Shown piece after piece: positions 1 through 64,000 of a stretch of 64,000 nt of DNA. A model generated the notes under the pieces. That model did not search any database. It was not told the DNA's origin and worked only from the letters and a program-made list of their open reading frames with translations. Numbering within the stretch: position 1 is the first letter of the stretch; every line of letters starts with the position of its first letter. Source of the stretch: Parabacteroides distasonis ATCC 8503 (GTDB lineage: Bacteria; Bacteroidota; Bacteroidia; Bacteroidales; Tannerellaceae). Where the stretch lies: the NCBI RefSeq assembly GCF_000012845.1, contig NC_009615.1, forward strand, positions 2,069,501 to 2,133,500, written 5' to 3'. The position numbers and the translations under genes were made by a program.

Positions 1-172
1 AAATAATAACAAAAAAACTATTTTCTTTAAGCCATACCGGATATACCATATTTAATTTCTAACTTTACGGGTTGAAATATATTGCGGAAATCTCGCCTTT
101 GTCATACGGTAGATTAAGGATGACAAGGTATCCGTAGTATCAGGCAAGCAAAAAAGAAAAAAACAATATATA

Positions 173-1897
173 ATGATTAACAAATGGAACTTTCAAACCC
201 CATCAGAAGAAGAGTTACATAAGAGAGACCAATTGGTGGCTGAATTAGGATTCAGCCCGGTGATCTGTCTCTTGCTCGTTCAACGAGGTATCACTTCGAT
301 CGAAGAGGCGAAGAAATTCTTTAAACCCAGCTTGAACGATTTGCACGACCCGTTCCTTATGCCGGATATGGATAAGGCGGTGAGGCGCTTGAACAAAGCC
401 TTAGGGAATAAAGAAAAGATTTTGATCTACGGCGATTACGACGTGGATGGAACGACAGCGGTATCGCTCGTCTTCAAGTATTTAAGACCTTACTCGTCTA
501 CCTTGGATTTCTATATCCCGGACCGGTACGACGAGGGGTACGGTATCTCTTACAAGGGTATCGATTATGCCGCCGAGAACGGCGTGTCGCTGGTTATCTC
601 GCTGGATTGCGGTATCAAAGCGATCGAGAAGATCGAGTACGCCAAGGAGAAAGGCATCGACTTTATTATTTGCGACCACCATATGCCGGACGCCACTTTG
701 CCGGACGCTGTCGCCGTATTGGATGCCAAGCGCTCGGATTCTATCTATCCGTATGAGCATTTATCGGGTTGCGGAGTGGGATTCAAGTTCATGCAGGCGT
801 TCGCCAAGAGCAATAATTTCCCGTTCTCGGATCTGGAGAAGTTGTTGGAGCTGACAGCGGTCAGTATCGCCTCGGATATCGTCCCGATTACGGGAGAGAA
901 CCGCATCCTCGCCTATTACGGGCTGAAGCAATTGAACAGCAACCCCAGCCTCGGGCTGAAAGGGATTATCGATATCTGCGGATTGACCGGAAAGGAGATC
1001 ACGATCAGTGATATCGTCTTCAAGATCGGTCCCCGTATCAACGCTTCCGGCCGTATGATGAACGGGAAGGAGGCGGTGGAACTGCTACTGTCCAAGGATA
1101 GCGCCAGTGCCCGGGAGAAGAGCGAGAGCATCAACCAATATAATGAGGAACGCCGAGAATTGGACAAGAAGATCACCGACGAGGCTAACGCTGTCATCGA
1201 CGAAGTAGAGAACATGGATGACCGGAAGGCGATCGTGGTGTATAACCCGGGATGGCACAAAGGCGTGATCGGTATCGTAGCGTCCCGTTTGACCGAGAAG
1301 TATTACCGTCCGGCGGTCGTTCTTACCAAATCGTCCGAGTTGATCACCGGATCGGCACGTTCCGTAACAGGCTTCGATATTTACAAGGCGATAGAGAGTT
1401 GCCGGGATTTATTGGAGAATTTCGGGGGACATACCTACGCCGCCGGGCTTTCCCTTCGGGAGGAGAACCTAGAGGCATTCACCGAGCGTTTCTTGAAGAT
1501 CGCATCCGAGGAGATCATACCGGAGCAGATGATCCCGCAGATCGATATCGACGCTATCTTGGATTTGAAAGAGATCAACCAGAAGTTCGTGAACGACCTA
1601 AAGAAGATGAGTCCGTTCGGGCCGGACAACCAAAAGCCCGTATTCTGTTCGCTTGGCGTAAAGGACTACGGCACCAGTAAGCTCGTGGGTAAGGAACTGG
1701 AGCATCTCAAGCTGGAATTGATCGACGGAAACTCAAGCACCCCCATGCACGCCATCGCTTTCGGCATGCACAGGTACAACGACCATATCAAGGGTATGAA
1801 GCCTTTCAACATCTGTTACACGGTGGAGGAGAACACCTACAACGGCAACACCTCTATCCAGCTGATGATCAAAGACATCAAACCCGACGATATATGA
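173..1897 (+). CDS. recJ: Single-stranded-DNA-specific exonuclease RecJ
   Basis: RecJ degrades single-stranded DNA 5' to 3' in recombinational and mismatch repair in the cytoplasm. The 574-aa length is normal for the family. The DHH-superfamily metal motifs are visible: YGDYDVDG near residues 86-93, the DHH signature at 168-170 inside FIICDHHMPD, and the DHHA1-type SGR motif in RINASGRMMNG. A C-terminal OB-like part follows. The gene sits 9 bp before recQ in the same direction, so the two are very probably one repair operon. The start is an ATG after an A-rich leader. No clear TAnnTTTG promoter was seen in the 172 bp available upstream. Confidence 0.95.
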   Translation: MINKWNFQTPSEEELHKRDQLVAELGFSPVICLLLVQRGITSIEEAKKFFKPSLNDLHDPFLMPDMDKAVRRLNKALGNKEKILIYGDYDVDGTTAVSLVFKYLRPYSSTLDFYIPDRYDEGYGISYKGIDYAAENGVSLVISLDCGIKAIEKIEYAKEKGIDFIICDHHMPDATLPDAVAVLDAKRSDSIYPYEHLSGCGVGFKFMQAFAKSNNFPFSDLEKLLELTAVSIASDIVPITGENRILAYYGLKQLNSNPSLGLKGIIDICGLTGKEITISDIVFKIGPRINASGRMMNGKEAVELLLSKDSASAREKSESINQYNEERRELDKKITDEANAVIDEVENMDDRKAIVVYNPGWHKGVIGIVASRLTEKYYRPAVVLTKSSELITGSARSVTGFDIYKAIESCRDLLENFGGHTYAAGLSLREENLEAFTERFLKIASEEIIPEQMIPQIDIDAILDLKEINQKFVNDLKKMSPFGPDNQKPVFCSLGVKDYGTSKLVGKELEHLKLELIDGNSSTPMHAIAFGMHRYNDHIKGMKPFNICYTVEENTYNGNTSIQLMIKDIKPDDI

Positions 1898-1906
1898 GGA
1901 GGACAG

Positions 1907-3823
1907 GTGGACGTCTACCATAAGATATTAGAGAAGTATTGGGGATACCCTGCTTTTCGCCCCTTGCAGGAGGATATTATCCATTCCGTCTGTGCCGGAA
2001 AAGATACGCTTGGGCTGATGCCTACGGGTGGTGGTAAATCCATCACCTTTCAGGTGCCGGCATTGGCGATGGAGGGGATTTGCATCGTCGTCACTCCCTT
2101 GATCGCATTGATGAAAGACCAAGTGGAGAACTTACGCCGGGTCGGCATCAAGGCTACGGCCGTTTATTCGGGCATGAGCCGGCAAGAGATCATCACGCAA
2201 CTGGAGAATTGCATCTTCGGGGGGTATAAGTTCTTATATGTCTCCCCGGAGCGGCTTAGTACGGATATTTTCCGGGTCAAGATGGAGGCCATGCAGGTTT
2301 GTCTGCTGGTAATCGACGAGAGTCACTGTATCTCGCAATGGGGATATGATTTCCGTCCTTCTTATCTCAATATCGCTGAGATCCGGGACTTATTGCCGGG
2401 TGTTCCGGTATTAGCCTTGACCGCCACGGCTACCCCGGAAGTGGTGAATGACATACAAGAGCGTCTGCGGTTCAAGGAGAAGAACGTATTTCAAAAGAGC
2501 TTCGCCCGCAAAAATCTGGCTTATATTGTCCGGAAGACGGAGGATAAGTTAAATACACTCGTTTATATATTGGGAAAAGTTCCGGGTACGGCCATCGTAT
2601 ATGTCCGCAACCGGAAACGCACCAAGGAGATCGCCCTCATGCTGCAACAGGCGGGTATCTCCGCCGATTTCTTCCATGCCGGGTTAAACCGTGACGAGAA
2701 AGAACTGCGTCAGGCCCGTTGGAAAAACAACGAGTGCCGGGTAATCGTATCGACCAACGCTTTTGGTATGGGTATCGATAAGCCGGACGTGCGATTGGTC
2801 GTGCATATGGATATGCCGGGATCGTTGGAGGAATATTATCAAGAGGCCGGACGCGGGGGGCGTGATGAGAAGAAAGCCTTCGCCGTGGCTCTTTGTTCCT
2901 CCACGGATAGCGCCAAGCTAAAGAAACGGCTGGCGGATGAGTTTCCGGACAAGGAGTTTATCTATCGGGTCTATGAGGCGTTGGGTAATTATTACCAGAT
3001 CGCCGTAGGGTACGGGCTAGATACGGTACACGATTTCTCATTGACGGATTTCTGTTCCGCTTATAAGTTCTCTTTATTGCAAGCGCATCATGCCTTGAAG
3101 ATCCTTGGGCTATCGGGCTATATCGAATATACGGAGGAGGTAGACAACGCTTCCCGCCTGATGTTCACAGCTACCCGTGACGAGCTTTACAGGTATTTAA
3201 GTGAGAACAAGCGAACGGATGAGGTGATTCAGACAATCTTGCGTTCTTACACCGGGTTATTCGCAGATTATGTTTATATAGATGAGAGCGTAATCGCCAC
3301 CCGTGCGAGAGTGACACCTCACGAGGTGTATGAGACCTTGGTAGGTTTATCCAGATACCGGATCGTAAACTACATCCCGCATAAGAAAACCCCGTTGATT
3401 ATCTATACCCAGACCCGGGAGGAACAGCGGTACCTTTCCATACCCCGCTCGGCGTATGAGGAACGCAAGGAGCGTTTCGGGAAACGGATCGAGAAGGTGC
3501 TGGAATATATCAACGAGGAGCGGGTATGCCGTAGCCGCATGCTCCTATCCTATTTCGGCGAGGAAGATTCCGCCCCTTGTGGCTGTTGCGACGTATGCCT
3601 ATCGAAGCATGAATCACAGCTTATGAATTGGGAATTCAACGCTATCCGGGAAAGTCTCATAAAGATATTGGCCGGGGAATCCCCTATCCCCGTGAAAGAA
3701 CTTATTGAGAAATTACCTTTCCCTCAAGAGAAAATCCTCACGGCCATCCGCTTTCTGGCGGATCAAGATCCCCGATTCACATTAAGCGACGGCTATCTAT
3801 CGCACGAGGATTCAGCAAAATAG
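1907..3823 (+). CDS. recQ: ATP-dependent DNA helicase RecQ
   Basis: RecQ is a 3'-5' SF2 helicase that works with RecJ at stalled forks and gaps. Walker A is TGGGKS (Lys 44) and the DEAH-type box is DESH at 137-140, followed by the RecQ aromatic-rich loop around SQWGYDFRPSY. The helicase C-terminal domain carries GRGGRD. The RQC zinc site is visible as CRSRMLLSYFGEED followed by CGCCDVC. At 638 aa the protein is slightly longer than E. coli RecQ. The start is a GTG at 1907, 9 bp after the recJ stop and preceded by GAGGAGGAC, an unusually good Shine-Dalgarno for this phylum. An ATG at 1894 is out of frame. Confidence 0.95.
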   Translation: MDVYHKILEKYWGYPAFRPLQEDIIHSVCAGKDTLGLMPTGGGKSITFQVPALAMEGICIVVTPLIALMKDQVENLRRVGIKATAVYSGMSRQEIITQLENCIFGGYKFLYVSPERLSTDIFRVKMEAMQVCLLVIDESHCISQWGYDFRPSYLNIAEIRDLLPGVPVLALTATATPEVVNDIQERLRFKEKNVFQKSFARKNLAYIVRKTEDKLNTLVYILGKVPGTAIVYVRNRKRTKEIALMLQQAGISADFFHAGLNRDEKELRQARWKNNECRVIVSTNAFGMGIDKPDVRLVVHMDMPGSLEEYYQEAGRGGRDEKKAFAVALCSSTDSAKLKKRLADEFPDKEFIYRVYEALGNYYQIAVGYGLDTVHDFSLTDFCSAYKFSLLQAHHALKILGLSGYIEYTEEVDNASRLMFTATRDELYRYLSENKRTDEVIQTILRSYTGLFADYVYIDESVIATRARVTPHEVYETLVGLSRYRIVNYIPHKKTPLIIYTQTREEQRYLSIPRSAYEERKERFGKRIEKVLEYINEERVCRSRMLLSYFGEEDSAPCGCCDVCLSKHESQLMNWEFNAIRESLIKILAGESPIPVKELIEKLPFPQEKILTAIRFLADQDPRFTLSDGYLSHEDSAK

Positions 3824-3827
3824 CACG

Positions 3828-3919
3828 ATGCCCATCGTAAGCTCCTTAGAATGCCCATTGTTAGCTTGCTAGAATGCCCATCATAAGGAGCTTACAATGG
3901 GCATTCTAATAAACCATGT
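3828..3919. repeat. Intergenic 23-bp tandem repeat with inverted last unit
   Basis: Three imperfect 23-bp units begin at 3828, 3851 and 3874, each starting ATGCCCAT and mostly ending TTAGA or TTACA. The array closes with an inverted copy: AGAATGCCCAT (3871-3881) pairs perfectly with ATGGGCATTCT (3897-3907), and GTAAGCTCCTTA pairs with TAAGGAGCTTAC (3884-3895). It lies between the converging recQ and ThuA genes and may fold as a shared 3' structure. See the 22-bp array family described in the findings. Confidence 0.8.
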
Positions 3920-3920
3920 A

Positions 3921-4832
3921 TCACCGCTTATAATTACTCCGATTAGATACTTGTTTTTCCGTCGGGAAATCAGCGGGAACCTTTTGGGTTACCTTGCCGG
4001 TAGCGGCCCATTCCGCACCTCTTAACAAGGTAATCTGGAAGCCGGCGCATTGCATAGCCGGACAATTCTCTACCGTTTCCCCCGCGTGCCCTAACATCGT
4101 ATGAAATATACGGGCATTCCCATAATCAACCGTAAAGATCAACGGCTCCTCACGGCCGGAGCCTCCGGTCTCCTTATCCGAATAAGCCGTATACAAGCAA
4201 TCCTTTATATTTCCCGGGCCACGCATACGATCATATAACTCATCCTGCGCATGTTTCCATTTATTCGGCAGCCCCTTCATGATCGGATGCTCATGGTTCC
4301 GGGCATTCAGCACATACTCATGCTGCTTGCCATGAGAGCCACCCACGCCCGCCGAGCTATCCTTTATCAACTTACCATCGCTCCAATATACATAGGGTCC
4401 CGCTTTCTCATCCCGGTTCTCCCAACCGCCCAAGGCACAAATCTTATTGTATTCCGGCCAGTTCACGAAGGCGTTATCAGCGGCATGATAGACCACGACA
4501 CCTCCACCTCCTCGCACATATTCCAAGAAACGACGGTTTGTCTCCTCCGGCCAAGCATCCCCATTATAATCCAGCACCACCAGCTCGTAAGGACTGAAAT
4601 CCAAGACAAAGCCGGACATATCCTTCCCTGCCTCCGGAGAGACCGCGAAATCCACGGAGAAGCGTCCCGAGTTCTCCAATATCTGTTTAAGCACCACATG
4701 GCTCACCTGCCAATTATGGTTATTCTGCCCCGTTATTAATAACGTCTTGATCGGCTTACGGGCCGACATGCCGCATACAACCAGTAAAGCGGCCAAAAGG
4801 AAAACGACCTTCCTACAAAATACATGTCTCAT
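3921..4832 (-). CDS. Exported ThuA-domain protein (trehalose-utilisation-like)
   Basis: This 303-aa protein belongs to the ThuA-like family, a glutamine-amidotransferase-like fold common in Bacteroidota sugar loci, whose biochemical role is poorly defined. The first about 24 residues form a signal peptide (basic start, then VFLLAALLVVCGMSA), so it should be periplasmic. Family features seen are the first beta strand LLITGQNNHNW, VVYHAADNAF in the middle and TMLGHAGE near the C-terminus. It lies 40 bp downstream of the ROK kinase on the same strand and is probably co-transcribed, which suggests carbohydrate metabolism. The family call is firm; the substrate is unknown. Confidence 0.85.
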   Translation of the reverse strand: MRHVFCRKVVFLLAALLVVCGMSARKPIKTLLITGQNNHNWQVSHVVLKQILENSGRFSVDFAVSPEAGKDMSGFVLDFSPYELVVLDYNGDAWPEETNRRFLEYVRGGGGVVVYHAADNAFVNWPEYNKICALGGWENRDEKAGPYVYWSDGKLIKDSSAGVGGSHGKQHEYVLNARNHEHPIMKGLPNKWKHAQDELYDRMRGPGNIKDCLYTAYSDKETGGSGREEPLIFTVDYGNARIFHTMLGHAGETVENCPAMQCAGFQITLLRGAEWAATGKVTQKVPADFPTEKQVSNRSNYKR

Positions 4833-4872
4833 GGTATGAATCAGATTTAAGTAAACAATTGATTATCCGTCT

Positions 4873-5739
4873 TTATTTATCATAACAAAGGGAAGCGGCA
4901 CCGAATAGCCCCGGATTCTCCAGCTTAGAGAAACGTATCTTCAAGTTCTTGATAGAGTTCGGATAAGCGAAATCCTTCAAGTCCTCATACATGCTCTCCT
5001 CAAACAACTCATGGGCGGCGGTCACCGAGCCTCCGAAGACGATCATCTCCGGATCTACCGTCAATACCACGATCTTGATAGCGGCGGCCACATGTACGCC
5101 CAACTGCCGGTAAGCCTCCAGCGCCTGCTCGTCCTTCCGCATCGCACGGGTGTACATCTCCTTCCCATCCACGCCCCATACGTTCATGAAATAGGAACCG
5201 CTACAGAAATATTCCAAGATATGACCTTGGTAGGGAATCATGCCAAATTCTCCCGAGCCACAATTAGCGTCGGCCAACAGCTTGCCATTCTGGATAATTC
5301 CACCCCCCAAGCCCGTACCCAAGGTGAGACCCACGAAGTTATCAACCGTCTTTCCTTCGCCAAAGATACGCTCACCCAGAGCGAAGCAATTCGCGTCGTT
5401 ATCCACATAAACCGGCACGGAGAAGCAAGCCTCCAATATCTCCTTCAAATGTACCTCCTCCCAATGCGGGATATTCACCACGTTATATACGATCCCCTTC
5501 TCACGATCCACCACGCTCGGCACACCGATACCGATAGCTACCACACTCTCGTCCCACACGGAACGGATCACCTCTATCAAAGCCTCCAATGTCTCCTCGC
5601 AATCCGCGGCGTCCTTGGGAGTCGGGGCGCTCCCCTGAGCCACTAATCGATCCCCTACGATACGGCCGGCACGCATATTCGTCCCCCCTAAATCCACTCC
5701 GATATAAGCGTTTTTCTTCTCTACACTCATTCTTTCCAC
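4873..5739 (-). CDS. ROK-family sugar kinase (glucokinase-like)
   Basis: A cytoplasmic ROK sugar kinase of 288 aa that should phosphorylate a hexose or amino-hexose with ATP. The phosphate loop GVDLGGTNMRAG is at about 14-25 and the catalytic Asp is in VDNDAN (about Asp 115). LTLGTGLGGGI is the second glycine-rich signature. The usual ROK zinc site (GHxxxx...CxCGxxGCxE) is missing: the region reads GEFGMI and later LEYFCSG, so it lacks the His and the Cys triad. Bacteroidota have such zinc-less ROKs, but the substrate cannot be read from sequence. A TAGCTTTG -7 box at 5765-5772 fits the ATG at 5739; Met 4 is an alternative start. Confidence 0.88.
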   Translation of the reverse strand: MERMSVEKKNAYIGVDLGGTNMRAGRIVGDRLVAQGSAPTPKDAADCEETLEALIEVIRSVWDESVVAIGIGVPSVVDREKGIVYNVVNIPHWEEVHLKEILEACFSVPVYVDNDANCFALGERIFGEGKTVDNFVGLTLGTGLGGGIIQNGKLLADANCGSGEFGMIPYQGHILEYFCSGSYFMNVWGVDGKEMYTRAMRKDEQALEAYRQLGVHVAAAIKIVVLTVDPEMIVFGGSVTAAHELFEESMYEDLKDFAYPNSIKNLKIRFSKLENPGLFGAASLCYDK

Positions 5740-5764
5740 GATATTAAATTAGATTATACTCCCA

Positions 5765-5772
5765 CAAAGCTA
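5765..5772 (-). promoter_or_regulatory. Candidate -7 box of the ROK kinase promoter
   Basis: On the minus strand this reads TAGCTTTG, matching the Bacteroidota -7 consensus TAnnTTTG. The implied start site lies about 15-20 nt before the ATG at 5739. It directly follows the T-tract of the upstream terminator. No clear -33 TTG was found at the usual distance. Confidence 0.55.
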
Positions 5773-5774
5773 AC

Positions 5775-5808
5775 AAAAAAGGCAATGTTACGAATAACAT
5801 CACCTTTT
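5775..5808 (-). terminator. Terminator upstream of the ROK kinase
   Basis: On the minus strand AAAAGG-TG-ATGTT pairs with AACAT-TG-CCTTTT around a 6-nt loop, and a T-run follows. It should end leftward transcripts coming from the transporter gene and separate them from the ROK/ThuA unit. Confidence 0.6.
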
Positions 5809-5867
5809 AAACTGATAAATTTAATACATCTATGCTTTTTATTTTCCCCGGCGTCAACTCCATCCAG

Positions 5868-5958
5868 CACGTATACCGACATCGCCTCACGCCTACGCTC
5901 GCATAGGCCAACGTCGATATACGTGTGAGGCAATGCCGATATACGTGTAAGACGGCAC
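5868..5958. repeat. Intergenic 22-bp repeat with long dyad
   Basis: Two direct units starting CGATATACGTGT lie exactly 22 bp apart (5915 and 5937). A third copy at 5868-5890 is inverted and pairs with 5925-5947 in 20 of 23 positions. GCCTA/TAGGC forms a smaller hairpin in between. The array is in the 3' region of the transporter gene, just after its stop codon. Confidence 0.75.
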
Positions 5959-5974
5959 CATTATAACTACCGCA

Positions 5975-7651
5975 TCAAGCGAAGAACAAGATCAATAATT
6001 GCGCCGTAAGTACCCTCAAGAACATGGTCAAGGGGTATACCGTAGCGTAACCTACGGAAGGAGCGTCGTTTCCAGCCGTAGCGTTCGAGTAAGCCAAAGC
6101 GGGCGGATCCGTCGTACTACCGGCGATCAAGCCCATTAAGGTGAAATAATTGATCTTATAGAAATAACGGCCTACACAACCGATGATCAGCAAAGGAATC
6201 GTTGTGATAATGAAACCGTAACCGATCCAAGCGAATCCACCATTGTTCACGATCGTATCCACAAAACCATCGCCGGCACTGATACCCACACAAGCGAGGA
6301 AGAGGGTGATACCGATCTCACGCAACATCAAGTTAGCGCTCTGGGTCGTATAGGTAACCAGCTTATAACGGTAACCAAAACGGCTAATCAAGATCGCCAC
6401 GATCAACGGACCTCCCGCCAAACCTAACTTAACCGGTTGCGGAATGCCCGGGAACGTGATAGGAATACTCCCCAAGACAATACCGAGGGCAATGCCGATA
6501 AAGATCGTGATCAAGTTCGGCTCGTTCAAGCGTTTCAAGGAGTTACCCAATACCTTTTCTACATTCGAGACAGCCGTCTCGGTACCCACCACATTCACAC
6601 GGTCGCCCACCTGCAACGTCAGAGCCGGCGTAGCTACCAAGTCCACGCCCGCACGGTTGATACGGGTGATATTGATACCATATAATTTACGCAGTTTCAA
6701 CTGTCCCAGCTTCTTGCCGTTCAACTCCGGTTTCGTGATCAAGATACGGCGGTTGATAAACTGGCTCTCCATACGAATCCATTGCTTGCGCTCCATATCG
6801 ATCTCCTCGCCAATGAATGTCTTTACGGACTCGGCATCTTGATCGGTCGTGATCACGAAAATCTTATCATCCTCATTCAAGATCGTACCGGCGGAAGCGA
6901 TCTCGATCTGCTTGTTATCATTACGCCATACACGGGAAATCACGAAATCCAGATGATCCATCAAACCGGATAACTCCCCTACCGTCTTACCGAAAACCGC
7001 CGGGTTCTTTACGACCAGCGAGATCGGTTTCGCCTCATTCGTATGCGAGGCATCCTCCTTATTCAAATCGTCATTCTCCTTATCGAAATTCACACGGAAT
7101 ACGTAACGTACGAAAATGATCGAAAGAATAATACCGATCACGCCCAGCGGATAAGCCACGGCGTAACCCAAGGCGATCGTATTATCTGAAACCCCGTACA
7201 TATCGGAATAAGCCTGCTGAGCCGCACCTAATCCGGGGGTATTCGTCACCGCCCCCGATAAAATACCCACCATCGTAGGCATCGGAATACCTGTCACGAA
7301 ATGCAATACCAAAGCCGTAGCCACGCCAAGGAAGACAATTCCACAGGCTAGCATATTCAACGTGATTCCCCCCTGCCTAAAAGACGAGAAGAAACCCGGC
7401 CCGACTTGCATACCTACCGAATAAACAAATAAGATCAATCCAAATTCCTTAAAGAAATGAATCACATTGTGGTTAACCGTAAACCCAAAATGCCCTAAAA
7501 TAATACCTACAAACAACACCAAGGTAATCCCAAGCGAAATCCCAAACACCTTTATCTTTCCCAACTGAATGCCGGCGGCAATCACGAAAGATAGTAAAAG
7601 GATAGAATGCCCGATACCTTCTCCCCATAATAAGTCGTTTATCCAATCCAT
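5975..7651 (-). CDS. AspT/YidE/YbjL-type membrane transporter with two TrkA_C domains
   Basis: This inner-membrane protein has the layout of the AspT/YidE exchanger family: a hydrophobic half of several helices, two consecutive TrkA_C (RCK_C) cytoplasmic domains in the middle ([15 protein letters not shown]... and [14 protein letters not shown]...), then a second homologous hydrophobic half. Both halves carry the small-residue motif seen in AspT ([15 protein letters not shown] and [14 protein letters not shown]). The frame is open to 7705, but I chose the ATG at 7651 because [10 protein letters not shown] leads directly into the first helix and the extra 18 residues look untypical. Relatives exchange aspartate/alanine; the substrate here is unknown. 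It is divergent from the cyclophilin gene. Confidence 0.85.
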
Positions 7652-7759
7652 GCTAAAATCTTTAAAAATCTTATTACCTATTAATAAAGACGCGAAGTTA
7701 GGCATTTACTTTGTGTTTTACAACATAACACCTATATTTACCTTTTAAATTAAAATCTC

Positions 7760-8569
7760 ATGAAAAAGATATATTACATTTTATCAGCATTGTTCCTTTG
7801 CGTGGTAGCCACCTCGGCGCAAGAAGCTGGAAAAACGGTAGTTATTAAAACCAATGTAGGTACTATGAAGGCCATCCTGTACGATGATGTGCCTAATCAC
7901 ACCCGTACTTTCATCGAACGGGCAAAACGGGGGGATTTCAACGGGACCTTATTCACCCGTGTCCTGCCGGAGTTTATGATCCAAGGAGGAGCCCCGGATT
8001 CCAAGAACGCTCCCGCCGGTGCTAAATGCGGCTTTGGAGATCCTTCCGCCGAGATACCGCCCGAGATCAACGAGAAATATTTCCATAAGAAAGGAGCCTT
8101 GGCCGCTCCCCGCCAACCGGACGATATCAACCCGCAAAAGAAATCGGATATGTCGCAATTCTTTATCGTGCAGGGGAAGGTCTATAGGGAAACCGAACTG
8201 GATACGTTAGAGCGTACCGCCAACTATCCGGCCCGGCAAAAGGCCCTGAAGGAGTTTTATGCGCCGGTACGTGCGGAGCTGAATATGATAAAGATGAGTA
8301 ACAAACGGGAGTACCAGAAGCGATTGAGAGCGATCAACGCCCAGATAGACTCCGTTATTCAAGCAACTCCCGGGCATTTGCTATTTACGGACGAGCAACG
8401 GAAGGCTTATACCACCGTAGGCGGTTGCCATCATCTGGACGGCACCTATACGATCTTCGGGGAGCTGACGGAGGGATTCGACGTTTTGGATCAGATCGCC
8501 ACCCAGCCAAAAGACCAGAATGACCGTCCGAAGAAAGACATCCGCATCCAAAGTATAACGATCGAATAA
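7760..8569 (+). CDS. Exported cyclophilin-type peptidyl-prolyl cis-trans isomerase
   Basis: A 269-aa cyclophilin-like PPIase that should assist protein folding in the periplasm. Residues 1-20 are a signal peptide (YYILSALFLCVVATSAQ). Cyclophilin core elements are visible: NVGTMKAILYDDVPNHTRTF, GTLFTRVLPEFMIQGG, a MSQFFIVQG strand and TIFGELTEGFDVLDQIA near the end. A charged helical insert of about 70 residues (roughly 130-200) splits the domain, as in many Bacteroidota exported cyclophilins. The next gene starts 12 bp downstream and is probably co-transcribed. Confidence 0.92.
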   Translation: MKKIYYILSALFLCVVATSAQEAGKTVVIKTNVGTMKAILYDDVPNHTRTFIERAKRGDFNGTLFTRVLPEFMIQGGAPDSKNAPAGAKCGFGDPSAEIPPEINEKYFHKKGALAAPRQPDDINPQKKSDMSQFFIVQGKVYRETELDTLERTANYPARQKALKEFYAPVRAELNMIKMSNKREYQKRLRAINAQIDSVIQATPGHLLFTDEQRKAYTTVGGCHHLDGTYTIFGELTEGFDVLDQIATQPKDQNDRPKKDIRIQSITIE

Positions 8570-8581
8570 TTCACCACTCCT

Positions 8582-8971
8582 ATGTTAAAGAGAGATTTCA
8601 TCATGGTACAGATCGAGGAACTGGGCAAAGTGATCGCCCAGATCATCTTCAATCGTAATTCCAACGATGGGGCACGCAAGAACCCCGAGTTAATCCAATC
8701 CGTCTACACATTCTTAAAACTGGATAACGATTTCTTGCTGAACACGCCTATCGACGGTATCCGCACTTATCTGGACGGTGATGATTCGTGCGGCCTCCAA
8801 CGCATGGAGCTGGCGAGCAAGACCTTGCTGGAAGAAAGTTTCCTTTTGCCGGAGGCGCAAGGTAAAAAACTCCGGGCAAGAGCGAAAGAGCTATTGGAAT
8901 ATATCCAACGCAACGACACTACGTTCTCGTTGGAACGAGTGGCGTTGCTGGAAGAGATAAATAACTATTGA
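8582..8971 (+). CDS. Small cytoplasmic protein, DUF6483-like
   Basis: The 129-aa product begins MLKRDFIMVQIEELGKVIAQ, which resembles the DUF6483 family as I remember it; no function is assigned to that family. It has no signal peptide and is rich in charged helices. It follows the cyclophilin by 12 bp. Its last 7 bp overlap the 3' end of the converging GH43 gene, so the two transcripts meet tail to tail with no room for a terminator. Confidence 0.75.
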   Translation: MLKRDFIMVQIEELGKVIAQIIFNRNSNDGARKNPELIQSVYTFLKLDNDFLLNTPIDGIRTYLDGDDSCGLQRMELASKTLLEESFLLPEAQGKKLRARAKELLEYIQRNDTTFSLERVALLEEINNY

Positions 8972-10098
8972 ATAGATTGCGGATCGGTGGTAGGGCCTTC
9001 CACGACTAGAAGGCCATTCTCATTGATTCGCATTTTATCGATGAATACGACCCGCTCATCCCCTGTCTTCTGGGTACGCCCGTGGTAAACGCAATACATT
9101 TGTTTTCCGTCCTTCGACCAAGTAACGCTATTATGTCCGGTACCCGTGACGATACCGCCTTTTTCCACGTTCTTCTCCAGCACCGGATTATTAGATGCCT
9201 TCTCAAACGGTCCTAACGGATGTTCGGACACGGCATATCCCACCGCATAATTTGCCCCGCCAAAATAATTAGCGGAATACATCATATAATACAAGCCGTT
9301 GTGACGTAGCATGAAAGAGCCTTCCGTCCAACGACGTCCGACCTCCCCTTTGGTAACCGAGCGACTTTCCCACTCACTTTGCGCATCATCCAATTTTACG
9401 GGTGGACGCAGCAGAAGTACGGGTTCCCCAATTACGTGCGTAAGATCCGGAGCGACCTCCACCCCGTAAATCCAGCTTTCCTCAACGGAGTCGAACATGC
9501 CTTTCTTCTTTGCCTCATCGGCGATCTCGCTTTCTACCGGATGCTTATAGCAACAACGGGAATAATAGAGATAGGTACGGCCATCCTCATCCTCGATCAA
9601 GTTTCCGTCGATTACAGGATATCCCGGATCAAACAAAGGAGCATCGGCCAATTCCTTAAATGGTCCGGTCGGCTTATCCGACACAGCTACGCCGATACGG
9701 AAATTTTCCTCCTCGTTGGTCGGATTCTTCCGCCAATCCGCGCTGAAGAACATATAGAACTTCCCGTCACGCTCGTACACTTCCGGCGCCCAGAAATTAG
9801 CGATTGCCCAAGAATCGGGCGTATTGCCCCGATAAACCTGCCCTTCCGACTTCCAATGGATCAAATCATCGGAAGAATAGGCGCAAAAACCGTCTACAGC
9901 CCCGGCACCGGTACCATACATATAATAACGTCCGTCCGAGGCCAACAATACGTATGGATCGCCAAACTGGACCGACAAAGGATTACTGTACGTTAATTCC
10001 GGCTCTTCCGCAGCAGACTTCTTTCCCGTACAACCCGCATTCAAACACATAAGAACTCCCAGACAAAGGGATATTCCTATTTTCATACCACTTTTCAT
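8965..10098 (-). CDS. Glycoside hydrolase family 43 lipoprotein
   Basis: A 377-aa GH43-type enzyme, probably an arabinofuranosidase or xylosidase exported as a lipoprotein (lipobox LNAGC, Cys 23). The five-bladed propeller catalytic set is readable: general base in FGDPYVLL (about Asp 47), pKa-modulating Asp in PVIDGNLIEDEDG, and catalytic acid Glu in RWTEGSFMLR. It is the last gene of a probable radA - FAD protein - GH43 operon, only 5 bp after the FAD gene. That is an odd neighbourhood for a polysaccharide enzyme, and no SusCD pair is adjacent. The family call is strong; the exact sugar is unknown. Met 5 is an alternative start. Confidence 0.9.
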   Translation of the reverse strand: MKSGMKIGISLCLGVLMCLNAGCTGKKSAAEEPELTYSNPLSVQFGDPYVLLASDGRYYMYGTGAGAVDGFCAYSSDDLIHWKSEGQVYRGNTPDSWAIANFWAPEVYERDGKFYMFFSADWRKNPTNEEENFRIGVAVSDKPTGPFKELADAPLFDPGYPVIDGNLIEDEDGRTYLYYSRCCYKHPVESEIADEAKKKGMFDSVEESWIYGVEVAPDLTHVIGEPVLLLRPPVKLDDAQSEWESRSVTKGEVGRRWTEGSFMLRHNGLYYMMYSANYFGGANYAVGYAVSEHPLGPFEKASNNPVLEKNVEKGGIVTGTGHNSVTWSKDGKQMYCVYHGRTQKTGDERVVFIDKMRINENGLLVVEGPTTDPQSIQ

Positions 10099-10103
10099 TT
10101 TTC

Positions 10104-11708
10104 TTATTTATTGGATTCTAAATTATACACTCCTTCCGCACAACGTTCCCCGTCGATGGCAGCGGATACGATTCCTCCCGCATACCCCGCTCCCTCACCG
10201 CAAGGGAAAAGACCTTTTACCGTGACGTGTTGATAGGTATCCCGATCACGGACGATACGAACCGGAGCGGATGTACGGGTCTCTACGCCGATCATGGTTG
10301 CCTCGTTGGTCAAGAAGCCTCTAGAGACCTTACCGAAATAACGGAAACCTTCCCGCAGGCGACTGGTCACGAATTCCGGCATCCAAAAATGCAACGGAGA
10401 GGCCAGCAGACCCGGCGTATACGAGGAAACCGGTAAATCGAAAGAGTTCTTCTTCCGCATGAAATCATCCATGCGCTGGGCGGGAGCCGTTTGCTTCATG
10501 CCTCCATTCAACCAACAGACCTCTTCCAGACGTTCCTGAAAGGCCATCAACGCTAATGGGGAGTCCGCATCCACCTTCTCGCCATTCCGAAGATAAAGCT
10601 CCTCCTGCCCTACCAGTTCGGAATAATCTTCCGGACGGATCTCTACCACCATCCCTGAGTTAGACCAGCGGGAACCCCGGTTAGAAGGCGACATTCCATT
10701 TACCACGACCTGCTTAGGTCCGCTCGCCGCAGGAACTACGAAACCTCCCGGACACATACAGAAGGAATAGACGCCCCGGTTATTCGCTTGCGTCACAAAA
10801 CTATACTCTGCCGCAGGAAGATATTTCCCACGACCTTCTTTCCGATGATACTGGATTTGGTCGATCAATTCCTGAGGATGTTCCAGACGAACACCGACTG
10901 CGATCCCTTTCGCCTCGATCTGGATCTGGCGTTCGTATAAATAGTTATAGACATCACGGGCGGAATGGCCGGTAGCTAAGATAACAGGCCCGTAAAAGCT
11001 CTTTCCCGTATTCGTCTCGATGCCGATCACCTCGTTCTCTTTCATGATAAAAGCATCCATACGGGTCTCGAAATGTACCTCACCTCCGCATCGCTTGATT
11101 TGCTCCCGGATATTCTCGATCACACGGGGGAGCTTATCGGTTCCGATATGCGGATGGGCATCCGCCAAGATAGAGGGACTTGCCCCAAACTGGCAAAAGA
11201 TATTCAGTATCTTATCTACCGAGCCTCTTTTCTTGCTACGGGTATACAGCTTTCCATCAGAATAAGCGCCGGCACCGCCCTCACCAAAACTATAATTTGA
11301 TTCTCCGTTCACCTTATGCTCACGACTGATCAAGGCGATATCTTTCTTGCGTTCCCGCACGTCCTTACCTCGCTCGACGATGATGGGGCGCAAACCTAAC
11401 TCTATCAAGCGCAAGGCGGCGAACAGACCTCCCGGACCGGCTCCTACGACGATCACAGGTTTCCCTGCCGAGACATCTTTATACTCTATCGATTGATATT
11501 CCGGCTCGCTAGGCATCTCGTTCATGAAAACACGCAGTTTCACGTTGACAAATATCGTTCGCTGGCGTGCGTCTATCGAACGTTTCAATACACGTACGGC
11601 CCGGATATTTTTCGGAGCCTCACCCGTCTCACGGGCTACTACTTGCCTTAGCGATTGCTCATTAACAGCCTCTTCCGGCAATATCCTGAGTTGTAATTCT
11701 TTTATCAT
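10104..11708 (-). CDS. FAD-dependent oxidoreductase (COG2509-type)
   Basis: The 534-aa protein has an N-terminal domain of about 80 residues, then a Rossmann FAD motif VVGAGPGGLFAALRL (about residues 91-105), SFGEGGAGAYSDGKL, an internal ATGHSARD segment and a C-terminal FAD motif LFPCGEGAGYAGGIVSAA. This matches the COG2509 group of uncharacterised FAD-dependent dehydrogenases found across anaerobes. It should be cytoplasmic; the electron acceptor and substrate are unknown. It starts 13 bp after radA and is followed at 5 bp by the GH43 gene, which points to one transcript. Confidence 0.9.
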   Translation of the reverse strand: MIKELQLRILPEEAVNEQSLRQVVARETGEAPKNIRAVRVLKRSIDARQRTIFVNVKLRVFMNEMPSEPEYQSIEYKDVSAGKPVIVVGAGPGGLFAALRLIELGLRPIIVERGKDVRERKKDIALISREHKVNGESNYSFGEGGAGAYSDGKLYTRSKKRGSVDKILNIFCQFGASPSILADAHPHIGTDKLPRVIENIREQIKRCGGEVHFETRMDAFIMKENEVIGIETNTGKSFYGPVILATGHSARDVYNYLYERQIQIEAKGIAVGVRLEHPQELIDQIQYHRKEGRGKYLPAAEYSFVTQANNRGVYSFCMCPGGFVVPAASGPKQVVVNGMSPSNRGSRWSNSGMVVEIRPEDYSELVGQEELYLRNGEKVDADSPLALMAFQERLEEVCWLNGGMKQTAPAQRMDDFMRKKNSFDLPVSSYTPGLLASPLHFWMPEFVTSRLREGFRYFGKVSRGFLTNEATMIGVETRTSAPVRIVRDRDTYQHVTVKGLFPCGEGAGYAGGIVSAAIDGERCAEGVYNLESNK

Positions 11709-11721
11709 TGTTTATTATATA

Positions 11722-13092
11722 TTAACCGAATAGTTGCCGAAAGGCTTCCTCCACTTTCTTTACCTGTACGATTTGAATCTTGCTCTTCGCCGTATCGAAA
11801 CCTTTTAGATTATTATGCGGAATGATAATCCGGGAGAAACCCAGCTTCTCCGCCTCCAAGATACGTTGCTCGATACGGTTGACCGGACGGATCTCTCCGG
11901 ACAAGCCCACCTCGCCAGCCATACAAACACCCGGCTCGATGCTGATATCCAAGCTAGAGGAAAGGATGGAGCTGATTACCGCCAAATCGATAGCCGGATC
12001 ATTCACTTTCAAACCTCCGGCGATATTCAGGAAAACATCTTTCTGGATCAACTTAAAACCCGCCCTTTTCTCCAATACCGCCAATAACATATTCATTCGG
12101 CGTAAATCGAATCCGGTGGCGCTACGTTGCGGCGTACCGTAAACCGCCGAGCTGACCAAGGCTTGCGTCTCGATCAAGAAAGGACGTACCCCCTCGATAG
12201 CGGCGGCGATGGCGACACCGCTCAGTCCCTCATGATTCTGGGTTAATAATAACTCGGATGGATTGCTGACCTCACGAAGCCCGTTCTGGCGCATCTCGTA
12301 AATCCCTAGTTCCGCCGTACTGCCAAAACGGTTCTTGATGCTCCGCAGGATACGATACATATAATGCTGATCGCCCTCAAACTGCAACACCGTATCCACG
12401 ATATGCTCCAATACCTTCGGACCGGCGATACTGCCTTCCTTATTGATATGGCCGATCAATAAGACCGGGACACCGCTTTCCTTGGCGTATTTCAAGATAG
12501 CGGCACTACACTCACGTACTTGGGAAACACTGCCGGGGGAAGATTCCACAACTTCCGTAAAGATGGTTTGTATGGAATCTATGATCATCAAGTCCGGCTG
12601 GATATTGGCCGCTTGCGTAAAAATCTGTTCCAGATGCGTCTCGCATAGGATGAAACAGTTCGGATTATCATGCGATAATCGGTCCGCCCGGAGTTTCAAC
12701 TGGCGACTGCTCTCCTCGCCCGAGACATATAGGGTTTTCAAGCCTGTCAAGCCCAACACGGTTTGCAAGACCAAGGTGGATTTTCCAATTCCCGGCTCTC
12801 CCCCGATCAAGACCAAAGAGCCTTTCACCAAGCCTCCGCCGAGGACCCTATTTAATTCATCATCTTTTAAATCGATACGGGCCTCCTCTTCCGTCGTTAT
12901 ATCACGCAATAACACCGGACGGATCTTATTGCCCTCCATAATACCGGGAACTGGCCGCTTCACGGCAAGCTCCTTTGTTACGATCTCCTCTACATAGGTG
13001 TTCCACTCCCCACAATTCGGGCATTTACCCAGCCATTTCGGGGAATCAGCGCCACAGTTAGAGCAGACATATACGGTTTTTGTTTTCGCCAT
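11722..13092 (-). CDS. radA: DNA repair protein RadA
   Basis: RadA (Sms) is a hexameric RecA-like branch-migration helicase acting in recombination. The 456-aa protein shows all diagnostic parts: an N-terminal C4 zinc finger (VCSNCGADSPKWLGKCPNCG), Walker A GGEPGIGKSTL, the RadA-specific KNRFG motif in SIKNRFGST, and a C-terminal Lon-like domain (GLSGEIRPVNRIEQRI). It is the first gene of the leftward radA - FAD - GH43 group. A near-consensus TATCTTTA lies just upstream of the start. Confidence 0.96.
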   Translation of the reverse strand: MAKTKTVYVCSNCGADSPKWLGKCPNCGEWNTYVEEIVTKELAVKRPVPGIMEGNKIRPVLLRDITTEEEARIDLKDDELNRVLGGGLVKGSLVLIGGEPGIGKSTLVLQTVLGLTGLKTLYVSGEESSRQLKLRADRLSHDNPNCFILCETHLEQIFTQAANIQPDLMIIDSIQTIFTEVVESSPGSVSQVRECSAAILKYAKESGVPVLLIGHINKEGSIAGPKVLEHIVDTVLQFEGDQHYMYRILRSIKNRFGSTAELGIYEMRQNGLREVSNPSELLLTQNHEGLSGVAIAAAIEGVRPFLIETQALVSSAVYGTPQRSATGFDLRRMNMLLAVLEKRAGFKLIQKDVFLNIAGGLKVNDPAIDLAVISSILSSSLDISIEPGVCMAGEVGLSGEIRPVNRIEQRILEAEKLGFSRIIIPHNNLKGFDTAKSKIQIVQVKKVEEAFRQLFG

Positions 13093-13125
13093 TCTATCTT
13101 GAATTTGGCGTAAAGATACAAAAAA

Positions 13126-14124
13126 CTACTTTTCCCCTACTACAACGATCTTCTTTCCGATACCGCAGCCCTTCTTAATTTCCGGGCTACCTTTCTCCTT
13201 ATACAAGAATCCGCGGAACATACCGCCACTGTTATAAGGCATGGCGATATTTCCTAGTTTATCCACGGCGATCAAGCCGCCGTTGCCGGCGTTCGTATTC
13301 AATTCCGTATGGATGATATAATCTGCCGCTTTCTCTACGCTTTCCTTAAGGTATTTATAGCGGGCACACACATCGAACGCTACCGCATGACGGATAAAAT
13401 ACTCGCCATGCCCCGTACAGGAGACGGCGCAACTGTTATTATCCGCATACGTTCCCGCCCCGATCACGGGCGAATCACCGATACGCCCCCAACGTTTCTT
13501 GAACATACCGCCGGTACTGGTCCCGGCCGTTAAGTTTCCTTGCTTATCCAGAACGACACAGCCTACCGTACCGTTCTTCTTACTTTCTTGCTTTAACTTC
13601 TCGATCCACTCCATCGTCTTGGGCGTAGCGAAATACATATTGTCTTCTACCATTTCCAAGCCTTGTTCCTTGGCGAACTCCTCAGCACCGGCTCCGCTCA
13701 GCATGACATGCGGAGATTTTGTCTTTACGGCATAGGCGGCATTGATCGGATGCTTCACGTGTTTTAAGCCAGCTACAGCGCCTGCGCTTAAATCCTTGCC
13801 TTCCATGATGGAAGCGTCCAACTCAAAAGTTCCCTCCGCCGTACAGGTAGCACCAATTCCGGCGTTAAACAACGGATTTCCCTCGAAGTAATTGATTACG
13901 GCCATCACCGCTTCCGGCCCCTCGCCTCCCGCAGAAAGGACCTTATCTCCAATCATTAAAGCGGAGTCCAATGCGGCGTAATATTGAGCCGACTTAACCG
14001 GATCTTCCTCCAATCCGGCCATCGCCCCCGCACCACCATGTACCACGATTACATACTCCCGGTCTTGCGCAAAAGCAATGGATGACACCATCAAAGCCGT
14101 CAAGGCTATCATTTGTTTTAACAT
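13126..14124 (-). CDS. Exported isoaspartyl peptidase / L-asparaginase (Ntn-hydrolase)
   Basis: A plant-type asparaginase/isoaspartyl peptidase that hydrolyses beta-aspartyl peptides after autocleavage into two chains. The presumed nucleophile Thr is in NGTVGCVVLD, with the family motifs VVHGGAGAM, NPLFNAGIGATCT and GTSTGGMFKKRWGRIGDSP. A signal peptide (QMIALTALMVSSIAFAQ) sends it to the periplasm. The frame is open to an ATG at 14142, but a TATTTTTG -7 box at 14155-14162 would leave only about 5 nt of leader, so I prefer the ATG at 14124. Confidence 0.9.
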   Translation of the reverse strand: MLKQMIALTALMVSSIAFAQDREYVIVVHGGAGAMAGLEEDPVKSAQYYAALDSALMIGDKVLSAGGEGPEAVMAVINYFEGNPLFNAGIGATCTAEGTFELDASIMEGKDLSAGAVAGLKHVKHPINAAYAVKTKSPHVMLSGAGAEEFAKEQGLEMVEDNMYFATPKTMEWIEKLKQESKKNGTVGCVVLDKQGNLTAGTSTGGMFKKRWGRIGDSPVIGAGTYADNNSCAVSCTGHGEYFIRHAVAFDVCARYKYLKESVEKAADYIIHTELNTNAGNGGLIAVDKLGNIAMPYNSGGMFRGFLYKEKGSPEIKKGCGIGKKIVVVGEK

Positions 14125-14154
14125 GCTATTATATTTAATCATTTATACAATGTT

Positions 14155-14162
14155 CAAAAATA
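14155..14162 (-). promoter_or_regulatory. Candidate -7 box of the isoaspartyl peptidase promoter
   Basis: Read on the minus strand the box is TATTTTTG, fitting TAnnTTTG. The start codon at 14124 would then have a leader of about 24 nt. Confidence 0.45.
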
Positions 14163-14257
14163 GAACAAATATCTGAATTATCTTAGAGACATAGACTTAT
14201 TTCCCGATTTTTATCCGTACATTTACCTCGAACGGTAATCTCTTAAATAATAACATT

Positions 14258-14392
14258 ATGGAAGAATACATCGATTCTATCATAAGAGTGGGAAAGATAT
14301 TGATCGGAAGCATAATGGTCGTGTTCGTACTCTGGTACATCGTAAAGGATATTGTCAAGGCTTATGGGAAAGATTCGCATGAGCCGGATTAA
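14258..14392 (+). CDS. Small single-helix membrane protein (44 aa)
   Basis: This short frame encodes MEEYIDSIIRVGKILIGSI followed by MVVFVLWYIVKDIVKAYGKD and ends HEPD. It has one strongly hydrophobic segment (about residues 12-30) flanked by charged ends, typical of small inner-membrane proteins. It starts in the divergent region opposite the asparaginase gene, and its stop abuts the hairpin terminator at 14391-14425. Codon use looks like that of its neighbours. No function can be assigned, and conservation in relatives would decide whether it is real. Confidence 0.55.
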   Translation: MEEYIDSIIRVGKILIGSIMVVFVLWYIVKDIVKAYGKDSHEPD

Positions 14393-14425
14393 AAAAAGTG
14401 CCGTGGCGATATGACCACGGCACTT
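14391..14425 (-). terminator. Rho-independent terminator of the GH92 gene
   Basis: AAGTGCCGTGG (14396-14406) and CCACGGCACTT (14415-14425) form a perfect 11-bp stem with an 8-nt loop. On the minus strand the stem is followed by seven Ts, so it mainly stops leftward transcription from the GH92 gene. It also lies right behind the 44-aa gene. Confidence 0.85.
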
Positions 14426-14452
14426 CTCTTCATTATATCATAGAGAGCTATT

Positions 14453-16672
14453 TCATTCGTTCGTATACCATACCGGTCCCGGCTGGCTGCCCATGACGAA
14501 CTCCAATGTCGCCCCGCTCATGATTTGCTCGTGGGTGATATAACTCTTATCATAAGGTTGTCCGTTCAGCTTCACGGATTGGATATAAATATTCTCCGCA
14601 GAGACCTCGGGAGCCAAAACCGTAAAGGTCTTGCCATTACCTACATGCATCTTCACTTCCGGGAACAACGGGGAGCCGATCTCATATTGGCCACTGATCG
14701 GATCAACCGGGTAGAATCCCATGGCGCTAAACACAAACCAAGCGGACATCTGCCCACAGTCCTCATTACCACAAATACCGTCCGGGGCATTCAGATACAA
14801 ATCATGTAATACCTGAGCCACGTATTTCTGGGTCTTCCAAGGCTGGCCGACCTTATTATATAAGTAGATCACATGATGGCTCGGCTCATTTCCATGCGCA
14901 TATTGACCAATCATGCCTGTACTAAAGATAGGCAATTCCTCATCCGATTTGGGGACATAGGTAAACATACTATCCAATTTCTCGGCGAAACGTTCCTTAC
15001 TTCCTACCAATCCGATCAAACCGTCCAGATCTTGCGGCACGGACCAGAAATATTGCCAACCATTGCTCTCGCAAATATCTTCCGTATAATCATCGGGGCT
15101 GAAATTAGCGGCAAAGTTTCCTTTCTCATCACGAGGCTGCATAAAGGAAGTTGCCGGATTGTACACATTATGATAATTCTGTGAACGTTTAAAGAATTCG
15201 TCGGCGATCTCTTTCTTACCCATCTTCTCAGCCATCTTAGCGATGCAATAATCATCGTAGGCATACTCCAAGGTCTTCGATAAAGACCAGTTCTCCCATT
15301 TTTTCGGATCGCTATAAGCCGGTACGTAGCCCAACTTCTTATAATCGCCGATACCCCGATAGTCATCCCGGTTGGCTGTCGCTATACAAGCCTCCAGCGC
15401 TTTCTCGGCATTGAAATCACCGATACCTTTCAGATAAGCGTCTACGATAACGGGCACCGCATGATAACCGATCATCATATTCGTTTCCCAGCCATAAAGG
15501 TTCCATAAAGGCAAAGCCCCGTTCTGCTCATAGAACTTCAAGAAACCCTTGATCATATCATTCGCCCGTTCCGGCTCCGTATACGTAAACAACGGATGGG
15601 AGGCACGGTAGGTATCCCATAAAGAGAAAGTAGAGTAATTCGTCCATCCGTCCGCTTTATGGATTTGCTGATCCGGGCCGTAATAAGAACCATCCACGTC
15701 GCTATAGATCGTCGGGGCGATCATGGAATGATACAAGGCCGTATAGAATTTCACCATATCGTCTGTATTCCGGCTCTTCACCTCAATCTTGGAAAGCTGT
15801 CGGTTCCAATTCGCACTAGCCTGCGCTTGATAGTAATCGAAATCATCCTTCGGGGCTTCCGCACGCAAATTCTTTCCCGCTCCCTCCATGCTGACGCCAG
15901 AGATTCCGGTCGTGACAAGGATTTCCTCATCCTTCTTCGTATTGAAATCGAAACGGGCCACATAGGCCGTACCGATCCAACCTTTTTCCTTGGTCACGAT
16001 AGAAGTCGTATCCATATGACAAGCCACGAAAGGCTTAGAGAAACGGGTCTCGAAATAAACATGCTGCAAGGGAGACCAGCCTTGGGATAGGCGGTATCCA
16101 CGAATCGTCGTAGAGTCTACCACCTCGATCTTGGAATCCAAGGTAAAGTCCCAATTCATCGCCTTCTTCAAGTTCAAGAATACCGAAGCCTCGGCCTCCG
16201 GGAAGGTATACCGCTGGATACCGCAACGCTCGGTAGCCGTAAGCTCCACGTTAATGTTATAATCCTTCAGCAATACCCGGTAATATCCTGCGGAAGCCGC
16301 CTCGTCATTATGCGAGAACGTGGAATAGATTCCTAACGGCGCCGGGGCCTCTTTATAAGGACGGGTCACGGGCATAAAAGAGATATCGTATAAATCGCCT
16401 GCCCCCGTACCGGAAAGGTGCGTATGGCTAAAGCCGGCGATCGTCGTATCCGGATAGAAATACCCCGAGATGCGATCCCAACCCGGCAAACCGTTATCCG
16501 GGCTCAATTGTACCATACCAAAAGGAACTTGGGCTCCCGGGTAGGTATTGCCGGTAAAATCCGTACCGATCATGGGGTTCACATACTGCGAGTAATCCGC
16601 CTCCTGTTTCTTTTCAGGCGTGCAGGCCACGAGTGCCAGCAAAGAGACCGCCAATATAGACATGTGCTTCAT
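14453..16672 (-). CDS. GH92 alpha-mannosidase, exported lipoprotein
   Basis: GH92 enzymes are calcium-dependent exo-alpha-mannosidases that trim N-glycan or yeast mannan residues. The 739-aa product shows family blocks: VNPMIGTDFTGNTYPGAQVPFG near the N-terminus is typical, as are STFSLWDTYRASHPL and the catalytic region GNEDCGQMSAWFVFSAMGF. The N-terminus MKHMSILAVSLLALVAC is a lipoprotein signal. The frame is open to 16759, but the TATGTTTG box at 16699-16706 lies inside that extension, so the ATG at 16672 is the start. The gene stands alone, without SusCD or other glycosidases beside it. Confidence 0.93.
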   Translation of the reverse strand: MKHMSILAVSLLALVACTPEKKQEADYSQYVNPMIGTDFTGNTYPGAQVPFGMVQLSPDNGLPGWDRISGYFYPDTTIAGFSHTHLSGTGAGDLYDISFMPVTRPYKEAPAPLGIYSTFSHNDEAASAGYYRVLLKDYNINVELTATERCGIQRYTFPEAEASVFLNLKKAMNWDFTLDSKIEVVDSTTIRGYRLSQGWSPLQHVYFETRFSKPFVACHMDTTSIVTKEKGWIGTAYVARFDFNTKKDEEILVTTGISGVSMEGAGKNLRAEAPKDDFDYYQAQASANWNRQLSKIEVKSRNTDDMVKFYTALYHSMIAPTIYSDVDGSYYGPDQQIHKADGWTNYSTFSLWDTYRASHPLFTYTEPERANDMIKGFLKFYEQNGALPLWNLYGWETNMMIGYHAVPVIVDAYLKGIGDFNAEKALEACIATANRDDYRGIGDYKKLGYVPAYSDPKKWENWSLSKTLEYAYDDYCIAKMAEKMGKKEIADEFFKRSQNYHNVYNPATSFMQPRDEKGNFAANFSPDDYTEDICESNGWQYFWSVPQDLDGLIGLVGSKERFAEKLDSMFTYVPKSDEELPIFSTGMIGQYAHGNEPSHHVIYLYNKVGQPWKTQKYVAQVLHDLYLNAPDGICGNEDCGQMSAWFVFSAMGFYPVDPISGQYEIGSPLFPEVKMHVGNGKTFTVLAPEVSAENIYIQSVKLNGQPYDKSYITHEQIMSGATLEFVMGSQPGPVWYTNE

Positions 16673-16698
16673 GTTATGCAATTCGTTTTGAGTTTGAG

Positions 16699-16706
16699 CA
16701 AACATA
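16699..16706 (-). promoter_or_regulatory. Candidate -7 box of the GH92 promoter
   Basis: The minus strand reads TATGTTTG here. The implied transcript starts about 20 nt before the ATG at 16672 and excludes the longer upstream reading. Confidence 0.55.
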
Positions 16707-16751
16707 CATAAATTATTTCGAAAGAGAAACAGTTTACGGGGAAAACTTTCT

Positions 16752-16839
16752 ATTTTCATCGGGGTGAAAATCTTTTTTCATTATGATGAGAATCTATTTT
16801 CATCAAGGAGAAAATCTTTTTTCATCAAGACGAGAATTC
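16752..16839. repeat. Four 22-bp tandem repeats between divergent promoters
   Basis: Four consecutive units of exactly 22 bp start at 16752, 16774, 16796 and 16818. They follow the pattern nTTTTCATCAnGGnGAnAATCT with a few changes each. The array fills the space between the leftward GH92 promoter and the rightward arginase-family promoter. A 22-bp step is about two helical turns, so equivalent bases face the same side of the DNA. Confidence 0.85.
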
Positions 16840-16851
16840 GGTGGAATCCTT

Positions 16852-16859
16852 TAACTTTG
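16852..16859 (+). promoter_or_regulatory. Candidate -7 box of the arginase-family gene
   Basis: TAACTTTG matches TAnnTTTG and lies about 19 nt before the ATG at 16878, which supports that start over the upstream in-frame ATG at 16764. The 22-bp repeat array ends 12 bp upstream. Confidence 0.55.
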
Positions 16860-16877
16860 TACAAAAACTACGATAAC

Positions 16878-17750
16878 ATGGAAGATAAAACATCGACACT
16901 TCGTTTGATCTATCCCCAATGGCAAGGTGGGATCGTGAATCATTGGATGCCCGACCTTCCTGCGGACGACGCTTCCAGAGGGTATTACCTAGGAGCTCAA
17001 TTACTCAATATCCTCGCTCCCCCAAGTCCCCAGAAAACCGTGGAAGTACCCATCTCACTAGATATAAACGATAGAGAAACGGATCTAGGGATCAGCGCCC
17101 GCAAGGTTATTCTGAAACAAACAAAAGCAGCCCTCGAATTACTGCACGAAAACGCTCCAGAAAAGATTATCACCTTAGGGGGCGAATGTTCGGTAAGTGT
17201 CGTACCCTTCACCTATCTGGCTGCTAAATATCCGGATGATATAGCCATTGTCTGGATAGACGCACATCCGGATATAAACTTGCCGTATGACGAGTATAAG
17301 GGATATCATGCGATGGCCCTTACGGCCTGTCTAGGGATGGGTGATGAAGAGATTCTTCAATTATTACCGGGAATGTTCAAGGTCTCGAATACCTTAATCG
17401 TAGGTTTACGCTCGTGGGATGAGGGCATGAAAGAACGGCAGAAGAACTTAGGTATAAAAGGTTTATCACCAGAGGAGGTGGCGAAGGATAGTTCCTCCAT
17501 CCTCAAGTGGTTAAAAGGGACGGGCGCATCCAAAGTTGTCGTTCACTTCGATATGGACGTAATCGATCCGGCGGATATGATAGCGGGAGTCGGCGTAGAG
17601 CCTAACGGGATGAAAATAGACGAGGTCGTACGTGTTATCAACAATATAGCATCCAAGTATGATCTGGTAGGTCTTACGGTAGCCGAGCCGATGCCTCGTA
17701 TAGCCATCAAGCTAAGGAATATGCTGGACCGGTTACCTTTATTGAAATAA
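16878..17750 (+). CDS. Arginase/agmatinase-family protein with altered metal site
   Basis: A cytoplasmic ureohydrolase-fold protein of 290 aa. Five of the usual metal-ligand positions are present: DAHPD (Asp 128, His 130, Asp 132) and DMD (Asp 225, Asp 227 in HFDMDVIDP). The first motif, normally GGDHS with a Mn-binding His, reads GGECS (101-105), so Cys 104 replaces His. The codon is clearly TGT. The protein may have a different metal preference, reduced activity, or a different substrate such as formimidoylglutamate or agmatine. The start is set by the TAACTTTG box. The gene is monocistronic and followed by a terminator. Confidence 0.85.
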   Translation: MEDKTSTLRLIYPQWQGGIVNHWMPDLPADDASRGYYLGAQLLNILAPPSPQKTVEVPISLDINDRETDLGISARKVILKQTKAALELLHENAPEKIITLGGECSVSVVPFTYLAAKYPDDIAIVWIDAHPDINLPYDEYKGYHAMALTACLGMGDEEILQLLPGMFKVSNTLIVGLRSWDEGMKERQKNLGIKGLSPEEVAKDSSSILKWLKGTGASKVVVHFDMDVIDPADMIAGVGVEPNGMKIDEVVRVINNIASKYDLVGLTVAEPMPRIAIKLRNMLDRLPLLK

Positions 17751-17752
17751 TA

Positions 17753-17791
17753 AAAAAAGACGTAGCCCTTAAACAGAGTTACGTCTTTTTT
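17753..17791. terminator. Bidirectional terminator between the arginase-family gene and tatC
   Basis: AAAAAAGACGTA (17753-17764) pairs with TACGTCTTTTTT (17780-17791). The stem has a T-run on both strands, so it can end both converging transcripts. Confidence 0.85.
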
Positions 17792-17818
17792 ATATTACAT
17801 TATTATAACTTTCGGGAT

Positions 17819-18646
17819 TTATTCCTCATTATTATCTTCCTCATTCTCCTCGTCTTCTTCCTTTGGGGCTTTTTTCACGAAGAACGCACTCAACTCATAC
17901 AAACCGTAGAGCGGTAAGAATACGATACTTAACGTAAACGGATCACTACTTGGAGTGATGAACGCCGCACCAACTAACAAGCCGACAACAGCATGCCGTC
18001 TGTATTTATGAAAGAACGAGCGGTTTAGCAGCCCTATCTGAGATAATAGCCAAGATACCAATGGCATCTCAAATACGATTCCCATCACGAATATCAACAT
18101 CAAGAAGTTATCCATGTAAGAATCAAGGGATACCTGTTCCGTAATGGCGGCACTCAACTCGTAAGTCGCCAAGAAACGTAGTGTCATCGGGAACACCAAG
18201 AAATAACCCACTGAGCATCCGATAAAGAACATTATCGTTCCGAACAAGAATACCCAACGTACATTTTTCTTCTCATTTTCGTAAAGAGCCGGACTTACGA
18301 ACTTCCAGATCTCCCACATCAAATAGGGGAAAGTCAATAATAACGCCAACCAGAAAGAACTTGTCATATGCGTGAAGAACTGGGAAGCCAGCTTGATATT
18401 GACAATGTTCACATGGAAAGTATCATTACAAAAGTCCGGGAGAAAAGAAAAATGAGAACTAATCTTACACATTTCCCGATAGACGATGAAATCGGAGCTA
18501 CACGGGGCCATCACGACATTATCGAACAGCCACGGCATTACCGAGAACCCGGCTATAGCAAAAACAAAGAGCGCTAAAATAGAACGAAATAAAGTCCAAC
18601 GAAGTTCTTCTAGGTGATCCCAGAATGACATTTCTTCTTGTTGCAT
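17819..18646 (-). CDS. tatC: Sec-independent protein translocase TatC
   Basis: TatC is the polytopic membrane core that recognises twin-arginine signal peptides. The 275-aa protein starts with the conserved cytoplasmic MSFWDHLEELRWTLFRS element and has the six expected membrane segments, including FPYLMWEIWKFVSPALYENEKK between helices 2 and 3. Its C-terminal tail is very acidic (EEDEENEEDNNEE). It lies 6 bp after tatA, so tatA-tatC form one operon. No tatB is present, as is usual in Bacteroidota. Confidence 0.95.
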   Translation of the reverse strand: MQQEEMSFWDHLEELRWTLFRSILALFVFAIAGFSVMPWLFDNVVMAPCSSDFIVYREMCKISSHFSFLPDFCNDTFHVNIVNIKLASQFFTHMTSSFWLALLLTFPYLMWEIWKFVSPALYENEKKNVRWVFLFGTIMFFIGCSVGYFLVFPMTLRFLATYELSAAITEQVSLDSYMDNFLMLIFVMGIVFEMPLVSWLLSQIGLLNRSFFHKYRRHAVVGLLVGAAFITPSSDPFTLSIVFLPLYGLYELSAFFVKKAPKEEDEENEEDNNEE

Positions 18647-18652
18647 CTTCCT

Positions 18653-18847
18653 TTACTTCTTTTCCGTATCGTCTAATTTGATATCGTCTTCCAATCCTTT
18701 TACACCGTCCTTGAAATTCTTCACGCCCTTACCGATACCTTTCATCAGCTCAGGAATTTTCTTACCACCGAAAAGCAATAACACAACAATGGCGATGATC
18801 ACGATCTCGCCTGTACCTAAGTTTCCTAAAAATAGTAATTCATTCAT
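18653..18847 (-). CDS. tatA: Twin-arginine translocase subunit TatA/E
   Basis: The 64-aa protein has the TatA layout: a short N-terminal membrane helix (about residues 9-25), a glycine hinge with the conserved [16 protein letters not shown], then a basic/acidic amphipathic helix. It polymerises to form the Tat pore with TatC. A TATCTTTG -7 box sits at 18891-18898, giving a leader of about 40 nt. Confidence 0.93.
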
Positions 18848-18890
18848 GATATTATAATATTAGTCATTAATATTCTCGTTTCTATGGGGG

Positions 18891-18898
18891 CAAAGATA
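18891..18898 (-). promoter_or_regulatory. Candidate -7 box of the tatA-tatC operon
   Basis: The minus strand reads TATCTTTG, a perfect match to the phylum -7 consensus, about 45 bp before the tatA start. Confidence 0.6.
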
Positions 18899-18938
18899 CA
18901 ATTTGTAATGAATAGTAGCCTCATTATTCCAAATTTAT

Positions 18939-18946
18939 TACCTTTG
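18939..18946 (+). promoter_or_regulatory. Candidate -7 box of fabD
   Basis: TACCTTTG matches TAnnTTTG and lies 40 bp before the fabD ATG at 18987. It is back-to-back with the tatA promoter, about 40 bp away. Confidence 0.6.
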
Positions 18947-18986
18947 CACCGTCTTAAAAAACTGAAATTAGAAAAAAATTAGAAAG

Positions 18987-19868
18987 ATGAAAGCGTACGT
19001 ATTTCCCGGTCAGGGGGCACAGTTCGTAGGTATGGGCAAAGACCTCTACGATAATAATCCTCTTGCTAAAGAGATGTTTGAGAAGGCTAACGAGATCCTT
19101 GGTTTCCGTATCACGGATTTAATGTTTGCCGGAACAGACGAGGATCTGAGACAAACCAAAGTTACTCAACCAGCGATCTTCTTACACTCTGTCATTCTCG
19201 CGAAAACATTAGGTGATCAATTCCAACCGGATATGACCGCAGGTCACTCATTAGGAGAATTCTCTGCCTTGGTAGCTGCCGGAGCATTGTCTTTCGAGGA
19301 CGGCTTGGTATTAGTTTCCAAACGTGCCATGGCTATGCAAAAGGCTTGCGAGGCAACTCCCTCTACAATGGCCGCCGTATTAGCCTTGCCGGACGCGACG
19401 GTTGAGGAAATTTGCGCGAGCATCAAGGACGAGGTAGTGGTTTGCGCTAACTATAATTGCCCGGGCCAATTGGTAATCTCCGGCTCTATCCCCGGTATCG
19501 ATCAGGCTTGCGAGAAGTTATTGGCCGCAGGCGCTAAGCGTGCCTTGAAGTTGAAAGTAGGTGGAGCGTTCCATTCTCCATTGATGGAACCAGCTCGTAC
19601 TGAGTTGGCTGCCGCTATCGAGGCTACGACGATCAATAAACCTTCTTGCCCGGTTTACCAGAACGTAAGCACGAAAGCCGAGACTTGCCCGGAAACAATT
19701 AAGACTAACTTGATCGCACAGTTAACCGCCCCGGTACGTTGGACCCAAAGCGTACAGAACATGATCGCCGACGGTGCCACTCATTTCATCGAGTTAGGCC
19801 CGGGTGCCGTTCTTCAGGGATTGGTTAAAAAGATCAATAAGGAAATGACTACGGAAGGTATGCAATAA
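18987..19868 (+). CDS. fabD: Malonyl-CoA:ACP transacylase FabD
   Basis: FabD moves malonyl groups from CoA to acyl carrier protein to start fatty-acid elongation. The 293-aa length is standard. The N-terminal FPGQGAQFVGMG, the nucleophile elbow GHSLGE (Ser 88), the LVISG segment and the catalytic His in GGAFHSPLM are all present. The gene is monocistronic: its own promoter lies upstream and a strong hairpin follows. Confidence 0.96.
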   Translation: MKAYVFPGQGAQFVGMGKDLYDNNPLAKEMFEKANEILGFRITDLMFAGTDEDLRQTKVTQPAIFLHSVILAKTLGDQFQPDMTAGHSLGEFSALVAAGALSFEDGLVLVSKRAMAMQKACEATPSTMAAVLALPDATVEEICASIKDEVVVCANYNCPGQLVISGSIPGIDQACEKLLAAGAKRALKLKVGGAFHSPLMEPARTELAAAIEATTINKPSCPVYQNVSTKAETCPETIKTNLIAQLTAPVRWTQSVQNMIADGATHFIELGPGAVLQGLVKKINKEMTTEGMQ

Positions 19869-19891
19869 TTTACCTTTCAATGTAATAGGAT

Positions 19892-19945
19892 AAAAGTCCG
19901 AAAAGGATGGAGGGTGATTTTCCTCGTCTTTTCCGGACTTTTTTA
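19892..19945 (+). terminator. Terminator after fabD
   Basis: AAAAGTCCG-AAAAG (19892-19905) pairs with CTTTTCCGGACTTTT (19928-19942) with a single bulge, followed by a T-run on the plus strand. Confidence 0.85.
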
Positions 19946-20036
19946 TATACGATGATGATTCGAAAAGATCTTGAATGCTAAACTAATCAAAGGCCAACGT
20001 TGTTTTATACTATAAACACAATTCAGAATATAGAAA

Positions 20037-20843
20037 ATGGAAACAATACAACAGAAAAATAGGATTATCCTACTTTGGCCGGATGGAGCGCCCACTAGTA
20101 ATGGATTGGCCGGCGTAGAATTGGAAGATGCCCCGAATGCCATATCCAATATATCGAACCCTTCCCTATTGGTTTATCCGGCGACGAAGCCGAATGGCAA
20201 GGCGATCTTGATGTGTCCGGGTGGCGGACTTTCCAAGATTTCGATCGGACATGAGGGGCGTGATATGGCCGCATGGTTTAACGCGCAAGGTATTACTTAT
20301 GCCGTATTGAAATACCGGATGCCGAACGGACATAGGGAAGTTCCTCTGGACGATGTTCGCCAAGGTCTCCGCATCCTCCATAATTACTCGGAAGAGTGGA
20401 AGATTACGAAGGTCGGTGTCATGGGTGCCTCCATTGGCGGTTATATCGCCGGGCATGCCGCAATATTCGGGGTAGACGACGCACGTCCAGATTTCCAAAT
20501 ACTCCTTTATCCGGTTATCAGTATGCTACCTCATTTAACGCACCTTAAATCGAGGGAACGGCTATTAGGAGCGAATCCCACGCATGAGGAAGAGGAAGCT
20601 TTCTCTTTGGAATTGCACGTAAACTCACTGACACCTCCCGCCTTTATAGCGTTGGCTTCGGATGACGAGGCGGTTAGCCCGGAGAATAGCGTGCTTTATT
20701 ATCTCGCTTTGCTAAAAAACAAGGTGTCCGCCTCCTTGCATATTTATCCAAAGGGCGGCCATAGTTTTGGGTTCCGGGACAACTTCGTATACAAACGTCA
20801 ATGGACTGACGAACTGGAGAAATGGCTAAGCACGATTGAGTAA
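20037..20843 (+). CDS. Alpha/beta hydrolase (esterase-like)
   Basis: A 268-aa serine hydrolase without a signal peptide. The oxyanion-loop region MCPGGGLSKIS, nucleophile elbow GASIGGYIAG, Asp region SDDEAVSPENS and catalytic His in GGHSFGF show an intact triad. It resembles BD-FAE-like and 'endo-xylanase-annotated' esterases that Bacteroidota use on acetylated sugars, but those are usually exported and this one looks cytoplasmic. The substrate is not known. Confidence 0.88.
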   Translation: METIQQKNRIILLWPDGAPTSNGLAGVELEDAPNAISNISNPSLLVYPATKPNGKAILMCPGGGLSKISIGHEGRDMAAWFNAQGITYAVLKYRMPNGHREVPLDDVRQGLRILHNYSEEWKITKVGVMGASIGGYIAGHAAIFGVDDARPDFQILLYPVISMLPHLTHLKSRERLLGANPTHEEEEAFSLELHVNSLTPPAFIALASDDEAVSPENSVLYYLALLKNKVSASLHIYPKGGHSFGFRDNFVYKRQWTDELEKWLSTIE

Positions 20844-20850
20844 ATCTCAA

Positions 20851-20890
20851 AAAAACGGTGCCACACAAATAAATGCGTGACACCGAAAAA
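20851..20890 (-). terminator. Terminator at the end of the SusC/SusD pair 1
   Basis: CGGTGCCAC (20856-20864) pairs with GTGACACCG (20877-20885) with one mismatch. A T-run follows on the minus strand (A-run at 20849-20855 on plus), behind the SusD stop. Confidence 0.75.
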
Positions 20891-20919
20891 GTATATATAA
20901 AACAGACCAAGCAGGTTCG

Positions 20920-22848
20920 CTATTTAGCGTTCCACCAAAGTGGAGTAGTCGTCAAGTCCGGGCCGCCCAAAAGCTGGAGAGCTTGCGCATAACCCGCTTG
21001 ATTATTCGTTTGGATATTCGCCGGATAACGATAACGTTTCGGGTAGAAATCCCAACGGCATTCCTTAGAGGTAGCGACCGTCAAAGGAACTTGATTCAAT
21101 GGGTTGTAATCCTTCTCTACCGCTTGGTTCTCGAAGAAAGGAAGACCTAAACGACGATGATCGCTCCAAGCCTCTTCCGGCAACCAAGGAACTTGCGCTA
21201 TATATTTCTGGGTGATAATCTTCGTAAGGGCGTCATTATTATAAGCGCCATTCCGATAGATCGAGTTATGGGGATATTCATACGTACGGCTTTTTACCTC
21301 CTTCGTATAGGGGTCCGTATAACGGATCGTATATGATTTCGCCTCTGTCGTATGGTCGAAAGCGACGGAAGTACCTACACGGTTGTATTTCTGAGACGAT
21401 AGGTAATCACCGACTTGGCTCAATAAGCCATGATACTCAAAACTAGCCGTAACACCAGACTCATAATTGGATTTAGCTGTTCCCGGAACTTTCCAGCCTT
21501 TCACCGCAGCCTCCGCCAATAAGAAGTAACTTTCCCACGGGCCGAAGAAGACACGCTTATTGGTGCTCATTCGATATTGTTTCGATATAGAGGGATAATT
21601 ATAATTCTTACCTGTCAGCTCACTTACCAGACCGGCTTTCACGTCCCATTCTCCGGCGACCCAAGTGCCCCACGTATATTTCGGATCGATCGTCAACATA
21701 TTCTGGGTATTATCCGCCGGATTCTTCAAGTGAACCGGCTTCACCTCGCTGGCCGCACCGATATAATCGGAATAAACCACACCATCATCCCAGCCCACTA
21801 CACTAAACAACTTCGGGGCACGGGGATCTACATATTGAGGTATACCGTCGAAATAGAAACCGGCGCACGGATCATTCGTCGTCAGCGGGAAGTGCTGGTT
21901 CAAATATAAACCTTGATAATCGTATGGATTCTTCAAATGGCTTTTTAAGGAGTCCGGCAACGGAAATTCCTGTCCACCCAAACCAACTACCAAGTTCTTA
22001 AACGTCACGGACATTGCCTGCCCGTTCCAAGGACGAGACATCACGCTCGTCAACTCATCCCACCCCTCTTTCTCCTGCACGGAAGCGATATCGGTTGGCT
22101 CGGAGATAAATGTCTTAGAGGCGGCATCCTCAAATTCCGCTCTCGCCAAGGCAGGATCGACAGCCGAGATACGCATCGCCAAACGCATACGCAAAGAGTT
22201 GGCGTACTTTTTCCATTTCGTAACATTTCCCGCATAGAAAGCATCCTCGTTAGCCATAGCGGACATATCCAAGGAGGGGTCTAACGCAGACTCAGCTTCC
22301 CGTAACTCTTTCAATATAAATTGATAGATAGCTTCTACACTATCGTACTCAGCCGGTACACCGGAGAAAGCGGCCAACGCAGGGATCGGCCCGAAACCGT
22401 CAGCTACTTCCGAGTTCAAGTAAGCACGCCAGATACGGGACATCTGGATCACGTTCTTATAATAAGGATAGGTATCCGCCTCGCCATTGGCAACCATCTG
22501 CTCTCCTAACTGGATCGCTTTGGTCACTTGATTCAGCCAACCTACGGCGTAATCATTACTCAAGTAGATCGTACTATAATCATTGTTATCCGTACCGATC
22601 GTAAAACCACTTCCCCTATTGAAACGGGAAGCACGGTCCCAGTACAAGATAAAGATACGCTCGGCTATCTCTGGGTTCATCTGGTCTCCCATGATAGAGG
22701 CATTCAGGAACCATTGGGGCTTCACCTTATCCTCTCCCACAAGATTCGGGTCCTCATTGATCTCCTGAAAGTCATTACAGGAAGAAAGAAGAGCAGCCAC
22801 CGATACCAATCCGGTAAAAAGTATATTTCTTGTTTTCATCTTCATCAT
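20920..22848 (-). CDS. SusD/RagB-like outer-membrane lipoprotein (pair 1)
   Basis: This 642-aa surface lipoprotein (lipobox LLSSC, Cys 24) is the substrate-binding lid of a TonB-dependent nutrient importer. It follows its SusC partner by 32 bp. It belongs to the SusD-like_2 type branch, judged from NEDPN near the N-terminus and NPEIAERIFILYW. It is a full-length paralogue of the SusD at 26989-28944, sharing long identical blocks such as ERIFILYW, WRAYLNSE and LPFFENQAVE. No adjacent glycosidase, ECF sigma or anti-sigma factor indicates the nutrient. Confidence 0.93.
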   Translation of the reverse strand: MMKMKTRNILFTGLVSVAALLSSCNDFQEINEDPNLVGEDKVKPQWFLNASIMGDQMNPEIAERIFILYWDRASRFNRGSGFTIGTDNNDYSTIYLSNDYAVGWLNQVTKAIQLGEQMVANGEADTYPYYKNVIQMSRIWRAYLNSEVADGFGPIPALAAFSGVPAEYDSVEAIYQFILKELREAESALDPSLDMSAMANEDAFYAGNVTKWKKYANSLRMRLAMRISAVDPALARAEFEDAASKTFISEPTDIASVQEKEGWDELTSVMSRPWNGQAMSVTFKNLVVGLGGQEFPLPDSLKSHLKNPYDYQGLYLNQHFPLTTNDPCAGFYFDGIPQYVDPRAPKLFSVVGWDDGVVYSDYIGAASEVKPVHLKNPADNTQNMLTIDPKYTWGTWVAGEWDVKAGLVSELTGKNYNYPSISKQYRMSTNKRVFFGPWESYFLLAEAAVKGWKVPGTAKSNYESGVTASFEYHGLLSQVGDYLSSQKYNRVGTSVAFDHTTEAKSYTIRYTDPYTKEVKSRTYEYPHNSIYRNGAYNNDALTKIITQKYIAQVPWLPEEAWSDHRRLGLPFFENQAVEKDYNPLNQVPLTVATSKECRWDFYPKRYRYPANIQTNNQAGYAQALQLLGGPDLTTTPLWWNAK

Positions 22849-22880
22849 TTTTATCGTAATTCAAATTATCATGTATTCCA

Positions 22881-25800
22881 TTAGAATCCCACGGTTACGT
22901 TAAACGTATAGGAACGGCTGGTCGGCGCGGCTCCATTCTCGAATCCGGTAGCGTTGGTATTCGTGGCGGCAACGGACTCGGGGTCGATACCCGGCAAGTT
23001 ATAATGGATCATCCAAACATTGTTACAAGTAGCGGATAGACGTACACGCTGGAAAGGCGTTTTCTTCAACATCTGTCGATTGAACTCGTAGCCAAAGGTG
23101 ATATTACGCAAACGGACATTGGTGGCGCTATAGGTATAAACCTCTGGTAAACCATAATTTCCGGTAGACCCAATACGCTCCCAATAGTTCTGGGGAGTGA
23201 CGGCGACCGTATTCTCCGCATAACCACTACCCTGTTGAACCACGGTATTCGGTACCACGAATTCGGCACGATCACCATTCACCACTGTTCCGGCGGCGTT
23301 ACCCCGGGTATACAGGTTGGAGGCTGTCGCCGAATAGATGCTACCACCGATACGGAAGTCTATCAAGAAGCTCAGGTTAAAACCTTTATAAGAGAAATTA
23401 TTGGTCCAACCCATCATCCAATCCGGACTCTGGTTTCCTACTTTCGACTTCTCGGTAGAGATCAAAGGCAAACCATCATCACCTACGACGATCTTTCCAT
23501 AGTGAGGACTATTCTCATCGGTCACACGCATAAAGGTCTGCCCGTAGATCTCACCATAATAACCACCTACCGGAGCTACGATCTGGATAGCGTCGAACGT
23601 CTTTATATCATATAGATTCACGCCCTCGTATAATTCCTTGATCTTATTCCGGTTCAAGGAGAACTGCGCCGTAGAGCTCCAGCTCAATCCGGCGGGATTG
23701 TCTAGAATCGTACCGTTCAAGGAGATCTCCAAACCCTCGTTCTGAATGTTACCCGCATTAATCTTACGGGAAGCATAGCCGGAGAACGGGTCCATCGGTA
23801 AATCCAGTAACTGGCGGGTAGCGTTGGACTTATACCAAGCGGCATCCAAGCCTAACCGGTTATTGAAGAAACGGATATCGAAACCGGCCTCCCATGATTT
23901 AATCAACTCACTACGTACATCCGAGTCGTAAAGTACCTTACCCGGTTTCGCCGTCGTATTCCCGTTGGGGTCCTTGCCTACAGAGTAGAAGTTATATAAT
24001 TGATACGGGTCCAAGTCGTTACCTACCTCAGCGAAGGAGGCACGTACCTTAGCGAAAGAGAACCAATCCGGCATGCTTCCGCCAATCTTCGGCAACATAT
24101 CGGAGATCACCGCAGACAAGCTGACAGACGGATAGAAATAAGAGCGGTTGGCTTTCGACATCGTAGACGACCAATCGTTACGTGCCGTAACATCCAAGAA
24201 CAGATAACCATCCCAGTTCAACTGCAACGACCCGTACAAGGAATTCATACGACGGCGGATCAACTCGGAAGTGACCGTCGGCTTATTCACGCCATTATTC
24301 AGCGAGAACAAGTTCGGCACCAACAACTCTCCGGCAGAAGCGTTCATCTTATTACGTTGCTGGAGCATCAAGTTACCACCGAAAGTAACGAAGCCTCCCA
24401 GCCGATCGATCAAGTTATCCTTCCGGGCCGTAGCCAAGAAACTGAAGTTATTCTCATAGAAGGTCTCCGATCCCTCGGTATACAGACCTCTCGGACTGGT
24501 ATTACCACCGGCATATACTTTCTCGCTCTTCGTCGTGGTATAATAATCCGTACCACCTCTCAACTCAATATCGAACCAATCGGTCGGGGCATATTTCAAG
24601 GAGATATTTCCTAACAAACGGTTACGGGTATCCTCGTTCTGGCGATAACGGGTCACCCAATAAGGGTTCTCCTGCGGATTCTTGGAGGCATCATACCAAA
24701 TCATATTGCCTTGCTCATCCACGTCATCCTCAAACTCACGGATATTCAAGGAACGAGGCAGGTTATAGATCGTATTGAAAGCGTTCGAGGGATTCACGCC
24801 CTGAATCGGGCGGTTATGCGCGTTTTGATTGATATAATTCACCTTGGCATCTACTTTCCACTTTTCCGCCTCATCCAAGAAAGTGGTGGCACGCAAGGTA
24901 ATATTCGTCTTGTTTAGTTTTGAGCGTGGGGTGATACTAGCATCGTCGGAACGGTTTACGGAGGCGAATACCGCCGTACCCTTTATGTTCTGCTGGAAGC
25001 TGACACCCTCGTTAAAGGAGGTTCCGGTGCGGAAAAAAGCGTCGATATTATCATAAGTATGCAGAGGGATTTGGTTGCCTCTCCAATCGGTTACCATTTG
25101 TCCCATGGCTTTCGGTCCCCAGCTAAGGCGGGATTGGTTATCGTAAACGCCCACGGAGCCTTGTCCGAAGTCGTTCTGTAAATCAGGTTTCAGGAAAATC
25201 GTCTCGGCGGTGATACCGGCGTTGATCGTAATACCGAGTCCCTCGTTCTTACGTCCGGACTTGGTAGTGATCAAGATCACGCCGTTACCGGCACGTGAGC
25301 CATAAAGGGCGGCGGCGGAAGCACCCTTCAATACCGTCATGGACTCGATATCTTCCGGGTTGATATCCGAAAGGCCGTTACCCATGTCCGCTCCGGAGTT
25401 ACCCCATACATCATCCACGCCACCGGTGAAGTTATCCATCGGGGTACCGTCTACGACGATCAAGGGCTGGTTGCTACCCGTCAAGGAGTTGTTACCACGA
25501 AGTACGATCTTAGAAGACCCTCCTACGCCATTGCTTGAACGGACGATCTGCAAACCGGAAACCTTACCGGAAAGGGAGTTCGCCAAGTTCGGCTCACGGG
25601 AGGCCAAGAGGTCATCCCCTTTCAACTCCTGCATGGCATAACCCAAGGCTTTCTTATCCCGTTTCATACCCAAGGCGGTCACCACCACCTCATCGAGTTT
25701 CTGGGTATCTTCCACGAGTTTAACCGTAATCTCGGACTGGCCAGTATACGGGATGTCTTGCGAGGTATAACCGATAAACGATATCTGTATGATATCCCCT

Positions 25801-26048
25801 TTCTTCACGTTATCCAAGGTAAAATGTCCGTCCAAGTCGGTCATAGTACCATTGGTAGTTCCTTTCACGATTACGGACGCCCCGGTAACGGGTCCTAAGG
25901 CATCCTCAACTATTCCCGACACCTTTGCGTTTTGCTGTGAAATGTCAACCCTCGGAATCCCGGACATAGGCGTGGCGTATAAGTTTCCCGAGAACCCAAG
26001 CGCCCCTACCAACAGGATTAAGCTGACTGGTCTGAATCTTTTCAACAT
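22881..26048 (-). CDS. SusC/RagA-like TonB-linked outer-membrane transporter (pair 1)
   Basis: A 1055-aa SusC-type TonB-dependent transporter. After a signal peptide it has a carboxypeptidase-regulatory-like domain (about 40-125, VSGIVEDALGPVTGASV...), the linker TQKLDEVVVTALG, a plug domain with VLKGASAAALYGSRAGNG, and a long beta barrel ending in TFNVTVGF. It pairs with the SusD just downstream. It is closely similar along its whole length to the SusC at 28960-32106 but uses more G/C-ending codons. No clear TAnnTTTG box was found in its upstream region. Confidence 0.94.
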   Translation of the reverse strand: MLKRFRPVSLILLVGALGFSGNLYATPMSGIPRVDISQQNAKVSGIVEDALGPVTGASVIVKGTTNGTMTDLDGHFTLDNVKKGDIIQISFIGYTSQDIPYTGQSEITVKLVEDTQKLDEVVVTALGMKRDKKALGYAMQELKGDDLLASREPNLANSLSGKVSGLQIVRSSNGVGGSSKIVLRGNNSLTGSNQPLIVVDGTPMDNFTGGVDDVWGNSGADMGNGLSDINPEDIESMTVLKGASAAALYGSRAGNGVILITTKSGRKNEGLGITINAGITAETIFLKPDLQNDFGQGSVGVYDNQSRLSWGPKAMGQMVTDWRGNQIPLHTYDNIDAFFRTGTSFNEGVSFQQNIKGTAVFASVNRSDDASITPRSKLNKTNITLRATTFLDEAEKWKVDAKVNYINQNAHNRPIQGVNPSNAFNTIYNLPRSLNIREFEDDVDEQGNMIWYDASKNPQENPYWVTRYRQNEDTRNRLLGNISLKYAPTDWFDIELRGGTDYYTTTKSEKVYAGGNTSPRGLYTEGSETFYENNFSFLATARKDNLIDRLGGFVTFGGNLMLQQRNKMNASAGELLVPNLFSLNNGVNKPTVTSELIRRRMNSLYGSLQLNWDGYLFLDVTARNDWSSTMSKANRSYFYPSVSLSAVISDMLPKIGGSMPDWFSFAKVRASFAEVGNDLDPYQLYNFYSVGKDPNGNTTAKPGKVLYDSDVRSELIKSWEAGFDIRFFNNRLGLDAAWYKSNATRQLLDLPMDPFSGYASRKINAGNIQNEGLEISLNGTILDNPAGLSWSSTAQFSLNRNKIKELYEGVNLYDIKTFDAIQIVAPVGGYYGEIYGQTFMRVTDENSPHYGKIVVGDDGLPLISTEKSKVGNQSPDWMMGWTNNFSYKGFNLSFLIDFRIGGSIYSATASNLYTRGNAAGTVVNGDRAEFVVPNTVVQQGSGYAENTVAVTPQNYWERIGSTGNYGLPEVYTYSATNVRLRNITFGYEFNRQMLKKTPFQRVRLSATCNNVWMIHYNLPGIDPESVAATNTNATGFENGAAPTSRSYTFNVTVGF

Positions 26049-26513
26049 AACTACTGTTTTTTGTTTATTTTTCTAGACAATGTTTTAGTTTTTGCGTCAA
26101 CAAATGTCATTTATCCTGTATAAACATAAAAAGGGCAGATATGTTTTGAGTTTAACATATACAAGAGGTAACTGGTGAGGATACCGCAACTACTCTCTCC
26201 TTACAGACAAAACGAATAAGAGTTATCCTTACTAACATCCATAAAAAATTGATTTACAGAAATTTTAACCAAAGGATAACCAAACCGTAAAAGAGGCAGG
26301 AAGCCGTTAGTTATTCACTTCAGAAGCCAATAAAAGTTCCAGTTTACCCATACAAATCATCACCACAAAAAAAAGAAGGCGTACCGACATTTACATCGAT
26401 ACGCCCTTTTCTCGTAAGAATATTATTCTCTATAATTTCCGAATCAGTTACAATACAAAGTTGTCAAAAGACAAGAAAAGACAAGAAGTAGATATCTTTA
26501 TTTCCTATAAAGT
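26049..26513. other. 465-bp intergenic region upstream of SusC pair 1
   Basis: The region holds the terminator hairpin at 26371-26412 and is otherwise A/T-rich. I looked for the CAAAnnTA form of the -7 box on the minus strand and found only near misses, for example CAAAGGATA and CAAACCGTA, each with one extra base. No convincing open frame or RNA gene is visible. Confidence 0.5.
26371..26412 (-). terminator. Terminator after the 136-frame small exported protein
   Basis: GGCGTACCGA pairs with the TCGATACGCC side to form a roughly 13-bp imperfect stem. On the minus strand the hairpin is followed by TTCTTTTTTTT. It lies about 100 bp beyond the stop at 26514 and isolates SusC pair 1 from upstream transcription. 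Confidence 0.65.
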
Positions 26514-26879
26514 CTAATAAGCATGAATAGTAATCGTCAGCACATCACCATTCTTGTCTGTGACACAAAAAACAGCCGAGTCCCCTTTACTTGCACTCTG
26601 TGTCCAAATTAACGCAAAACGTCCAGACCCACCGGGATTAAATTGAATATAGTCACTACCACTCATTTTTTGCCACAAGAAATCTCCAGTAGAAGGTTGA
26701 GTAAAACGAATTTCCACTGATTTCCCAGCTTCAATACCAATTGAATTACTAGTCCTAGGTTCTCCATCCGCAAAAAGCGCTAGATTACCACTGTCTTTTA
26801 CATAATAACCATCTATTTGGGCATTGCAAAAAACACTAATTGTTCCAAATAAAAACAATACCATTAATAACTTTCTCAT
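26514..26879 (-). CDS. Small exported protein of unknown function
   Basis: A 121-aa protein from the ATG at 26879. The frame extends upstream to 26924, but MRKLLMVLFLFGTISVFCNAQ is a clean signal peptide and the extension overlaps a terminator stem. The mature part, about 100 residues (GIEAGKSVEIRFTQP..., WQKMSGSDYIQFNP..., FCVTDKNGDVLTITIHAY), looks all-beta, possibly an Ig-like or jelly-roll fold. I do not recognise a family. It sits alone between two SusC/SusD pairs with terminators on both sides and no visible promoter. It may be a third surface or periplasmic component, or cargo left by the duplication. Confidence 0.7.
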   Translation of the reverse strand: MRKLLMVLFLFGTISVFCNAQIDGYYVKDSGNLALFADGEPRTSNSIGIEAGKSVEIRFTQPSTGDFLWQKMSGSDYIQFNPGGSGRFALIWTQSASKGDSAVFCVTDKNGDVLTITIHAY

Positions 26880-26915
26880 AACTGTAAAATTTAAAAGTTT
26901 AACATTAAAAACATA

Positions 26916-26956
26916 AATCCTCACGTTGAATGATGATACATCCCAACGTGAGGATT
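26916..26956 (-). terminator. Strong terminator at the end of SusC/SusD pair 2
   Basis: AATCCTCACGTTG (26916-26928) and CAACGTGAGGATT (26944-26956) are a perfect 13-bp inverted repeat with a 15-nt loop, followed by TTATGTTTTT on the minus strand. It is 33 bp beyond the SusD stop. Confidence 0.85.
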
Positions 26957-26988
26957 CCTATTATTTTGCAGTAAAAATACTATTCATA

Positions 26989-28944
26989 TTATTTCATATT
27001 CCACCACAAAGAAGTTGTCGTCATGTTCGGACCACCAAGTCTTTCTAAAGCTTGGTTATACCCTTCCAAGTTATTGGTTTGAAGAACTGCCGGGTAACGA
27101 AGACGCTTCGGGTAGAACTCTACTTTACATTCCTTGCAAGTAGCAGGAGTTAACAACACTTGGTTAGTTGGATTGTAAGCAGCCTCTACAGCTTGATTCT
27201 CGAAGAACGGCAAACCTAAACGACGGTGATCAGACCACACTTCCAAAGGCAACCAAGGATTCTGAGCGATGAACTTCTGCGTAATGATCTTAGTCAATGC
27301 ATCATTATTATACTGACCATTCTTATAGATCGTATTTTTAGGATACTCATAAGTCGTTGTCTTATTCTGTTTCGTATATGCATCGTAATAGTTGATCGTA
27401 TAAGCCTTAGCCTCTACCGTATGATCGAAAGCTACAGATGTTCCTACACGGTTATAAGCCTTAGATTGCAAATATTCTAAGAGTTTATCGGAAACACCGT
27501 TATATTCAAAACTAGCGGCGATACCTTTCTCATAATTATCCTTTGCGCTACCCGGAACATTCCAACCATAAACCGCAGCTTCCGCTAACAAGAAATAACT
27601 TTCCCACGGGCCAAACCATACACGTTTGTTCGTGCTATGACGGAACTTATCAGCCAAAGAAGGGAAGTTGTAGTTATAACTTGTATAGTCACCAACTAAA
27701 CCGGCCTTATCGTTCCAGTTTCCGGCAACAACGGTCGTCCAAGAATATTTCATGGGAAGTTTTACTTCCGGCGCGGAAACTTTTTGTCCGGTCAGCACAT
27801 CCGTATAATCTCCCGCAATCAATGTTATCTCATCCTTTACCTCGGAAGCGGCACCTATATAAGAAGGATAAACCACTCCGTCATCATACCCCGGAATGCT
27901 ATACAACTGAGGCGCACGAGGATCGATATATTGTGGGATACCATCGAAAAAATAGCCCGCACAAGGATCATTTGTGGTTGTTGGGAAATGCAGGCTGACA
28001 TTCTGGCCTAAGTAAGTATAAGGATCTTTCAAATTGGATTTCAACTCATCAGGAACAGGAAATTCCACACCGCCTAGTCCCACTACGAGATTATTGAAAG
28101 TAGTAGACATCGCTTGGTTATTCCAAGTTCTTGTCATGACACCTGTATACGGATCCCATCCATCTTTCTCCGCAACCTGGGCGATATCATCCATAGAGGC
28201 GATAAACTCACCCTTGGCAGCATCCTCAAACTCAGCTTGCGCCAAAGAAGGATTGACCGCAGTCAAACGCATCGCTAGACGCATACGCAAAGAGTTTCCA
28301 TACTTTTTCCATTTCTTTATGTCACCACCAAAAAACGGATCATATTTGGACATCGCACTCATATCAATGCTCTCATCCAAAGAAGCGACCGCCTCTTTCA
28401 ACTCTTTCAATATATAGGTATAGATATCCTCCACCTTATTATATTCTCCAGGAACACCGGTAAAAGCAGATAACGCCGGTATCGGGCCAAAGTTATCAGA
28501 CAATTCAGAGTTCAAATAAGCTCTCCAAATACGAGCCATATTCGGGATATTCCGATAATAAGGATAGGCATTATCCACATCTAATTTGATTTTCTCCTCT
28601 CCGACCTCTATCGCTTGATTCGCCTTATTCAACCAACCTACACCATACGAGTTCGAAGTCAAGTATAATCTATTATAGTCATCATTATCCGTACCGATTG
28701 CGAAACCGCTACCCCGATCAAAACGAGCAGCCCGCTTCCAATACAAAATAAAAATACGTTCTGCTATTTCAGGGTTCATTTGAGCATCTCCAATGGAGCC
28801 ATTCAAGAACCATTCCGGTTCCACTTGCTCCAAATCAGCCTTATTCGGGTCTTTGTTGATATCCTCAAAGTCATTACAACTTGTAACCGTTGTCAATGAA
28901 GCGACCGCCAAGGCTCCTAATATAATGATATTTTTCGTTTTCAT
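26989..28944 (-). CDS. SusD/RagB-like outer-membrane lipoprotein (pair 2)
   Basis: A 651-aa SusD-like lipoprotein (lipobox TTVTSC, Cys 23) that should cap the SusC encoded 15 bp upstream. It is collinear with the SusD of pair 1 from NKDPN through the C-terminal LGGPNMTTTSLWWN. Differences concentrate in the middle (for example the segment TLIAGDYTDVLTGQKVSAPE is longer here), where SusD proteins contact ligand. This suggests related but not identical substrates. Its DNA is visibly richer in A/T at third positions than pair 1. Confidence 0.93.
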   Translation of the reverse strand: MKTKNIIILGALAVASLTTVTSCNDFEDINKDPNKADLEQVEPEWFLNGSIGDAQMNPEIAERIFILYWKRAARFDRGSGFAIGTDNDDYNRLYLTSNSYGVGWLNKANQAIEVGEEKIKLDVDNAYPYYRNIPNMARIWRAYLNSELSDNFGPIPALSAFTGVPGEYNKVEDIYTYILKELKEAVASLDESIDMSAMSKYDPFFGGDIKKWKKYGNSLRMRLAMRLTAVNPSLAQAEFEDAAKGEFIASMDDIAQVAEKDGWDPYTGVMTRTWNNQAMSTTFNNLVVGLGGVEFPVPDELKSNLKDPYTYLGQNVSLHFPTTTNDPCAGYFFDGIPQYIDPRAPQLYSIPGYDDGVVYPSYIGAASEVKDEITLIAGDYTDVLTGQKVSAPEVKLPMKYSWTTVVAGNWNDKAGLVGDYTSYNYNFPSLADKFRHSTNKRVWFGPWESYFLLAEAAVYGWNVPGSAKDNYEKGIAASFEYNGVSDKLLEYLQSKAYNRVGTSVAFDHTVEAKAYTINYYDAYTKQNKTTTYEYPKNTIYKNGQYNNDALTKIITQKFIAQNPWLPLEVWSDHRRLGLPFFENQAVEAAYNPTNQVLLTPATCKECKVEFYPKRLRYPAVLQTNNLEGYNQALERLGGPNMTTTSLWWNMK

Positions 28945-28959
28945 ATTATCTCCTTTCTA

Positions 28960-31900
28960 TTAGAATCCTACAGTTAAATTAAATGTATAAGAACGATTTG
29001 TAGGCGCGCCACCATTCTCGAATCCTACCGCATTCGTATTTGTAGCTGCCACAGATTCAGGATCGATACCCGGCAAATGAGAAACAATCATCCATACGTT
29101 ATTACAAGTCGCGGACAGACGCAACTTTTGGAACGGGGTTTTCTTCAACAAATTCTTATTGAACGTATATCCTAAAGTAATATTTCTCAAACGGATATTC
29201 GTAGCGTCATACGTAAACACCTCCGGCAAACCATAGTTTCCTGAAGAAGCGATACGCTCCCAATATCTTTGAGGCGTAACAGCGACATCATTCTTCACAT
29301 ACTCATCACCTTTTTTCATGATTGAGTTTGGAACCACGAAATCAGCACGATCACCATTCACAACCGTTCCGGCAGCGTTACCATTCTTATGCAAAGAAGA
29401 AGTCGTCGCCGAGTAAATCTCACCACCTATACGGAAGTCGATCAAGAAACTCAAATCAAAACCCTTATAAGAGAAATTATTCGTGAGACCAAGCATCCAA
29501 TCCGGGTTCTGATTACCGATCAACTCTTTATCTGTCGTAATCAAAGGAAGACCATCTTCACCTACCACGACCTGCCCATTGTGGCGAACAAATTTCTGTC
29601 CATAAATATCACCATATTTACCACCTTCGGTAGCGGCAATCTGTAAGACATCCACAGTCTTGATATCATAGACAGTCACCCCTTCGGTTAATTCCAATAT
29701 CTTACTTCTATTCAAAGAGAAATGAGCTTGCGCATCCCAGTTAAACCCACTAGCAGTCTGCATAATAGCACCATTCAACGAAAGTTCGAAACCTTGGTTC
29801 TGGATATTACCCGCATTCACTTTTCGAGATTCATATCCGGAAAAAGCATCCATCGGAATATTCAGCAACTGATTGGTCGCATTTGTCTTATACCAAGCGG
29901 CATCAATACCAAAACGGTTATTGAAGAAACGTAAGTCGGCACCAACCTCCCAAGACTTGATCAACTCACTCTTAACCGAAGAGTCAAACAAGGTACTTCC
30001 GGCAGAAGCCATACTATTACCATTAGCATCCTTAGAAATTGTATATACATTATATAACTGATAAGGATCCAAATCATTACCTACCTCAGCGAAAGAAGCA
30101 CGCACCTTCGCGAAACTAAACCAATCAGGCATACTTCCTCCGTTTTTCTGTACCATATCAGAGATTACAGCAGATAAGCTAACAGAAGGATAGAAATAAG
30201 AACGATTCTCTTTTGACATAGTGGATGACCAGTCATTACGTGCCGTAACATCCAAGAACAACCAACCATCCCAGTTCAACTGGAGAGATCCGTACAAAGA
30301 GTTCATTTTACGCTGGGTCAAAGAAGATGTAATAGAAGGTTTATCAACACCATTATTGACATCAAACAAATCAGGAACCAACAACGTTCCCGCACTTGCA
30401 TTCATTTTGGTACGTTTCTGCTGCATGATGTTACCACCAAATGTAACAAAACCACCCAATTTGCTGATCAAATCATCCTTACGCGCCGTAGCCAAGAAGC
30501 TAAAGTTATTCTCATAGAATGTCTCAGAACCTTCAGAATAGCTACCTTCCGGCTTCGTATTACCTCCTGAATATAACTTTTGAGTAGTCGTGGTAGTATA
30601 ATAGTCAGTACCTCCTCTCAGCTCGATATCAAACCAATCCGTAGGAGCATATTTTAAAGAAGCATTTCCTAAAATACGATTACGCGTATCGTCGTTCTGA
30701 CGGTATTGAGTTACCCAATAAGGGTTCTCCTGTGGACTATTACTTTTATCATACCAAACCATTTTCCCTTGATCATCCACACAGTTCTCAAAATCAAGAA
30801 CATTCAAAGAGCGAGGCAAATTATAAACGGTTGAAAATGCGTTGGATGGGTTTATACCAATGATCGGACGATTATGGGCGTTTTGGTTTACATAGTTCAC
30901 CTTCGCATCCACCTTCCATTTCTTAGCCTCATCCAAAAATGAGGTAGCACGTAACGTTAAATTCGTCTTATTCAGACTTTGCTCTGGGGTTACACCCGAG
31001 TCATCTTGGCGATTGAAAGAAAAGAACATAGAGGTTCCATTCACATCTTGCTGGAAACTTACGCCTTCATTGAAAGAGGTACCTGTACCAAAGAAAGCGC
31101 CAATATTGTCATAAGCGGCCATTGGCACTTGACGTCCGTCATACGTAGTAATAGTCTGTCCTTCAATCCTCGGACCCCAGCTCAGATTGGTTTGGTCATT
31201 GTAAGCACCAACAGAACCCTGTCCGAAAGAACTTTGCAGTTCCGGCAACATAAAAGGAGTATCCGCCGTAACTCCAAAGTTCACATTGATACCCAGACCA
31301 TCATTCTTCTTTCCTGATTTCGTCGTAATCAAGATAACACCATTACCGGCACGAGAACCGTAAAGAGCGGCAGCGGAAGCACCTTTCAATACAGACATAG
31401 ACTCGATGTCTTCTGGATTGATATCCGAAAGACCGTTACCCATATCCGTACCGGAGTTACCCCAAGCATCATCTACACCACCGGTGAAGTTATCCATCGG
31501 AGTACCATCTACAACTACCAACGGCTGATTAGAACCCGTCAAAGAGTTCGCACCACGAAGTACAATCTTCGAAGAACCGCCTACACTACCACTAGAACGA
31601 ACGACCTGCAAACCGGAAACCTTACCGGACAACGCATTGGCGATATTGCTCTCGCGAGAATCCAGCAAAGCGTCTCCCTTCAACTCTTGCATCGCATAAC
31701 CCAAGGACTTCTCAGATCGCTTCATGCCTAAGGCCGTAACCACGACCTCATCCAATTTCTGGGTGTCTTCCGCTAATTTGATAACGCCTACCGGTTGGCC
31801 GGTATACGTAATTTCCATGGTGGAGTAACCAATGAATGAGATTTGGATTACATCACCATTCTTGACACCTTCCAAGGTGAAATTACCGTCCATATCGGTA

Positions 31901-32106
31901 ATCGTACCATTGGTCGTGCCTTTCACGACAACTGACGCTCCGGTCACTGGGCCGAAATCATCTTCCACTGTACCTGTTACTTTCCCGTTTTGCTGGGAGA
32001 TAGAGGCACCTTGCTCAACAGGTGCGATGTTGGCATACATGCTTCCCGAGAAGCATAACGCACCCGCACATAGAATTAAGCTGACAGGTTTAAAGTTTTT
32101 CAACAT
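28960..32106 (-). CDS. SusC/RagA-like TonB-linked outer-membrane transporter (pair 2)
   Basis: A SusC-type transporter of 1048 aa from the ATG at 32106 (MLKNFKPVSLILCAGALCFSG signal). The frame is open to 32139, but the matching start of the pair 1 SusC supports 32106. Domains match pair 1: regulatory-like domain with TGTVEDDFGPVTGASVVVKG, TQKLDEVVVTALG linker, plug with VLKGASAAALYGSRAGNG, barrel ending FNLTVGF. Transcription probably starts about 210 nt upstream at the TATCTTTG box, which lies inside a segment bounded by 15-bp inverted repeats. Expression may therefore be phase variable. Confidence 0.94.
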   Translation of the reverse strand: MLKNFKPVSLILCAGALCFSGSMYANIAPVEQGASISQQNGKVTGTVEDDFGPVTGASVVVKGTTNGTITDMDGNFTLEGVKNGDVIQISFIGYSTMEITYTGQPVGVIKLAEDTQKLDEVVVTALGMKRSEKSLGYAMQELKGDALLDSRESNIANALSGKVSGLQVVRSSGSVGGSSKIVLRGANSLTGSNQPLVVVDGTPMDNFTGGVDDAWGNSGTDMGNGLSDINPEDIESMSVLKGASAAALYGSRAGNGVILITTKSGKKNDGLGINVNFGVTADTPFMLPELQSSFGQGSVGAYNDQTNLSWGPRIEGQTITTYDGRQVPMAAYDNIGAFFGTGTSFNEGVSFQQDVNGTSMFFSFNRQDDSGVTPEQSLNKTNLTLRATSFLDEAKKWKVDAKVNYVNQNAHNRPIIGINPSNAFSTVYNLPRSLNVLDFENCVDDQGKMVWYDKSNSPQENPYWVTQYRQNDDTRNRILGNASLKYAPTDWFDIELRGGTDYYTTTTTQKLYSGGNTKPEGSYSEGSETFYENNFSFLATARKDDLISKLGGFVTFGGNIMQQKRTKMNASAGTLLVPDLFDVNNGVDKPSITSSLTQRKMNSLYGSLQLNWDGWLFLDVTARNDWSSTMSKENRSYFYPSVSLSAVISDMVQKNGGSMPDWFSFAKVRASFAEVGNDLDPYQLYNVYTISKDANGNSMASAGSTLFDSSVKSELIKSWEVGADLRFFNNRFGIDAAWYKTNATNQLLNIPMDAFSGYESRKVNAGNIQNQGFELSLNGAIMQTASGFNWDAQAHFSLNRSKILELTEGVTVYDIKTVDVLQIAATEGGKYGDIYGQKFVRHNGQVVVGEDGLPLITTDKELIGNQNPDWMLGLTNNFSYKGFDLSFLIDFRIGGEIYSATTSSLHKNGNAAGTVVNGDRADFVVPNSIMKKGDEYVKNDVAVTPQRYWERIASSGNYGLPEVFTYDATNIRLRNITLGYTFNKNLLKKTPFQKLRLSATCNNVWMIVSHLPGIDPESVAATNTNAVGFENGGAPTNRSYTFNLTVGF

Positions 32107-32241
32107 AACTGATGGTTTTATTGATAAATAATTAGACAATGTCTTGGCGAAACATTTGTCTTTTAAAATTATTCACATACATACACTCACTCCTGAGTTC
32201 TAGCGTAATTAAGTTCAAATAAAAAATGGGCTAACTATCGG

Positions 32242-32453
32242 AGTCCTACATGAACTTTTCTTAAGTAGAAGTTGTTTTATTTAGTTGGCGCCAAAATACC
32301 TAGCACATTTTATATCGGAGGCAAAGATATGAAATATTCATTATATTGTGTTATTATAATTAAATAAATCTTTCCTTATTTTTATGTTTTACAATATAAA
32401 ATTAGAAATATAAACGGTTTTAAGTTAAAATCGACTTGAGTTCATGTAGAACT
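32242..32453. repeat. Inverted repeats flanking the SusC promoter (possible invertible segment)
   Basis: AGTCCTACATGAACT at 32242-32256 and AGTTCATGTAGAACT at 32439-32453 are inverted copies with one mismatch in 15. They enclose 182 bp that contain the TATCTTTG -7 box. The right copy is itself a palindrome (AGTTC-5-GAACT). This is the layout of site-specific invertible promoters in Bacteroidales, but no recombinase gene lies in the window. Confidence 0.6.
32322..32329 (-). promoter_or_regulatory. Candidate -7 box of SusC/SusD pair 2
   Basis: The minus strand reads TATCTTTG, a perfect consensus match, 216 bp before the SusC start codon. In its present orientation it drives the pair. No clear -33 TTG was found. 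Confidence 0.55.
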
Positions 32454-32530
32454 AAGTATCTGCGGTAAGATATGAAATCACAGTAATTCAGGCGTTTTTT
32501 CAGAATATAAAAGCAAGCCAGCTTCATTAG

Positions 32531-32596
32531 CAAAGTAAGTTAATTAAAATGCCAAAGTAAGTTAACTTACTTCGCCGATGAAGTTAACTTACTTTT
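32531..32596. repeat. 22-bp tandem repeat with an 18-bp palindrome
   Basis: Three 22-bp units start at 32531, 32553 and 32575. CAAAGTAAGTTAA recurs between units 1 and 2, and AAGTTAACTTACTT between units 2 and 3, both at exactly 22 bp. The central unit contains the perfect palindrome AAGTAAGTTAACTTACTT (32555-32572). The array lies just beyond the M28 peptidase stop codon. Confidence 0.8.
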
Positions 32597-32631
32597 ATTA
32601 GATATCTTCTATTGAAAAAGAAGTATAATCT

Positions 32632-33651
32632 CTAAAAATCTTTCTCATTCGCCATATACCACATATTAAGGAACGAGGCCTTCGTGATATTCACCACCTT
32701 GTCCCAATTAATCCGGTCGGCATGGTCGCTCGGTTGATGGTAATCCGGATGCCCGTCGGTATGATACCAGATAATAGGGATACCTATCTTTGCGAAGGAA
32801 CCGTTATCACTCCCTCCTACCGGGTTATCCCACGGACGATAATCCGGTGCCAGATTCAAGTTGTATTTCTTGATATCGTTCTTCAGCCAATCGCCGAAAG
32901 CAGGGTGCGCCTCCGTATAGAAATAAACCACATGGGTAGGCTTCGCCTCGTTATTGTTACGGCCGATCATATCGAAATTCAAATATCCTTTCACGTTCTT
33001 TATCTCTGGAAAAGACTGAACGAAGGCTTTCGATCCGAGAAGCCCTTTCTCCTCACCGTCCCAGAAAGCGAATACAACGGTTCGCTCCGGTTGCTGGCCC
33101 GTGGCAAGGAAAGCCCTCGCTATCTGCAAAACGGCAGAGACTCCGGAGGCGTTATCGTCCGCCCCGTTATAGATCTGGTCGCCATCCAGCATCGGGTCGA
33201 TACCCAGATGGTCATAGTGAGCGCCGACAATCACGATCTCGTTCGGGTTCTTCCCCTCTATCTTACCCAATATATTATTCAAGGATAGCTTCTGGAAAAC
33301 ACCGGTCTGCTTGATAGCGGCCACCGAGTCCGGGTGGACTTGCCAACGGGCTCCTCTTTTCTGGCGTTCCAGATGGTAAGCCTCGAACGGATGGTAATAG
33401 GAATCGCCCACGGGATCGATACCTAAAGACTTCAAGTTCGCCACGATATAATCTCCCGCTATACGGCCTCCACGGAAACCGGCCTCACGGCCCTCCAGAT
33501 CATCATCGGCCAAGAAACCGATATGCGCCTCGGCGGTCGATCTATTTATCACGTCCAAACCTTTCTTCTCCGGACTTTCCGCCCAAAGAGCCGTACTTAA
33601 TGCCAGCGACATTAAGAGTAATCCTGCTTTTTTCATCGCTTTTGTGTTCAA
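32632..33651 (-). CDS. Exported M28-family zinc aminopeptidase
   Basis: A 339-aa M28 metallopeptidase that should cleave N-terminal residues from peptides in the periplasm. The signal peptide is MKKAGLLLMSLALSTALWA. The zinc ligands are readable in order: His and Asp in VGAHYDHLG, bridging Asp in GADDNASGVS, catalytic Glu pair in FWDGEEKGLLGS, Asp in NFDMIGRN and the final His in YHTDGHPDYHQPSDH. Met 6 is an alternative start. A TATATTTG box at 33680-33687 precedes it. Confidence 0.92.
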   Translation of the reverse strand: MNTKAMKKAGLLLMSLALSTALWAESPEKKGLDVINRSTAEAHIGFLADDDLEGREAGFRGGRIAGDYIVANLKSLGIDPVGDSYYHPFEAYHLERQKRGARWQVHPDSVAAIKQTGVFQKLSLNNILGKIEGKNPNEIVIVGAHYDHLGIDPMLDGDQIYNGADDNASGVSAVLQIARAFLATGQQPERTVVFAFWDGEEKGLLGSKAFVQSFPEIKNVKGYLNFDMIGRNNNEAKPTHVVYFYTEAHPAFGDWLKNDIKKYNLNLAPDYRPWDNPVGGSDNGSFAKIGIPIIWYHTDGHPDYHQPSDHADRINWDKVVNITKASFLNMWYMANEKDF

Positions 33652-33679
33652 ATGATTATTGTTTTAGCTTTTTCATTCA

Positions 33680-33687
33680 CAAATATA
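33680..33687 (-). promoter_or_regulatory. Candidate -7 box of the M28 peptidase
   Basis: The minus strand reads TATATTTG, about 30 bp before the start codon. A second consensus-like box (TACCTTTG on minus) lies at 33759-33766 with nothing obvious behind it. Confidence 0.5.
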
Positions 33688-33781
33688 AGTAATTTCCCTG
33701 ATACGCGAAGGAGAAGGAAAGGAAAGGGCACAAAAAAAGGCTCACCCGGCCGTATCGCCAAAGGTAATCCTCATTTCCTAT

Positions 33782-33814
33782 CTCTCACCATTCCGTTTTG
33801 AACGGAGGTAAGAG
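33782..33814. other. Unassigned stable hairpin
   Basis: CTCTCACC...TTCCGTT pairs with AACGGA-GGTAAGAG: TCCGTT/AACGGA is a perfect 6-bp upper stem and CTCTCACC/GGTAAGAG an 8-bp lower stem with one mismatch. No T-run follows on either strand, so it is not an ordinary terminator. It lies between the 53-aa gene and the M28 gene and could be leader structure or a processed RNA. Confidence 0.35.
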
Positions 33815-33854
33815 ATGACATCTAATTTATTTCTTACTTTAATTCTTTACTTAA

Positions 33855-33871
33855 AAAAGACGCGGTCTTTT
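33855..33871 (-). terminator. Short terminator at the end of the 53-aa gene
   Basis: AAAAGAC and GTCTTTT pair around a 3-nt loop right at the stop codon. The minus strand continues into a T-run. Confidence 0.55.
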
Positions 33872-34031
33872 AGTTCTTATCCGCATCTACACTCATTTCG
33901 CTCATAAGGCGACGGATCTCAGCGTTTAATCGCTGACTCATGGCACCATTGCCAGCTGACTGGTAACGATCTGCTTGATAACGCAACATCGCTAAAGCAC
34001 GAAGGCTTTTCTCATTTTCTCTCATCATCAT
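33870..34031 (-). CDS. Small helical protein (53 aa), unknown function
   Basis: The frame starts with three consecutive ATG codons and encodes a basic, Arg/Met-rich, probably all-helical protein: MMMRENEKSLRALAMLRYQ, then ADRYQSAGNGAMSQRLNAE, then IRRLMSEMSVDADKN. It was found by reading the gap, being too short for usual cut-offs. Support comes from a perfect TATCTTTG -7 box upstream and a hairpin terminator at its stop. No family is recognised. Confidence 0.65.
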   Translation of the reverse strand: MMMRENEKSLRALAMLRYQADRYQSAGNGAMSQRLNAEIRRLMSEMSVDADKN

Positions 34032-34113
34032 AATCTTTTTGTTTTACGCTTCCCACGCTTGGAAAGCCAGTTAATAAATAATCCTAAAACGATCTTTCTT
34101 TCTTAATTCGTTA

Positions 34114-34140
34114 CAAAGATAACCATTTTATCCGAAACAA
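34114..34140 (-). promoter_or_regulatory. Candidate promoter of the 53-aa gene
   Basis: The -7 box TATCTTTG is at 34114-34121 on the minus strand. A TTG at 34138-34140 lies 16 bp upstream as a possible -33 element. The leader would be about 75 nt. Confidence 0.5.
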
Positions 34141-34217
34141 TGTTGTAGAACATAATAAAATATTTCTTTTTTTCGATTATTTATGAATTATGCAAATAAG
34201 TCTAAATACGCCGGGGA

Positions 34218-34760
34218 TTACTCCACCGGCGTTAATTCACTTGTAACAGAGTCTATTACAAACCCTCTTACCGTTATATCCGACGGAATCAGCGGATGAT
34301 TCCGAATTTGCTCCACGGTCTCATGCACGGAAGCCTCGGAGGTCTCGAATCCCCGCAACCACGACTCGAAGTTTATACCGCAATATCGGATCATATCTAT
34401 TCGTTCCTGCGGAATTCCCCGCTCTTTCATCTTTTCGATCATCTCGGAGCTATTCATGTGCTTGGCTCCGCAATCGGTATGCCCGATTATCATTACCTCT
34501 ACAACCCCAAGCTCGTAAATCGCCACCATCAAGCTCCGGATAACGCTTCCGAAGGGGTGGGATATGATCGCCCCTGCGTTCTTTATAATTTTCACGTCTC
34601 CATTCTTGATGCCCAAGGAGGCGGGTAGCAACTCGGTCAGCCGGGTATCCATGCAAGACACGATGGCGATCTTCTTATCGGGATATTTATTCGTGATATA
34701 CTTCTCATACCCCTTGTTCTTTACGAACTCACGATTATAGCTTACCAATTCATCAATCAT
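34218..34760 (-). CDS. Beta-class carbonic anhydrase
   Basis: The enzyme interconverts CO2 and bicarbonate with a zinc ion. The 180-aa protein shows the beta-class ligand set: SCMDTR (Cys, with Asp-Arg pair) and GHTDCG (His and Cys), plus KNAGA between them. It is cytoplasmic, with no signal peptide. It lies 34 bp after the HAD phosphatase on the same strand, so it is probably co-transcribed with it from the promoter at 35600-35607. Confidence 0.9.
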   Translation of the reverse strand: MIDELVSYNREFVKNKGYEKYITNKYPDKKIAIVSCMDTRLTELLPASLGIKNGDVKIIKNAGAIISHPFGSVIRSLMVAIYELGVVEVMIIGHTDCGAKHMNSSEMIEKMKERGIPQERIDMIRYCGINFESWLRGFETSEASVHETVEQIRNHPLIPSDITVRGFVIDSVTSELTPVE

Positions 34761-34794
34761 AGCGTTTGTGATTTAGCGTTATTAAACTGTTTAT

Positions 34795-35571
34795 TCATAT
34801 AACATCGAAATGTCTTAAAGCGTTCATGACACCATCGTCATCTACGGAGTCGGTCACGTAATCCGCCGCCTCTTTCACCTCGTCGCCGGCGTTACCCATG
34901 GCTACCCCGATCCCGGCGTGGCGAAGCATGGCCATATCGTTGCCTCCATCGCCAAAAGCCATCGTCTCGTGGAGCGAGATCCCGTAATACTCGATGATCT
35001 TATCGATCCCTACCGCCTTACTGCTCCCCCGCGGCACGACATCCGCAAATAGCGGGTTCCAGCGAGTAGCCTCGCAATGCGGCAAGACGGACATGATACG
35101 TTCTTCATGGCCGGGAGAGAAAAAGGCTATCAGCTGGTATACTTCCTTACCCCCGTTGCCACGCAAAGGACGCAAGGGAGGATGAGGGAAGTCTAGCATG
35201 TCGTAAAGCTGTCGCACAGAATCATCCACGTAGTTCTGGTAAATCCCATCTTCCTCCACCAAGGCGCACGGGAACGCCTCCTCATTCTCTTGATAGCGGA
35301 TCAACGCCTCTATATCCCCCGCCGGGATATTATGTTTATAGATAACCTTATCTTTTCCGGCCAAGCAATATCCTCCGTTCAAGGTAACATAGCCATCGAA
35401 CTCTTGCGTCCCGAGGTTATTGATAGATTGCAACTGGCGGCCGGTAGCGATGAAAACCTTGATTCCCTTTTCTCGCAACAGGTCCAAGGCCCGGACCGTG
35501 GAGTCCGGTAGTTTATGCGTCTTGAAACTTACCAACGTACCGTCAATGTCAAAAAATACTGCCTTAATCAT
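34795..35571 (-). CDS. HAD-superfamily phosphatase (Cof-type)
   Basis: A 258-aa Cof/YidA-like HAD hydrolase that should dephosphorylate small phosphometabolites. The four HAD motifs are clear: FFDIDGTLVSF (nucleophile Asp and acid Asp), FIATGRQ, a Lys in the SSKAVGID segment, and AFGDGGNDMAML. The inserted C2-type cap lies between motifs 2 and 3. The physiological substrate cannot be read from sequence. It is the first gene of the HAD - carbonic anhydrase pair. Confidence 0.9.
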   Translation of the reverse strand: MIKAVFFDIDGTLVSFKTHKLPDSTVRALDLLREKGIKVFIATGRQLQSINNLGTQEFDGYVTLNGGYCLAGKDKVIYKHNIPAGDIEALIRYQENEEAFPCALVEEDGIYQNYVDDSVRQLYDMLDFPHPPLRPLRGNGGKEVYQLIAFFSPGHEERIMSVLPHCEATRWNPLFADVVPRGSSKAVGIDKIIEYYGISLHETMAFGDGGNDMAMLRHAGIGVAMGNAGDEVKEAADYVTDSVDDDGVMNALRHFDVI

Positions 35572-35599
35572 ACTTATACCTATTATCTTCTTTTAATGA

Positions 35600-35607
35600 C
35601 AAAGATA
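35600..35607 (-). promoter_or_regulatory. Candidate -7 box of the HAD - carbonic anhydrase pair
   Basis: The minus strand reads TATCTTTG, about 30 bp before the HAD start codon. It is only 12 bp from the oppositely directed box of the aldo/keto reductase. Confidence 0.55.
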
Positions 35608-35619
35608 CACTTTATTTGT

Positions 35620-35627
35620 TACATTTG
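35620..35627 (+). promoter_or_regulatory. Candidate -7 box of the aldo/keto reductase
   Basis: TACATTTG matches TAnnTTTG and lies 40 bp before the ATG at 35668. Its -33 region overlaps the HAD promoter. Confidence 0.5.
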
Positions 35628-35667
35628 TATTTTCATTTCCTTCATCAAATAATAGATATAGTTTTTT

Positions 35668-36702
35668 ATGGAATACAGACAACTAGGAGGTTCCGGATTA
35701 TACGTTCCGGCACTTTGTTTAGGTACGGCTACTTTTGGTGGCACGAATGGTTTTGAAGGTTGGGGACATACCAAGGTGGAAGAGGCTACCCGTATGGTCA
35801 ATCTTTGCTTGGACGCCGGGGTGAATCTATTCGATACGGCGGATGTCTACTCCAACGGTCTTTCCGAGGAAATCTTGGGAAAGGCGATCCACGGATTGAG
35901 GAATCGCCTCTTGATCTCCACGAAGGCGACTTTCAACCTAAGCCCGGAGAGCCGTAACGCCATCGGTTCTTCCCGTTTCCATCTGATACAGGCGTGCGAG
36001 GCGAGCCTGAGACGATTGAACACGGATCATATCGACATTTATCATATGCACGGTTTCGACGCAAATACCCCGGTAGAGGAGACACTCCGAGCCTTGGACG
36101 ACTTGGTGACGAGCGGGAAGGTCCGTTATATCGCTTGCTCGAACTTCTCCGGCTGGCACTTAATGAAGTCGCTTTCCGTATCGGAGCGGTATGGATGGAG
36201 CCGGTACGTGGCCCAACAGGTTTATTACTCCTTGCTGAACCGGGAGTTCGAGTGGGAACTGATGCCGCTAGGCATCGACCAGAAGGTGGGCGCCATTATC
36301 TGGAGCCCCTTATCCGCCGGACGTCTGGGCGGGAAGTACCGCCGGAATAACCCGATCCCGACGGACGGGCGTGTCGCTCGCGGAGGAAGCCCGATACCTG
36401 ACGAGGCTACTTCTTACGAACGCCTGTACGACATCGTGGAGGTATTGGAACAGGTAGCCGAGGAGACCGGGCATAGCGTAGCCCAATGCGCCTTGAACTG
36501 GTTATTGCAACGGCCTACAGTAAGCAGCCTTATCATAGGTGCCCGCACGGAAGAGCAGCTAAGGCAGAACCTAGAGGCCGTAGGCTGGAGCCTCAGCCCG
36601 GAGCAGGTGAAGCGCCTCGATATGGCAAGCCAGACGACCCCGATCTACCCGTATTGGCATCAAGCGCAGTTCCCGGAATTGAATTCTCAATTGAGGTTCT
36701 AG
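35668..36702 (+). CDS. Aldo/keto reductase
   Basis: A 344-aa NADPH-dependent aldo/keto reductase. The catalytic tetrad is visible: Asp in FDTADVYSNG with the Tyr four residues on, Lys in ISTKATF and His in IDIYHMHGF. The C-terminal NADP-binding SLIIGARTEEQLRQNL is intact. It is cytoplasmic and likely monocistronic, with a hairpin at 36732-36762. The family's aldehyde or ketone substrates vary widely, so none is assigned. Confidence 0.92.
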   Translation: MEYRQLGGSGLYVPALCLGTATFGGTNGFEGWGHTKVEEATRMVNLCLDAGVNLFDTADVYSNGLSEEILGKAIHGLRNRLLISTKATFNLSPESRNAIGSSRFHLIQACEASLRRLNTDHIDIYHMHGFDANTPVEETLRALDDLVTSGKVRYIACSNFSGWHLMKSLSVSERYGWSRYVAQQVYYSLLNREFEWELMPLGIDQKVGAIIWSPLSAGRLGGKYRRNNPIPTDGRVARGGSPIPDEATSYERLYDIVEVLEQVAEETGHSVAQCALNWLLQRPTVSSLIIGARTEEQLRQNLEAVGWSLSPEQVKRLDMASQTTPIYPYWHQAQFPELNSQLRF

Positions 36703-36731
36703 ACGGAGGCTAGAGAAAGCGTATACACCTC

Positions 36732-36762
36732 GGGATGCGGATAGCACGAAAGTCCGCATCCC
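36732..36762. terminator. Hairpin after the aldo/keto reductase
   Basis: GGGATGCGGA (36732-36741) and TCCGCATCCC (36753-36762) form a perfect 10-bp stem. No strong T-run follows, so termination strength is uncertain. Confidence 0.55.
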
Positions 36763-36795
36763 CTAAACACCCATTTTCATCCCCTTAAACGTATC

Positions 36796-36822
36796 TTGGT
36801 TAAGACGTTTTTTATACTTTTG
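36796..36822 (+). promoter_or_regulatory. Candidate promoter of the porin gene
   Basis: TTG at 36796-36798 and TACTTTTG at 36815-36822 are separated by 16 bp. The predicted start site is about 20 nt before the ATG at 36850. Confidence 0.55.
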
Positions 36823-36849
36823 TAGGCTGTTACCAACTAAATCTATCGT

Positions 36850-38019
36850 ATGAGGAAACATTTTCTACTTTTCTTGCTTTGTCTAGCCACGAACGCCAGC
36901 CTGACGGCCCAAGAGACCCTTCGGGAGAATAACGGGGAACCTACACTCGTGGAACGATTATCGAACGGAGAGATCAAGATCAATAGCGCCGAGATGAACT
37001 TCCAGCTTTTCACCTCGGCCAACGCTGAGTTTGTCGGGAACGAGCTAGACGGTATGAACTTCAAGCTGAACCGTGTCCGGCTGGAGATCAAGGGGGACGT
37101 GGGCAAGTGGCTGGGGTATCATTACCGGCAGTCGTTCAACAAATACTCCGATCCCTATTCGCTCGACAACCTCTCCTCCTCGCTCGAGCTGGCGTACGTG
37201 AACCTGAAGGCACGGCCTAATCTCAATTTCACGATCGGCAAGCAATTCGTCAATTTCGGGGGATACGAGTATTACGTCAATTCCATCCGGGTACGAGAGT
37301 TTAGCGAGTTCAATAATTTACTGACCGCCTACCAAGCCGGTATCTCGGGCAACTGGCAAGTCAGCCCGGATCACGAGCTTTGTTTCCAGATCGTGAATAA
37401 CCGCAACGGTAACGACGAGGACATCTACCCTACCGGACTTCCCGAGGGTACCGCCAAGGCCAAGATACCCTTTATGTACACGGTCAACTGGAATAGCTAT
37501 TATCTGGACAAAAGCTTGCAACTGCGTTACGCCACCGCCGTCGGGCAGCAGACCCGCAAGCGCTACTCCTACTATTTCACCTGTGGCAATACCTATGAGA
37601 AAGGCCCGTTGCTAACGTACCTCGACGTTATGTACACCCGCCAAGGGATCGACCAGCATGGGGTCGTCAGCCGTCTGCCCGGAACGCCTCATACCGCCAT
37701 GAACACCGAATACCTATCGATTATCGGCGACGTGGATTACCGTGTCCACCCCCAATGGAACGTTTACGTGAAAGGGGCGTACGAGACCGCCCGGGTGTAC
37801 AAGGGCAACGGCGATTTCCGGAAAGGGATGTACCGCCGTTCGTGGAACGCGCAGAGTAGCGTGGAATTCTTCCCCTTCAAGCAACTCGACCTTTTCGTAT
37901 TCGTCCTATACACCTACCGGGGCGTTATCCTAGAGAAAGCCGCCACGCGAATGGGAGCCATAGAGCCGGATACACACCGCATATCGCTGGGGCTGGTCTA
38001 TTCGATCCCGGTCTTCTGA
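36850..38019 (+). CDS. Phosphate-selective-porin-type (O/P family) outer-membrane protein
   Basis: A 389-aa outer-membrane beta-barrel with a signal peptide (MRKHFLLFLLCLATNASLTAQ). It resembles the porin O/P family, with alternating aromatic strands such as GYHYRQSFNKYSDPYS, FTIGKQFVNFGGYEYY and a terminal aromatic strand ISLGLVYSIPVF. It should allow diffusion of small anionic solutes; phosphate is only the family's historic label. No phosphate-uptake genes are adjacent. The gene converges on nifJ, with the nine-unit repeat array just after its stop. Confidence 0.8.
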   Translation: MRKHFLLFLLCLATNASLTAQETLRENNGEPTLVERLSNGEIKINSAEMNFQLFTSANAEFVGNELDGMNFKLNRVRLEIKGDVGKWLGYHYRQSFNKYSDPYSLDNLSSSLELAYVNLKARPNLNFTIGKQFVNFGGYEYYVNSIRVREFSEFNNLLTAYQAGISGNWQVSPDHELCFQIVNNRNGNDEDIYPTGLPEGTAKAKIPFMYTVNWNSYYLDKSLQLRYATAVGQQTRKRYSYYFTCGNTYEKGPLLTYLDVMYTRQGIDQHGVVSRLPGTPHTAMNTEYLSIIGDVDYRVHPQWNVYVKGAYETARVYKGNGDFRKGMYRRSWNAQSSVEFFPFKQLDLFVFVLYTYRGVILEKAATRMGAIEPDTHRISLGLVYSIPVF

Positions 38020-38030
38020 CAAACCGCGCA

Positions 38031-38228
38031 TACGGTAGCGCAGGCTTGCAGATATGGTAGTACAGACTTGTAGATACGTTCGTGCAAACTTGCAGATACG
38101 CTTGTGTAAATTTGCAGATACGTTCGTGCAAACGTGTAGATACGTTAGTACGGATTTGTAGATACGGTAGCGCGGGCTGACACATAAGGAAGTACAGGCC
38201 GGCACATACGGTAGTACAGGTCCGTATT
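38031..38228. repeat. Nine 22-bp tandem repeats in a convergent gap
   Basis: Nine consecutive units of exactly 22 bp (starts 38031, 38053, 38075, 38097, 38119, 38141, 38163, 38185, 38207) follow TACGnTnGTnCAnnCTTGnAGA, with units 7-9 diverging in their second half. They begin 11 bp after the porin stop codon. No spacer separates the units, so this is not CRISPR. It is the longest array in the window. Confidence 0.9.
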
Positions 38229-38260
38229 GCCTTATGTGCAGCTTCCCCCATCCACCCCAT

Positions 38261-38296
38261 AAAAAAAGCGGTGCCTTCCGTTTCCGGAGACACCGC
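38261..38296 (-). terminator. Terminator of the PFOR gene
   Basis: GCGGTG and CACCGC (38268-38273, 38291-38296) enclose a second TCCG/CGGA stem with a GAAA-type loop on the minus strand. The hairpin is followed there by seven Ts. Confidence 0.85.
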
Positions 38297-38325
38297 CCTC
38301 ATTCTATAATAAAAGACCTGTTATA

Positions 38326-39750
38326 TTAAGCCTCTACATCCCAATTCTCGGCAGCCATACGTTTGTAGCTACGCAGACGCCATTTAGCGTTCTCCTCGGC
38401 GGCGGCAAACAACTCAGCGGCCTCAGCCGGATATTGTTTAGCTACGGAAGCGAAACGAACCTCACCCTTCAAGAAGTCTTGGAACTTGCTCCAATCCGGC
38501 TCCTTGCTATCCAAGGTGAACGGATTCTTGCCCTCTGCCTCCAAAGCCGGGTTGTAACGCCACAAGTGCCAGTAACCGCATGCTACGGCTTCTTTCTCCT
38601 CAGCTTGCGACTTACCCATACCCTTCTTCAAACCGTGGTTGATACAAGGAGCGTAAGCGATGATCAAGGAAGGACCGTCGTAAGCCTCGGCCTCGCGGAT
38701 CGCCTTCAATGTCTGGGCTTGGTCGGCGCCCATAGCGATCTGAGCCACATATACGTAACCATAAGTAGTAGCCATCAAGCCAAGGTCTTTCTTACGTACC
38801 CTCTTACCGGAAGCGGCGAACTTAGCGATAGCGCCCACCGGAGTAGCCTTCGAGGACTGACCACCCGTGTTAGAGTAAACCTCGGTATCCAATACCATGA
38901 TATTTACGTTCTTGCCGGAAGCGATCACGTGATCCAAACCACCGTAACCGATATCGTAAGAAGCACCGTCACCACCGATAATCCATTGAGAACGTTTTAC
39001 CAAGAAGTGAGACAATTCCTTGATCTGAGCGCAAACCGGACAACCCTCCTTGATGCCTTGCTCAACGAATGCCATGATTTGCGGAGCCAATTCCTTCGTC
39101 TTCTCGGCGTCGTTCTGGTTAGCGATCCAAGCGGCGGCTATTTCCTTGGCCTCAGCCGGAGCATGCTCGCCCACGGTGATCTGTTGCAACAAGCCTTCCA
39201 AACGTTTACGCATCTTCTCGTTCGCCAATTCCATACCCAAGCCGAACTCGCAGAAGTCCTCGAACAAAGAGTTTGCCCAAGCAGGACCTTGACCCTTCTC
39301 GTTCGTTGTATAAGGAGTGGAAGGAACAGAACCGGAGTAGATAGAAGAACATCCGGTAGCGTTAGCCACCATCTCGCGGTCGCCGAACAACTGGGTGATC
39401 AACTTCACGTACGGAGTCTCGCCACAACCGGAGCAAGCGCCTGAGAATTCAAACAACGGAGTAGCGAACTGTGAGTTCTTCACGTTAGACTTCACGTCTA
39501 CCAAGTTTTGCTTAGAAGAAACGTTAGCTACGCAGTAGTTCCAGTTATCGGCCTCAGCCAACTGGCCTTCCAGCGGAACCATAGACAAAGCCTTGTTGCC
39601 CTTGAATCCCGGACAGATATCGGCGCAGTTACCGCAACCCAGACAGTCGAGAACGTCTACCTGCATACGGAACTTCATACCCTTCATAGCGGCCGGAGCC
39701 TTCACGTCCAACATAGCGAAGCTAGCGCCCTTCTGCTCCTCATCGTTCAA
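38326..39750 (-). CDS. nifJ: C-terminal part of pyruvate:ferredoxin oxidoreductase (after the stop)
   Basis: The open part downstream of the TAA, counted from its first ATG (codon 710 of the full gene), is 474 aa. It carries the second ferredoxin cluster (DCLGCGNCADICPG), SGACSGCGETPY with the third cluster's Cys residues, and the TPP-binding domain (IIGGDGASYDIGYGGLDH and SNTGGQSSKATP). Without the N-terminal half it should not be a working PFOR. There is no promoter or ribosome-binding feature to suggest separate expression. The true frame continues upstream to the stop at 39793. Confidence 0.7.
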   Translation of the reverse strand: MNDEEQKGASFAMLDVKAPAAMKGMKFRMQVDVLDCLGCGNCADICPGFKGNKALSMVPLEGQLAEADNWNYCVANVSSKQNLVDVKSNVKNSQFATPLFEFSGACSGCGETPYVKLITQLFGDREMVANATGCSSIYSGSVPSTPYTTNEKGQGPAWANSLFEDFCEFGLGMELANEKMRKRLEGLLQQITVGEHAPAEAKEIAAAWIANQNDAEKTKELAPQIMAFVEQGIKEGCPVCAQIKELSHFLVKRSQWIIGGDGASYDIGYGGLDHVIASGKNVNIMVLDTEVYSNTGGQSSKATPVGAIAKFAASGKRVRKKDLGLMATTYGYVYVAQIAMGADQAQTLKAIREAEAYDGPSLIIAYAPCINHGLKKGMGKSQAEEKEAVACGYWHLWRYNPALEAEGKNPFTLDSKEPDWSKFQDFLKGEVRFASVAKQYPAEAAELFAAAEENAKWRLRSYKRMAAENWDVEA

Positions 39751-39792
39751 TACGAACGGACGGATAGAAGCGTGAGGACAAACGTAAGCACA

Positions 39793-41877
39793 TTAGTTAC
39801 ACTGGATACAGTTCGCCTCATTCCAAACCGGAACGAAAGCGGCCACGCCACGTTTCTCGTATTTAGCGGTTCCTTGCGCCCAAGTACCATCCTCGATGCC
39901 CTTGAATGCGGAAACCTTCAATAAATCGCCATCCTGAGCGTTGATCGGACGAACTACCTCGTTGATGAAAGCGGGATCGTTGTTTACGACAGCCTCATCA
40001 TCCGGAAGGTTAGCCCAAGCGGGATCAACCGTCAATTGGTTGTACTCGCCACCACGGTCTACAGCCGCGTAGTTCTTGTTAACCACGTCCTCGCCCTTCT
40101 TACCGTAAGACTTAACGATGAATTTCTTCATCTGCTCGATAGCCAAGTCTACAGGGATAACACCCGTGATACGGAAGAAAGCGGACTGGAGGATCGTATT
40201 GGTACGGTTACCTAAACCGATCTCCAAGGCGATCTGTGTGGCGTTGATATAATATACAGTGATATTCTTCTGAGCGAAGTAACGTTTTACCTTATTAGGC
40301 AAGTGCTTAGCCAACTCCTCAGCGCCCCAAACGGTATTCAACAAGAAGGTACCGTTCTCACGCAAACCACGAGTCACGTCGTACATGCGCAAATAAGCCT
40401 GAACGTGGCAAGCCACGAAGTTCGGGGTATTCACCAAATAAGTAGAACGGATCGGATGATCACCGAAACGTAAGTGAGAACAAGTGAAACCGCCGGATTT
40501 CTTAGAGTCGTAAGAGAAATAAGCCTGACAGTATTTATCCGTGTTATCACCGATAATCTTCACCGAGTTCTTGTTAGCGCCTACCGTACCGTCGGCACCC
40601 AAACCGTAGAACTTAGCCTCGAACATACCCTCACCGCCCAAGGCGATCTCTTCCTTCTGAGGCAGAGAAGTGAAAGTAACGTCATCCACGATACCGATCG
40701 TGAACTGGTTCTTCGGCATCGGCAACGCCAAGTTCTCGAATACGGACAGGATCTGAGCCGGAGTCGTATCCTTAGAACCCAGACCATAACGGCCACCTAC
40801 GATAACCGGAGCATCCTCCTGACCATAGAAGCAGTCTTTTACGTCCAGATACAACGGCTCACCGTTAGCACCCGGCTCTTTCGTGCGATCCAATACGGCG
40901 ATACGCTTAGCGGTCTTAGGCACGGCAGCCAAGAAATGCTTAGCGGAGAACGGACGATACAAGTGAACGGATACCAAACCTACCTTCTCGCCCTTAGCGA
41001 TCAAGTGATCGATAGCCTCACGAGCGGCCTCCGTAACAGAACCCATGGCGATGATCACACGCTCAGCGTCCTCAGCTCCGTAATAATCGAACAAACCGTA
41101 TTTACGGCCTGTGATCTTGGAAACCTCGTTCATATATTCTTCTACGATAGCGGGAACTGCCTCGTAGTACGTGTTGGAAGATTCTCTGTGTTGGAAGAAA
41201 TGATCCGGGTTCTCGGCCATACCGCGAGCGACCGGTCTCTCCGGGTTCAAGGCACGGGCACGGAACTCAGCCAAAGCTTTCTGGTCGATAAGCGGAGCCA
41301 AGTCCTCATTCTCCAAAGCCTCGATCTTCTGGATCTCGTGAGAGGTACGGAAACCGTCGAAGAAGTTCACGAACGGCACACGAGACTTGATCGTAGCCAA
41401 GTGAGCTACACCGGCCAAGTCCATAACCTCCTGTACGGAACCCTCGGCCAACATGGCGAAACCTGTCTGACGGGCAGACATCACGTCTTGATGGTCACCG
41501 AAGATACACAACGCATGAGAAGCCAATGTACGAGCGGATACGTGGAAAACGCAAGGAAGCAATTCACCGGCGATCTTGTACATATTAGGGATCATAAGCA
41601 ACAAACCTTGAGAAGCAGTGTAGGTTGTTGTCAAGGCACCAGCTTGCAATGAACCGTGAACAGCACCTGCGGCACCACCCTCTGATTGCATTTCCTGTAC
41701 CATTACAGTCTCGCCGAAAATATTCTTACGTCCGGCTGCAGCCCATTCATCTACATATTCAGCCATTGTAGACGACGGAGTGATGGGGTAAATCGCGGCT
41801 ACCTCGCTGAACATATACGAGATATGAGCAGCGGCCTGATTACCATCACAGGTTAAAAATTTCTTCTGTTTTGTCAT
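39793..41877 (-). CDS. nifJ: N-terminal part of pyruvate:ferredoxin oxidoreductase (before the stop)
   Basis: This 694-aa part contains the PFOR pyrimidine-binding domain I (GNQAAAHISYMFSEVAAIYPITPSS start region with the PITPSS motif), domain II (GRKYGLFDYYGAED...), and domain III (GLGADGTVGANKNSVKIIGD), which binds CoA. It stops within the first Fe-S motif after CIQCN. PFOR oxidises pyruvate to acetyl-CoA and CO2 and reduces ferredoxin, a central step in anaerobic Bacteroidales. The truncated chain lacks the ferredoxin and TPP-binding domains. Confidence 0.7.
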   Translation of the reverse strand: MTKQKKFLTCDGNQAAAHISYMFSEVAAIYPITPSSTMAEYVDEWAAAGRKNIFGETVMVQEMQSEGGAAGAVHGSLQAGALTTTYTASQGLLLMIPNMYKIAGELLPCVFHVSARTLASHALCIFGDHQDVMSARQTGFAMLAEGSVQEVMDLAGVAHLATIKSRVPFVNFFDGFRTSHEIQKIEALENEDLAPLIDQKALAEFRARALNPERPVARGMAENPDHFFQHRESSNTYYEAVPAIVEEYMNEVSKITGRKYGLFDYYGAEDAERVIIAMGSVTEAAREAIDHLIAKGEKVGLVSVHLYRPFSAKHFLAAVPKTAKRIAVLDRTKEPGANGEPLYLDVKDCFYGQEDAPVIVGGRYGLGSKDTTPAQILSVFENLALPMPKNQFTIGIVDDVTFTSLPQKEEIALGGEGMFEAKFYGLGADGTVGANKNSVKIIGDNTDKYCQAYFSYDSKKSGGFTCSHLRFGDHPIRSTYLVNTPNFVACHVQAYLRMYDVTRGLRENGTFLLNTVWGAEELAKHLPNKVKRYFAQKNITVYYINATQIALEIGLGNRTNTILQSAFFRITGVIPVDLAIEQMKKFIVKSYGKKGEDVVNKNYAAVDRGGEYNQLTVDPAWANLPDDEAVVNNDPAFINEVVRPINAQDGDLLKVSAFKGIEDGTWAQGTAKYEKRGVAAFVPVWNEANCIQCN

Positions 41878-41915
41878 AGACCTATAAAACTATTAGTATT
41901 AAAAAAGATTCTTAC

Positions 41916-43094
41916 TTAATATAGAAAACCGAACAACCAAAGCGGGATCATGTTCCCCTCCCCGATCTCGGTCTTATCGACAGCATAGTACATATCCGGA
42001 TTGTTCTTCACTTTCATGTTTTCCTCGATCCGGAAATTATACATCGTATTCACCAGAAAGTGGGCGTTCTTGATTCCTTCATTCAGCTTATTGTCTTTCA
42101 ATAGTTGGTTATAAAAGAACGACTCACGCACCGCCCCGGCATTTACCTCCATCGGACGGATGGGGTACATCAGGTTCGAGTTATACATATATACCTTGGA
42201 GGGTTTCTTCGGAAAGGATTCGCCCACCGGATACAGCATATTCATCAAACGAGCATCTGTCAAATACTTGATATAGTTCATCACGGTGGCCCGGGATGTC
42301 TCGATATCCTTGCTCAACTGACTCACGTTTGGGGTACAAGGAGCGCTCGTAGCCAATAAGTAGAGTAGTTTGCGTAGCTTTGGTAGGTAGCTTTGTTCGA
42401 TTTGTTTTATGTATAACACGTCCACCTCTAGCATCATGTTCATGGTCTTCAGCAGATTCTCGGAGAAGTTGCGCTTTTCCAAGAAGAACGGATAGAAACC
42501 ATGATGGAGATAATCTTGGAAATAAGCCATCGGCCTTACGACCGAGCAAATACGTTTGGCGATTTCCTGATGATTCTCTACTACCTCATCGAACGTGTAC
42601 GCGGAAAACTGGTTCCCCGACATCAAGTTCAAGAACTCACGGAACGAGAACCCCCTGAGGTTATACGATACCACCTTGCCGGACAAGTCCGGGTTCTCCT
42701 CTTTCAGACGCATCACCGACGAGCCGGAGAAAACGATCTTCAAGTCCTCGAAATTATCATAGCAATACCGCAACTCTCTCGACCAGTTGGAATACTTAAA
42801 CACTTGGTCTATCAACAACACCTTTCCGCCTTTAGCCCGAAACTCGGCGGCGAAATCAACGAGTGTGCGTTCCGTAAAATAGAAATGATTTAAATTAATG
42901 TATAAGCATTCCTTATTATCGGCACCAAAATATTCACGGGCATAGTCTAACAAGAAAGTGGTCTTTCCGACTCCTCGCGAACCTTTAATACCGATCAACC
43001 GATCCTCCCAATTGATCTCATCCATCAATCCCCTTCGTACCGGAGAATACAGATGCTCTACCAGATATTTATGTGTTTTAAAGAATGCTTCCAC
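41916..43094 (-). CDS. AAA-type ATP-binding protein (AAA_14/DUF4143-like)
   Basis: A 392-aa cytoplasmic ATPase with Walker A GSRGVGKTTFLLD (about 34-46), a Walker B-like strand KVLLIDQVFKY and sensor FSGSSVMRL. A winged-helix segment (SQLSKDIETSRATVMNYIKYL) is followed by a C-terminal nuclease-like part with NAGAVRESFFYNQLL. This matches the family of AAA_14 plus DUF4143 proteins, abundant in gut Bacteroidales and of unknown function. Some lie in mobile or defence regions, but nothing mobile is seen here. It has its own promoter and is monocistronic. Confidence 0.85.
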   Translation of the reverse strand: MEAFFKTHKYLVEHLYSPVRRGLMDEINWEDRLIGIKGSRGVGKTTFLLDYAREYFGADNKECLYINLNHFYFTERTLVDFAAEFRAKGGKVLLIDQVFKYSNWSRELRYCYDNFEDLKIVFSGSSVMRLKEENPDLSGKVVSYNLRGFSFREFLNLMSGNQFSAYTFDEVVENHQEIAKRICSVVRPMAYFQDYLHHGFYPFFLEKRNFSENLLKTMNMMLEVDVLYIKQIEQSYLPKLRKLLYLLATSAPCTPNVSQLSKDIETSRATVMNYIKYLTDARLMNMLYPVGESFPKKPSKVYMYNSNLMYPIRPMEVNAGAVRESFFYNQLLKDNKLNEGIKNAHFLVNTMYNFRIEENMKVKNNPDMYYAVDKTEIGEGNMIPLWLFGFLY

Positions 43095-43132
43095 CTACAT
43101 AATTGGTAATTGAAAATTTGGAATTACCGATG

Positions 43133-43161
43133 CAAAGATAAACATCTTTTCTCATTTGCAA
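43133..43161 (-). promoter_or_regulatory. Promoter of the AAA ATPase gene
   Basis: On the minus strand TATCTTTG (43133-43140) is preceded by TTG (43159-43161) with 18 bp between, a good Bacteroidota promoter. TTGCAA occurs three times nearby (43156, 43170, 43181), the first overlapping the -33 element. Confidence 0.65.
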
Positions 43162-43274
43162 TGCGGAGATTGCAATTTTATTGCAAAAAGTAAAGTTCAA
43201 ACTAACAATTGCCTATCAACGTATTCTGTCTCGTAAAGACGGAGCGCACTCCAGTCCTTACGAAACAAAAGATA

Positions 43275-44294
43275 TTATTCAATGATCGAGATCCATCCGT
43301 AAGTATCCGGCTCGTCGCCATACTGGATGGCACGTAGCTTATGATATAGTTTCTCGCAAACAGGACCCGGTTTGCCATCTTTGGCGATAACAAAAGATTT
43401 GTTCTCGTCCAAATCGTCGATTTGCGAGATCGGGGCGATAACCGCGGCGGTACCACACTCGGCAGCCTCGTCGAATGTAGCGATCTCCTCGAAAGGAACC
43501 GGACGACGCTCTACCGTCAAGCCCATATCCTCGGCCAATTGCTGCAAGCTCTTGTTCGTGATCGAAGGCAAGATCGAGTGGGATTGCGGAGTGATATAGC
43601 TATTGCCACGGATTCCGAAGAAGTTAGCCGGACCGCACTCATCCAGATATTTCTTCTCTTTCGGATCCAGATACAATACGGCGGCGTATCCCTTGGAATG
43701 AGCGATCTCGCCGGCTACCAAGCTAGCGGCATAATTACCACCGACCTTGATCGTACCTGTCCCGTTAGGAGCCGCACGGTCGTACTCACGAAGTACGCAT
43801 ACCTTCGAGGGCTGGAATCCACCCTTGAAATACGGACCTACCGGAGTGACAAATATCATAAACATATATTCGGGAGCCGGCTTCACACCCACCTGAGCGC
43901 CCAAGCCGATCATCAGCGGACGAATATATAAAGCGGCACCGCTCTCATAAGGAGGAACGAAACGCTCGTTCAATTTCACGACCTTACGTACAGCTTCCTC
44001 GAACATCTCTACAGGCAACTCAGCCATCTTGATACCCCGGCTGGAAGATTGCATACGTTTAGCGTTCTCATCCATACGGAATACACGGATCTTACCGTCT
44101 TTCCCGCGGAAGGCCTTCAAGCCCTCGAAAGACTCTTGTCCGTAATGCAAGCAAGTAGCGGCCATGTGAATATTGATAATCTCGGATGAAGAAACTTCCA
44201 ACTCACCCCATTTGCCGTCACGATAGTAGCATCTTACATTGTAGTCTGTCTTGATATAACCAAATCCCAGCTCAGACCAATTTAAATTTTCCAT
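43275..44294 (-). CDS. ilvE: Branched-chain amino-acid aminotransferase
   Basis: A PLP fold-type IV aminotransferase of 339 aa that makes or degrades Leu, Ile and Val. Signature elements are the N-terminal NLNWSELGFGYIKTDYN, the HYGQESFEGLKAF motif, the substrate-binding RIFRMDENAKRMQ region, the PLP-Lys segment TIKVGGNYAASL and CGTAAVIAPI near the end. This long eukaryote-like BCAT form is usual in Bacteroidota. It is preceded by a 100-nt leader containing a terminator-like hairpin. Confidence 0.93.
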   Translation of the reverse strand: MENLNWSELGFGYIKTDYNVRCYYRDGKWGELEVSSSEIINIHMAATCLHYGQESFEGLKAFRGKDGKIRVFRMDENAKRMQSSSRGIKMAELPVEMFEEAVRKVVKLNERFVPPYESGAALYIRPLMIGLGAQVGVKPAPEYMFMIFVTPVGPYFKGGFQPSKVCVLREYDRAAPNGTGTIKVGGNYAASLVAGEIAHSKGYAAVLYLDPKEKKYLDECGPANFFGIRGNSYITPQSHSILPSITNKSLQQLAEDMGLTVERRPVPFEEIATFDEAAECGTAAVIAPISQIDDLDENKSFVIAKDGKPGPVCEKLYHKLRAIQYGDEPDTYGWISIIE

Positions 44295-44363
44295 ATCTAT
44301 ACAATTTGCTGTAATTAGTTTAAAATTAACAAATTACACTGTTAATAATATCGCTCAAAAGCA

Positions 44364-44389
44364 AAAACGCCCATAGCCGTCGCTATGGG
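44364..44389 (-). terminator. Terminator-like hairpin between the helicase gene and ilvE
   Basis: CCCATAGC (44370-44377) and GCTATGGG (44382-44389) form an 8-bp stem with a 4-nt loop, followed on the minus strand by GTTTTTGCTTTT. It can end the helicase transcript. However, it also lies downstream of the likely ilvE promoter box (44405-44412), so it could act in the ilvE leader. Confidence 0.7.
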
Positions 44390-44404
44390 AGATTTTGTGT
44401 ACCG

Positions 44405-44412
44405 CAAATATA
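44405..44412 (-). promoter_or_regulatory. Candidate -7 box of ilvE
   Basis: The minus strand reads TATATTTG, about 110 bp before the ilvE start codon. Confidence 0.45.
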
Positions 44413-44475
44413 CGCTAATTTATATATAGTTCGGCCTATAAACTAAAAAAAGCAAGCGGAAGGCTACATTTCGGC

Positions 44476-47400
44476 CTATAACGAATTATACCAATCTATC
44501 ACTTGGTCGAACTCATTCTCCAACTCTTGCGCTGGGAAATCAAGGGCGACCGGATAGATCAAACACATCCATAAGGAAGGCGAATCGGACAACTTACGGT
44601 AAAAAGAAACCGGTAAATCCGGTAAAGTCTCCGTCGGATCGGTCATCAAGACCTCAAATATCAGTTGATAGGGATGCGAGTAAATCACCCGGTAACGGTG
44701 ATGGTATTCCGGACCAGTCAAGAATGAGTATCTTGGAATGGGGCGTATATCTTGCTTTCTATCCTCCGGTTCCGTTGTTTCCGGATCGATCTCATCTTCT
44801 TCCAATAAATATTCTACTTGGCTATCCTCTGCTCCCGGGAATTCTAAGTCTGGAGTCTCTTCCATGGCCTCGATCTCCCCAAAATCCGGAAGTTCCGAGA
44901 AATGTATTCGTTGAAGCCCTGTATCCTCCTCGGAAAAACAGATAATCTCCGGGCTGAAATTCCAGTTCTGCCGAGACCACACCTCATAATCCCCGATAAA
45001 ATACACCCGCTTCTTCGCCCGGGTAACCGCCACGTTCAGGATATTGCTATTTACCCAACCTATCGCACCAGTTGAAGAAGGTTGGCATCCCAACAGGAAG
45101 ATAACCTCCTCGGCTTCTTTTCCTTGGAATTTATGGACCGTTCCGCAGTTGGCAGTCTCCCACCCCTTAAATTTACCTTTAAGCCCACTATACTCCTCCG
45201 TATTCAAGACGGCTTTAACCGCAGCCTTAATGCCTTTCACAACCGTGGTGAAGGGGGAGATCACATATAATTTCCGGGTATCCTCTTTCTCCCGGTGTTT
45301 TCCCATCCACGCCAATATCAAGCGCAAGCATACCTCGCCTTGCTCCGCCACGTAATGATCATTATTCCCTTTAGCGCTAGTACCTTTCTTACCGGGCACA
45401 TCGATCCATAAGGAATGATCTAGCAACAATTGACTTTTCTCCTCGTCTTTCACCGCATCTTTCATTCCCAGAATCATCGTATCGTCGTACGACACCCGGT
45501 TGGAGATGCTAAACATAGGATTGATACAACGACGGTGCACGACCAACGGACAGCCTACCCACGTCTCTCCAATCCAAGACCCATAACGGTTTATCAAATC
45601 GGCGAAACCTTGCACGGAATGGGATTTCGAGAGGTAAGAAGACAAGGATACGATACCACATTTCTTTTGATAGAGAGTCATCAACGTCTCATCGGTGGTG
45701 ACTACCGGTTCCACTTGTTTCGGGTCTCCCACGATGATCGCTTTCTTTGCCCGCCACAAAGCGCCTACCGCACATTGGGGAGCGGCTTGCCCGGCCTCGT
45801 CCACGATCAACAATCCCAATTGCTCCCTACCCATGTACTCCAGCATCTTCTGTACGGAAGCGAATGTGGTAGATACCACAGGCACCAAGAAAAACAAGCT
45901 ATTCAACACATGTGAGAATATCAATTCTTTCTCCTCCGGCATATATTTATTATCCCAAAAGGCCAACAGCGAATAAAGGTTGCAACGCCATTTGTAGGAA
46001 TTGATCACAAAAGAGCCATGCAGGACCAAAGCTTGATAAAATAGATCTTCCCTTGCTTTGTCGAATTCAGCGTTCTTCAAAGGATTCGAGGACTGCATCT
46101 TCTCGTCCGCCATCCTAAATACCTCTTCGTTACAAGAGACCGACCGCCGCAATCGCTCCACTATTCGATATTGCTTCAAGAACTCTTGTTGAGCGATATC
46201 GAAAGAAGGGAAACGGTTCTTAAACTCCCGCATAACCTTCTCATTGTCTCTTTTAGGACTCATCTTGGAAACAAACGGCCTTAATACCATTTCGCTGAAA
46301 GAACGGATATTATCCCCTTTTCCTAAACGGGCGGATATCAATCCCCAGGCCTGTTTCGTATGTTTTCCCGGATCGGTATTTCCATTGAGCATATTGGAAG
46401 CCAAATCTCCGAAAAATAAATCTTTACCCTCACTAAAGACTAGAGAGTGCCCGGCTTTTGACATGGCTTCAGCGGTAGGTAGTTTACTCGTCTCGGGTAA
46501 CTCGAAGGTGATATTCTCTACAGCCGTATTATTACAGGATGTCACAAGAATTCCATAATCGGCCAATCCCCGTCCCATCTGCAAACCAAATGTCTTCTGA
46601 CTTTTACCTGCCTCCAAAGACTTCACTAAAAGCGGAGTCTCTGTAAAGGCATCATCCGGCTGATTCAAATCCGCTAATAACCGGGCACGCCGTACCACGT
46701 ACTCGGCGATAATATCTTTCAGCAATGTTGTCTTACCCGTTCCCGGAGGGCCATTCACGGAGAAAATGCCACAGCCTCCCGCATTTTCTTCGGCCAACGC
46801 TATATTAATAGCCATCTGTTGCATCAACGCCGGGCTGAACTCAGAAGGCCAACGGCCCAGCGGATATCTTTCCGGACCTAACCATTTCCTATAATTCTCT
46901 ATTGAGCATATACTTTGACGGTTCCCTCCACTCATCAAAGGAGCATTTATATAGTTCACCAGTAAACGATTGGGCCTTTTATCCAGCAGACTTTTACGAA
47001 CCCTGCTTAAATCTTTCGCATAGAAGCTTATGCTTAAGTCCGTATCATCCGATTTTAGCGCACGGGCACAAACCCGCTCCAAATCATTCCTTCTAAATCC
47101 ATCATTTACGGTAAATAGACTCCGGATCCGCAGTCGATCTAGCAACTCTACCGTCTTCTGCCGCAAAAGAGAGAAGAACTCTATCCCTTCCTCATCCTCA
47201 ATTGTCATAAAGAAGTCGTTTCCATCCTCCAGTAGTTCCTCCAACCACTCCTCATCAACCTCCCGGTCATGAATTAAGCAGCTGATCGCCCAGATATAAG
47301 GCGAAAGTTGGAACGAGCCTTCTATGTACTCTCCGGACGGGGATAAATCAATCGTATAGAGCACGCTTACAGATTTATTCTTCTCCAACAGCTTACGAAA

Positions 47401-47715
47401 ACGCTCATTATCCTTATCCGCCGGAATCAAACGATATAGCTCGGACAAAAGATCATATTTAGGAACACCTCCCACATACAGACGGAAGCTATCCGCATCC
47501 CTGTATGGAGCATATATGAAATACTTCAACTCATCCTCCGATCTCACATATCTTACCCGTACCTCATCCTCCGGTAAACCAGATTTAGAAGCCTGAGGGA
47601 ATGACAGCTCTTGAAAATATTCCAACACTTCCCAGTAAGCCAGAATACTAGTTGTTGTATCATGGGTACGATTCGAGACAAAGCCCAATAGCGTTTTTAA
47701 GTAAGTTAAGTCCAT
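44476..47715 (-). CDS. Large Upf1/Dna2-like superfamily 1 helicase
   Basis: The 1079-aa protein is a cytoplasmic SF1B-type ATPase. Walker A is GPPGTGKTTLLKDI (around residue 320), followed by a large helical insert of about 280 residues, Walker B LLIVDEAGQAAPQ, motif III VGDPKQVEPV, motif V GTVHKFQGKEAEEV and motif VI NVAVTRAKKRVYFIGD. The about 310-residue N-terminal domain and the C-terminal acidic segment are unassigned. The protein is likely a DNA or RNA helicase. Similar large helicases occur both as housekeeping and as phage-defence genes; no defence partner is next to it here. Confidence 0.88.
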   Translation of the reverse strand: MDLTYLKTLLGFVSNRTHDTTTSILAYWEVLEYFQELSFPQASKSGLPEDEVRVRYVRSEDELKYFIYAPYRDADSFRLYVGGVPKYDLLSELYRLIPADKDNERFRKLLEKNKSVSVLYTIDLSPSGEYIEGSFQLSPYIWAISCLIHDREVDEEWLEELLEDGNDFFMTIEDEEGIEFFSLLRQKTVELLDRLRIRSLFTVNDGFRRNDLERVCARALKSDDTDLSISFYAKDLSRVRKSLLDKRPNRLLVNYINAPLMSGGNRQSICSIENYRKWLGPERYPLGRWPSEFSPALMQQMAINIALAEENAGGCGIFSVNGPPGTGKTTLLKDIIAEYVVRRARLLADLNQPDDAFTETPLLVKSLEAGKSQKTFGLQMGRGLADYGILVTSCNNTAVENITFELPETSKLPTAEAMSKAGHSLVFSEGKDLFFGDLASNMLNGNTDPGKHTKQAWGLISARLGKGDNIRSFSEMVLRPFVSKMSPKRDNEKVMREFKNRFPSFDIAQQEFLKQYRIVERLRRSVSCNEEVFRMADEKMQSSNPLKNAEFDKAREDLFYQALVLHGSFVINSYKWRCNLYSLLAFWDNKYMPEEKELIFSHVLNSLFFLVPVVSTTFASVQKMLEYMGREQLGLLIVDEAGQAAPQCAVGALWRAKKAIIVGDPKQVEPVVTTDETLMTLYQKKCGIVSLSSYLSKSHSVQGFADLINRYGSWIGETWVGCPLVVHRRCINPMFSISNRVSYDDTMILGMKDAVKDEEKSQLLLDHSLWIDVPGKKGTSAKGNNDHYVAEQGEVCLRLILAWMGKHREKEDTRKLYVISPFTTVVKGIKAAVKAVLNTEEYSGLKGKFKGWETANCGTVHKFQGKEAEEVIFLLGCQPSSTGAIGWVNSNILNVAVTRAKKRVYFIGDYEVWSRQNWNFSPEIICFSEEDTGLQRIHFSELPDFGEIEAMEETPDLEFPGAEDSQVEYLLEEDEIDPETTEPEDRKQDIRPIPRYSFLTGPEYHHRYRVIYSHPYQLIFEVLMTDPTETLPDLPVSFYRKLSDSPSLWMCLIYPVALDFPAQELENEFDQVIDWYNSL

Positions 47716-47799
47716 GCTTTAAAAAACCTTAGTTTACACGAAAGCGCTCAGTTAGCCGCTTTGTTAGATTAATGATCGTAAATGTAAGCTATTTCGAAG

Positions 47800-47807
47800 T
47801 ATATTTG
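47800..47807 (+). promoter_or_regulatory. Candidate -7 box of metF
   Basis: TATATTTG matches the consensus and lies 28 bp before the ATG at 47836. Confidence 0.55.
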
Positions 47808-47835
47808 CTACATTCGCGTCAAAAATAATTAAAAT

Positions 47836-48789
47836 ATGAAAGTCATTGATCTGATAAGGAATAGTAAGAGTACCGCTTTTTCTTTCGAGATATTACCGCC
47901 GCTGAAAGGTAACAGTATCCAGAAGGTATATAATGTGATTGACAAGTTGAAGGAATTCGACCCTAAATACATAAATATCACCTCCCATCATAGCGAGTTC
48001 GTCTATAAAACCTTACCAGACGGAAGTTTCCAGAAAGTAAACATCCGTAAACGTCCGGGCTCCGTAGCGATCGCTTCGGCTATCCAGAATAAATACGGTA
48101 TTCCTGCCGTACCCCATATTATATGTAAAGGCTTTACGAAAGACGAGACGGAATACGCTTTGATCGATTTGAACTTCCTTGGCGTAAACAACCTCTTAAT
48201 ATTAAGGGGAGATATAAAGACCTTAGAGGCCTCCCAGCAAAAACCGGAGTTATATCACGACCACGCAACTGATTTACAACAGCAGGTAAATCATTTCAAC
48301 GAAGGTATTGCGTTAGACGGTTCCAAGATAGACGGTATAGAGACTCCCTTCTCGTACGGCATGGCTTGCTATCCGGAGAAACACGAGGAAGCACCCAATA
48401 TGGAATCCGATATCTATTACTTAAAGGAGAAAGTAAAAAATGGCGCTGAATATCTGGTAACCCAGATGTTTTTCGATAATGACAAGTACTATGCGTTCGT
48501 GGATCGTTGCCGTGCGGAAGGTATCACGGTTCCCATCATCCCCGGTATCAAACCGATCGTTTTCAAGAACCAATTAACGGTTCTTCCGAAGATATTCCGT
48601 GCGGATATCCCAGAGCCTTTCGCGACAGAATTACGTAAATGTAAAGATGATGCGGAAGCGAAAGAGGTGGGTGTGGAATGGTGTATACAGCAGTGCAAGG
48701 ATCTGATCGCTCATGGCGTACCGAGCTTACATTTCTACACAATGATGGCCTCGGATAGCGTTTACAAAATAGCAAAAGAAATTTATTGA
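47836..48789 (+). CDS. metF: Methylenetetrahydrofolate reductase
   Basis: MetF reduces 5,10-methylene-THF to 5-methyl-THF for methionine synthesis, using FAD. The 317-aa TIM-barrel protein starts with the family's SFEILPPLKG strand (catalytic Glu) and contains LRGDIKT, SYGMACYPEKHEEAP and GAEYLVTQMFFDNDKYYAF, typical FAD- and folate-contact regions. It is monocistronic, with its own promoter. Confidence 0.94.
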   Translation: MKVIDLIRNSKSTAFSFEILPPLKGNSIQKVYNVIDKLKEFDPKYINITSHHSEFVYKTLPDGSFQKVNIRKRPGSVAIASAIQNKYGIPAVPHIICKGFTKDETEYALIDLNFLGVNNLLILRGDIKTLEASQQKPELYHDHATDLQQQVNHFNEGIALDGSKIDGIETPFSYGMACYPEKHEEAPNMESDIYYLKEKVKNGAEYLVTQMFFDNDKYYAFVDRCRAEGITVPIIPGIKPIVFKNQLTVLPKIFRADIPEPFATELRKCKDDAEAKEVGVEWCIQQCKDLIAHGVPSLHFYTMMASDSVYKIAKEIY

Positions 48790-48885
48790 GATACAATAGG
48801 GGTTTTTCCACGCTGAGTTGTCTAATAGAAGTACACGATTGAACAATCATGTACTAAGTATGGTTATTTTTAAAATTCTAAGGTA

Positions 48886-48987
48886 ATGAAATACATATTC
48901 TTTATTGGACTTGACTTGTTATTGTATCCGTTTTTAGTTTTACTCTATATATGTCAATTGATATTTACAAAACCCCGCACCTTTTGA
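48886..48987 (+). CDS. Possible 33-aa membrane peptide
   Basis: In the 254-bp gap between metF and holB, a short frame reads MKYIFFIGLDLLLYPFLVLL followed by YICQLIFTKPRTF. It is almost entirely hydrophobic with a basic tail. There is no clear promoter and the local DNA is A/T-rich, so this may be chance. The rest of the gap holds nothing recognisable. Confidence 0.25.
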   Translation: MKYIFFIGLDLLLYPFLVLLYICQLIFTKPRTF

Positions 48988-49043
48988 TATCTGAATACTT
49001 TTCCGTAACTTCGTTCCTTATTCTATAGAAAAGGAAATATCTC

Positions 49044-50168
49044 ATGTATTTTAAAGATATCATCGGGCAAGAGGAAGTAAAGGAACGGTTGAGGCAATCG
49101 ACTCGGACAGGGATCGTACCCCATGCGCAGTTATTCACGGAGCAAGGGGGGGCCGGGGCGTTTCCGCTGGCTTTGGCTTACGCCCGTTATCTGAATTGTA
49201 CGAACCGGACGGAGACGGACGCTTGCGGACGTTGCCCGTCATGCCTTAAATATGACGAATTGGCACATCCCGATTTGCATTTCGTATTCCCAATCGTAGC
49301 CAAGAAAGAGAAAAAGAAAGAGGTCTGCGATGATTATCTCAGTGAATGGCGTGGGTTCCTCAAAGAACATCCCTATTTCAATATGGATGAATGGCTGGAT
49401 TATATCGAGGCCGGAAACTCACAAGCGATCATCTATTCCAAGGAAAGCGATGAGATTATCCATAAACTGAGCCTAAAGATTTATGAGGCGGAATATCGTA
49501 TCCTGATGGTTTGGTTGCCGGAGAAACTACATCCTACTTGCGCCAACAAGCTTCTGAAAATCATAGAGGAGCCTCCTATGAAAACGGTTATCCTTATGGT
49601 ATCCGAGACACCGGACCTTATCCTCGGGACCATCCAATCCCGTGCGCAACGCATCCACATCCGTCCCATTGAGACCGATGCGATCATGAATGCCATGGTA
49701 TCCCGTTTCGGGCTTTCGCCCGACGACGCTAAACACGTCGCTCACCTCTCCTCCGGAAGTTTTATCAAGGCGATGGAGGCGATTAGCTTGGGCGAGGAAA
49801 ATAAATTCTTTCTGGAGCAATTCAAGGCCATGATGCGAAACTCATGGGCACGAAACGTAAAAGGCATGAAAGCGATGGCGGACGTCATGGCAGGGATCGG
49901 ACGGGAACGACAAAAAAACTTCCTCTCCTATTGTCAGCATTTGATCCGGGAGAACTTCATGTACCGGTTCCAATCGCCGGAACTTAATTATATGAATCTG
50001 GACGAGGCTAGCTTCTCCGTTAAGTTCTCCCCTTTCGTCAACGAGCGAAACGTGATCGATTTGATGGAAGAATTGGCGAAAGCGGAACGCCATATCACAC
50101 AGAACGTGAATGCCAAGATGGTCTTTTTTGATTTATCCTTACGAATTACCGTACTAATCAAAAGATAA
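49044..50168 (+). CDS. holB: DNA polymerase III delta-prime subunit
   Basis: Delta' is part of the clamp loader at the replication fork. The 374-aa protein begins FKDIIGQEEVKERL and has a degenerate P-loop (GGAGAFPLALAYA in place of GxxGxGKT), as in other delta' proteins. The zinc module (CTNRTETDACGRCPSC) and the sensor region LLKIIEEPP...SRAQRI are present. About 35 charged residues after the zinc module are longer than in E. coli HolB. It converges on the MATE gene with a gap of only 4 bp. Confidence 0.9.
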   Translation: MYFKDIIGQEEVKERLRQSTRTGIVPHAQLFTEQGGAGAFPLALAYARYLNCTNRTETDACGRCPSCLKYDELAHPDLHFVFPIVAKKEKKKEVCDDYLSEWRGFLKEHPYFNMDEWLDYIEAGNSQAIIYSKESDEIIHKLSLKIYEAEYRILMVWLPEKLHPTCANKLLKIIEEPPMKTVILMVSETPDLILGTIQSRAQRIHIRPIETDAIMNAMVSRFGLSPDDAKHVAHLSSGSFIKAMEAISLGEENKFFLEQFKAMMRNSWARNVKGMKAMADVMAGIGRERQKNFLSYCQHLIRENFMYRFQSPELNYMNLDEASFSVKFSPFVNERNVIDLMEELAKAERHITQNVNAKMVFFDLSLRITVLIKR

Positions 50169-50172
50169 GTCT

Positions 50173-51495
50173 TCAGATTTTCTTGTTACGCCAATTTCCT
50201 TTCCATAGATAGAAGAAAGAAGAAAGGATCATGATATTATATACATACTCCGTAGTCCAGCAAACCGCCACGTCCGCACGCAACCATACGGCGACATACA
50301 ATATATATAATACGTACACGAATATGCTAGCCATATCGATTTCCAGCGCACGGCGGGTATTGCCTGTCCCCGATACGCTAAAGAAATAAATAAAACCGGG
50401 AACGGCGAAAAGATAAGAGGACAGCATCACCCACAGCGAGGGGATCGAGCTAGCGATCAGATCCGGGTTATCCGTATAAATACGCAATACGGTAGACGGG
50501 AACATAGCGATCAAGATACCGATCGGTAGCACGAACGCATAGCATAGCCCGATCATCCTCCGGCAAAGCGGAAGCACCCGGTCCGACTCCCCGGCGCCGA
50601 TCAAGTTACTTACCAGCGAGCTGTTCGTGGAGGCGAAAGCATTCACGAACATAAACAGGAACGAGGAGATGCTACGTACCACATTCGTAATCGCCAACGG
50701 CCGCTCGCCCAGATGCTCCATAGCGATGAAGAAGATAAACCATCCCCCAAAAGCGATCCCATGCTGGATCATCACCCAGATAGAGACACTCAGTATTTGT
50801 CCCAGCATCCTAAAATCCACTCTCGTAAAACGGAACAGACCATATTTTTTATAATCTATCTTCTTCCAAGTATAAATCACGAAGAACAATACGGAAACAG
50901 CTTCCGAGATCGAGGAAGCGATAGCGGCACCCGCTATCCCCAAAGCGGGGAACCCGAACTTACCGAATATCAAGATATAGTTCAAGACCACGTTGGTAAG
51001 CACCATCACCACCGAATTGGCCGTCAAGATCTTCGTATTCGTCGTACTCACGTAAAACGCACGGAACATCACCGCTATAAAAGAGAAGAAGAACCCGTAC
51101 ACCCGCCAGTCCAGATAGCTCATCGTCGCCCGATACACCTCTTCTGAGCCGATCATCCGGTGGAGCAGATAGGGCGTAAGCAGATTAGAGGCCGTAAACA
51201 ACACCGCCGCCAGCAGAAAAAGGAATAGCCCGCCTTGCGTGAAAACCTCGCCGATCCGCTTATACTCCCCCTCACCATTACGACGTGCCATCAGCACCTG
51301 AGCTCCTACACTGAAACCAAAGCCCAGCATATAAATCACGAGATAATAGACTCCTGCCAAGGCGGAGGCACCTAGCTCAACCTCGCCGACACGTCCCAGA
51401 TAAGCGGTGTCCGTCAATCCGATCATATGCTCCATGAGCAAGCTGATTAATACCGGATACGTGATCTTTAGAATTTGTTTGTTCGTATATCGCAT
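50173..51495 (-). CDS. MATE-family multidrug/metabolite efflux transporter
   Basis: A 440-aa inner-membrane MATE protein with about 12 hydrophobic segments in two similar halves, the first beginning ILKITYPVLISLLMEHMIGLTDTAYLG. These pumps exchange Na+ or H+ for cationic compounds; the substrate is unknown. The frame is open to 51546, but a TACCTTTG box at 51520-51527 with TTG at 51548-51550 lies inside that extension, so the ATG at 51495 (MRYTNKQ) is the start. Confidence 0.9.
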   Translation of the reverse strand: MRYTNKQILKITYPVLISLLMEHMIGLTDTAYLGRVGEVELGASALAGVYYLVIYMLGFGFSVGAQVLMARRNGEGEYKRIGEVFTQGGLFLFLLAAVLFTASNLLTPYLLHRMIGSEEVYRATMSYLDWRVYGFFFSFIAVMFRAFYVSTTNTKILTANSVVMVLTNVVLNYILIFGKFGFPALGIAGAAIASSISEAVSVLFFVIYTWKKIDYKKYGLFRFTRVDFRMLGQILSVSIWVMIQHGIAFGGWFIFFIAMEHLGERPLAITNVVRSISSFLFMFVNAFASTNSSLVSNLIGAGESDRVLPLCRRMIGLCYAFVLPIGILIAMFPSTVLRIYTDNPDLIASSIPSLWVMLSSYLFAVPGFIYFFSVSGTGNTRRALEIDMASIFVYVLYILYVAVWLRADVAVCWTTEYVYNIMILSSFFYLWKGNWRNKKI

Positions 51496-51519
51496 GATGA
51501 ATCTTAAATAAAAGGGAGG

Positions 51520-51550
51520 CAAAGGTAGTAATAAGATGCCAGTCACACAA
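51520..51550 (-). promoter_or_regulatory. Promoter of the MATE transporter gene
   Basis: On the minus strand TTG (51548-51550) and TACCTTTG (51520-51527) are 20 bp apart. The start site would be about 18 nt before the ATG at 51495. Confidence 0.6.
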
Positions 51551-51603
51551 TATTACCCCATGCGATCCGTTTCTTATCATATTACATTATTATACGAAGA
51601 GAT

Positions 51604-52602
51604 ATGGTTACAAAACTCATCATGGCCTGCATTTTGTCCGCTACGCTATTGAGCTGCAACGGGCAAAACACAAATACGATCAACTACGCTACCGTCGAAC
51701 CCCTGCATATCAATCGTTTTGACAAGGATTTATTCCGGCTGATCGATACGGGAGATACCACCTTGCAACCCGAACTAATCAAACAATACCCGGAAATGCT
51801 GGATATCATCGGGAAAGGCATATTAAACCTGCAAACCATCGAGACTCCCGGCTTCTTCGAGAAAATGCGGAATTATTACTCGGAGCCTACCTTGAAAGGC
51901 TTGTATCGTGACGCTATCACCCAATATGATTCCGTGGAGGATATCGAGAAATCCTTGGGGTACGGATTCGCCTATCTAAAGGAGAATTTCCCCTCGATGC
52001 AGATCCCTGCTATCTATATGCATGTATCTGGTTTCAACCAGAACGTATTGGTAGGCGATAGCCTGCTTTCCCTTTCCATCGATAAGTATATGGGAAAGGA
52101 CTATCCCTTGTATCAGGATTTCTTCTATGACTCCCAGAAATTGAAAATGCAACGTGGACTTGTAGTCCCGGATTATCTGGCGGGTTGGCTCATGTCCGAA
52201 TATCCTTTCGCAGGAAAAGAGAACGTATTGCTGGACCGGATGATTTACGAGGGAAAAATCAAATACCTGCTCTCGCAAGCCTTAGGCGTTCCCGATGCCG
52301 CCGAGCTAATGGGATACACCGAACAGGCCTACAACTGGTGCAAGGACAACGAAGGAACAATCTGGAAAGCAATCATCGAGCGCAAGCATCTTTATACCCC
52401 GGATCAACTGACGACTTCCCAATATTTCGAGGATACCCCGACCATTTTCCCCGGGAACGACGCTCCCGGGAATATCGGGACTTGGATAGGCTGGCAGATC
52501 ATCAACCAGTACATAAAGGAGACGGGATCTACCCCGGAGGCGTTGATGCAAAACAACGACGCCCAAGAAATCCTAACCGCCTCAAAGTACAAACCCCTAT
52601 AA
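51604..52602 (+). CDS. gldB: GldB-family lipoprotein
   Basis: A 332-aa lipoprotein (lipobox ATLLSC, about Cys 18) that matches GldB, known from Flavobacterium gliding motility and type IX secretion but also conserved in non-gliding gut Bacteroidales. Typical blocks are HINRFDKDLFRLI, FAYLKENFPSMQIPAIY and the C-terminal GNIGTWIGWQIINQYI. Its role in non-gliding species is not known. It is divergent from the MATE gene. Confidence 0.85.
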   Translation: MVTKLIMACILSATLLSCNGQNTNTINYATVEPLHINRFDKDLFRLIDTGDTTLQPELIKQYPEMLDIIGKGILNLQTIETPGFFEKMRNYYSEPTLKGLYRDAITQYDSVEDIEKSLGYGFAYLKENFPSMQIPAIYMHVSGFNQNVLVGDSLLSLSIDKYMGKDYPLYQDFFYDSQKLKMQRGLVVPDYLAGWLMSEYPFAGKENVLLDRMIYEGKIKYLLSQALGVPDAAELMGYTEQAYNWCKDNEGTIWKAIIERKHLYTPDQLTTSQYFEDTPTIFPGNDAPGNIGTWIGWQIINQYIKETGSTPEALMQNNDAQEILTASKYKPL

Positions 52603-52783
52603 ACAGGAAAACCGCCCTATTCTCACGAACAAGACGGATAACCTAATCTAACTTAATTCTAATACCATGAAAAACACTATATCTTAATAACAAGGCTTTT
52701 AAAAAAAGGTTCAATGGAATGAGATTTTAAACCTCTTATTTACCTTGGTTGTTGTAACAGGAAACGAAAACAAGGTGAGTCCG

Positions 52784-54355
52784 ATGGATAATGATCTCTT
52801 AGATATAACAAAATTGAGGCGCTGGCGGATCTGGAAATTGAAACTTATTGACGCCAGGCTTTATTTTGTAAGCATTTTCGTGGGATTGCTGACCGGGTTG
52901 GTAGCGGTACCTTATCACTATCTGCTCCAGCAGTTATTCAATAGCCGGAAACTTTTTTTCGACGGTCATTACCCTTGGTATTTCCATGTCTTGTTCTTCT
53001 TCACGCTATGGGGTATATTGCTTTGTGTGAATTGGATGGTCAAGAAGATGCCGCTGATTACCGGTGGGGGCATTCCCCAGACACGGGCGGTTATCAATGG
53101 CAGGATCACTTATAAGAACCCGTTGACACAATTAATCGCCAAGTTCACGGGAGGGATATTAGCAATCAGCGCCGGCCTGTCCCTTGGTCGTGAGGGGCCG
53201 TGCGTACAGATCGGATCTTACGTGGGGAATATCATTTCCAAATGGGGACACGTATTGGCTGGAGAGCGCAAGCAACTTTTGGCCGCCGGCGCAGGTGCCG
53301 GATTGGCCGCCGCTTTCGCCGCTCCCCTCGCTTCCTCACTTTTGGTGATCGAGTCCATCGAACGGTTCGACGCTCCCAAGACCGCCATTACCACCTTGCT
53401 GGCAGGGGTCGTGGCGGGAGGCGTAGCGAGCTTGATTTTTCCCTTCAACCCCTACTCGCAGATTAGCGCTATTGCCCCGCAGGCTACTTTTATAGATCAA
53501 CTGAAGTTGTTCTTATTTCTGGCCGTGGTTATTTCCGTCTTCGGGAAAATTTACTCGATGTTTACCCTTTGGTGCAAGGATTTCTTTACCAGACTGAAGC
53601 ATCCTCCTTATATGAAGATGTTGTACCTGCTTATCATAGCGTATACGATCTCATTGACGGAGATCGACTTGACAGGAGGAGGCGAGCAATTCCTTATCAT
53701 GCAAGCGATGCATGGATATCACCCCGTTTTATGGATAGCGGCGATGATGCTCATCCACTTGATATTCACGTCTCTCTCTTTCTCCTCCGGACTGCCGGGA
53801 GGGAATTTCATCCCTACACTAGTTACCGGGGGATTGTTCGGGCAGATCATCGCCTTATTATTGGTGAAGTATGGTTTCATTGAGACGGAGAGCATCAGCT
53901 ATATCATGTTAATCAGCATGGTAGGTTTCTTGGTGGCGGTAGTCCGGACACCACTGACGGGTATCGTCTTGATTACGGAGATAACCGGGCATCTGGATGT
54001 ATTCTACCCCTCTATCATTGTCGGCGGGCTTACGTATTACTTCACGGAAATGCTACAGATAAAGCCCTTTAACGTGGTTCTCTATGACGAGATGATCTCG
54101 ACTCCAGCCTTCCGTGCCGAAGGGCGTTCCAGCCTGTTCGTCGAGATCATGACAGGTGCCTATTTCGACGGGAAGGAGGTAGATCACCTCACCCTCCCCC
54201 AACGTTGTATCATCAAGACTATTCACCGGGATCGCAAGGACTTGGCTCCTGCTGGACAGACCCTTATCCCCGGCGATCAGGTAGAGATCGAGATCGATTC
54301 GCAGGATATCGAGAAGCTGTATGAGCCGCTGGTTAGCATGGCGAACATCTATTAA
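52784..54355 (+). CDS. ClC-family chloride channel/antiporter with C-terminal TrkA_C domain
   Basis: A 523-aa ClC protein that moves chloride or other anions across the inner membrane. The selectivity-filter segments are GGGIPQT (variant of GSGIP), SLGREGPCVQIG with the gating Glu, and SSGLPGGNFIPTL. The C-terminal about 80 residues (FVEIMTGAYFDGKEV... to EKLYEPL) form a TrkA_C/RCK_C regulatory domain. The frame can be read from a TTG at 52745, but MDNDLLDITK at 52784 is the first ATG and the better start. It converges on the porin gene, with a hairpin between. Confidence 0.9.
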   Translation: MDNDLLDITKLRRWRIWKLKLIDARLYFVSIFVGLLTGLVAVPYHYLLQQLFNSRKLFFDGHYPWYFHVLFFFTLWGILLCVNWMVKKMPLITGGGIPQTRAVINGRITYKNPLTQLIAKFTGGILAISAGLSLGREGPCVQIGSYVGNIISKWGHVLAGERKQLLAAGAGAGLAAAFAAPLASSLLVIESIERFDAPKTAITTLLAGVVAGGVASLIFPFNPYSQISAIAPQATFIDQLKLFLFLAVVISVFGKIYSMFTLWCKDFFTRLKHPPYMKMLYLLIIAYTISLTEIDLTGGGEQFLIMQAMHGYHPVLWIAAMMLIHLIFTSLSFSSGLPGGNFIPTLVTGGLFGQIIALLLVKYGFIETESISYIMLISMVGFLVAVVRTPLTGIVLITEITGHLDVFYPSIIVGGLTYYFTEMLQIKPFNVVLYDEMISTPAFRAEGRSSLFVEIMTGAYFDGKEVDHLTLPQRCIIKTIHRDRKDLAPAGQTLIPGDQVEIEIDSQDIEKLYEPLVSMANIY

Positions 54356-54386
54356 TCGCTGATCTGCCAATCGCCTCGAAAAGAAA

Positions 54387-54415
54387 TGCCACACCAAGAA
54401 TCCCCCGGTGTGGCA
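54387..54415. terminator. Bidirectional terminator between ClC and DcaP genes
   Basis: TGCCACACC (54387-54395) and GGTGTGGCA (54407-54415) form a perfect 9-bp stem in an 80-bp convergent gap. T-rich sequence follows on the minus strand and a shorter one on the plus strand. Confidence 0.75.
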
Positions 54416-54436
54416 CATTTACAAAACGCTACATTA

Positions 54437-55720
54437 TCAGAAGTTATATTGAGCGGAAACATTAAGTCGATTGGCGTGGCGGGTCATATCGTTGAAATCG
54501 GTACGCCAGCCTCTCAAGTACTCGGCGCCGACTTGCAGATTGGCGTTCACGTTCCAGAAAATGTTGGCTACCAAGTATTGACCGTAGCGGTATTGATCCG
54601 ACGGGGTAACCGGGTAATCATTCTCGCTGTATAAACGAGTCTGGCTATAGGTGCTGGAGACGAATACCTTCGGCGTGATATTATACTGCAAGCCAGCATA
54701 CCAACCCATCATCGGAAGCACTTGCATCTTGCCTTTGGCCTCGGGGTCCGGAACCAGATCCACGTCCAGATTACTGATATCATTCAAGAACTGGCTGATA
54801 CCCCGGCCGTAAGTAGCCTGACCGTAGAAGTTCAGCTTGCTCGTCACATTGAACGTAGAGGCGGCAAACACGCCCCAGCCGGCCTTAGACTCGGCCCGTT
54901 GCGCCACCAAGTTCTCGTACGTCATATTACGTACGATACCAGCTACACGGATATGGCTGCTCTTATTCCAAGCGTATTGGATATAGGCAGGGAAGTTCGG
55001 CATACGTTGGTTACTGATATTCACGCTTTGGTTCGTGATGCCATCCACCACTGGCATCTCGATACCTACACCCGCTTTCCATCCCTTACCGAAAGCACGC
55101 TCATAGCGTAACAGGGTGGCACGGCTGAAAACCTGTCCGGCAGGCCCCGCATAATCGATCGAGGGCGGAAGGGCGGCCAGATCCATGAAGGTACTATAAT
55201 CGTAACCCATCGTGAAACCAAGGAAAGACACATAGGCGTTCTGGAGCTCGAAGACCTTGCTGCCTCCCCGGAAGTTACCCGCCGTATACACGACGAAATC
55301 CCCGAGGCGTTTGGTACGGCCCACCAATTTCAAGAATATCGTACTCGTAGTGGCGTCCATCTGGAACTGGTTACGGACGTAGTTCTGTTCACCATTCGGG
55401 ATCATGGACGGATAGAAATCGACATCATCCGAGATACCGCCGAAATCATACTCCGCCGTAGCCTTCACGTAACCGCCGATACCCAAGGCGAAACGTCCCT
55501 TACGATCGGTCAATACGAAGCGGGGGGCTTTCGGGTCGTGGAAACGAGGGCTCTGCGTCTCATTCATTATCCTCACGATTTCATCACCTGCCTTGTCTTG
55601 GCTGACAAGGACTATCGAATTTGGCGCATCATCCTCGATGACCACCTTCTGAGCCTTAGCGGGAGCCGATAAGAATCCCATGCCTAGCAGTAATACTGCT
55701 CCTTGTACAAATAGTCTCAT
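54437..55720 (-). CDS. DcaP-like trimeric outer-membrane porin
   Basis: A 427-aa beta-barrel with a signal peptide ending APAKAQ. Family features are the PRFVLTDRKGRFALGIGGYVKATAEYDFGG block and the C-terminal LNVSAQYNF. DcaP porins admit negatively charged solutes such as dicarboxylic acids in Acinetobacter. A short coiled N-terminal stretch (VSQDKAGDEIVRIMNETQSP) precedes the barrel. The gene is divergent from the heavy-metal operon; no functional link is shown. Confidence 0.85.
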   Translation of the reverse strand: MRLFVQGAVLLLGMGFLSAPAKAQKVVIEDDAPNSIVLVSQDKAGDEIVRIMNETQSPRFHDPKAPRFVLTDRKGRFALGIGGYVKATAEYDFGGISDDVDFYPSMIPNGEQNYVRNQFQMDATTSTIFLKLVGRTKRLGDFVVYTAGNFRGGSKVFELQNAYVSFLGFTMGYDYSTFMDLAALPPSIDYAGPAGQVFSRATLLRYERAFGKGWKAGVGIEMPVVDGITNQSVNISNQRMPNFPAYIQYAWNKSSHIRVAGIVRNMTYENLVAQRAESKAGWGVFAASTFNVTSKLNFYGQATYGRGISQFLNDISNLDVDLVPDPEAKGKMQVLPMMGWYAGLQYNITPKVFVSSTYSQTRLYSENDYPVTPSDQYRYGQYLVANIFWNVNANLQVGAEYLRGWRTDFNDMTRHANRLNVSAQYNF

Positions 55721-55815
55721 AAATGTGTTTTGTTTAGATTAATTACCTACTTTGAACAAGGCTATAAAGAAAAGGTTCTGATTTTAACAACCCTACGAGC
55801 ACTTTTTCCGTCCTA

Positions 55816-55845
55816 TTGCCCATTCAAAAAATATTCATATATTTG
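55816..55845 (+). promoter_or_regulatory. Promoter of the heavy-metal efflux operon
   Basis: TTG at 55816-55818 and TATATTTG at 55838-55845 are separated by 19 bp. The start site is about 12 nt before the ATG at 55864, which makes the longer frame from 55816 (a TTG codon, here the -33 element) very unlikely to be translated. Confidence 0.7.
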
Positions 55846-55863
55846 CGGAATATATTACTTGGG

Positions 55864-56250
55864 ATGAGAAGATTTTTATTGTTCATACTCGCTGTTTTTT
55901 ACCTCGGGGTTTCCTCCGGGTTTGCGCTGAATTACCATTATTGTATGGGTAAGTTGGCGGAGGTGAGTTTGCAGTATCTTGACACTTGCCCCAGTTGCGG
56001 TGAGGCGGGCACGTCCCATAAGTGCTGCTCTACCGAGACGGAATATGTTAAGTTATCCGTCGATCAGGATGTGGCGAATACGCTCGTGCAATTGTCCGCT
56101 CCTGTCGCTGTAGTTTTGTTGTTCGATCTACTCGACTCCTATAAGATCGCCGGGCGAGACGAGACAACACGTTCCAATCCCTTTATTAATCCACCCAAGG
56201 AGAATAGCGCTATCCCGTTATTCGTCCATCATTGTACTTTTTTGATTTAG
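55864..56250 (+). CDS. HYC_CC_PP-family protein of the metal-efflux operon
   Basis: A 128-aa membrane or exported protein with an N-terminal hydrophobic segment. It shows the three marks that name the family: NYHYCMG (HYC), HKCCST (CC) and INPPKEN (PP). The family typically sits next to cation-efflux genes in Bacteroidota. The Cys/His residues (HYC, CPSC, KCC) suggest that it binds or senses soft metal ions, which is an inference. It is the first gene of the operon, followed by a 238-bp gap with a repeat array and then cusA. Confidence 0.85.
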   Translation: MRRFLLFILAVFYLGVSSGFALNYHYCMGKLAEVSLQYLDTCPSCGEAGTSHKCCSTETEYVKLSVDQDVANTLVQLSAPVAVVLLFDLLDSYKIAGRDETTRSNPFINPPKENSAIPLFVHHCTFLI

Positions 56251-56298
56251 CGGTATAGGCTTCCTTTTTAAAAGGCGATTTACGTCTGTTTACGCACG

Positions 56299-56430
56299 AG
56301 TACCGGCGTAATCTATTGCAAGTACTGGAGTAATCCACCGCAAGTACTGGAGTAATCCATTGCAAATACTGGAGTAATCCATTGCGAGTACTGGCGTAAA
56401 ACATCACGAGTACTCATGTGATCGCTTGCC
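56299..56430. repeat. Six 22-bp tandem repeats inside the metal-efflux operon
   Basis: Six units of exactly 22 bp start at 56299, 56321, 56343, 56365, 56387 and 56409. The pattern is AGTACTGGAGTAATCCATTGCA; units 2-4 are nearly identical and units 5-6 degenerate. The array lies between the HYC_CC_PP gene and cusA on the transcribed strand. Confidence 0.9.
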
Positions 56431-56488
56431 TTCAAAGACGAACAAATAAGCGTTCTCATATGTTTTCAAATCATAAAAGCTCATTCAA

Positions 56489-59400
56489 ATGTTAAATAGA
56501 ATCATTCGTTACTTCCTTGAGAACAGGGTGGTAACCTTACTTTTACTAGTGCTGATTATCGTATGGGGCATTTCCACGTCCCCCTTCAATTGGCACGGAG
56601 GGATCATTCCCCGGAATCCGATTCCGGTAGACGCCATCCCCGATATCGGCGATAACCAGCAGATTGTGGCCACGGAATGGATGGGCCGCTCGCCGAAGGA
56701 TATACAAGACCAGATCACCTATCCGCTGACCACCTCTCTTTTAGGTATCCCGGGAGTGAAGACGATCCGTAGTTCCTCCATGTTCGGGATGTCCTTCATA
56801 TACATTATCTTCGATGACGATATAGAGTTCTACTGGAGCCGTTCCCGTATATTGGAGAAGCTGAACTCCCTGCCTCTGGGAACCTTGCCGGAAGGCGTAC
56901 AGCCTACCTTGGGACCGGACGCTACCGCCCTCGGGCAGATCTATTGGTATACGCTGGAAGGACGGGACCCCAAGACCGGTAAACCTACCGGAGGCTGGAA
57001 CGCCGAGGAGTTGCGTACGATACAGGATTTCTACGTCAAGTACACCTTATCCTCCGCCGAGGGGGTATCCGAGGTTGCCTCGGCGGGCGGCTTCGTGAAG
57101 GAGTACCAGATCGAGTTGAACCCGGATGCCATGTATGCCTTCAACGTCTCCGTGATGGATATCATGAGCGCCATCAAGAAGAGCAACCTCGATATCGGCG
57201 CCGAGACGATGGAGATCAACAAGGTGGAGTACCTGATCCGGGGCTTGGGGTATATCAAGAATGTAAAAGATATAGAGAATGCCGTCATCACCGTTCGGGA
57301 AGGCGTACCGGTTCGCATATCGGACGTGGCGTTCGTGAATATCGGTCCCGGAACCCGACGGGGAGGGCTGGACAAGGAGGGTGTGGAGGCCGTGGGCGGA
57401 GTGGTAGTAGCCCGCTATGGCTCCAACCCCTTGGAGGTTATCAATAACGTAAAGGCGAAGATCAAGGAGATGGAGCCGGGATTGCCCCAAAAGGTACTGG
57501 CGGACGGGACGGTCTCCAAGGTAACCGTCGTGCCGTTCTACGACCGTACGGGGCTTATCAAGGAGACGATCGGGACGTTGGAGACCGCCCTCTCCCACGA
57601 AATATTGATCTGCGTGATCGTCATCATCGTGCTGGTGCTCAACCTAAGGGCCTCTATCGTTATCGCCAGTATGCTACCGATAGCGGTGCTCGCCACGTTC
57701 ATCATCATGCGTTATACGGGGATAGCGGCGAATATCGTGGCTTTATCGGGTATAGCGATCGCCATTGGCGTGATGGTGGATGTAGGGGTCGTCTTCGTGG
57801 AAAGTATCATCCGTTACCGGGAGATGCCCGAGAACAGGCATATACAGGGGGGAAAGGCGTTTGTCAACCTTATTTATAAGGCGGTAAGCGAGGTGTCCGG
57901 GGCGATCAGTACGGCGATGATCACGACGATCGTCAGCTTCCTCCCCGTCTTCACCATGGAGGCGCAGGAAGGGAAGATGTTCTCGCCCTTGGCCTACACC
58001 AAGACGTATGCTTTGGCTTCCGCCTTCGTGCTGGGATTGATCTTGCTTCCTTCCCTATCGTATTGGTTGTTCTCGATAAAGATCCATTCAAGGCAGATAC
58101 GGAAAATACTGAATTACCTGTTGATCGTGGCCGGAATCGCCTTACTTATTATCTATGGCAGTATTCCCGCTATCGGGCTAACGGCAGTCGGGTTGAATAA
58201 TCTATTGTCCGGGTATTGGAAGAAGCCTCAGATGAGCACTTATATCAATATCGGTATCACCCTCTTTGTCTCGATCTATTACCTGTCCGAGGAATGGTTG
58301 CCGATGGGGCCGCAAAAAGGGATGCTCGCCAATATCCTGTTCGTGGCGGGTTGCGTAGCCATCATCCTAAGCATCCTGTGGCTGCTCGTTATCTATTATG
58401 AGAGGATATTGCGCTGGTGCTTGGATAACCGCTGGAAATTCATGTTGATTCCGGGAGCTACCATCGTATTCGGTTTCTGGATATGGAGAGGCATCGGACA
58501 GGAGTTTATGCCTAGCCTGAACGAAGGTTCTTTCCTACTGATGCCGACTAGCATGCCGCATTCCGGTATCGAGCAAAACCTTGATTATATAGAGGCGCTC
58601 GACAAACGGCTGGCCTCTATCCCCGAGGTGGAGACCGCCATCGGTAAATGGGGCCGTGTAAACTCCGCCCTCGATCCAGCACCGGTACAGATGTTCGAGA
58701 ATACAATCAACTACCGTCCGGAATATATCCTGAATGAGGACGGGAAAAGGGAACGTTTCAAGGTAAACCGGCAAGGGGAGTATCTCCTAAAAGATGGAGG
58801 CGTATATAACCCCAAAGACGGTTTCCGGCTGATTCCCTCAGACAGCCTGATTCCAGACGCTAAAGGCGATTACTTCCGCCAATGGCGACCGGAGATCAAG
58901 AACACGAACGATATCTGGCAACAGATCGTGAACGTCACCCATCTGCCGGGATTGACTTCCGCCCCGAAGCTGCAGCCTATCGAGGCCCGTCTCGTCATGT
59001 TGTCCACCGGTATGCGCGCCCCGATGGGTATCAAGGTGTATGGCCCGGATCTGGAGACGATCGAGAAAGCCGGAAAGGCGATCGAGAAGGCATTGAAAGA
59101 GGTACCCTCCGTTATTCCCTCTTCCGTATTTTACGACCGTGCGGTAGGCGCCCCTTATCTGGAGATCGAGCTGAACCGTGAGAATATGGCCCGTTACGGC
59201 GTAAACGTGGAGGACTTGCAAGAGATATTAAGTGCCGCTGTCGGTGGCATGGTACTGACCCGCACCGTGGAAGGCAGGGAACGTTTCCCGGTGCGCCTAC
59301 GCTACGCTCGTGAGCTTCGAGATAATCCGGAGGCGCTAGGTATGATCCTCGTACCGACCGCCACTGGGGCGCAAGTCCCGCTTAAAGAGCTAGCCGATAT

Positions 59401-60235
59401 CAACTATACCCGTGGAGCGCAGATGATCCAAAGCGAGAACACTTTCTTGGTAGGCTACGTCATCTTTGACAAACTGGCGGGGAAGGCGGAAGTGGATGTC
59501 GTGAAAGAGGCTTCCCGCATCCTTGAGCAACAAATAAAGGAGGGAGGGTTGAACCTTGATCCCGGCGTATCCTATAAGTTCGCCGGCAATTACGAGCAGC
59601 AGGAGCGTGCCACCAGCCGGCTGATGATCGTCGTTCCCCTCGCCTTGTTGATCGTCCTGCTGGTTCTATACTTTCAATTCAAGACGGTCACTGCCTCACT
59701 GATCCATTTCTCCGGGGTGTTCGTGGCCTTCGCCGGAGGTTTTATCTTGCTATGGCTTTACGGACAGGATTGGTTCATGAACTTCTCCATCGCCGGAGAG
59801 AATATGCGGGATCTTTTCCAGATGCACACGATCAATCTGAGCGTGGCAGTCTGGGTCGGTTTTATCGCCTTGTTCGGTGTGGCTACGGATGATGGGGTAT
59901 TGATGGGAACCTACATCCATCATGTATTCCTCGAGCGAGCCCCCCGCACCAAGCACGATATCCGGGAAGCGGTAGTAGCCGCCGGACTGAAACGGGTACG
60001 CCCAGCGGCCATGACTACAGCCACTACCCTGATAGCTTTACTCCCCGTACTTACCTCTACCGGTAAGGGGGCGGATATCATGGTACCGATGGCTATCCCT
60101 ACGTTCGGGGGTATGCTGATCCAGAGCATGACCATGTTTGTCGTTCCCGTCCTGCAATGCTGGTGGCGGGAGAACGCTATAAAGAAAGAACAAAAGAATA
60201 AAATTCAAGAGGAGGTAACGACTTATGAGATATAA
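56489..60235 (+). CDS. cusA: CusA/CzcA-type heavy-metal efflux RND permease
   Basis: This 1248-aa inner-membrane RND pump drives Cu/Ag or divalent metal ions out using the proton gradient. HME-RND features are the N-terminal PVDAIPDIGDNQQIV, GVMVDVGVVFVESI in TM4, QEFMPSLNEGSFLLMPTSMPHSG-type periplasmic start, and the terminal GVATDDGVLMGTY and TALIALLPVL segments. It is about 200 aa longer than E. coli CusA. One insert between about 530 and 640 holds extra membrane segments, and a second (about 745-800, NEDGKRERFKVNRQG...) is periplasmic. It overlaps the TolC gene by 11 bp. Confidence 0.93.
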   Translation: MLNRIIRYFLENRVVTLLLLVLIIVWGISTSPFNWHGGIIPRNPIPVDAIPDIGDNQQIVATEWMGRSPKDIQDQITYPLTTSLLGIPGVKTIRSSSMFGMSFIYIIFDDDIEFYWSRSRILEKLNSLPLGTLPEGVQPTLGPDATALGQIYWYTLEGRDPKTGKPTGGWNAEELRTIQDFYVKYTLSSAEGVSEVASAGGFVKEYQIELNPDAMYAFNVSVMDIMSAIKKSNLDIGAETMEINKVEYLIRGLGYIKNVKDIENAVITVREGVPVRISDVAFVNIGPGTRRGGLDKEGVEAVGGVVVARYGSNPLEVINNVKAKIKEMEPGLPQKVLADGTVSKVTVVPFYDRTGLIKETIGTLETALSHEILICVIVIIVLVLNLRASIVIASMLPIAVLATFIIMRYTGIAANIVALSGIAIAIGVMVDVGVVFVESIIRYREMPENRHIQGGKAFVNLIYKAVSEVSGAISTAMITTIVSFLPVFTMEAQEGKMFSPLAYTKTYALASAFVLGLILLPSLSYWLFSIKIHSRQIRKILNYLLIVAGIALLIIYGSIPAIGLTAVGLNNLLSGYWKKPQMSTYINIGITLFVSIYYLSEEWLPMGPQKGMLANILFVAGCVAIILSILWLLVIYYERILRWCLDNRWKFMLIPGATIVFGFWIWRGIGQEFMPSLNEGSFLLMPTSMPHSGIEQNLDYIEALDKRLASIPEVETAIGKWGRVNSALDPAPVQMFENTINYRPEYILNEDGKRERFKVNRQGEYLLKDGGVYNPKDGFRLIPSDSLIPDAKGDYFRQWRPEIKNTNDIWQQIVNVTHLPGLTSAPKLQPIEARLVMLSTGMRAPMGIKVYGPDLETIEKAGKAIEKALKEVPSVIPSSVFYDRAVGAPYLEIELNRENMARYGVNVEDLQEILSAAVGGMVLTRTVEGRERFPVRLRYARELRDNPEALGMILVPTATGAQVPLKELADINYTRGAQMIQSENTFLVGYVIFDKLAGKAEVDVVKEASRILEQQIKEGGLNLDPGVSYKFAGNYEQQERATSRLMIVVPLALLIVLLVLYFQFKTVTASLIHFSGVFVAFAGGFILLWLYGQDWFMNFSIAGENMRDLFQMHTINLSVAVWVGFIALFGVATDDGVLMGTYIHHVFLERAPRTKHDIREAVVAAGLKRVRPAAMTTATTLIALLPVLTSTGKGADIMVPMAIPTFGGMLIQSMTMFVVPVLQCWWRENAIKKEQKNKIQEEVTTYEI

Positions 60236-61721
60236 AAGAATCAGATCAATCATCATGGCAGGTGTACTGGGGATGCTAAACGTCCTTTTCGCTTACTCCC
60301 AGCCGGCCGATAGTTTAGGCTATTATCTGGAACTGGCGGCACGTAACAATCCGCAGATCAACGCCGACTTCTCCCTGTATAAGGCATCTTTGGAGAAAGT
60401 CCCGCAAGCCGGAGCCTATCCGGACCCGGAACTGGAGATCGGTTTCTTCCTGAAACCGATGGAGATCTTGTCCGGAAAGCAAATAGCGGATTTCACCTTG
60501 ATGCAAATGTTCCCTTGGTTCGGTACCCGGAAGGCGGCCCGCAACGAGGCGACCGAGATGGCCCGGATGGCTTACGAACAATTCCGTAACAGTCGCAACA
60601 ACCTGTATTATGAGGTGAAGAGTCAATGGTACCAGCTTTGCAATATCAGCGAGCAATATAAAAATACGCAGGCGAACCTTCGTCTGCTAGACCAGTTGGA
60701 ACAGTTGGCATTGAACCGCTTCTCCGCTCCGTCGGCGAAGGCGGGCGGTTCCTCCGTCCTACCCTCCCCCGTATCTTCTGCTCCATCGACTCCTCCCGCC
60801 GTATCCGGTGGAGGTATGTCGGGTATGGGAGGCAGTAGCATGGGAAGCCCTACGGTACAAAGCACGGGAGCATCCGGTAGTACGATGTCCGGAATGTCCG
60901 GCGATAGCCCTATGGGTGGAGGCTCTATGGGAAGTGGCAACTCCATAGGCGGAATGTCGGACGTACTGCGAATCCAGATGGAGAAGGTAGAACTGGAGAA
61001 TACGCTAGCCTCCTTGTTATCGCAACGGAAAACGGCCGAGGCTGCTTTTAATACGTTGCTCAATCAGTCGCTAGCTACCCCGATTTCCGTCCCCGACTCG
61101 TTGGAACGGCTTCCTCTCTCATGGAGTGAGTCGATGGCTCTCGACAGCGTCATCTCCAACAACCCCATGCTTACCATGCTGGAGGCGGAAGGAAACGCTT
61201 ACCGGGCCAAGGCGGAGATGGACAAGAAAATGAGTTACCCCATGCTAGGTATCGGCCTCCAGTATTCCTTGATCGGGAAGAAACCAGAGGATATGTCTAT
61301 GGGCTCTATGTCCGGTATGAACGGAAAGGATATGTTCATGCCCATGCTAAAGATCAGCCTTCCTATCTTCCGTAAGAAATATAACGCACAGCAACGGGAA
61401 AGCAAGCATTATTGGAAATCCAGCGAGTTGAAGTACGAGAACACGATGAACCAACTGCAAGCCGAGTATATCCGTATTACCCAGCAATTGGAAGATGCCG
61501 CACGGAAAATCGATTTGTACCAGAAACAATACGATCTATCGTTGGCCACCTACCAACTGATCGTCCGGGAATTCTCGACAGGAAGAACGACCTTGACCGA
61601 CGTGATCCAAGTGGAGCGACAAATGTTGGACTATCACTTAAAGAAAAGCGAAGCGATAGCGGAATATAATACCCAAATCGCCGGAATCGAGAAATTAATA
61701 TCCACCTCTGTAAACGAATAA
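60225..61721 (+). CDS. TolC-family outer-membrane efflux protein with Met-rich inserts
   Basis: A 498-aa outer-membrane channel for the CusA pump, with a signal peptide (MAGVLGMLNVLFAYSQ). The two TolC helical repeats are recognisable, but the first is interrupted by about 78 residues (168-245) of Gly/Ser/Pro/Met such as GGGMSGMGGSSMGSP and MSGMSGDSPMGGGSMG. A second Met cluster (about 354-375) reads MSMGSMSGMNGKDMFMPM. Met clusters bind Cu(I)/Ag(I) in CusF, CusA and CopC-like proteins, so copper or silver export is the best guess. The start overlaps cusA by 11 bp and CusB follows 4 bp later. Confidence 0.9.
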   Translation: MRYKRIRSIIMAGVLGMLNVLFAYSQPADSLGYYLELAARNNPQINADFSLYKASLEKVPQAGAYPDPELEIGFFLKPMEILSGKQIADFTLMQMFPWFGTRKAARNEATEMARMAYEQFRNSRNNLYYEVKSQWYQLCNISEQYKNTQANLRLLDQLEQLALNRFSAPSAKAGGSSVLPSPVSSAPSTPPAVSGGGMSGMGGSSMGSPTVQSTGASGSTMSGMSGDSPMGGGSMGSGNSIGGMSDVLRIQMEKVELENTLASLLSQRKTAEAAFNTLLNQSLATPISVPDSLERLPLSWSESMALDSVISNNPMLTMLEAEGNAYRAKAEMDKKMSYPMLGIGLQYSLIGKKPEDMSMGSMSGMNGKDMFMPMLKISLPIFRKKYNAQQRESKHYWKSSELKYENTMNQLQAEYIRITQQLEDAARKIDLYQKQYDLSLATYQLIVREFSTGRTTLTDVIQVERQMLDYHLKKSEAIAEYNTQIAGIEKLISTSVNE

Positions 61722-61725
61722 GAAA

Positions 61726-63351
61726 ATGAAAAATATAAATGAAACCGTAAAATCCAAGTACCTGATATATATCCTGTTCCTAGCGGGCGGCCTCTTGTTG
61801 GGCTGGCTCCTGTTCCATAACTCCGATACCGACAGCCATGCGTCACAAGCGAGCGAGACCGGCACGGAAGTTCACAACCCTACGCATGGCCACGACCTCC
61901 AACAGAACGAGGCCGGCGAGTGGACTTGTTCCATGCATCCCCAAATTCGCCAAGACAAGCCGGGTAAATGCCCTATCTGCGCCATGGATTTGATCCCCGT
62001 ACGTAAGAGCTCCTTCTCGGACGAGGCCATCGATCCCAACGCCATTCAGCTTTCGGAAGAAGCAGCAGCCTTAGCGGACGTACAAACCTCCAAGGTATCC
62101 CGCCAGAATCCGGTCAAGCAAGTCCGTTTATACGGCAAGATCGTACCGGACGAGCGTAGCCTGCAATCTCAAACAGCCCATGTAAGCGGACGCATCGAGA
62201 GCTTGAACGTTGATTTCACAGGTGAGACGGTGCGTGCCGGACAAACCCTCGCTACCCTCTACTCCCCCGAGCTTTTCACCGCCCAGCAAGAATTGTTGGA
62301 AGCGATCCGCATGGGACAACCTCAATTGATACAGGCCGCCCGTGAAAAACTATATTTATGGAAGATGACAGACGCCCAGATCGCCGCTATCGAGAAATCC
62401 GGCTCTATCTCCCCGGTTGTAGAGATCAAGTCGAACACGAGCGGTATCGTCCTGTCCAAGCGGGTAAGCCAAGGCGATTATGTATCCCAAGGAGCTATCC
62501 TTTTCGACGTGGCGAACCTCACGAAGGTATGGGCCTTGTTCGACGCTTTCGAGATGGATCTCCCTTTCCTTAGCAAAGGTGATCCGGTGGAATTTACCTT
62601 GCAAGCGCTACCCGGCAAGAAGTTCTCGGGTAAGATATCTTTCATCGACCCGATCTTGAACACGACGACCCGTACCGCCAAGGTCCGTGTAGAGGTACCG
62701 AACGCCTCTTTGGAGCTCAAGCCCGAGATGTACGCCACGGCAAACGTAAGCGCCCCGCTCCGCAACTATAAGAACGAGATCGTCGTACCGCAAACCGCTG
62801 TGCTCTGGACGGGTAAACGTGCTATCGTGTACGTAAAGCAACCGGATACGAATACCCCCGCTTTCTTGATGCGTGAGGTGGAGCTAGGCCCTTCCCTTGG
62901 TAACTCTTATGTTATCTTGAATGGCTTGCGAGAAGGTGAGGAAATCGTAACCAACGGAGTCTTCGCCATAGACGCCAGCGCACAGCTGGAGGGAAAAACT
63001 TCCATGATGAATAACGGCGACGAGCCCGCCAAGCCTATGATTGGGCATGAGGGGCATATGATGCATGCGCAAAGCGCCACGGGGGTAGCCTCCGAGCATG
63101 CCATGTTCGGTGTCAAAGGCTCTTGCGATATGTGCAAGGAACGTATCGAGAAAGCGGCCAAAGGAGTAAATGGTGTGTTATCCGCTCATTGGGACAAAGA
63201 TACCCAGATGATCCATCTCCAGTACAATCCCCAAAAGACCTCCCCAAAAGCGATCAGCAAGGCGATCGCTAAAGTAGGCCATGACACGGATATGGATAAG
63301 GCGGATAAAGCCGTATATGATAAGCTACCGGCTTGTTGCCACTATAGATAA
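61726..63351 (+). CDS. cusB: CusB-type periplasmic adaptor with N-terminal HMBD and C-terminal HMA domain
   Basis: A 541-aa membrane-fusion protein linking CusA and TolC. After a membrane anchor (about 11-30) and a His-rich linker it has a heavy-metal-binding domain EWTCSMHPQI...GKCPICAMDLIPV (65-91). The usual barrel-sandwich, lipoyl-like hairpin and beta-barrel domains follow. The last about 83 residues form an HMA domain (MFGVKGSCDMCKERIEKAAKG, CxxC at about 466-469) ending with CCHYR. The extra metal-binding ends may load ions onto the pump. It is the last gene of the operon. Confidence 0.93.
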   Translation: MKNINETVKSKYLIYILFLAGGLLLGWLLFHNSDTDSHASQASETGTEVHNPTHGHDLQQNEAGEWTCSMHPQIRQDKPGKCPICAMDLIPVRKSSFSDEAIDPNAIQLSEEAAALADVQTSKVSRQNPVKQVRLYGKIVPDERSLQSQTAHVSGRIESLNVDFTGETVRAGQTLATLYSPELFTAQQELLEAIRMGQPQLIQAAREKLYLWKMTDAQIAAIEKSGSISPVVEIKSNTSGIVLSKRVSQGDYVSQGAILFDVANLTKVWALFDAFEMDLPFLSKGDPVEFTLQALPGKKFSGKISFIDPILNTTTRTAKVRVEVPNASLELKPEMYATANVSAPLRNYKNEIVVPQTAVLWTGKRAIVYVKQPDTNTPAFLMREVELGPSLGNSYVILNGLREGEEIVTNGVFAIDASAQLEGKTSMMNNGDEPAKPMIGHEGHMMHAQSATGVASEHAMFGVKGSCDMCKERIEKAAKGVNGVLSAHWDKDTQMIHLQYNPQKTSPKAISKAIAKVGHDTDMDKADKAVYDKLPACCHYR

Positions 63352-63365
63352 AGTATTGGACATTC

Positions 63366-63506
63366 GGGGGTGTGTCAAAAGTGTGAACATGGCACGCAGA
63401 TAACGCTGATTGAGCAGATGACCGCAGATTTATGACATGAAAATCAATATATTATCTGCGTAAATCTGCTAAATCTGCGTGCCATAATACCAACTTTTAA
63501 CACCCC
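63366..63506. repeat. Large inverted repeat in the CusB/GH30 convergent gap
   Basis: Outer arms of about 32 bp (63366-63401 and 63473-63506) pair with a few mismatches, including the perfect GGCACGCAGAT/ATCTGCGTGCC. The inside is filled with variants of ATCTGCG(T) and CGCAGAT. It probably folds into one long hairpin ending both converging genes. ATCTGCGT-type repeats are common intergenic elements in Bacteroides relatives, from memory. Confidence 0.75.
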
Positions 63507-63512
63507 CTCCTA

Positions 63513-64000
63513 TTAGTAAAGATTCCAACGGAAAGAAGCGACTGCTTTAGCGGGAACCTCATAGGTAAACGAACGTTCGCCACTGTTTACCGTTATATTT
63601 TTAGTCCCGTCCGTATTATTTAGTAATACGAGCGCTTCCGTTCCATCTAAATTCTCGAAGGCGGAATACATAATCCCATCAGCCGTATACCCTTTAGAGC
63701 CGATCCGTACTGCCCCCGGCTTCACCACAGAGGATAAATGACCGATAATATAATAATGAGAATTCCGGGTAATCGTCTTATAATCCGAGCGATCGATATC
63801 CACGGCACCATAACAAGTCTGGCAACCACCCTCTCGGTTCGGTCCCCGCTCGTTATCCAGCATCAAGTTCCATACGATAACTGCCTTACACCAGTTATTC
63901 ACCGTACCCAAGGCCGTCTCCTCCATATCTTCCATCAAGCGTTTCTCTAAGTTACGTCCATCATTCCACATGCCGATAGAAGTTTCCGTAAATATTAATT
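63513..64000 (-). CDS. Glycoside hydrolase family 30 (C-terminal part, 5' end outside the window)
   Basis: The frame is open to the end of the window, so the gene starts beyond it; 162 residues are visible. Its upstream edge reads LIFTETSIGMWNDG, which fits the catalytic nucleophile Glu of GH30 (ETS). It is followed by VNNWCKAVIVWNLMLD, RNSHYYIIGHLSSVVKPGAVRI and the C-terminal beta domain TADGIMYSAFENLDGTEALVLLNN. The likely activity is beta-glucosidase or glucosylceramidase-like. The first ATG at 63971 is internal, not a start. Confidence 0.82.
   Translation of the reverse strand, partial: LIFTETSIGMWNDGRNLEKRLMEDMEETALGTVNNWCKAVIVWNLMLDNERGPNREGGCQTCYGAVDIDRSDYKTITRNSHYYIIGHLSSVVKPGAVRIGSKGYTADGIMYSAFENLDGTEALVLLNNTDGTKNITVNSGERSFTYEVPAKAVASFRWNLY

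Follow-up and report, generated by a model that had tools for sequence, protein, structure and literature searches.

The window, a stretch of 64,000 nucleotides from Parabacteroides distasonis ATCC 8503 (NC_009615.1, positions 2,069,501 to 2,133,500), contains six short repeat arrays, to none of which a strand is assigned:

3828..3919, no strand: palindromic element with a 23-bp step, family F8 (TRF period 23)
5868..5958, no strand: element on a 22-bp lattice, family F3 (TATACGTGTGAGGC..GCC), with a 23-bp inverted repeat (by eye and by family matches)
16749..16839, no strand: 22/44-bp array of TTTTCATCnnGGTGAAAA-like units (TRF 22/44)
32531..32596, no strand: 22-bp lattice of AAGTAAGTTAACTTACTT palindromes, family F5 (lag-match scan, period 22, score 17)
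38030..38228, no strand: about nine units of 22 bp, TACGGTAGTGCAGACTTGCAGA (TRF 22/44)
56299..56430, no strand: six units of 22 bp, AGTACTGGAGTAATCCATTGCA (TRF period 22)

With genes called as the longest ORF, the arrays are intergenic apart from 16749–16839, which lies between a GH92 gene (minus strand) and an arginase-family gene (plus strand) and overlaps two called ORFs at their 5′ ends; the initial annotation had placed all arrays outside genes, which holds apart from this overlap. In strain TSDC17.2 the arginase gene starts ~40 bp past this array, and array and arginase gene are jointly missing in three of three related species. The array at 3828–3919 consists of three units plus an inverted terminal half-unit, with ATG(CC/GG)CAT alternating with TAAGGnnCTTA, and occupies the whole gap between the stop codons of convergent genes for a RecQ-type helicase and a ThuA-domain protein. 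The others are located 3′ of an Asp-Al_Ex permease gene (5868), between SusC-type and M20/M25/M40-type peptidase genes (32531; names from strain TSDC17.2), between a porin gene and nifJ that converge (38030), and between a hypothetical gene and an RND efflux permease gene (56299).

The arrays are real, all six places being seen on the lattice with units head-to-tail and free of spacers, as first described, and 24 arrays were found in the first 464 kb versus none in its first-order Markov resample. TRF detects four of the six, and the lag-match scan adds 32531. At 5868–5958 the direct array was called by neither method; by eye, GATATACGTGT recurs there in two units at a step of exactly 22 bp, and a stretch of 23 bp recurs inverted, with 20 of its 23 positions matching. 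This stretch scores 41 against arrays elsewhere that belong to a single family, where 20 shuffles gave at most 28, and the element has partners at loci L127, L119 and L128, four more places by BLAST (two strong, two weak) and a counterpart in genome G413.

Dispersed families and their step

Within the window the six arrays are mutually unrelated, as had been noted, but five have clear sequence partners in the sampled 18% of the genome: besides 5868–5958, these are 3828–3919 (L119, score 56 versus a null maximum of 23), 16749–16839 (L010, 55 versus 30), 32531–32596 (L116, 72 versus 23) and 38030–38228 (L016, 48 versus 27). Partners of 56299–56430 are borderline only, their score of 26 equalling the best of 20 shuffles (26). 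Across the sample, 34 of 861 array pairs are related versus 2 in shuffles, and 11 clusters contain 33 of the 42 arrays (single-linkage, at a score also reached by 2/861 shuffled pairs). The arrays belong as copies to about a dozen dispersed families and are not independent local inventions; nor, falling as they do into several families, do they all derive from one mobile element. F8 has at least 18 copies in this genome, with 17 loci other than 3828 at E ≤ 2.2e-4 (the BLAST counts are minimum values, as 40 of the 50 first-look candidates were scored). The F5 core has 17 matches at 10 loci (reversed control 0/1) and the F1 core 46 sites versus 1 for its reversed control. F5 is present in 4 of 38 genomes of the genus, and two families are confined to groups of related species.

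The sharp 22-bp peak anticipated in the initial annotation is present. By lag-match scan of 864 kb of this genome, 22 bp is the most frequent period (22 of 61 arrays, with a further 8 at 44), versus one array each at 21 and 24; by TRF, 27 of the 70 arrays in the own-genome sample have period 22, versus 6 at 21 and 4 at 24. Related genera, sampled from one gene neighbourhood across many species, likewise have the peak (TRF 33/110), which is absent from ten more distant genomes of the same class or phylum (TRF 1/37) and from E. coli (TRF 0/1), both small samples (400 kb and a further 100 kb, respectively). Among intergenic arrays only, period 22 accounts for 21/47 in this genome, 26/79 in relatives and 1/13 elsewhere. 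Pooled p-values overstate significance, since arrays of the same family are not independent. Lattice arrays number 34 per 800 kb, which extrapolates to roughly 200 in the whole chromosome; no description of these Parabacteroides families was found in the literature searched, in which subscription journals were scarcely covered.

Step length goes with the family: 22 in most, 23 in F8 and 41 in some arrays of relatives. It is fixed inside both families measured, as 62 of 63 successive exact-core spacings at the fetched F8 loci are 23 or 46, in keeping with the 23-bp step first reported at 3828–3919, and all 11 near pairs of F1 are spaced 22 or 44. The exceptions are one F5 pair spaced 43, one F8 spacing of 47, an 80-bp gap separating variant F8 cores at L263, and a degenerate F5 locus of this genome whose offset versus G413 is no clean multiple. 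That sequence-unrelated families have a near-identical 22/23-bp step in common is surprising, and this sharing of one step is supported in both this genome and related genera. It had been taken to argue against one sequence-specific binding site; within any one family, a single sequence-specific factor is possible. A modular DNA-binding protein of changeable specificity, or another length-counting machine, might instead write arrays locus by locus, as the 3′ side of nifJ could suggest, where Parabacteroides have either 22-bp (the window, L038) or 41-bp (L031) arrays; with fixed consensus sequences at tens of loci and vertical inheritance of the families, we consider such a machine highly improbable.

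Inheritance and palindromic units

Array length is identical between two strains for 15 of 15 lattice arrays (one other strain compared), so that neither the copy-number variation looked for following the initial annotation nor a hypervariable VNTR is borne out; unit number at 38030–38228 and 56299–56430 is likewise unchanged in strain TSDC17.2. Differences between species are mostly of whole units (+23, −44, +22, 23). Whole-unit copying is real but rare, and inheritance between close species is vertical. Substitutions versus G413 amount to 31/1024 (3.0%) in arrays, 62/1605 (3.9%) in intergenic flanks and 1647/31171 in coding sequence, for the 12 of 30 G413 loci that were usable, with the array figure covering F1 and F8 units only (at the remaining loci the own match was too short or there was too little scored array). 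Arrays and flanks show no clear difference and thus give no evidence of purifying selection. The gain and loss of whole units, together with conservation not above that of the flanks, would suit ordinary functionless minisatellites produced by replication slippage, their common step an accident of shared descent; we regard this as very unlikely, as lengths are constant between the two strains, the families are scattered over many loci, and slippage leaves unexplained both the palindromic units and the one step in unrelated families.

The main clue, that the units are palindromes, was absent from the initial annotation. Palindromic units occur in 25 of 42 arrays (p<0.05 versus column permutations preserving tandem structure) and, among relatives, in 20 of 39 intergenic arrays of period 20–23; of five window arrays tested one by one, four miss p 0.05. 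One element typically comprises 3–9 units, and each unit is an imperfect palindrome of ~18 bp plus a short linker, so that dyads follow one another at 11 (or 11.5) bp.

Thirteen aligned F1 type I copies have common flanks that end in ACAATAAG-like direct boxes; the ends of F8 are predominantly inverted (C..G in 10, C..C in 5, G..G in 1 and G..C in 1, n=17); marks on the F1 arms of different units agree in 10 of 11 opposite pairs (by eye, with some copies of shared descent); and this genome and G413 differ in one presence or absence (L127 against L272). All of these would favour hairpin-based non-autonomous mobile elements, in which the array, as a single strand or cruciform, forms one long hairpin, a transposase or recombinase sets the step, and the resting cell needs no bound protein. 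The matching arm marks do fit a hairpin too, but a hairpin alone demands no exact period, and the L127/L272 pair, the sole one examined, is no clean empty site; we judge this explanation possible, if unlikely.

Genomic context

Among 39 arrays, 11 lie between convergent and 15 between tandem genes. F8 is found at gene 3′ ends, with all 17 loci between called genes, 10 of them convergent and none divergent, and 13 of the 34 F1 loci are flanked by divergent genes; as these contexts differ, a single function may not suit all families. The convergent and tandem settings, and the strong predicted folds of some arrays, would be consistent with a role in RNA, the arrays being transcribed at the 3′ ends of genes to serve as terminators, stability hairpins or processing units. 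We find this improbable: on the transcribed (sense) strand G-U is not in excess of A-C mismatches (37 versus 47), the sense strand is the more stable in just 10 of 15, local hairpin arms are without covariation (Z −2.6 and −2.3), the window has no Rfam match, the array 3′ of nifJ at L029 comes after an ordinary hairpin with a T run (by eye), and the divergent F1 loci fit poorly. The RNA unit size once suggested as the source of the step is likewise unsupported as far as strand-specific RNA is concerned.

F1 is biased towards the origin (p 0.0004 for clustering, 0.00015 for distance), a bias not significant for F8 (0.23) or F5 (0.23), and the 29 non-F1 arrays are, if anything, farther from it. 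A PDDEXK_2 / AAA-ATPase-like nuclease was considered as a candidate partner, since copies of F1 also lie upstream of several such genes; three PDDEXK_2 genes have a common sequence directly before the start codon (by eye), so that paralogous duplication can explain part of this association.

Known elements and the source of the step

Porphyromonas gingivalis belongs to the Bacteroidales, and its BrickBuilt MITEs, named in the initial annotation as a possible relative, proved an apt lead, the tandem, spacer-free, intergenic layout being alike. In the published account (PMC4596501), BrickBuilt is a MITE that forms long stem loops. BrickBuilt and the 41-nt MITE464/PgRS element resemble the arrays here in their spacer-free tandem repeats of 22, 23 and 41 nt, about 19 intergenic copies, stem loops and dyad symmetry, the gain and loss of whole repeats and a position that can be behind a terminator; promoter activity is reported there, and the description as a MITE with stem loops would again favour the hairpin-based mobile element. 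F8 is likewise an intergenic, spacer-free 23-bp tandem, whereas most other families here have 22 bp and several families occur within one genome. As for the leader and tail that BrickBuilt copies share, common flanks occur among the F1 type I copies, and by eye none were seen in F8. The IS5-type TIR of BrickBuilt (GAGACC...GGTCTC), searched within 400 bp of an array with up to 2 mismatches, is not enriched (2/39 arrays versus 89/2000 random intervals), so that membership in BrickBuilt by this mark is negative; the result also weighs against the hairpin-based mobile element, as does the absence of a Y1/HUH transposase by PF01797.

REP/BIME sequences with RAYT are GTAG- and CGTC-tagged palindromes (PMC3733652, PMC6006769). 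The arrays here are likewise short, dispersed intergenic palindromes in many copies, often clustered; they differ in their exact head-to-tail step without spacers and in having several families of equal step. A RAYT/REP source was rejected, since no PF01797 (Y1 transposase) was detected in this genome; across 118 genomes of the phylum, the same search is positive in 82. Unlike in CRISPR, unique spacers between repeats are missing. Small mobile sequences of the ERIC/RUP type are short, non-coding, partly palindromic and intergenic, as are the arrays here, but they are not known to be composed of 22/23-bp units. The arrays are REP/BrickBuilt-like dispersed palindromic elements.

We lean towards reading the arrays as several families of dispersed intergenic palindromic elements that function at the DNA level, with a step that comes from a binding partner on one helix face. 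Such elements would encode no enzyme of their own and would be spread by a trans-acting enzyme. They would act as double-stranded DNA, with a dimeric DNA-binding protein, or a set of related proteins with one for each family, sitting on successive dyads, which would face one side of the helix at two in-vivo turns (~11 bp each) per unit. A putative dimer phased in this way would leave the sequence free to vary between families but not the spacing, and, on geometry only, a partner on one helix face is probably what sets the common step. Since B-DNA in solution repeats every 10.5 bp, the step should be 21 if the in-vivo value is not closer to 11; neither a binding protein nor a mobilising enzyme was found in this analysis. 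It is a good deal less probable that the arrays belong to a Bacteroidales-wide DNA-organising system, in which related dimers would polymerise on family-specific arrays at two in-vivo turns per dimer, with F1 marking the origin domain and promoters and F8 gene 3′ ends.

Were the step constrained, unrelated repeat families would reveal a physical ruler of ~11 bp per dyad, and BrickBuilt would be one instance of a broader pattern. Such a constraint, if true, would offer a handle on a DNA-binding or mobilising factor in the Bacteroidales.

Period and distribution of the arrays

The tandem arrays of the window are confirmed on the sequence, and the sharp 22-bp period that the initial annotation had proposed to look for appears with both TRF and a lag-match scan, in the organism's own genome and in its relatives. 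For the own-genome sample, the window was joined by 40 stretches of 20 kb taken at even spacing (864 kb in all, ~18% of the genome); the lag-match scan (score ≥15) found 61 arrays in it, with period 22 in 22, 7 in 11, 44 in 8, 23 in 5 and other periods in few, and over the first 464 kb (score ≥16) a Markov resample gave 0 arrays versus 24 in the real sequence. By TRF, 27 of 70 arrays of period at least 15 in the own sample had period 22, followed by 15 (10), 21 (6), 23 (5) and 44 (5). Period 22 accounted for 33/110 arrays in 80 related loci of Bacteroidales records (period 21 for 21), for 1/37 in ten genomes from farther out in the class and phylum, where 15 and 21 led with 9 each, and for 0/1 in 100 kb of E. 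coli. For intergenic arrays only, the counts were 21/47 (own), 26/79 (relatives) and 1/13 (elsewhere). Arrays of the 21–23/43–45/66 type reached 7.4 per 100 kb in Bacteroides, 5.7 in Parabacteroides, 4.9 in Mediterranea, 4.7 in Paraprevotella, 3.8 in Tannerella, 2.4 in rumen Bacteroidaceae, 1.6 in Paludibacteraceae, 1.3 in others, 0.6 in Phocaeicola and 0 in Barnesiella, densities that rest on small samples, the relatives' loci all coming from one gene neighbourhood. The 11 period-7 arrays of the 864-kb sample form a second class (for example L014:13515, L024:8199 and L026:9537, L-numbers denoting other stretches examined, from the own genome or relatives), and seven of them terminate no more than 10 bp from a called start codon.

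Sequence families and their step

The window arrays had been described as unrelated in sequence; this is true among themselves, but five of the six have partners elsewhere in the own genome scoring above the best of 20 shuffles, and 56299 is borderline, its partner equalling it.

Window arrays (named by start) and their partners in the own genome
3828: partner L119, score 56; best of 20 shuffles 23
5868: partner L127, score 41; best of 20 shuffles 28
16752 (also 16749): partner L010, score 55; best of 20 shuffles 30
32531: partner L116, score 72; best of 20 shuffles 23
38031 (also 38030): partner L016, score 48; best of 20 shuffles 27
56299: partner L128, score 26; best of 20 shuffles 26

Pairwise comparison of 42 own arrays related 34 of 861 pairs (2 when shuffled), and 11 clusters take in 33 of the 42. 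Genome searches placed the 3828 element at 17 more loci (E≤2.2e-4) plus two weaker ones, the 5868 element at four more places (two at E≤1.4e-16, two weak) and the 32531 core at 17 occurrences over 10 loci. These comparisons indicate array families dispersed in the genome, rather than unrelated inventions. The core of F1, a family outside the window, has 46 sites in the own genome versus 1 for the reversed pattern, at 34 array loci plus one site within a gene. The family of the 32531 array (F5) is present in 4 of 38 genus genomes, and F1 core sites number 46, 24, 14, 7 and 5 in five of these and at most 4 in the remaining 33, where the control gives 0–8; to judge from such counts, the families are restricted to clades.

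Within families, spacing is strict: all 11 pairs of F1 cores lying <100 bp apart are spaced 22 or 44, and in the 3828 family (F8) 62 of 63 spacings from one exact core to the next (34 in the own genome, 29 in the related genome G413) are 23 or 46 and one is 47. Other exceptions are an F5 pair spaced 43 and a gap of 80 bp separating variant F8 cores. The step, 22 or 23, is therefore a property of the family.

F8 units carry ATG(CC or GG)CAT in alternation with TAAGGnnCTTA. The ends of 17 copies are inverted in 10, alike in 6 and opposite in 1, and their gene contexts are convergent in 10, tandem in 7 and divergent in none, against a background of 175 tandem, 75 divergent and 57 convergent gaps of at least 60 bp. 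F1 arrays have 3–5 scored units at 31 of 34 loci. In 13 aligned type I copies (~190 bp) the array lies within conserved flanks, each of which terminates in a box resembling ACAATAAG, the two boxes being oriented alike; other copies, by eye, have mostly 3 units and roughly inverted flanks. F1 contexts are divergent in 13, tandem in 17, convergent in 3 and at an edge in 1, with 13 of the 34 loci falling within a small or edge ORF call. Eighteen of the 34 lie inside a 0.76-Mb arc near the likely origin (p 0.0004 for the arc and 0.00015 for mean distance). The origin position was taken from the minimum of GC skew, around 3.5 Mb, and from a parS-like site that the sample contains at 3,710,284; no such bias was seen for F8, F5 or other arrays. 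Examples among the 34 F1 loci are L024:4632 and L124:1543-1627. F1 elements also directly precede several PDDEXK_2 and AAA-ATPase-like/PDDEXK_9 genes (L170, L172, L177, L178, L184; L197–L200), and at the PDDEXK_2 locus L200 the ACAATAAG-bounded flanks, by eye, occur without an array.

Strain and species comparisons

The window, which occupies 2069501-2133500 on a single contig of 4,811,379 bp, is 98.9% identical to a record of P. distasonis TSDC17.2 over 2.9 kb and 99.5% over 42.9 kb. Length was unchanged in all 15 comparable lattice arrays (tandem units with a step mostly of 22 bp, or 23), whereas 3828, 5868, L177 and L178 were not found in the strain stretches used and 16749 aligned only past the array. 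Over the whole comparison, three non-lattice arrays counted in, arrays had 13/1746 substitutions and flanks 114/14416; for the 38031 array alone they were 5/191 versus 7/800.

Among genomes of related species, G413 has a 3828 array longer by one 23-bp unit, G432 one with an equal number of units and G426 a truncated one; 5868 is found in G413, the genome alignable there (no aligned sequence came from G432 or G426), and the 16749 array is absent from all three together with its adjoining arginase gene. Seven further F8 loci compared with G413 comprise five equal in units, one differing by 23 bp and one absent in the own genome. Of eight F1 loci, six kept their units, one is shorter in the own genome by exactly 44 bp, and the eighth lies in an inverted segment outside the alignment. 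At one F5 locus G413 and G432 differ by 22 bp, the own copy being degenerate, with a length difference that is no clean multiple.

The inverted F1 segment (~500 bp, L176 versus L215 of G413, 82% identity) adjoins a gene resembling, by eye, a tyrosine recombinase, and is possibly an invertible switch. The 3′ end of the nifJ-type gene bears arrays at 3 of 13 other Parabacteroides loci, with units partly related in L029, unrelated in L038, and a 41-bp step in L031. The gene itself is a single 3552-bp CDS in TSDC17.2; window 38326-41877 is called as two ORFs, 38326-39750 and 39793-41877.

Palindromic units and known repeat systems

Many lattice units are imperfect palindromes, such as AAAACACGTACGTGTTTT or AAGTAAGTTAACTTACTT, each with 4 bp in addition. 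When unit columns were permuted alike across copies, preserving tandem structure, palindromy reached p<0.05 in 25 of 42 own arrays and, among intergenic arrays of period 20–23, in 16/26 own and 20/39 of relatives. Within the window 32531 falls below 0.05 on its own (p 0.003); singly, 3828 (0.09), 16749 (0.053), 38030 (0.24) and 56299 (0.23) do not, 5868 being left out of the test. If each period of a tandem array contains one dyad, or symmetry centre, dyads recur at intervals of half a period, which is 11 or 11.5 bp in this case. Marked F1 arm variants tend to agree within an array, a left arm with a right one, in 10 of 11 opposite pairs as read by eye, evidence that is moderate because the copies are related.

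When tandem-context arrays were read on their transcribed strand, dyad-pair mismatches were GT in 37 cases versus AC in 47; without a GT surplus, RNA-level pairing is unsupported, and with it the RNA unit suggested in the initial annotation. Arms showed no covariation across the local dyad, their match being, if anything, below that of distant arms, with Z at −2.6 in the own genome and −2.3 in relatives. A pattern symmetric on both strands, constant in spacing and free in sequence fits a reading in which the arrays probably act as double-stranded DNA bound by a putative dimeric protein. Such a protein would read them from one helix face, and the 22-bp step would equal two turns at 11 bp per turn, a value close to what is estimated for negatively supercoiled DNA in vivo.

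The main rival to a dimeric protein is a hairpin-recognising mobility enzyme, the arrays then being hairpin-based mobile elements. A PF01797 search found no Y1 transposase encoded in the own genome, and of 118 genomes from the phylum, 82 were positive in the identical search. Palindromes of the form GTAGAGACG..CGTCTCTAC, present at 7 places (for example L127:775 and L122:3518), resemble GTAG-tagged REPs, in a genome without that transposase; one of them occupies the site of an F8 element in G413.

Membership in BrickBuilt was rejected, the IS5-type TIR test having failed, as was a RAYT-driven REP, the PF01797 transposase being missing. Some arrays of other Parabacteroides have a 41-bp step (L031:11497-11688 and L034:12538-12795, by eye partly palindromic), the period reported for P. 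gingivalis MITE464; tandem repeats of 22, 23 and 41 nt are reported for P. gingivalis (PMC4596501). By analogy, the elements appear to work like those of the REP/BrickBuilt type. Unlike those, several sequence families here have one step length in common, and this is the new aspect: several families, one ruler.
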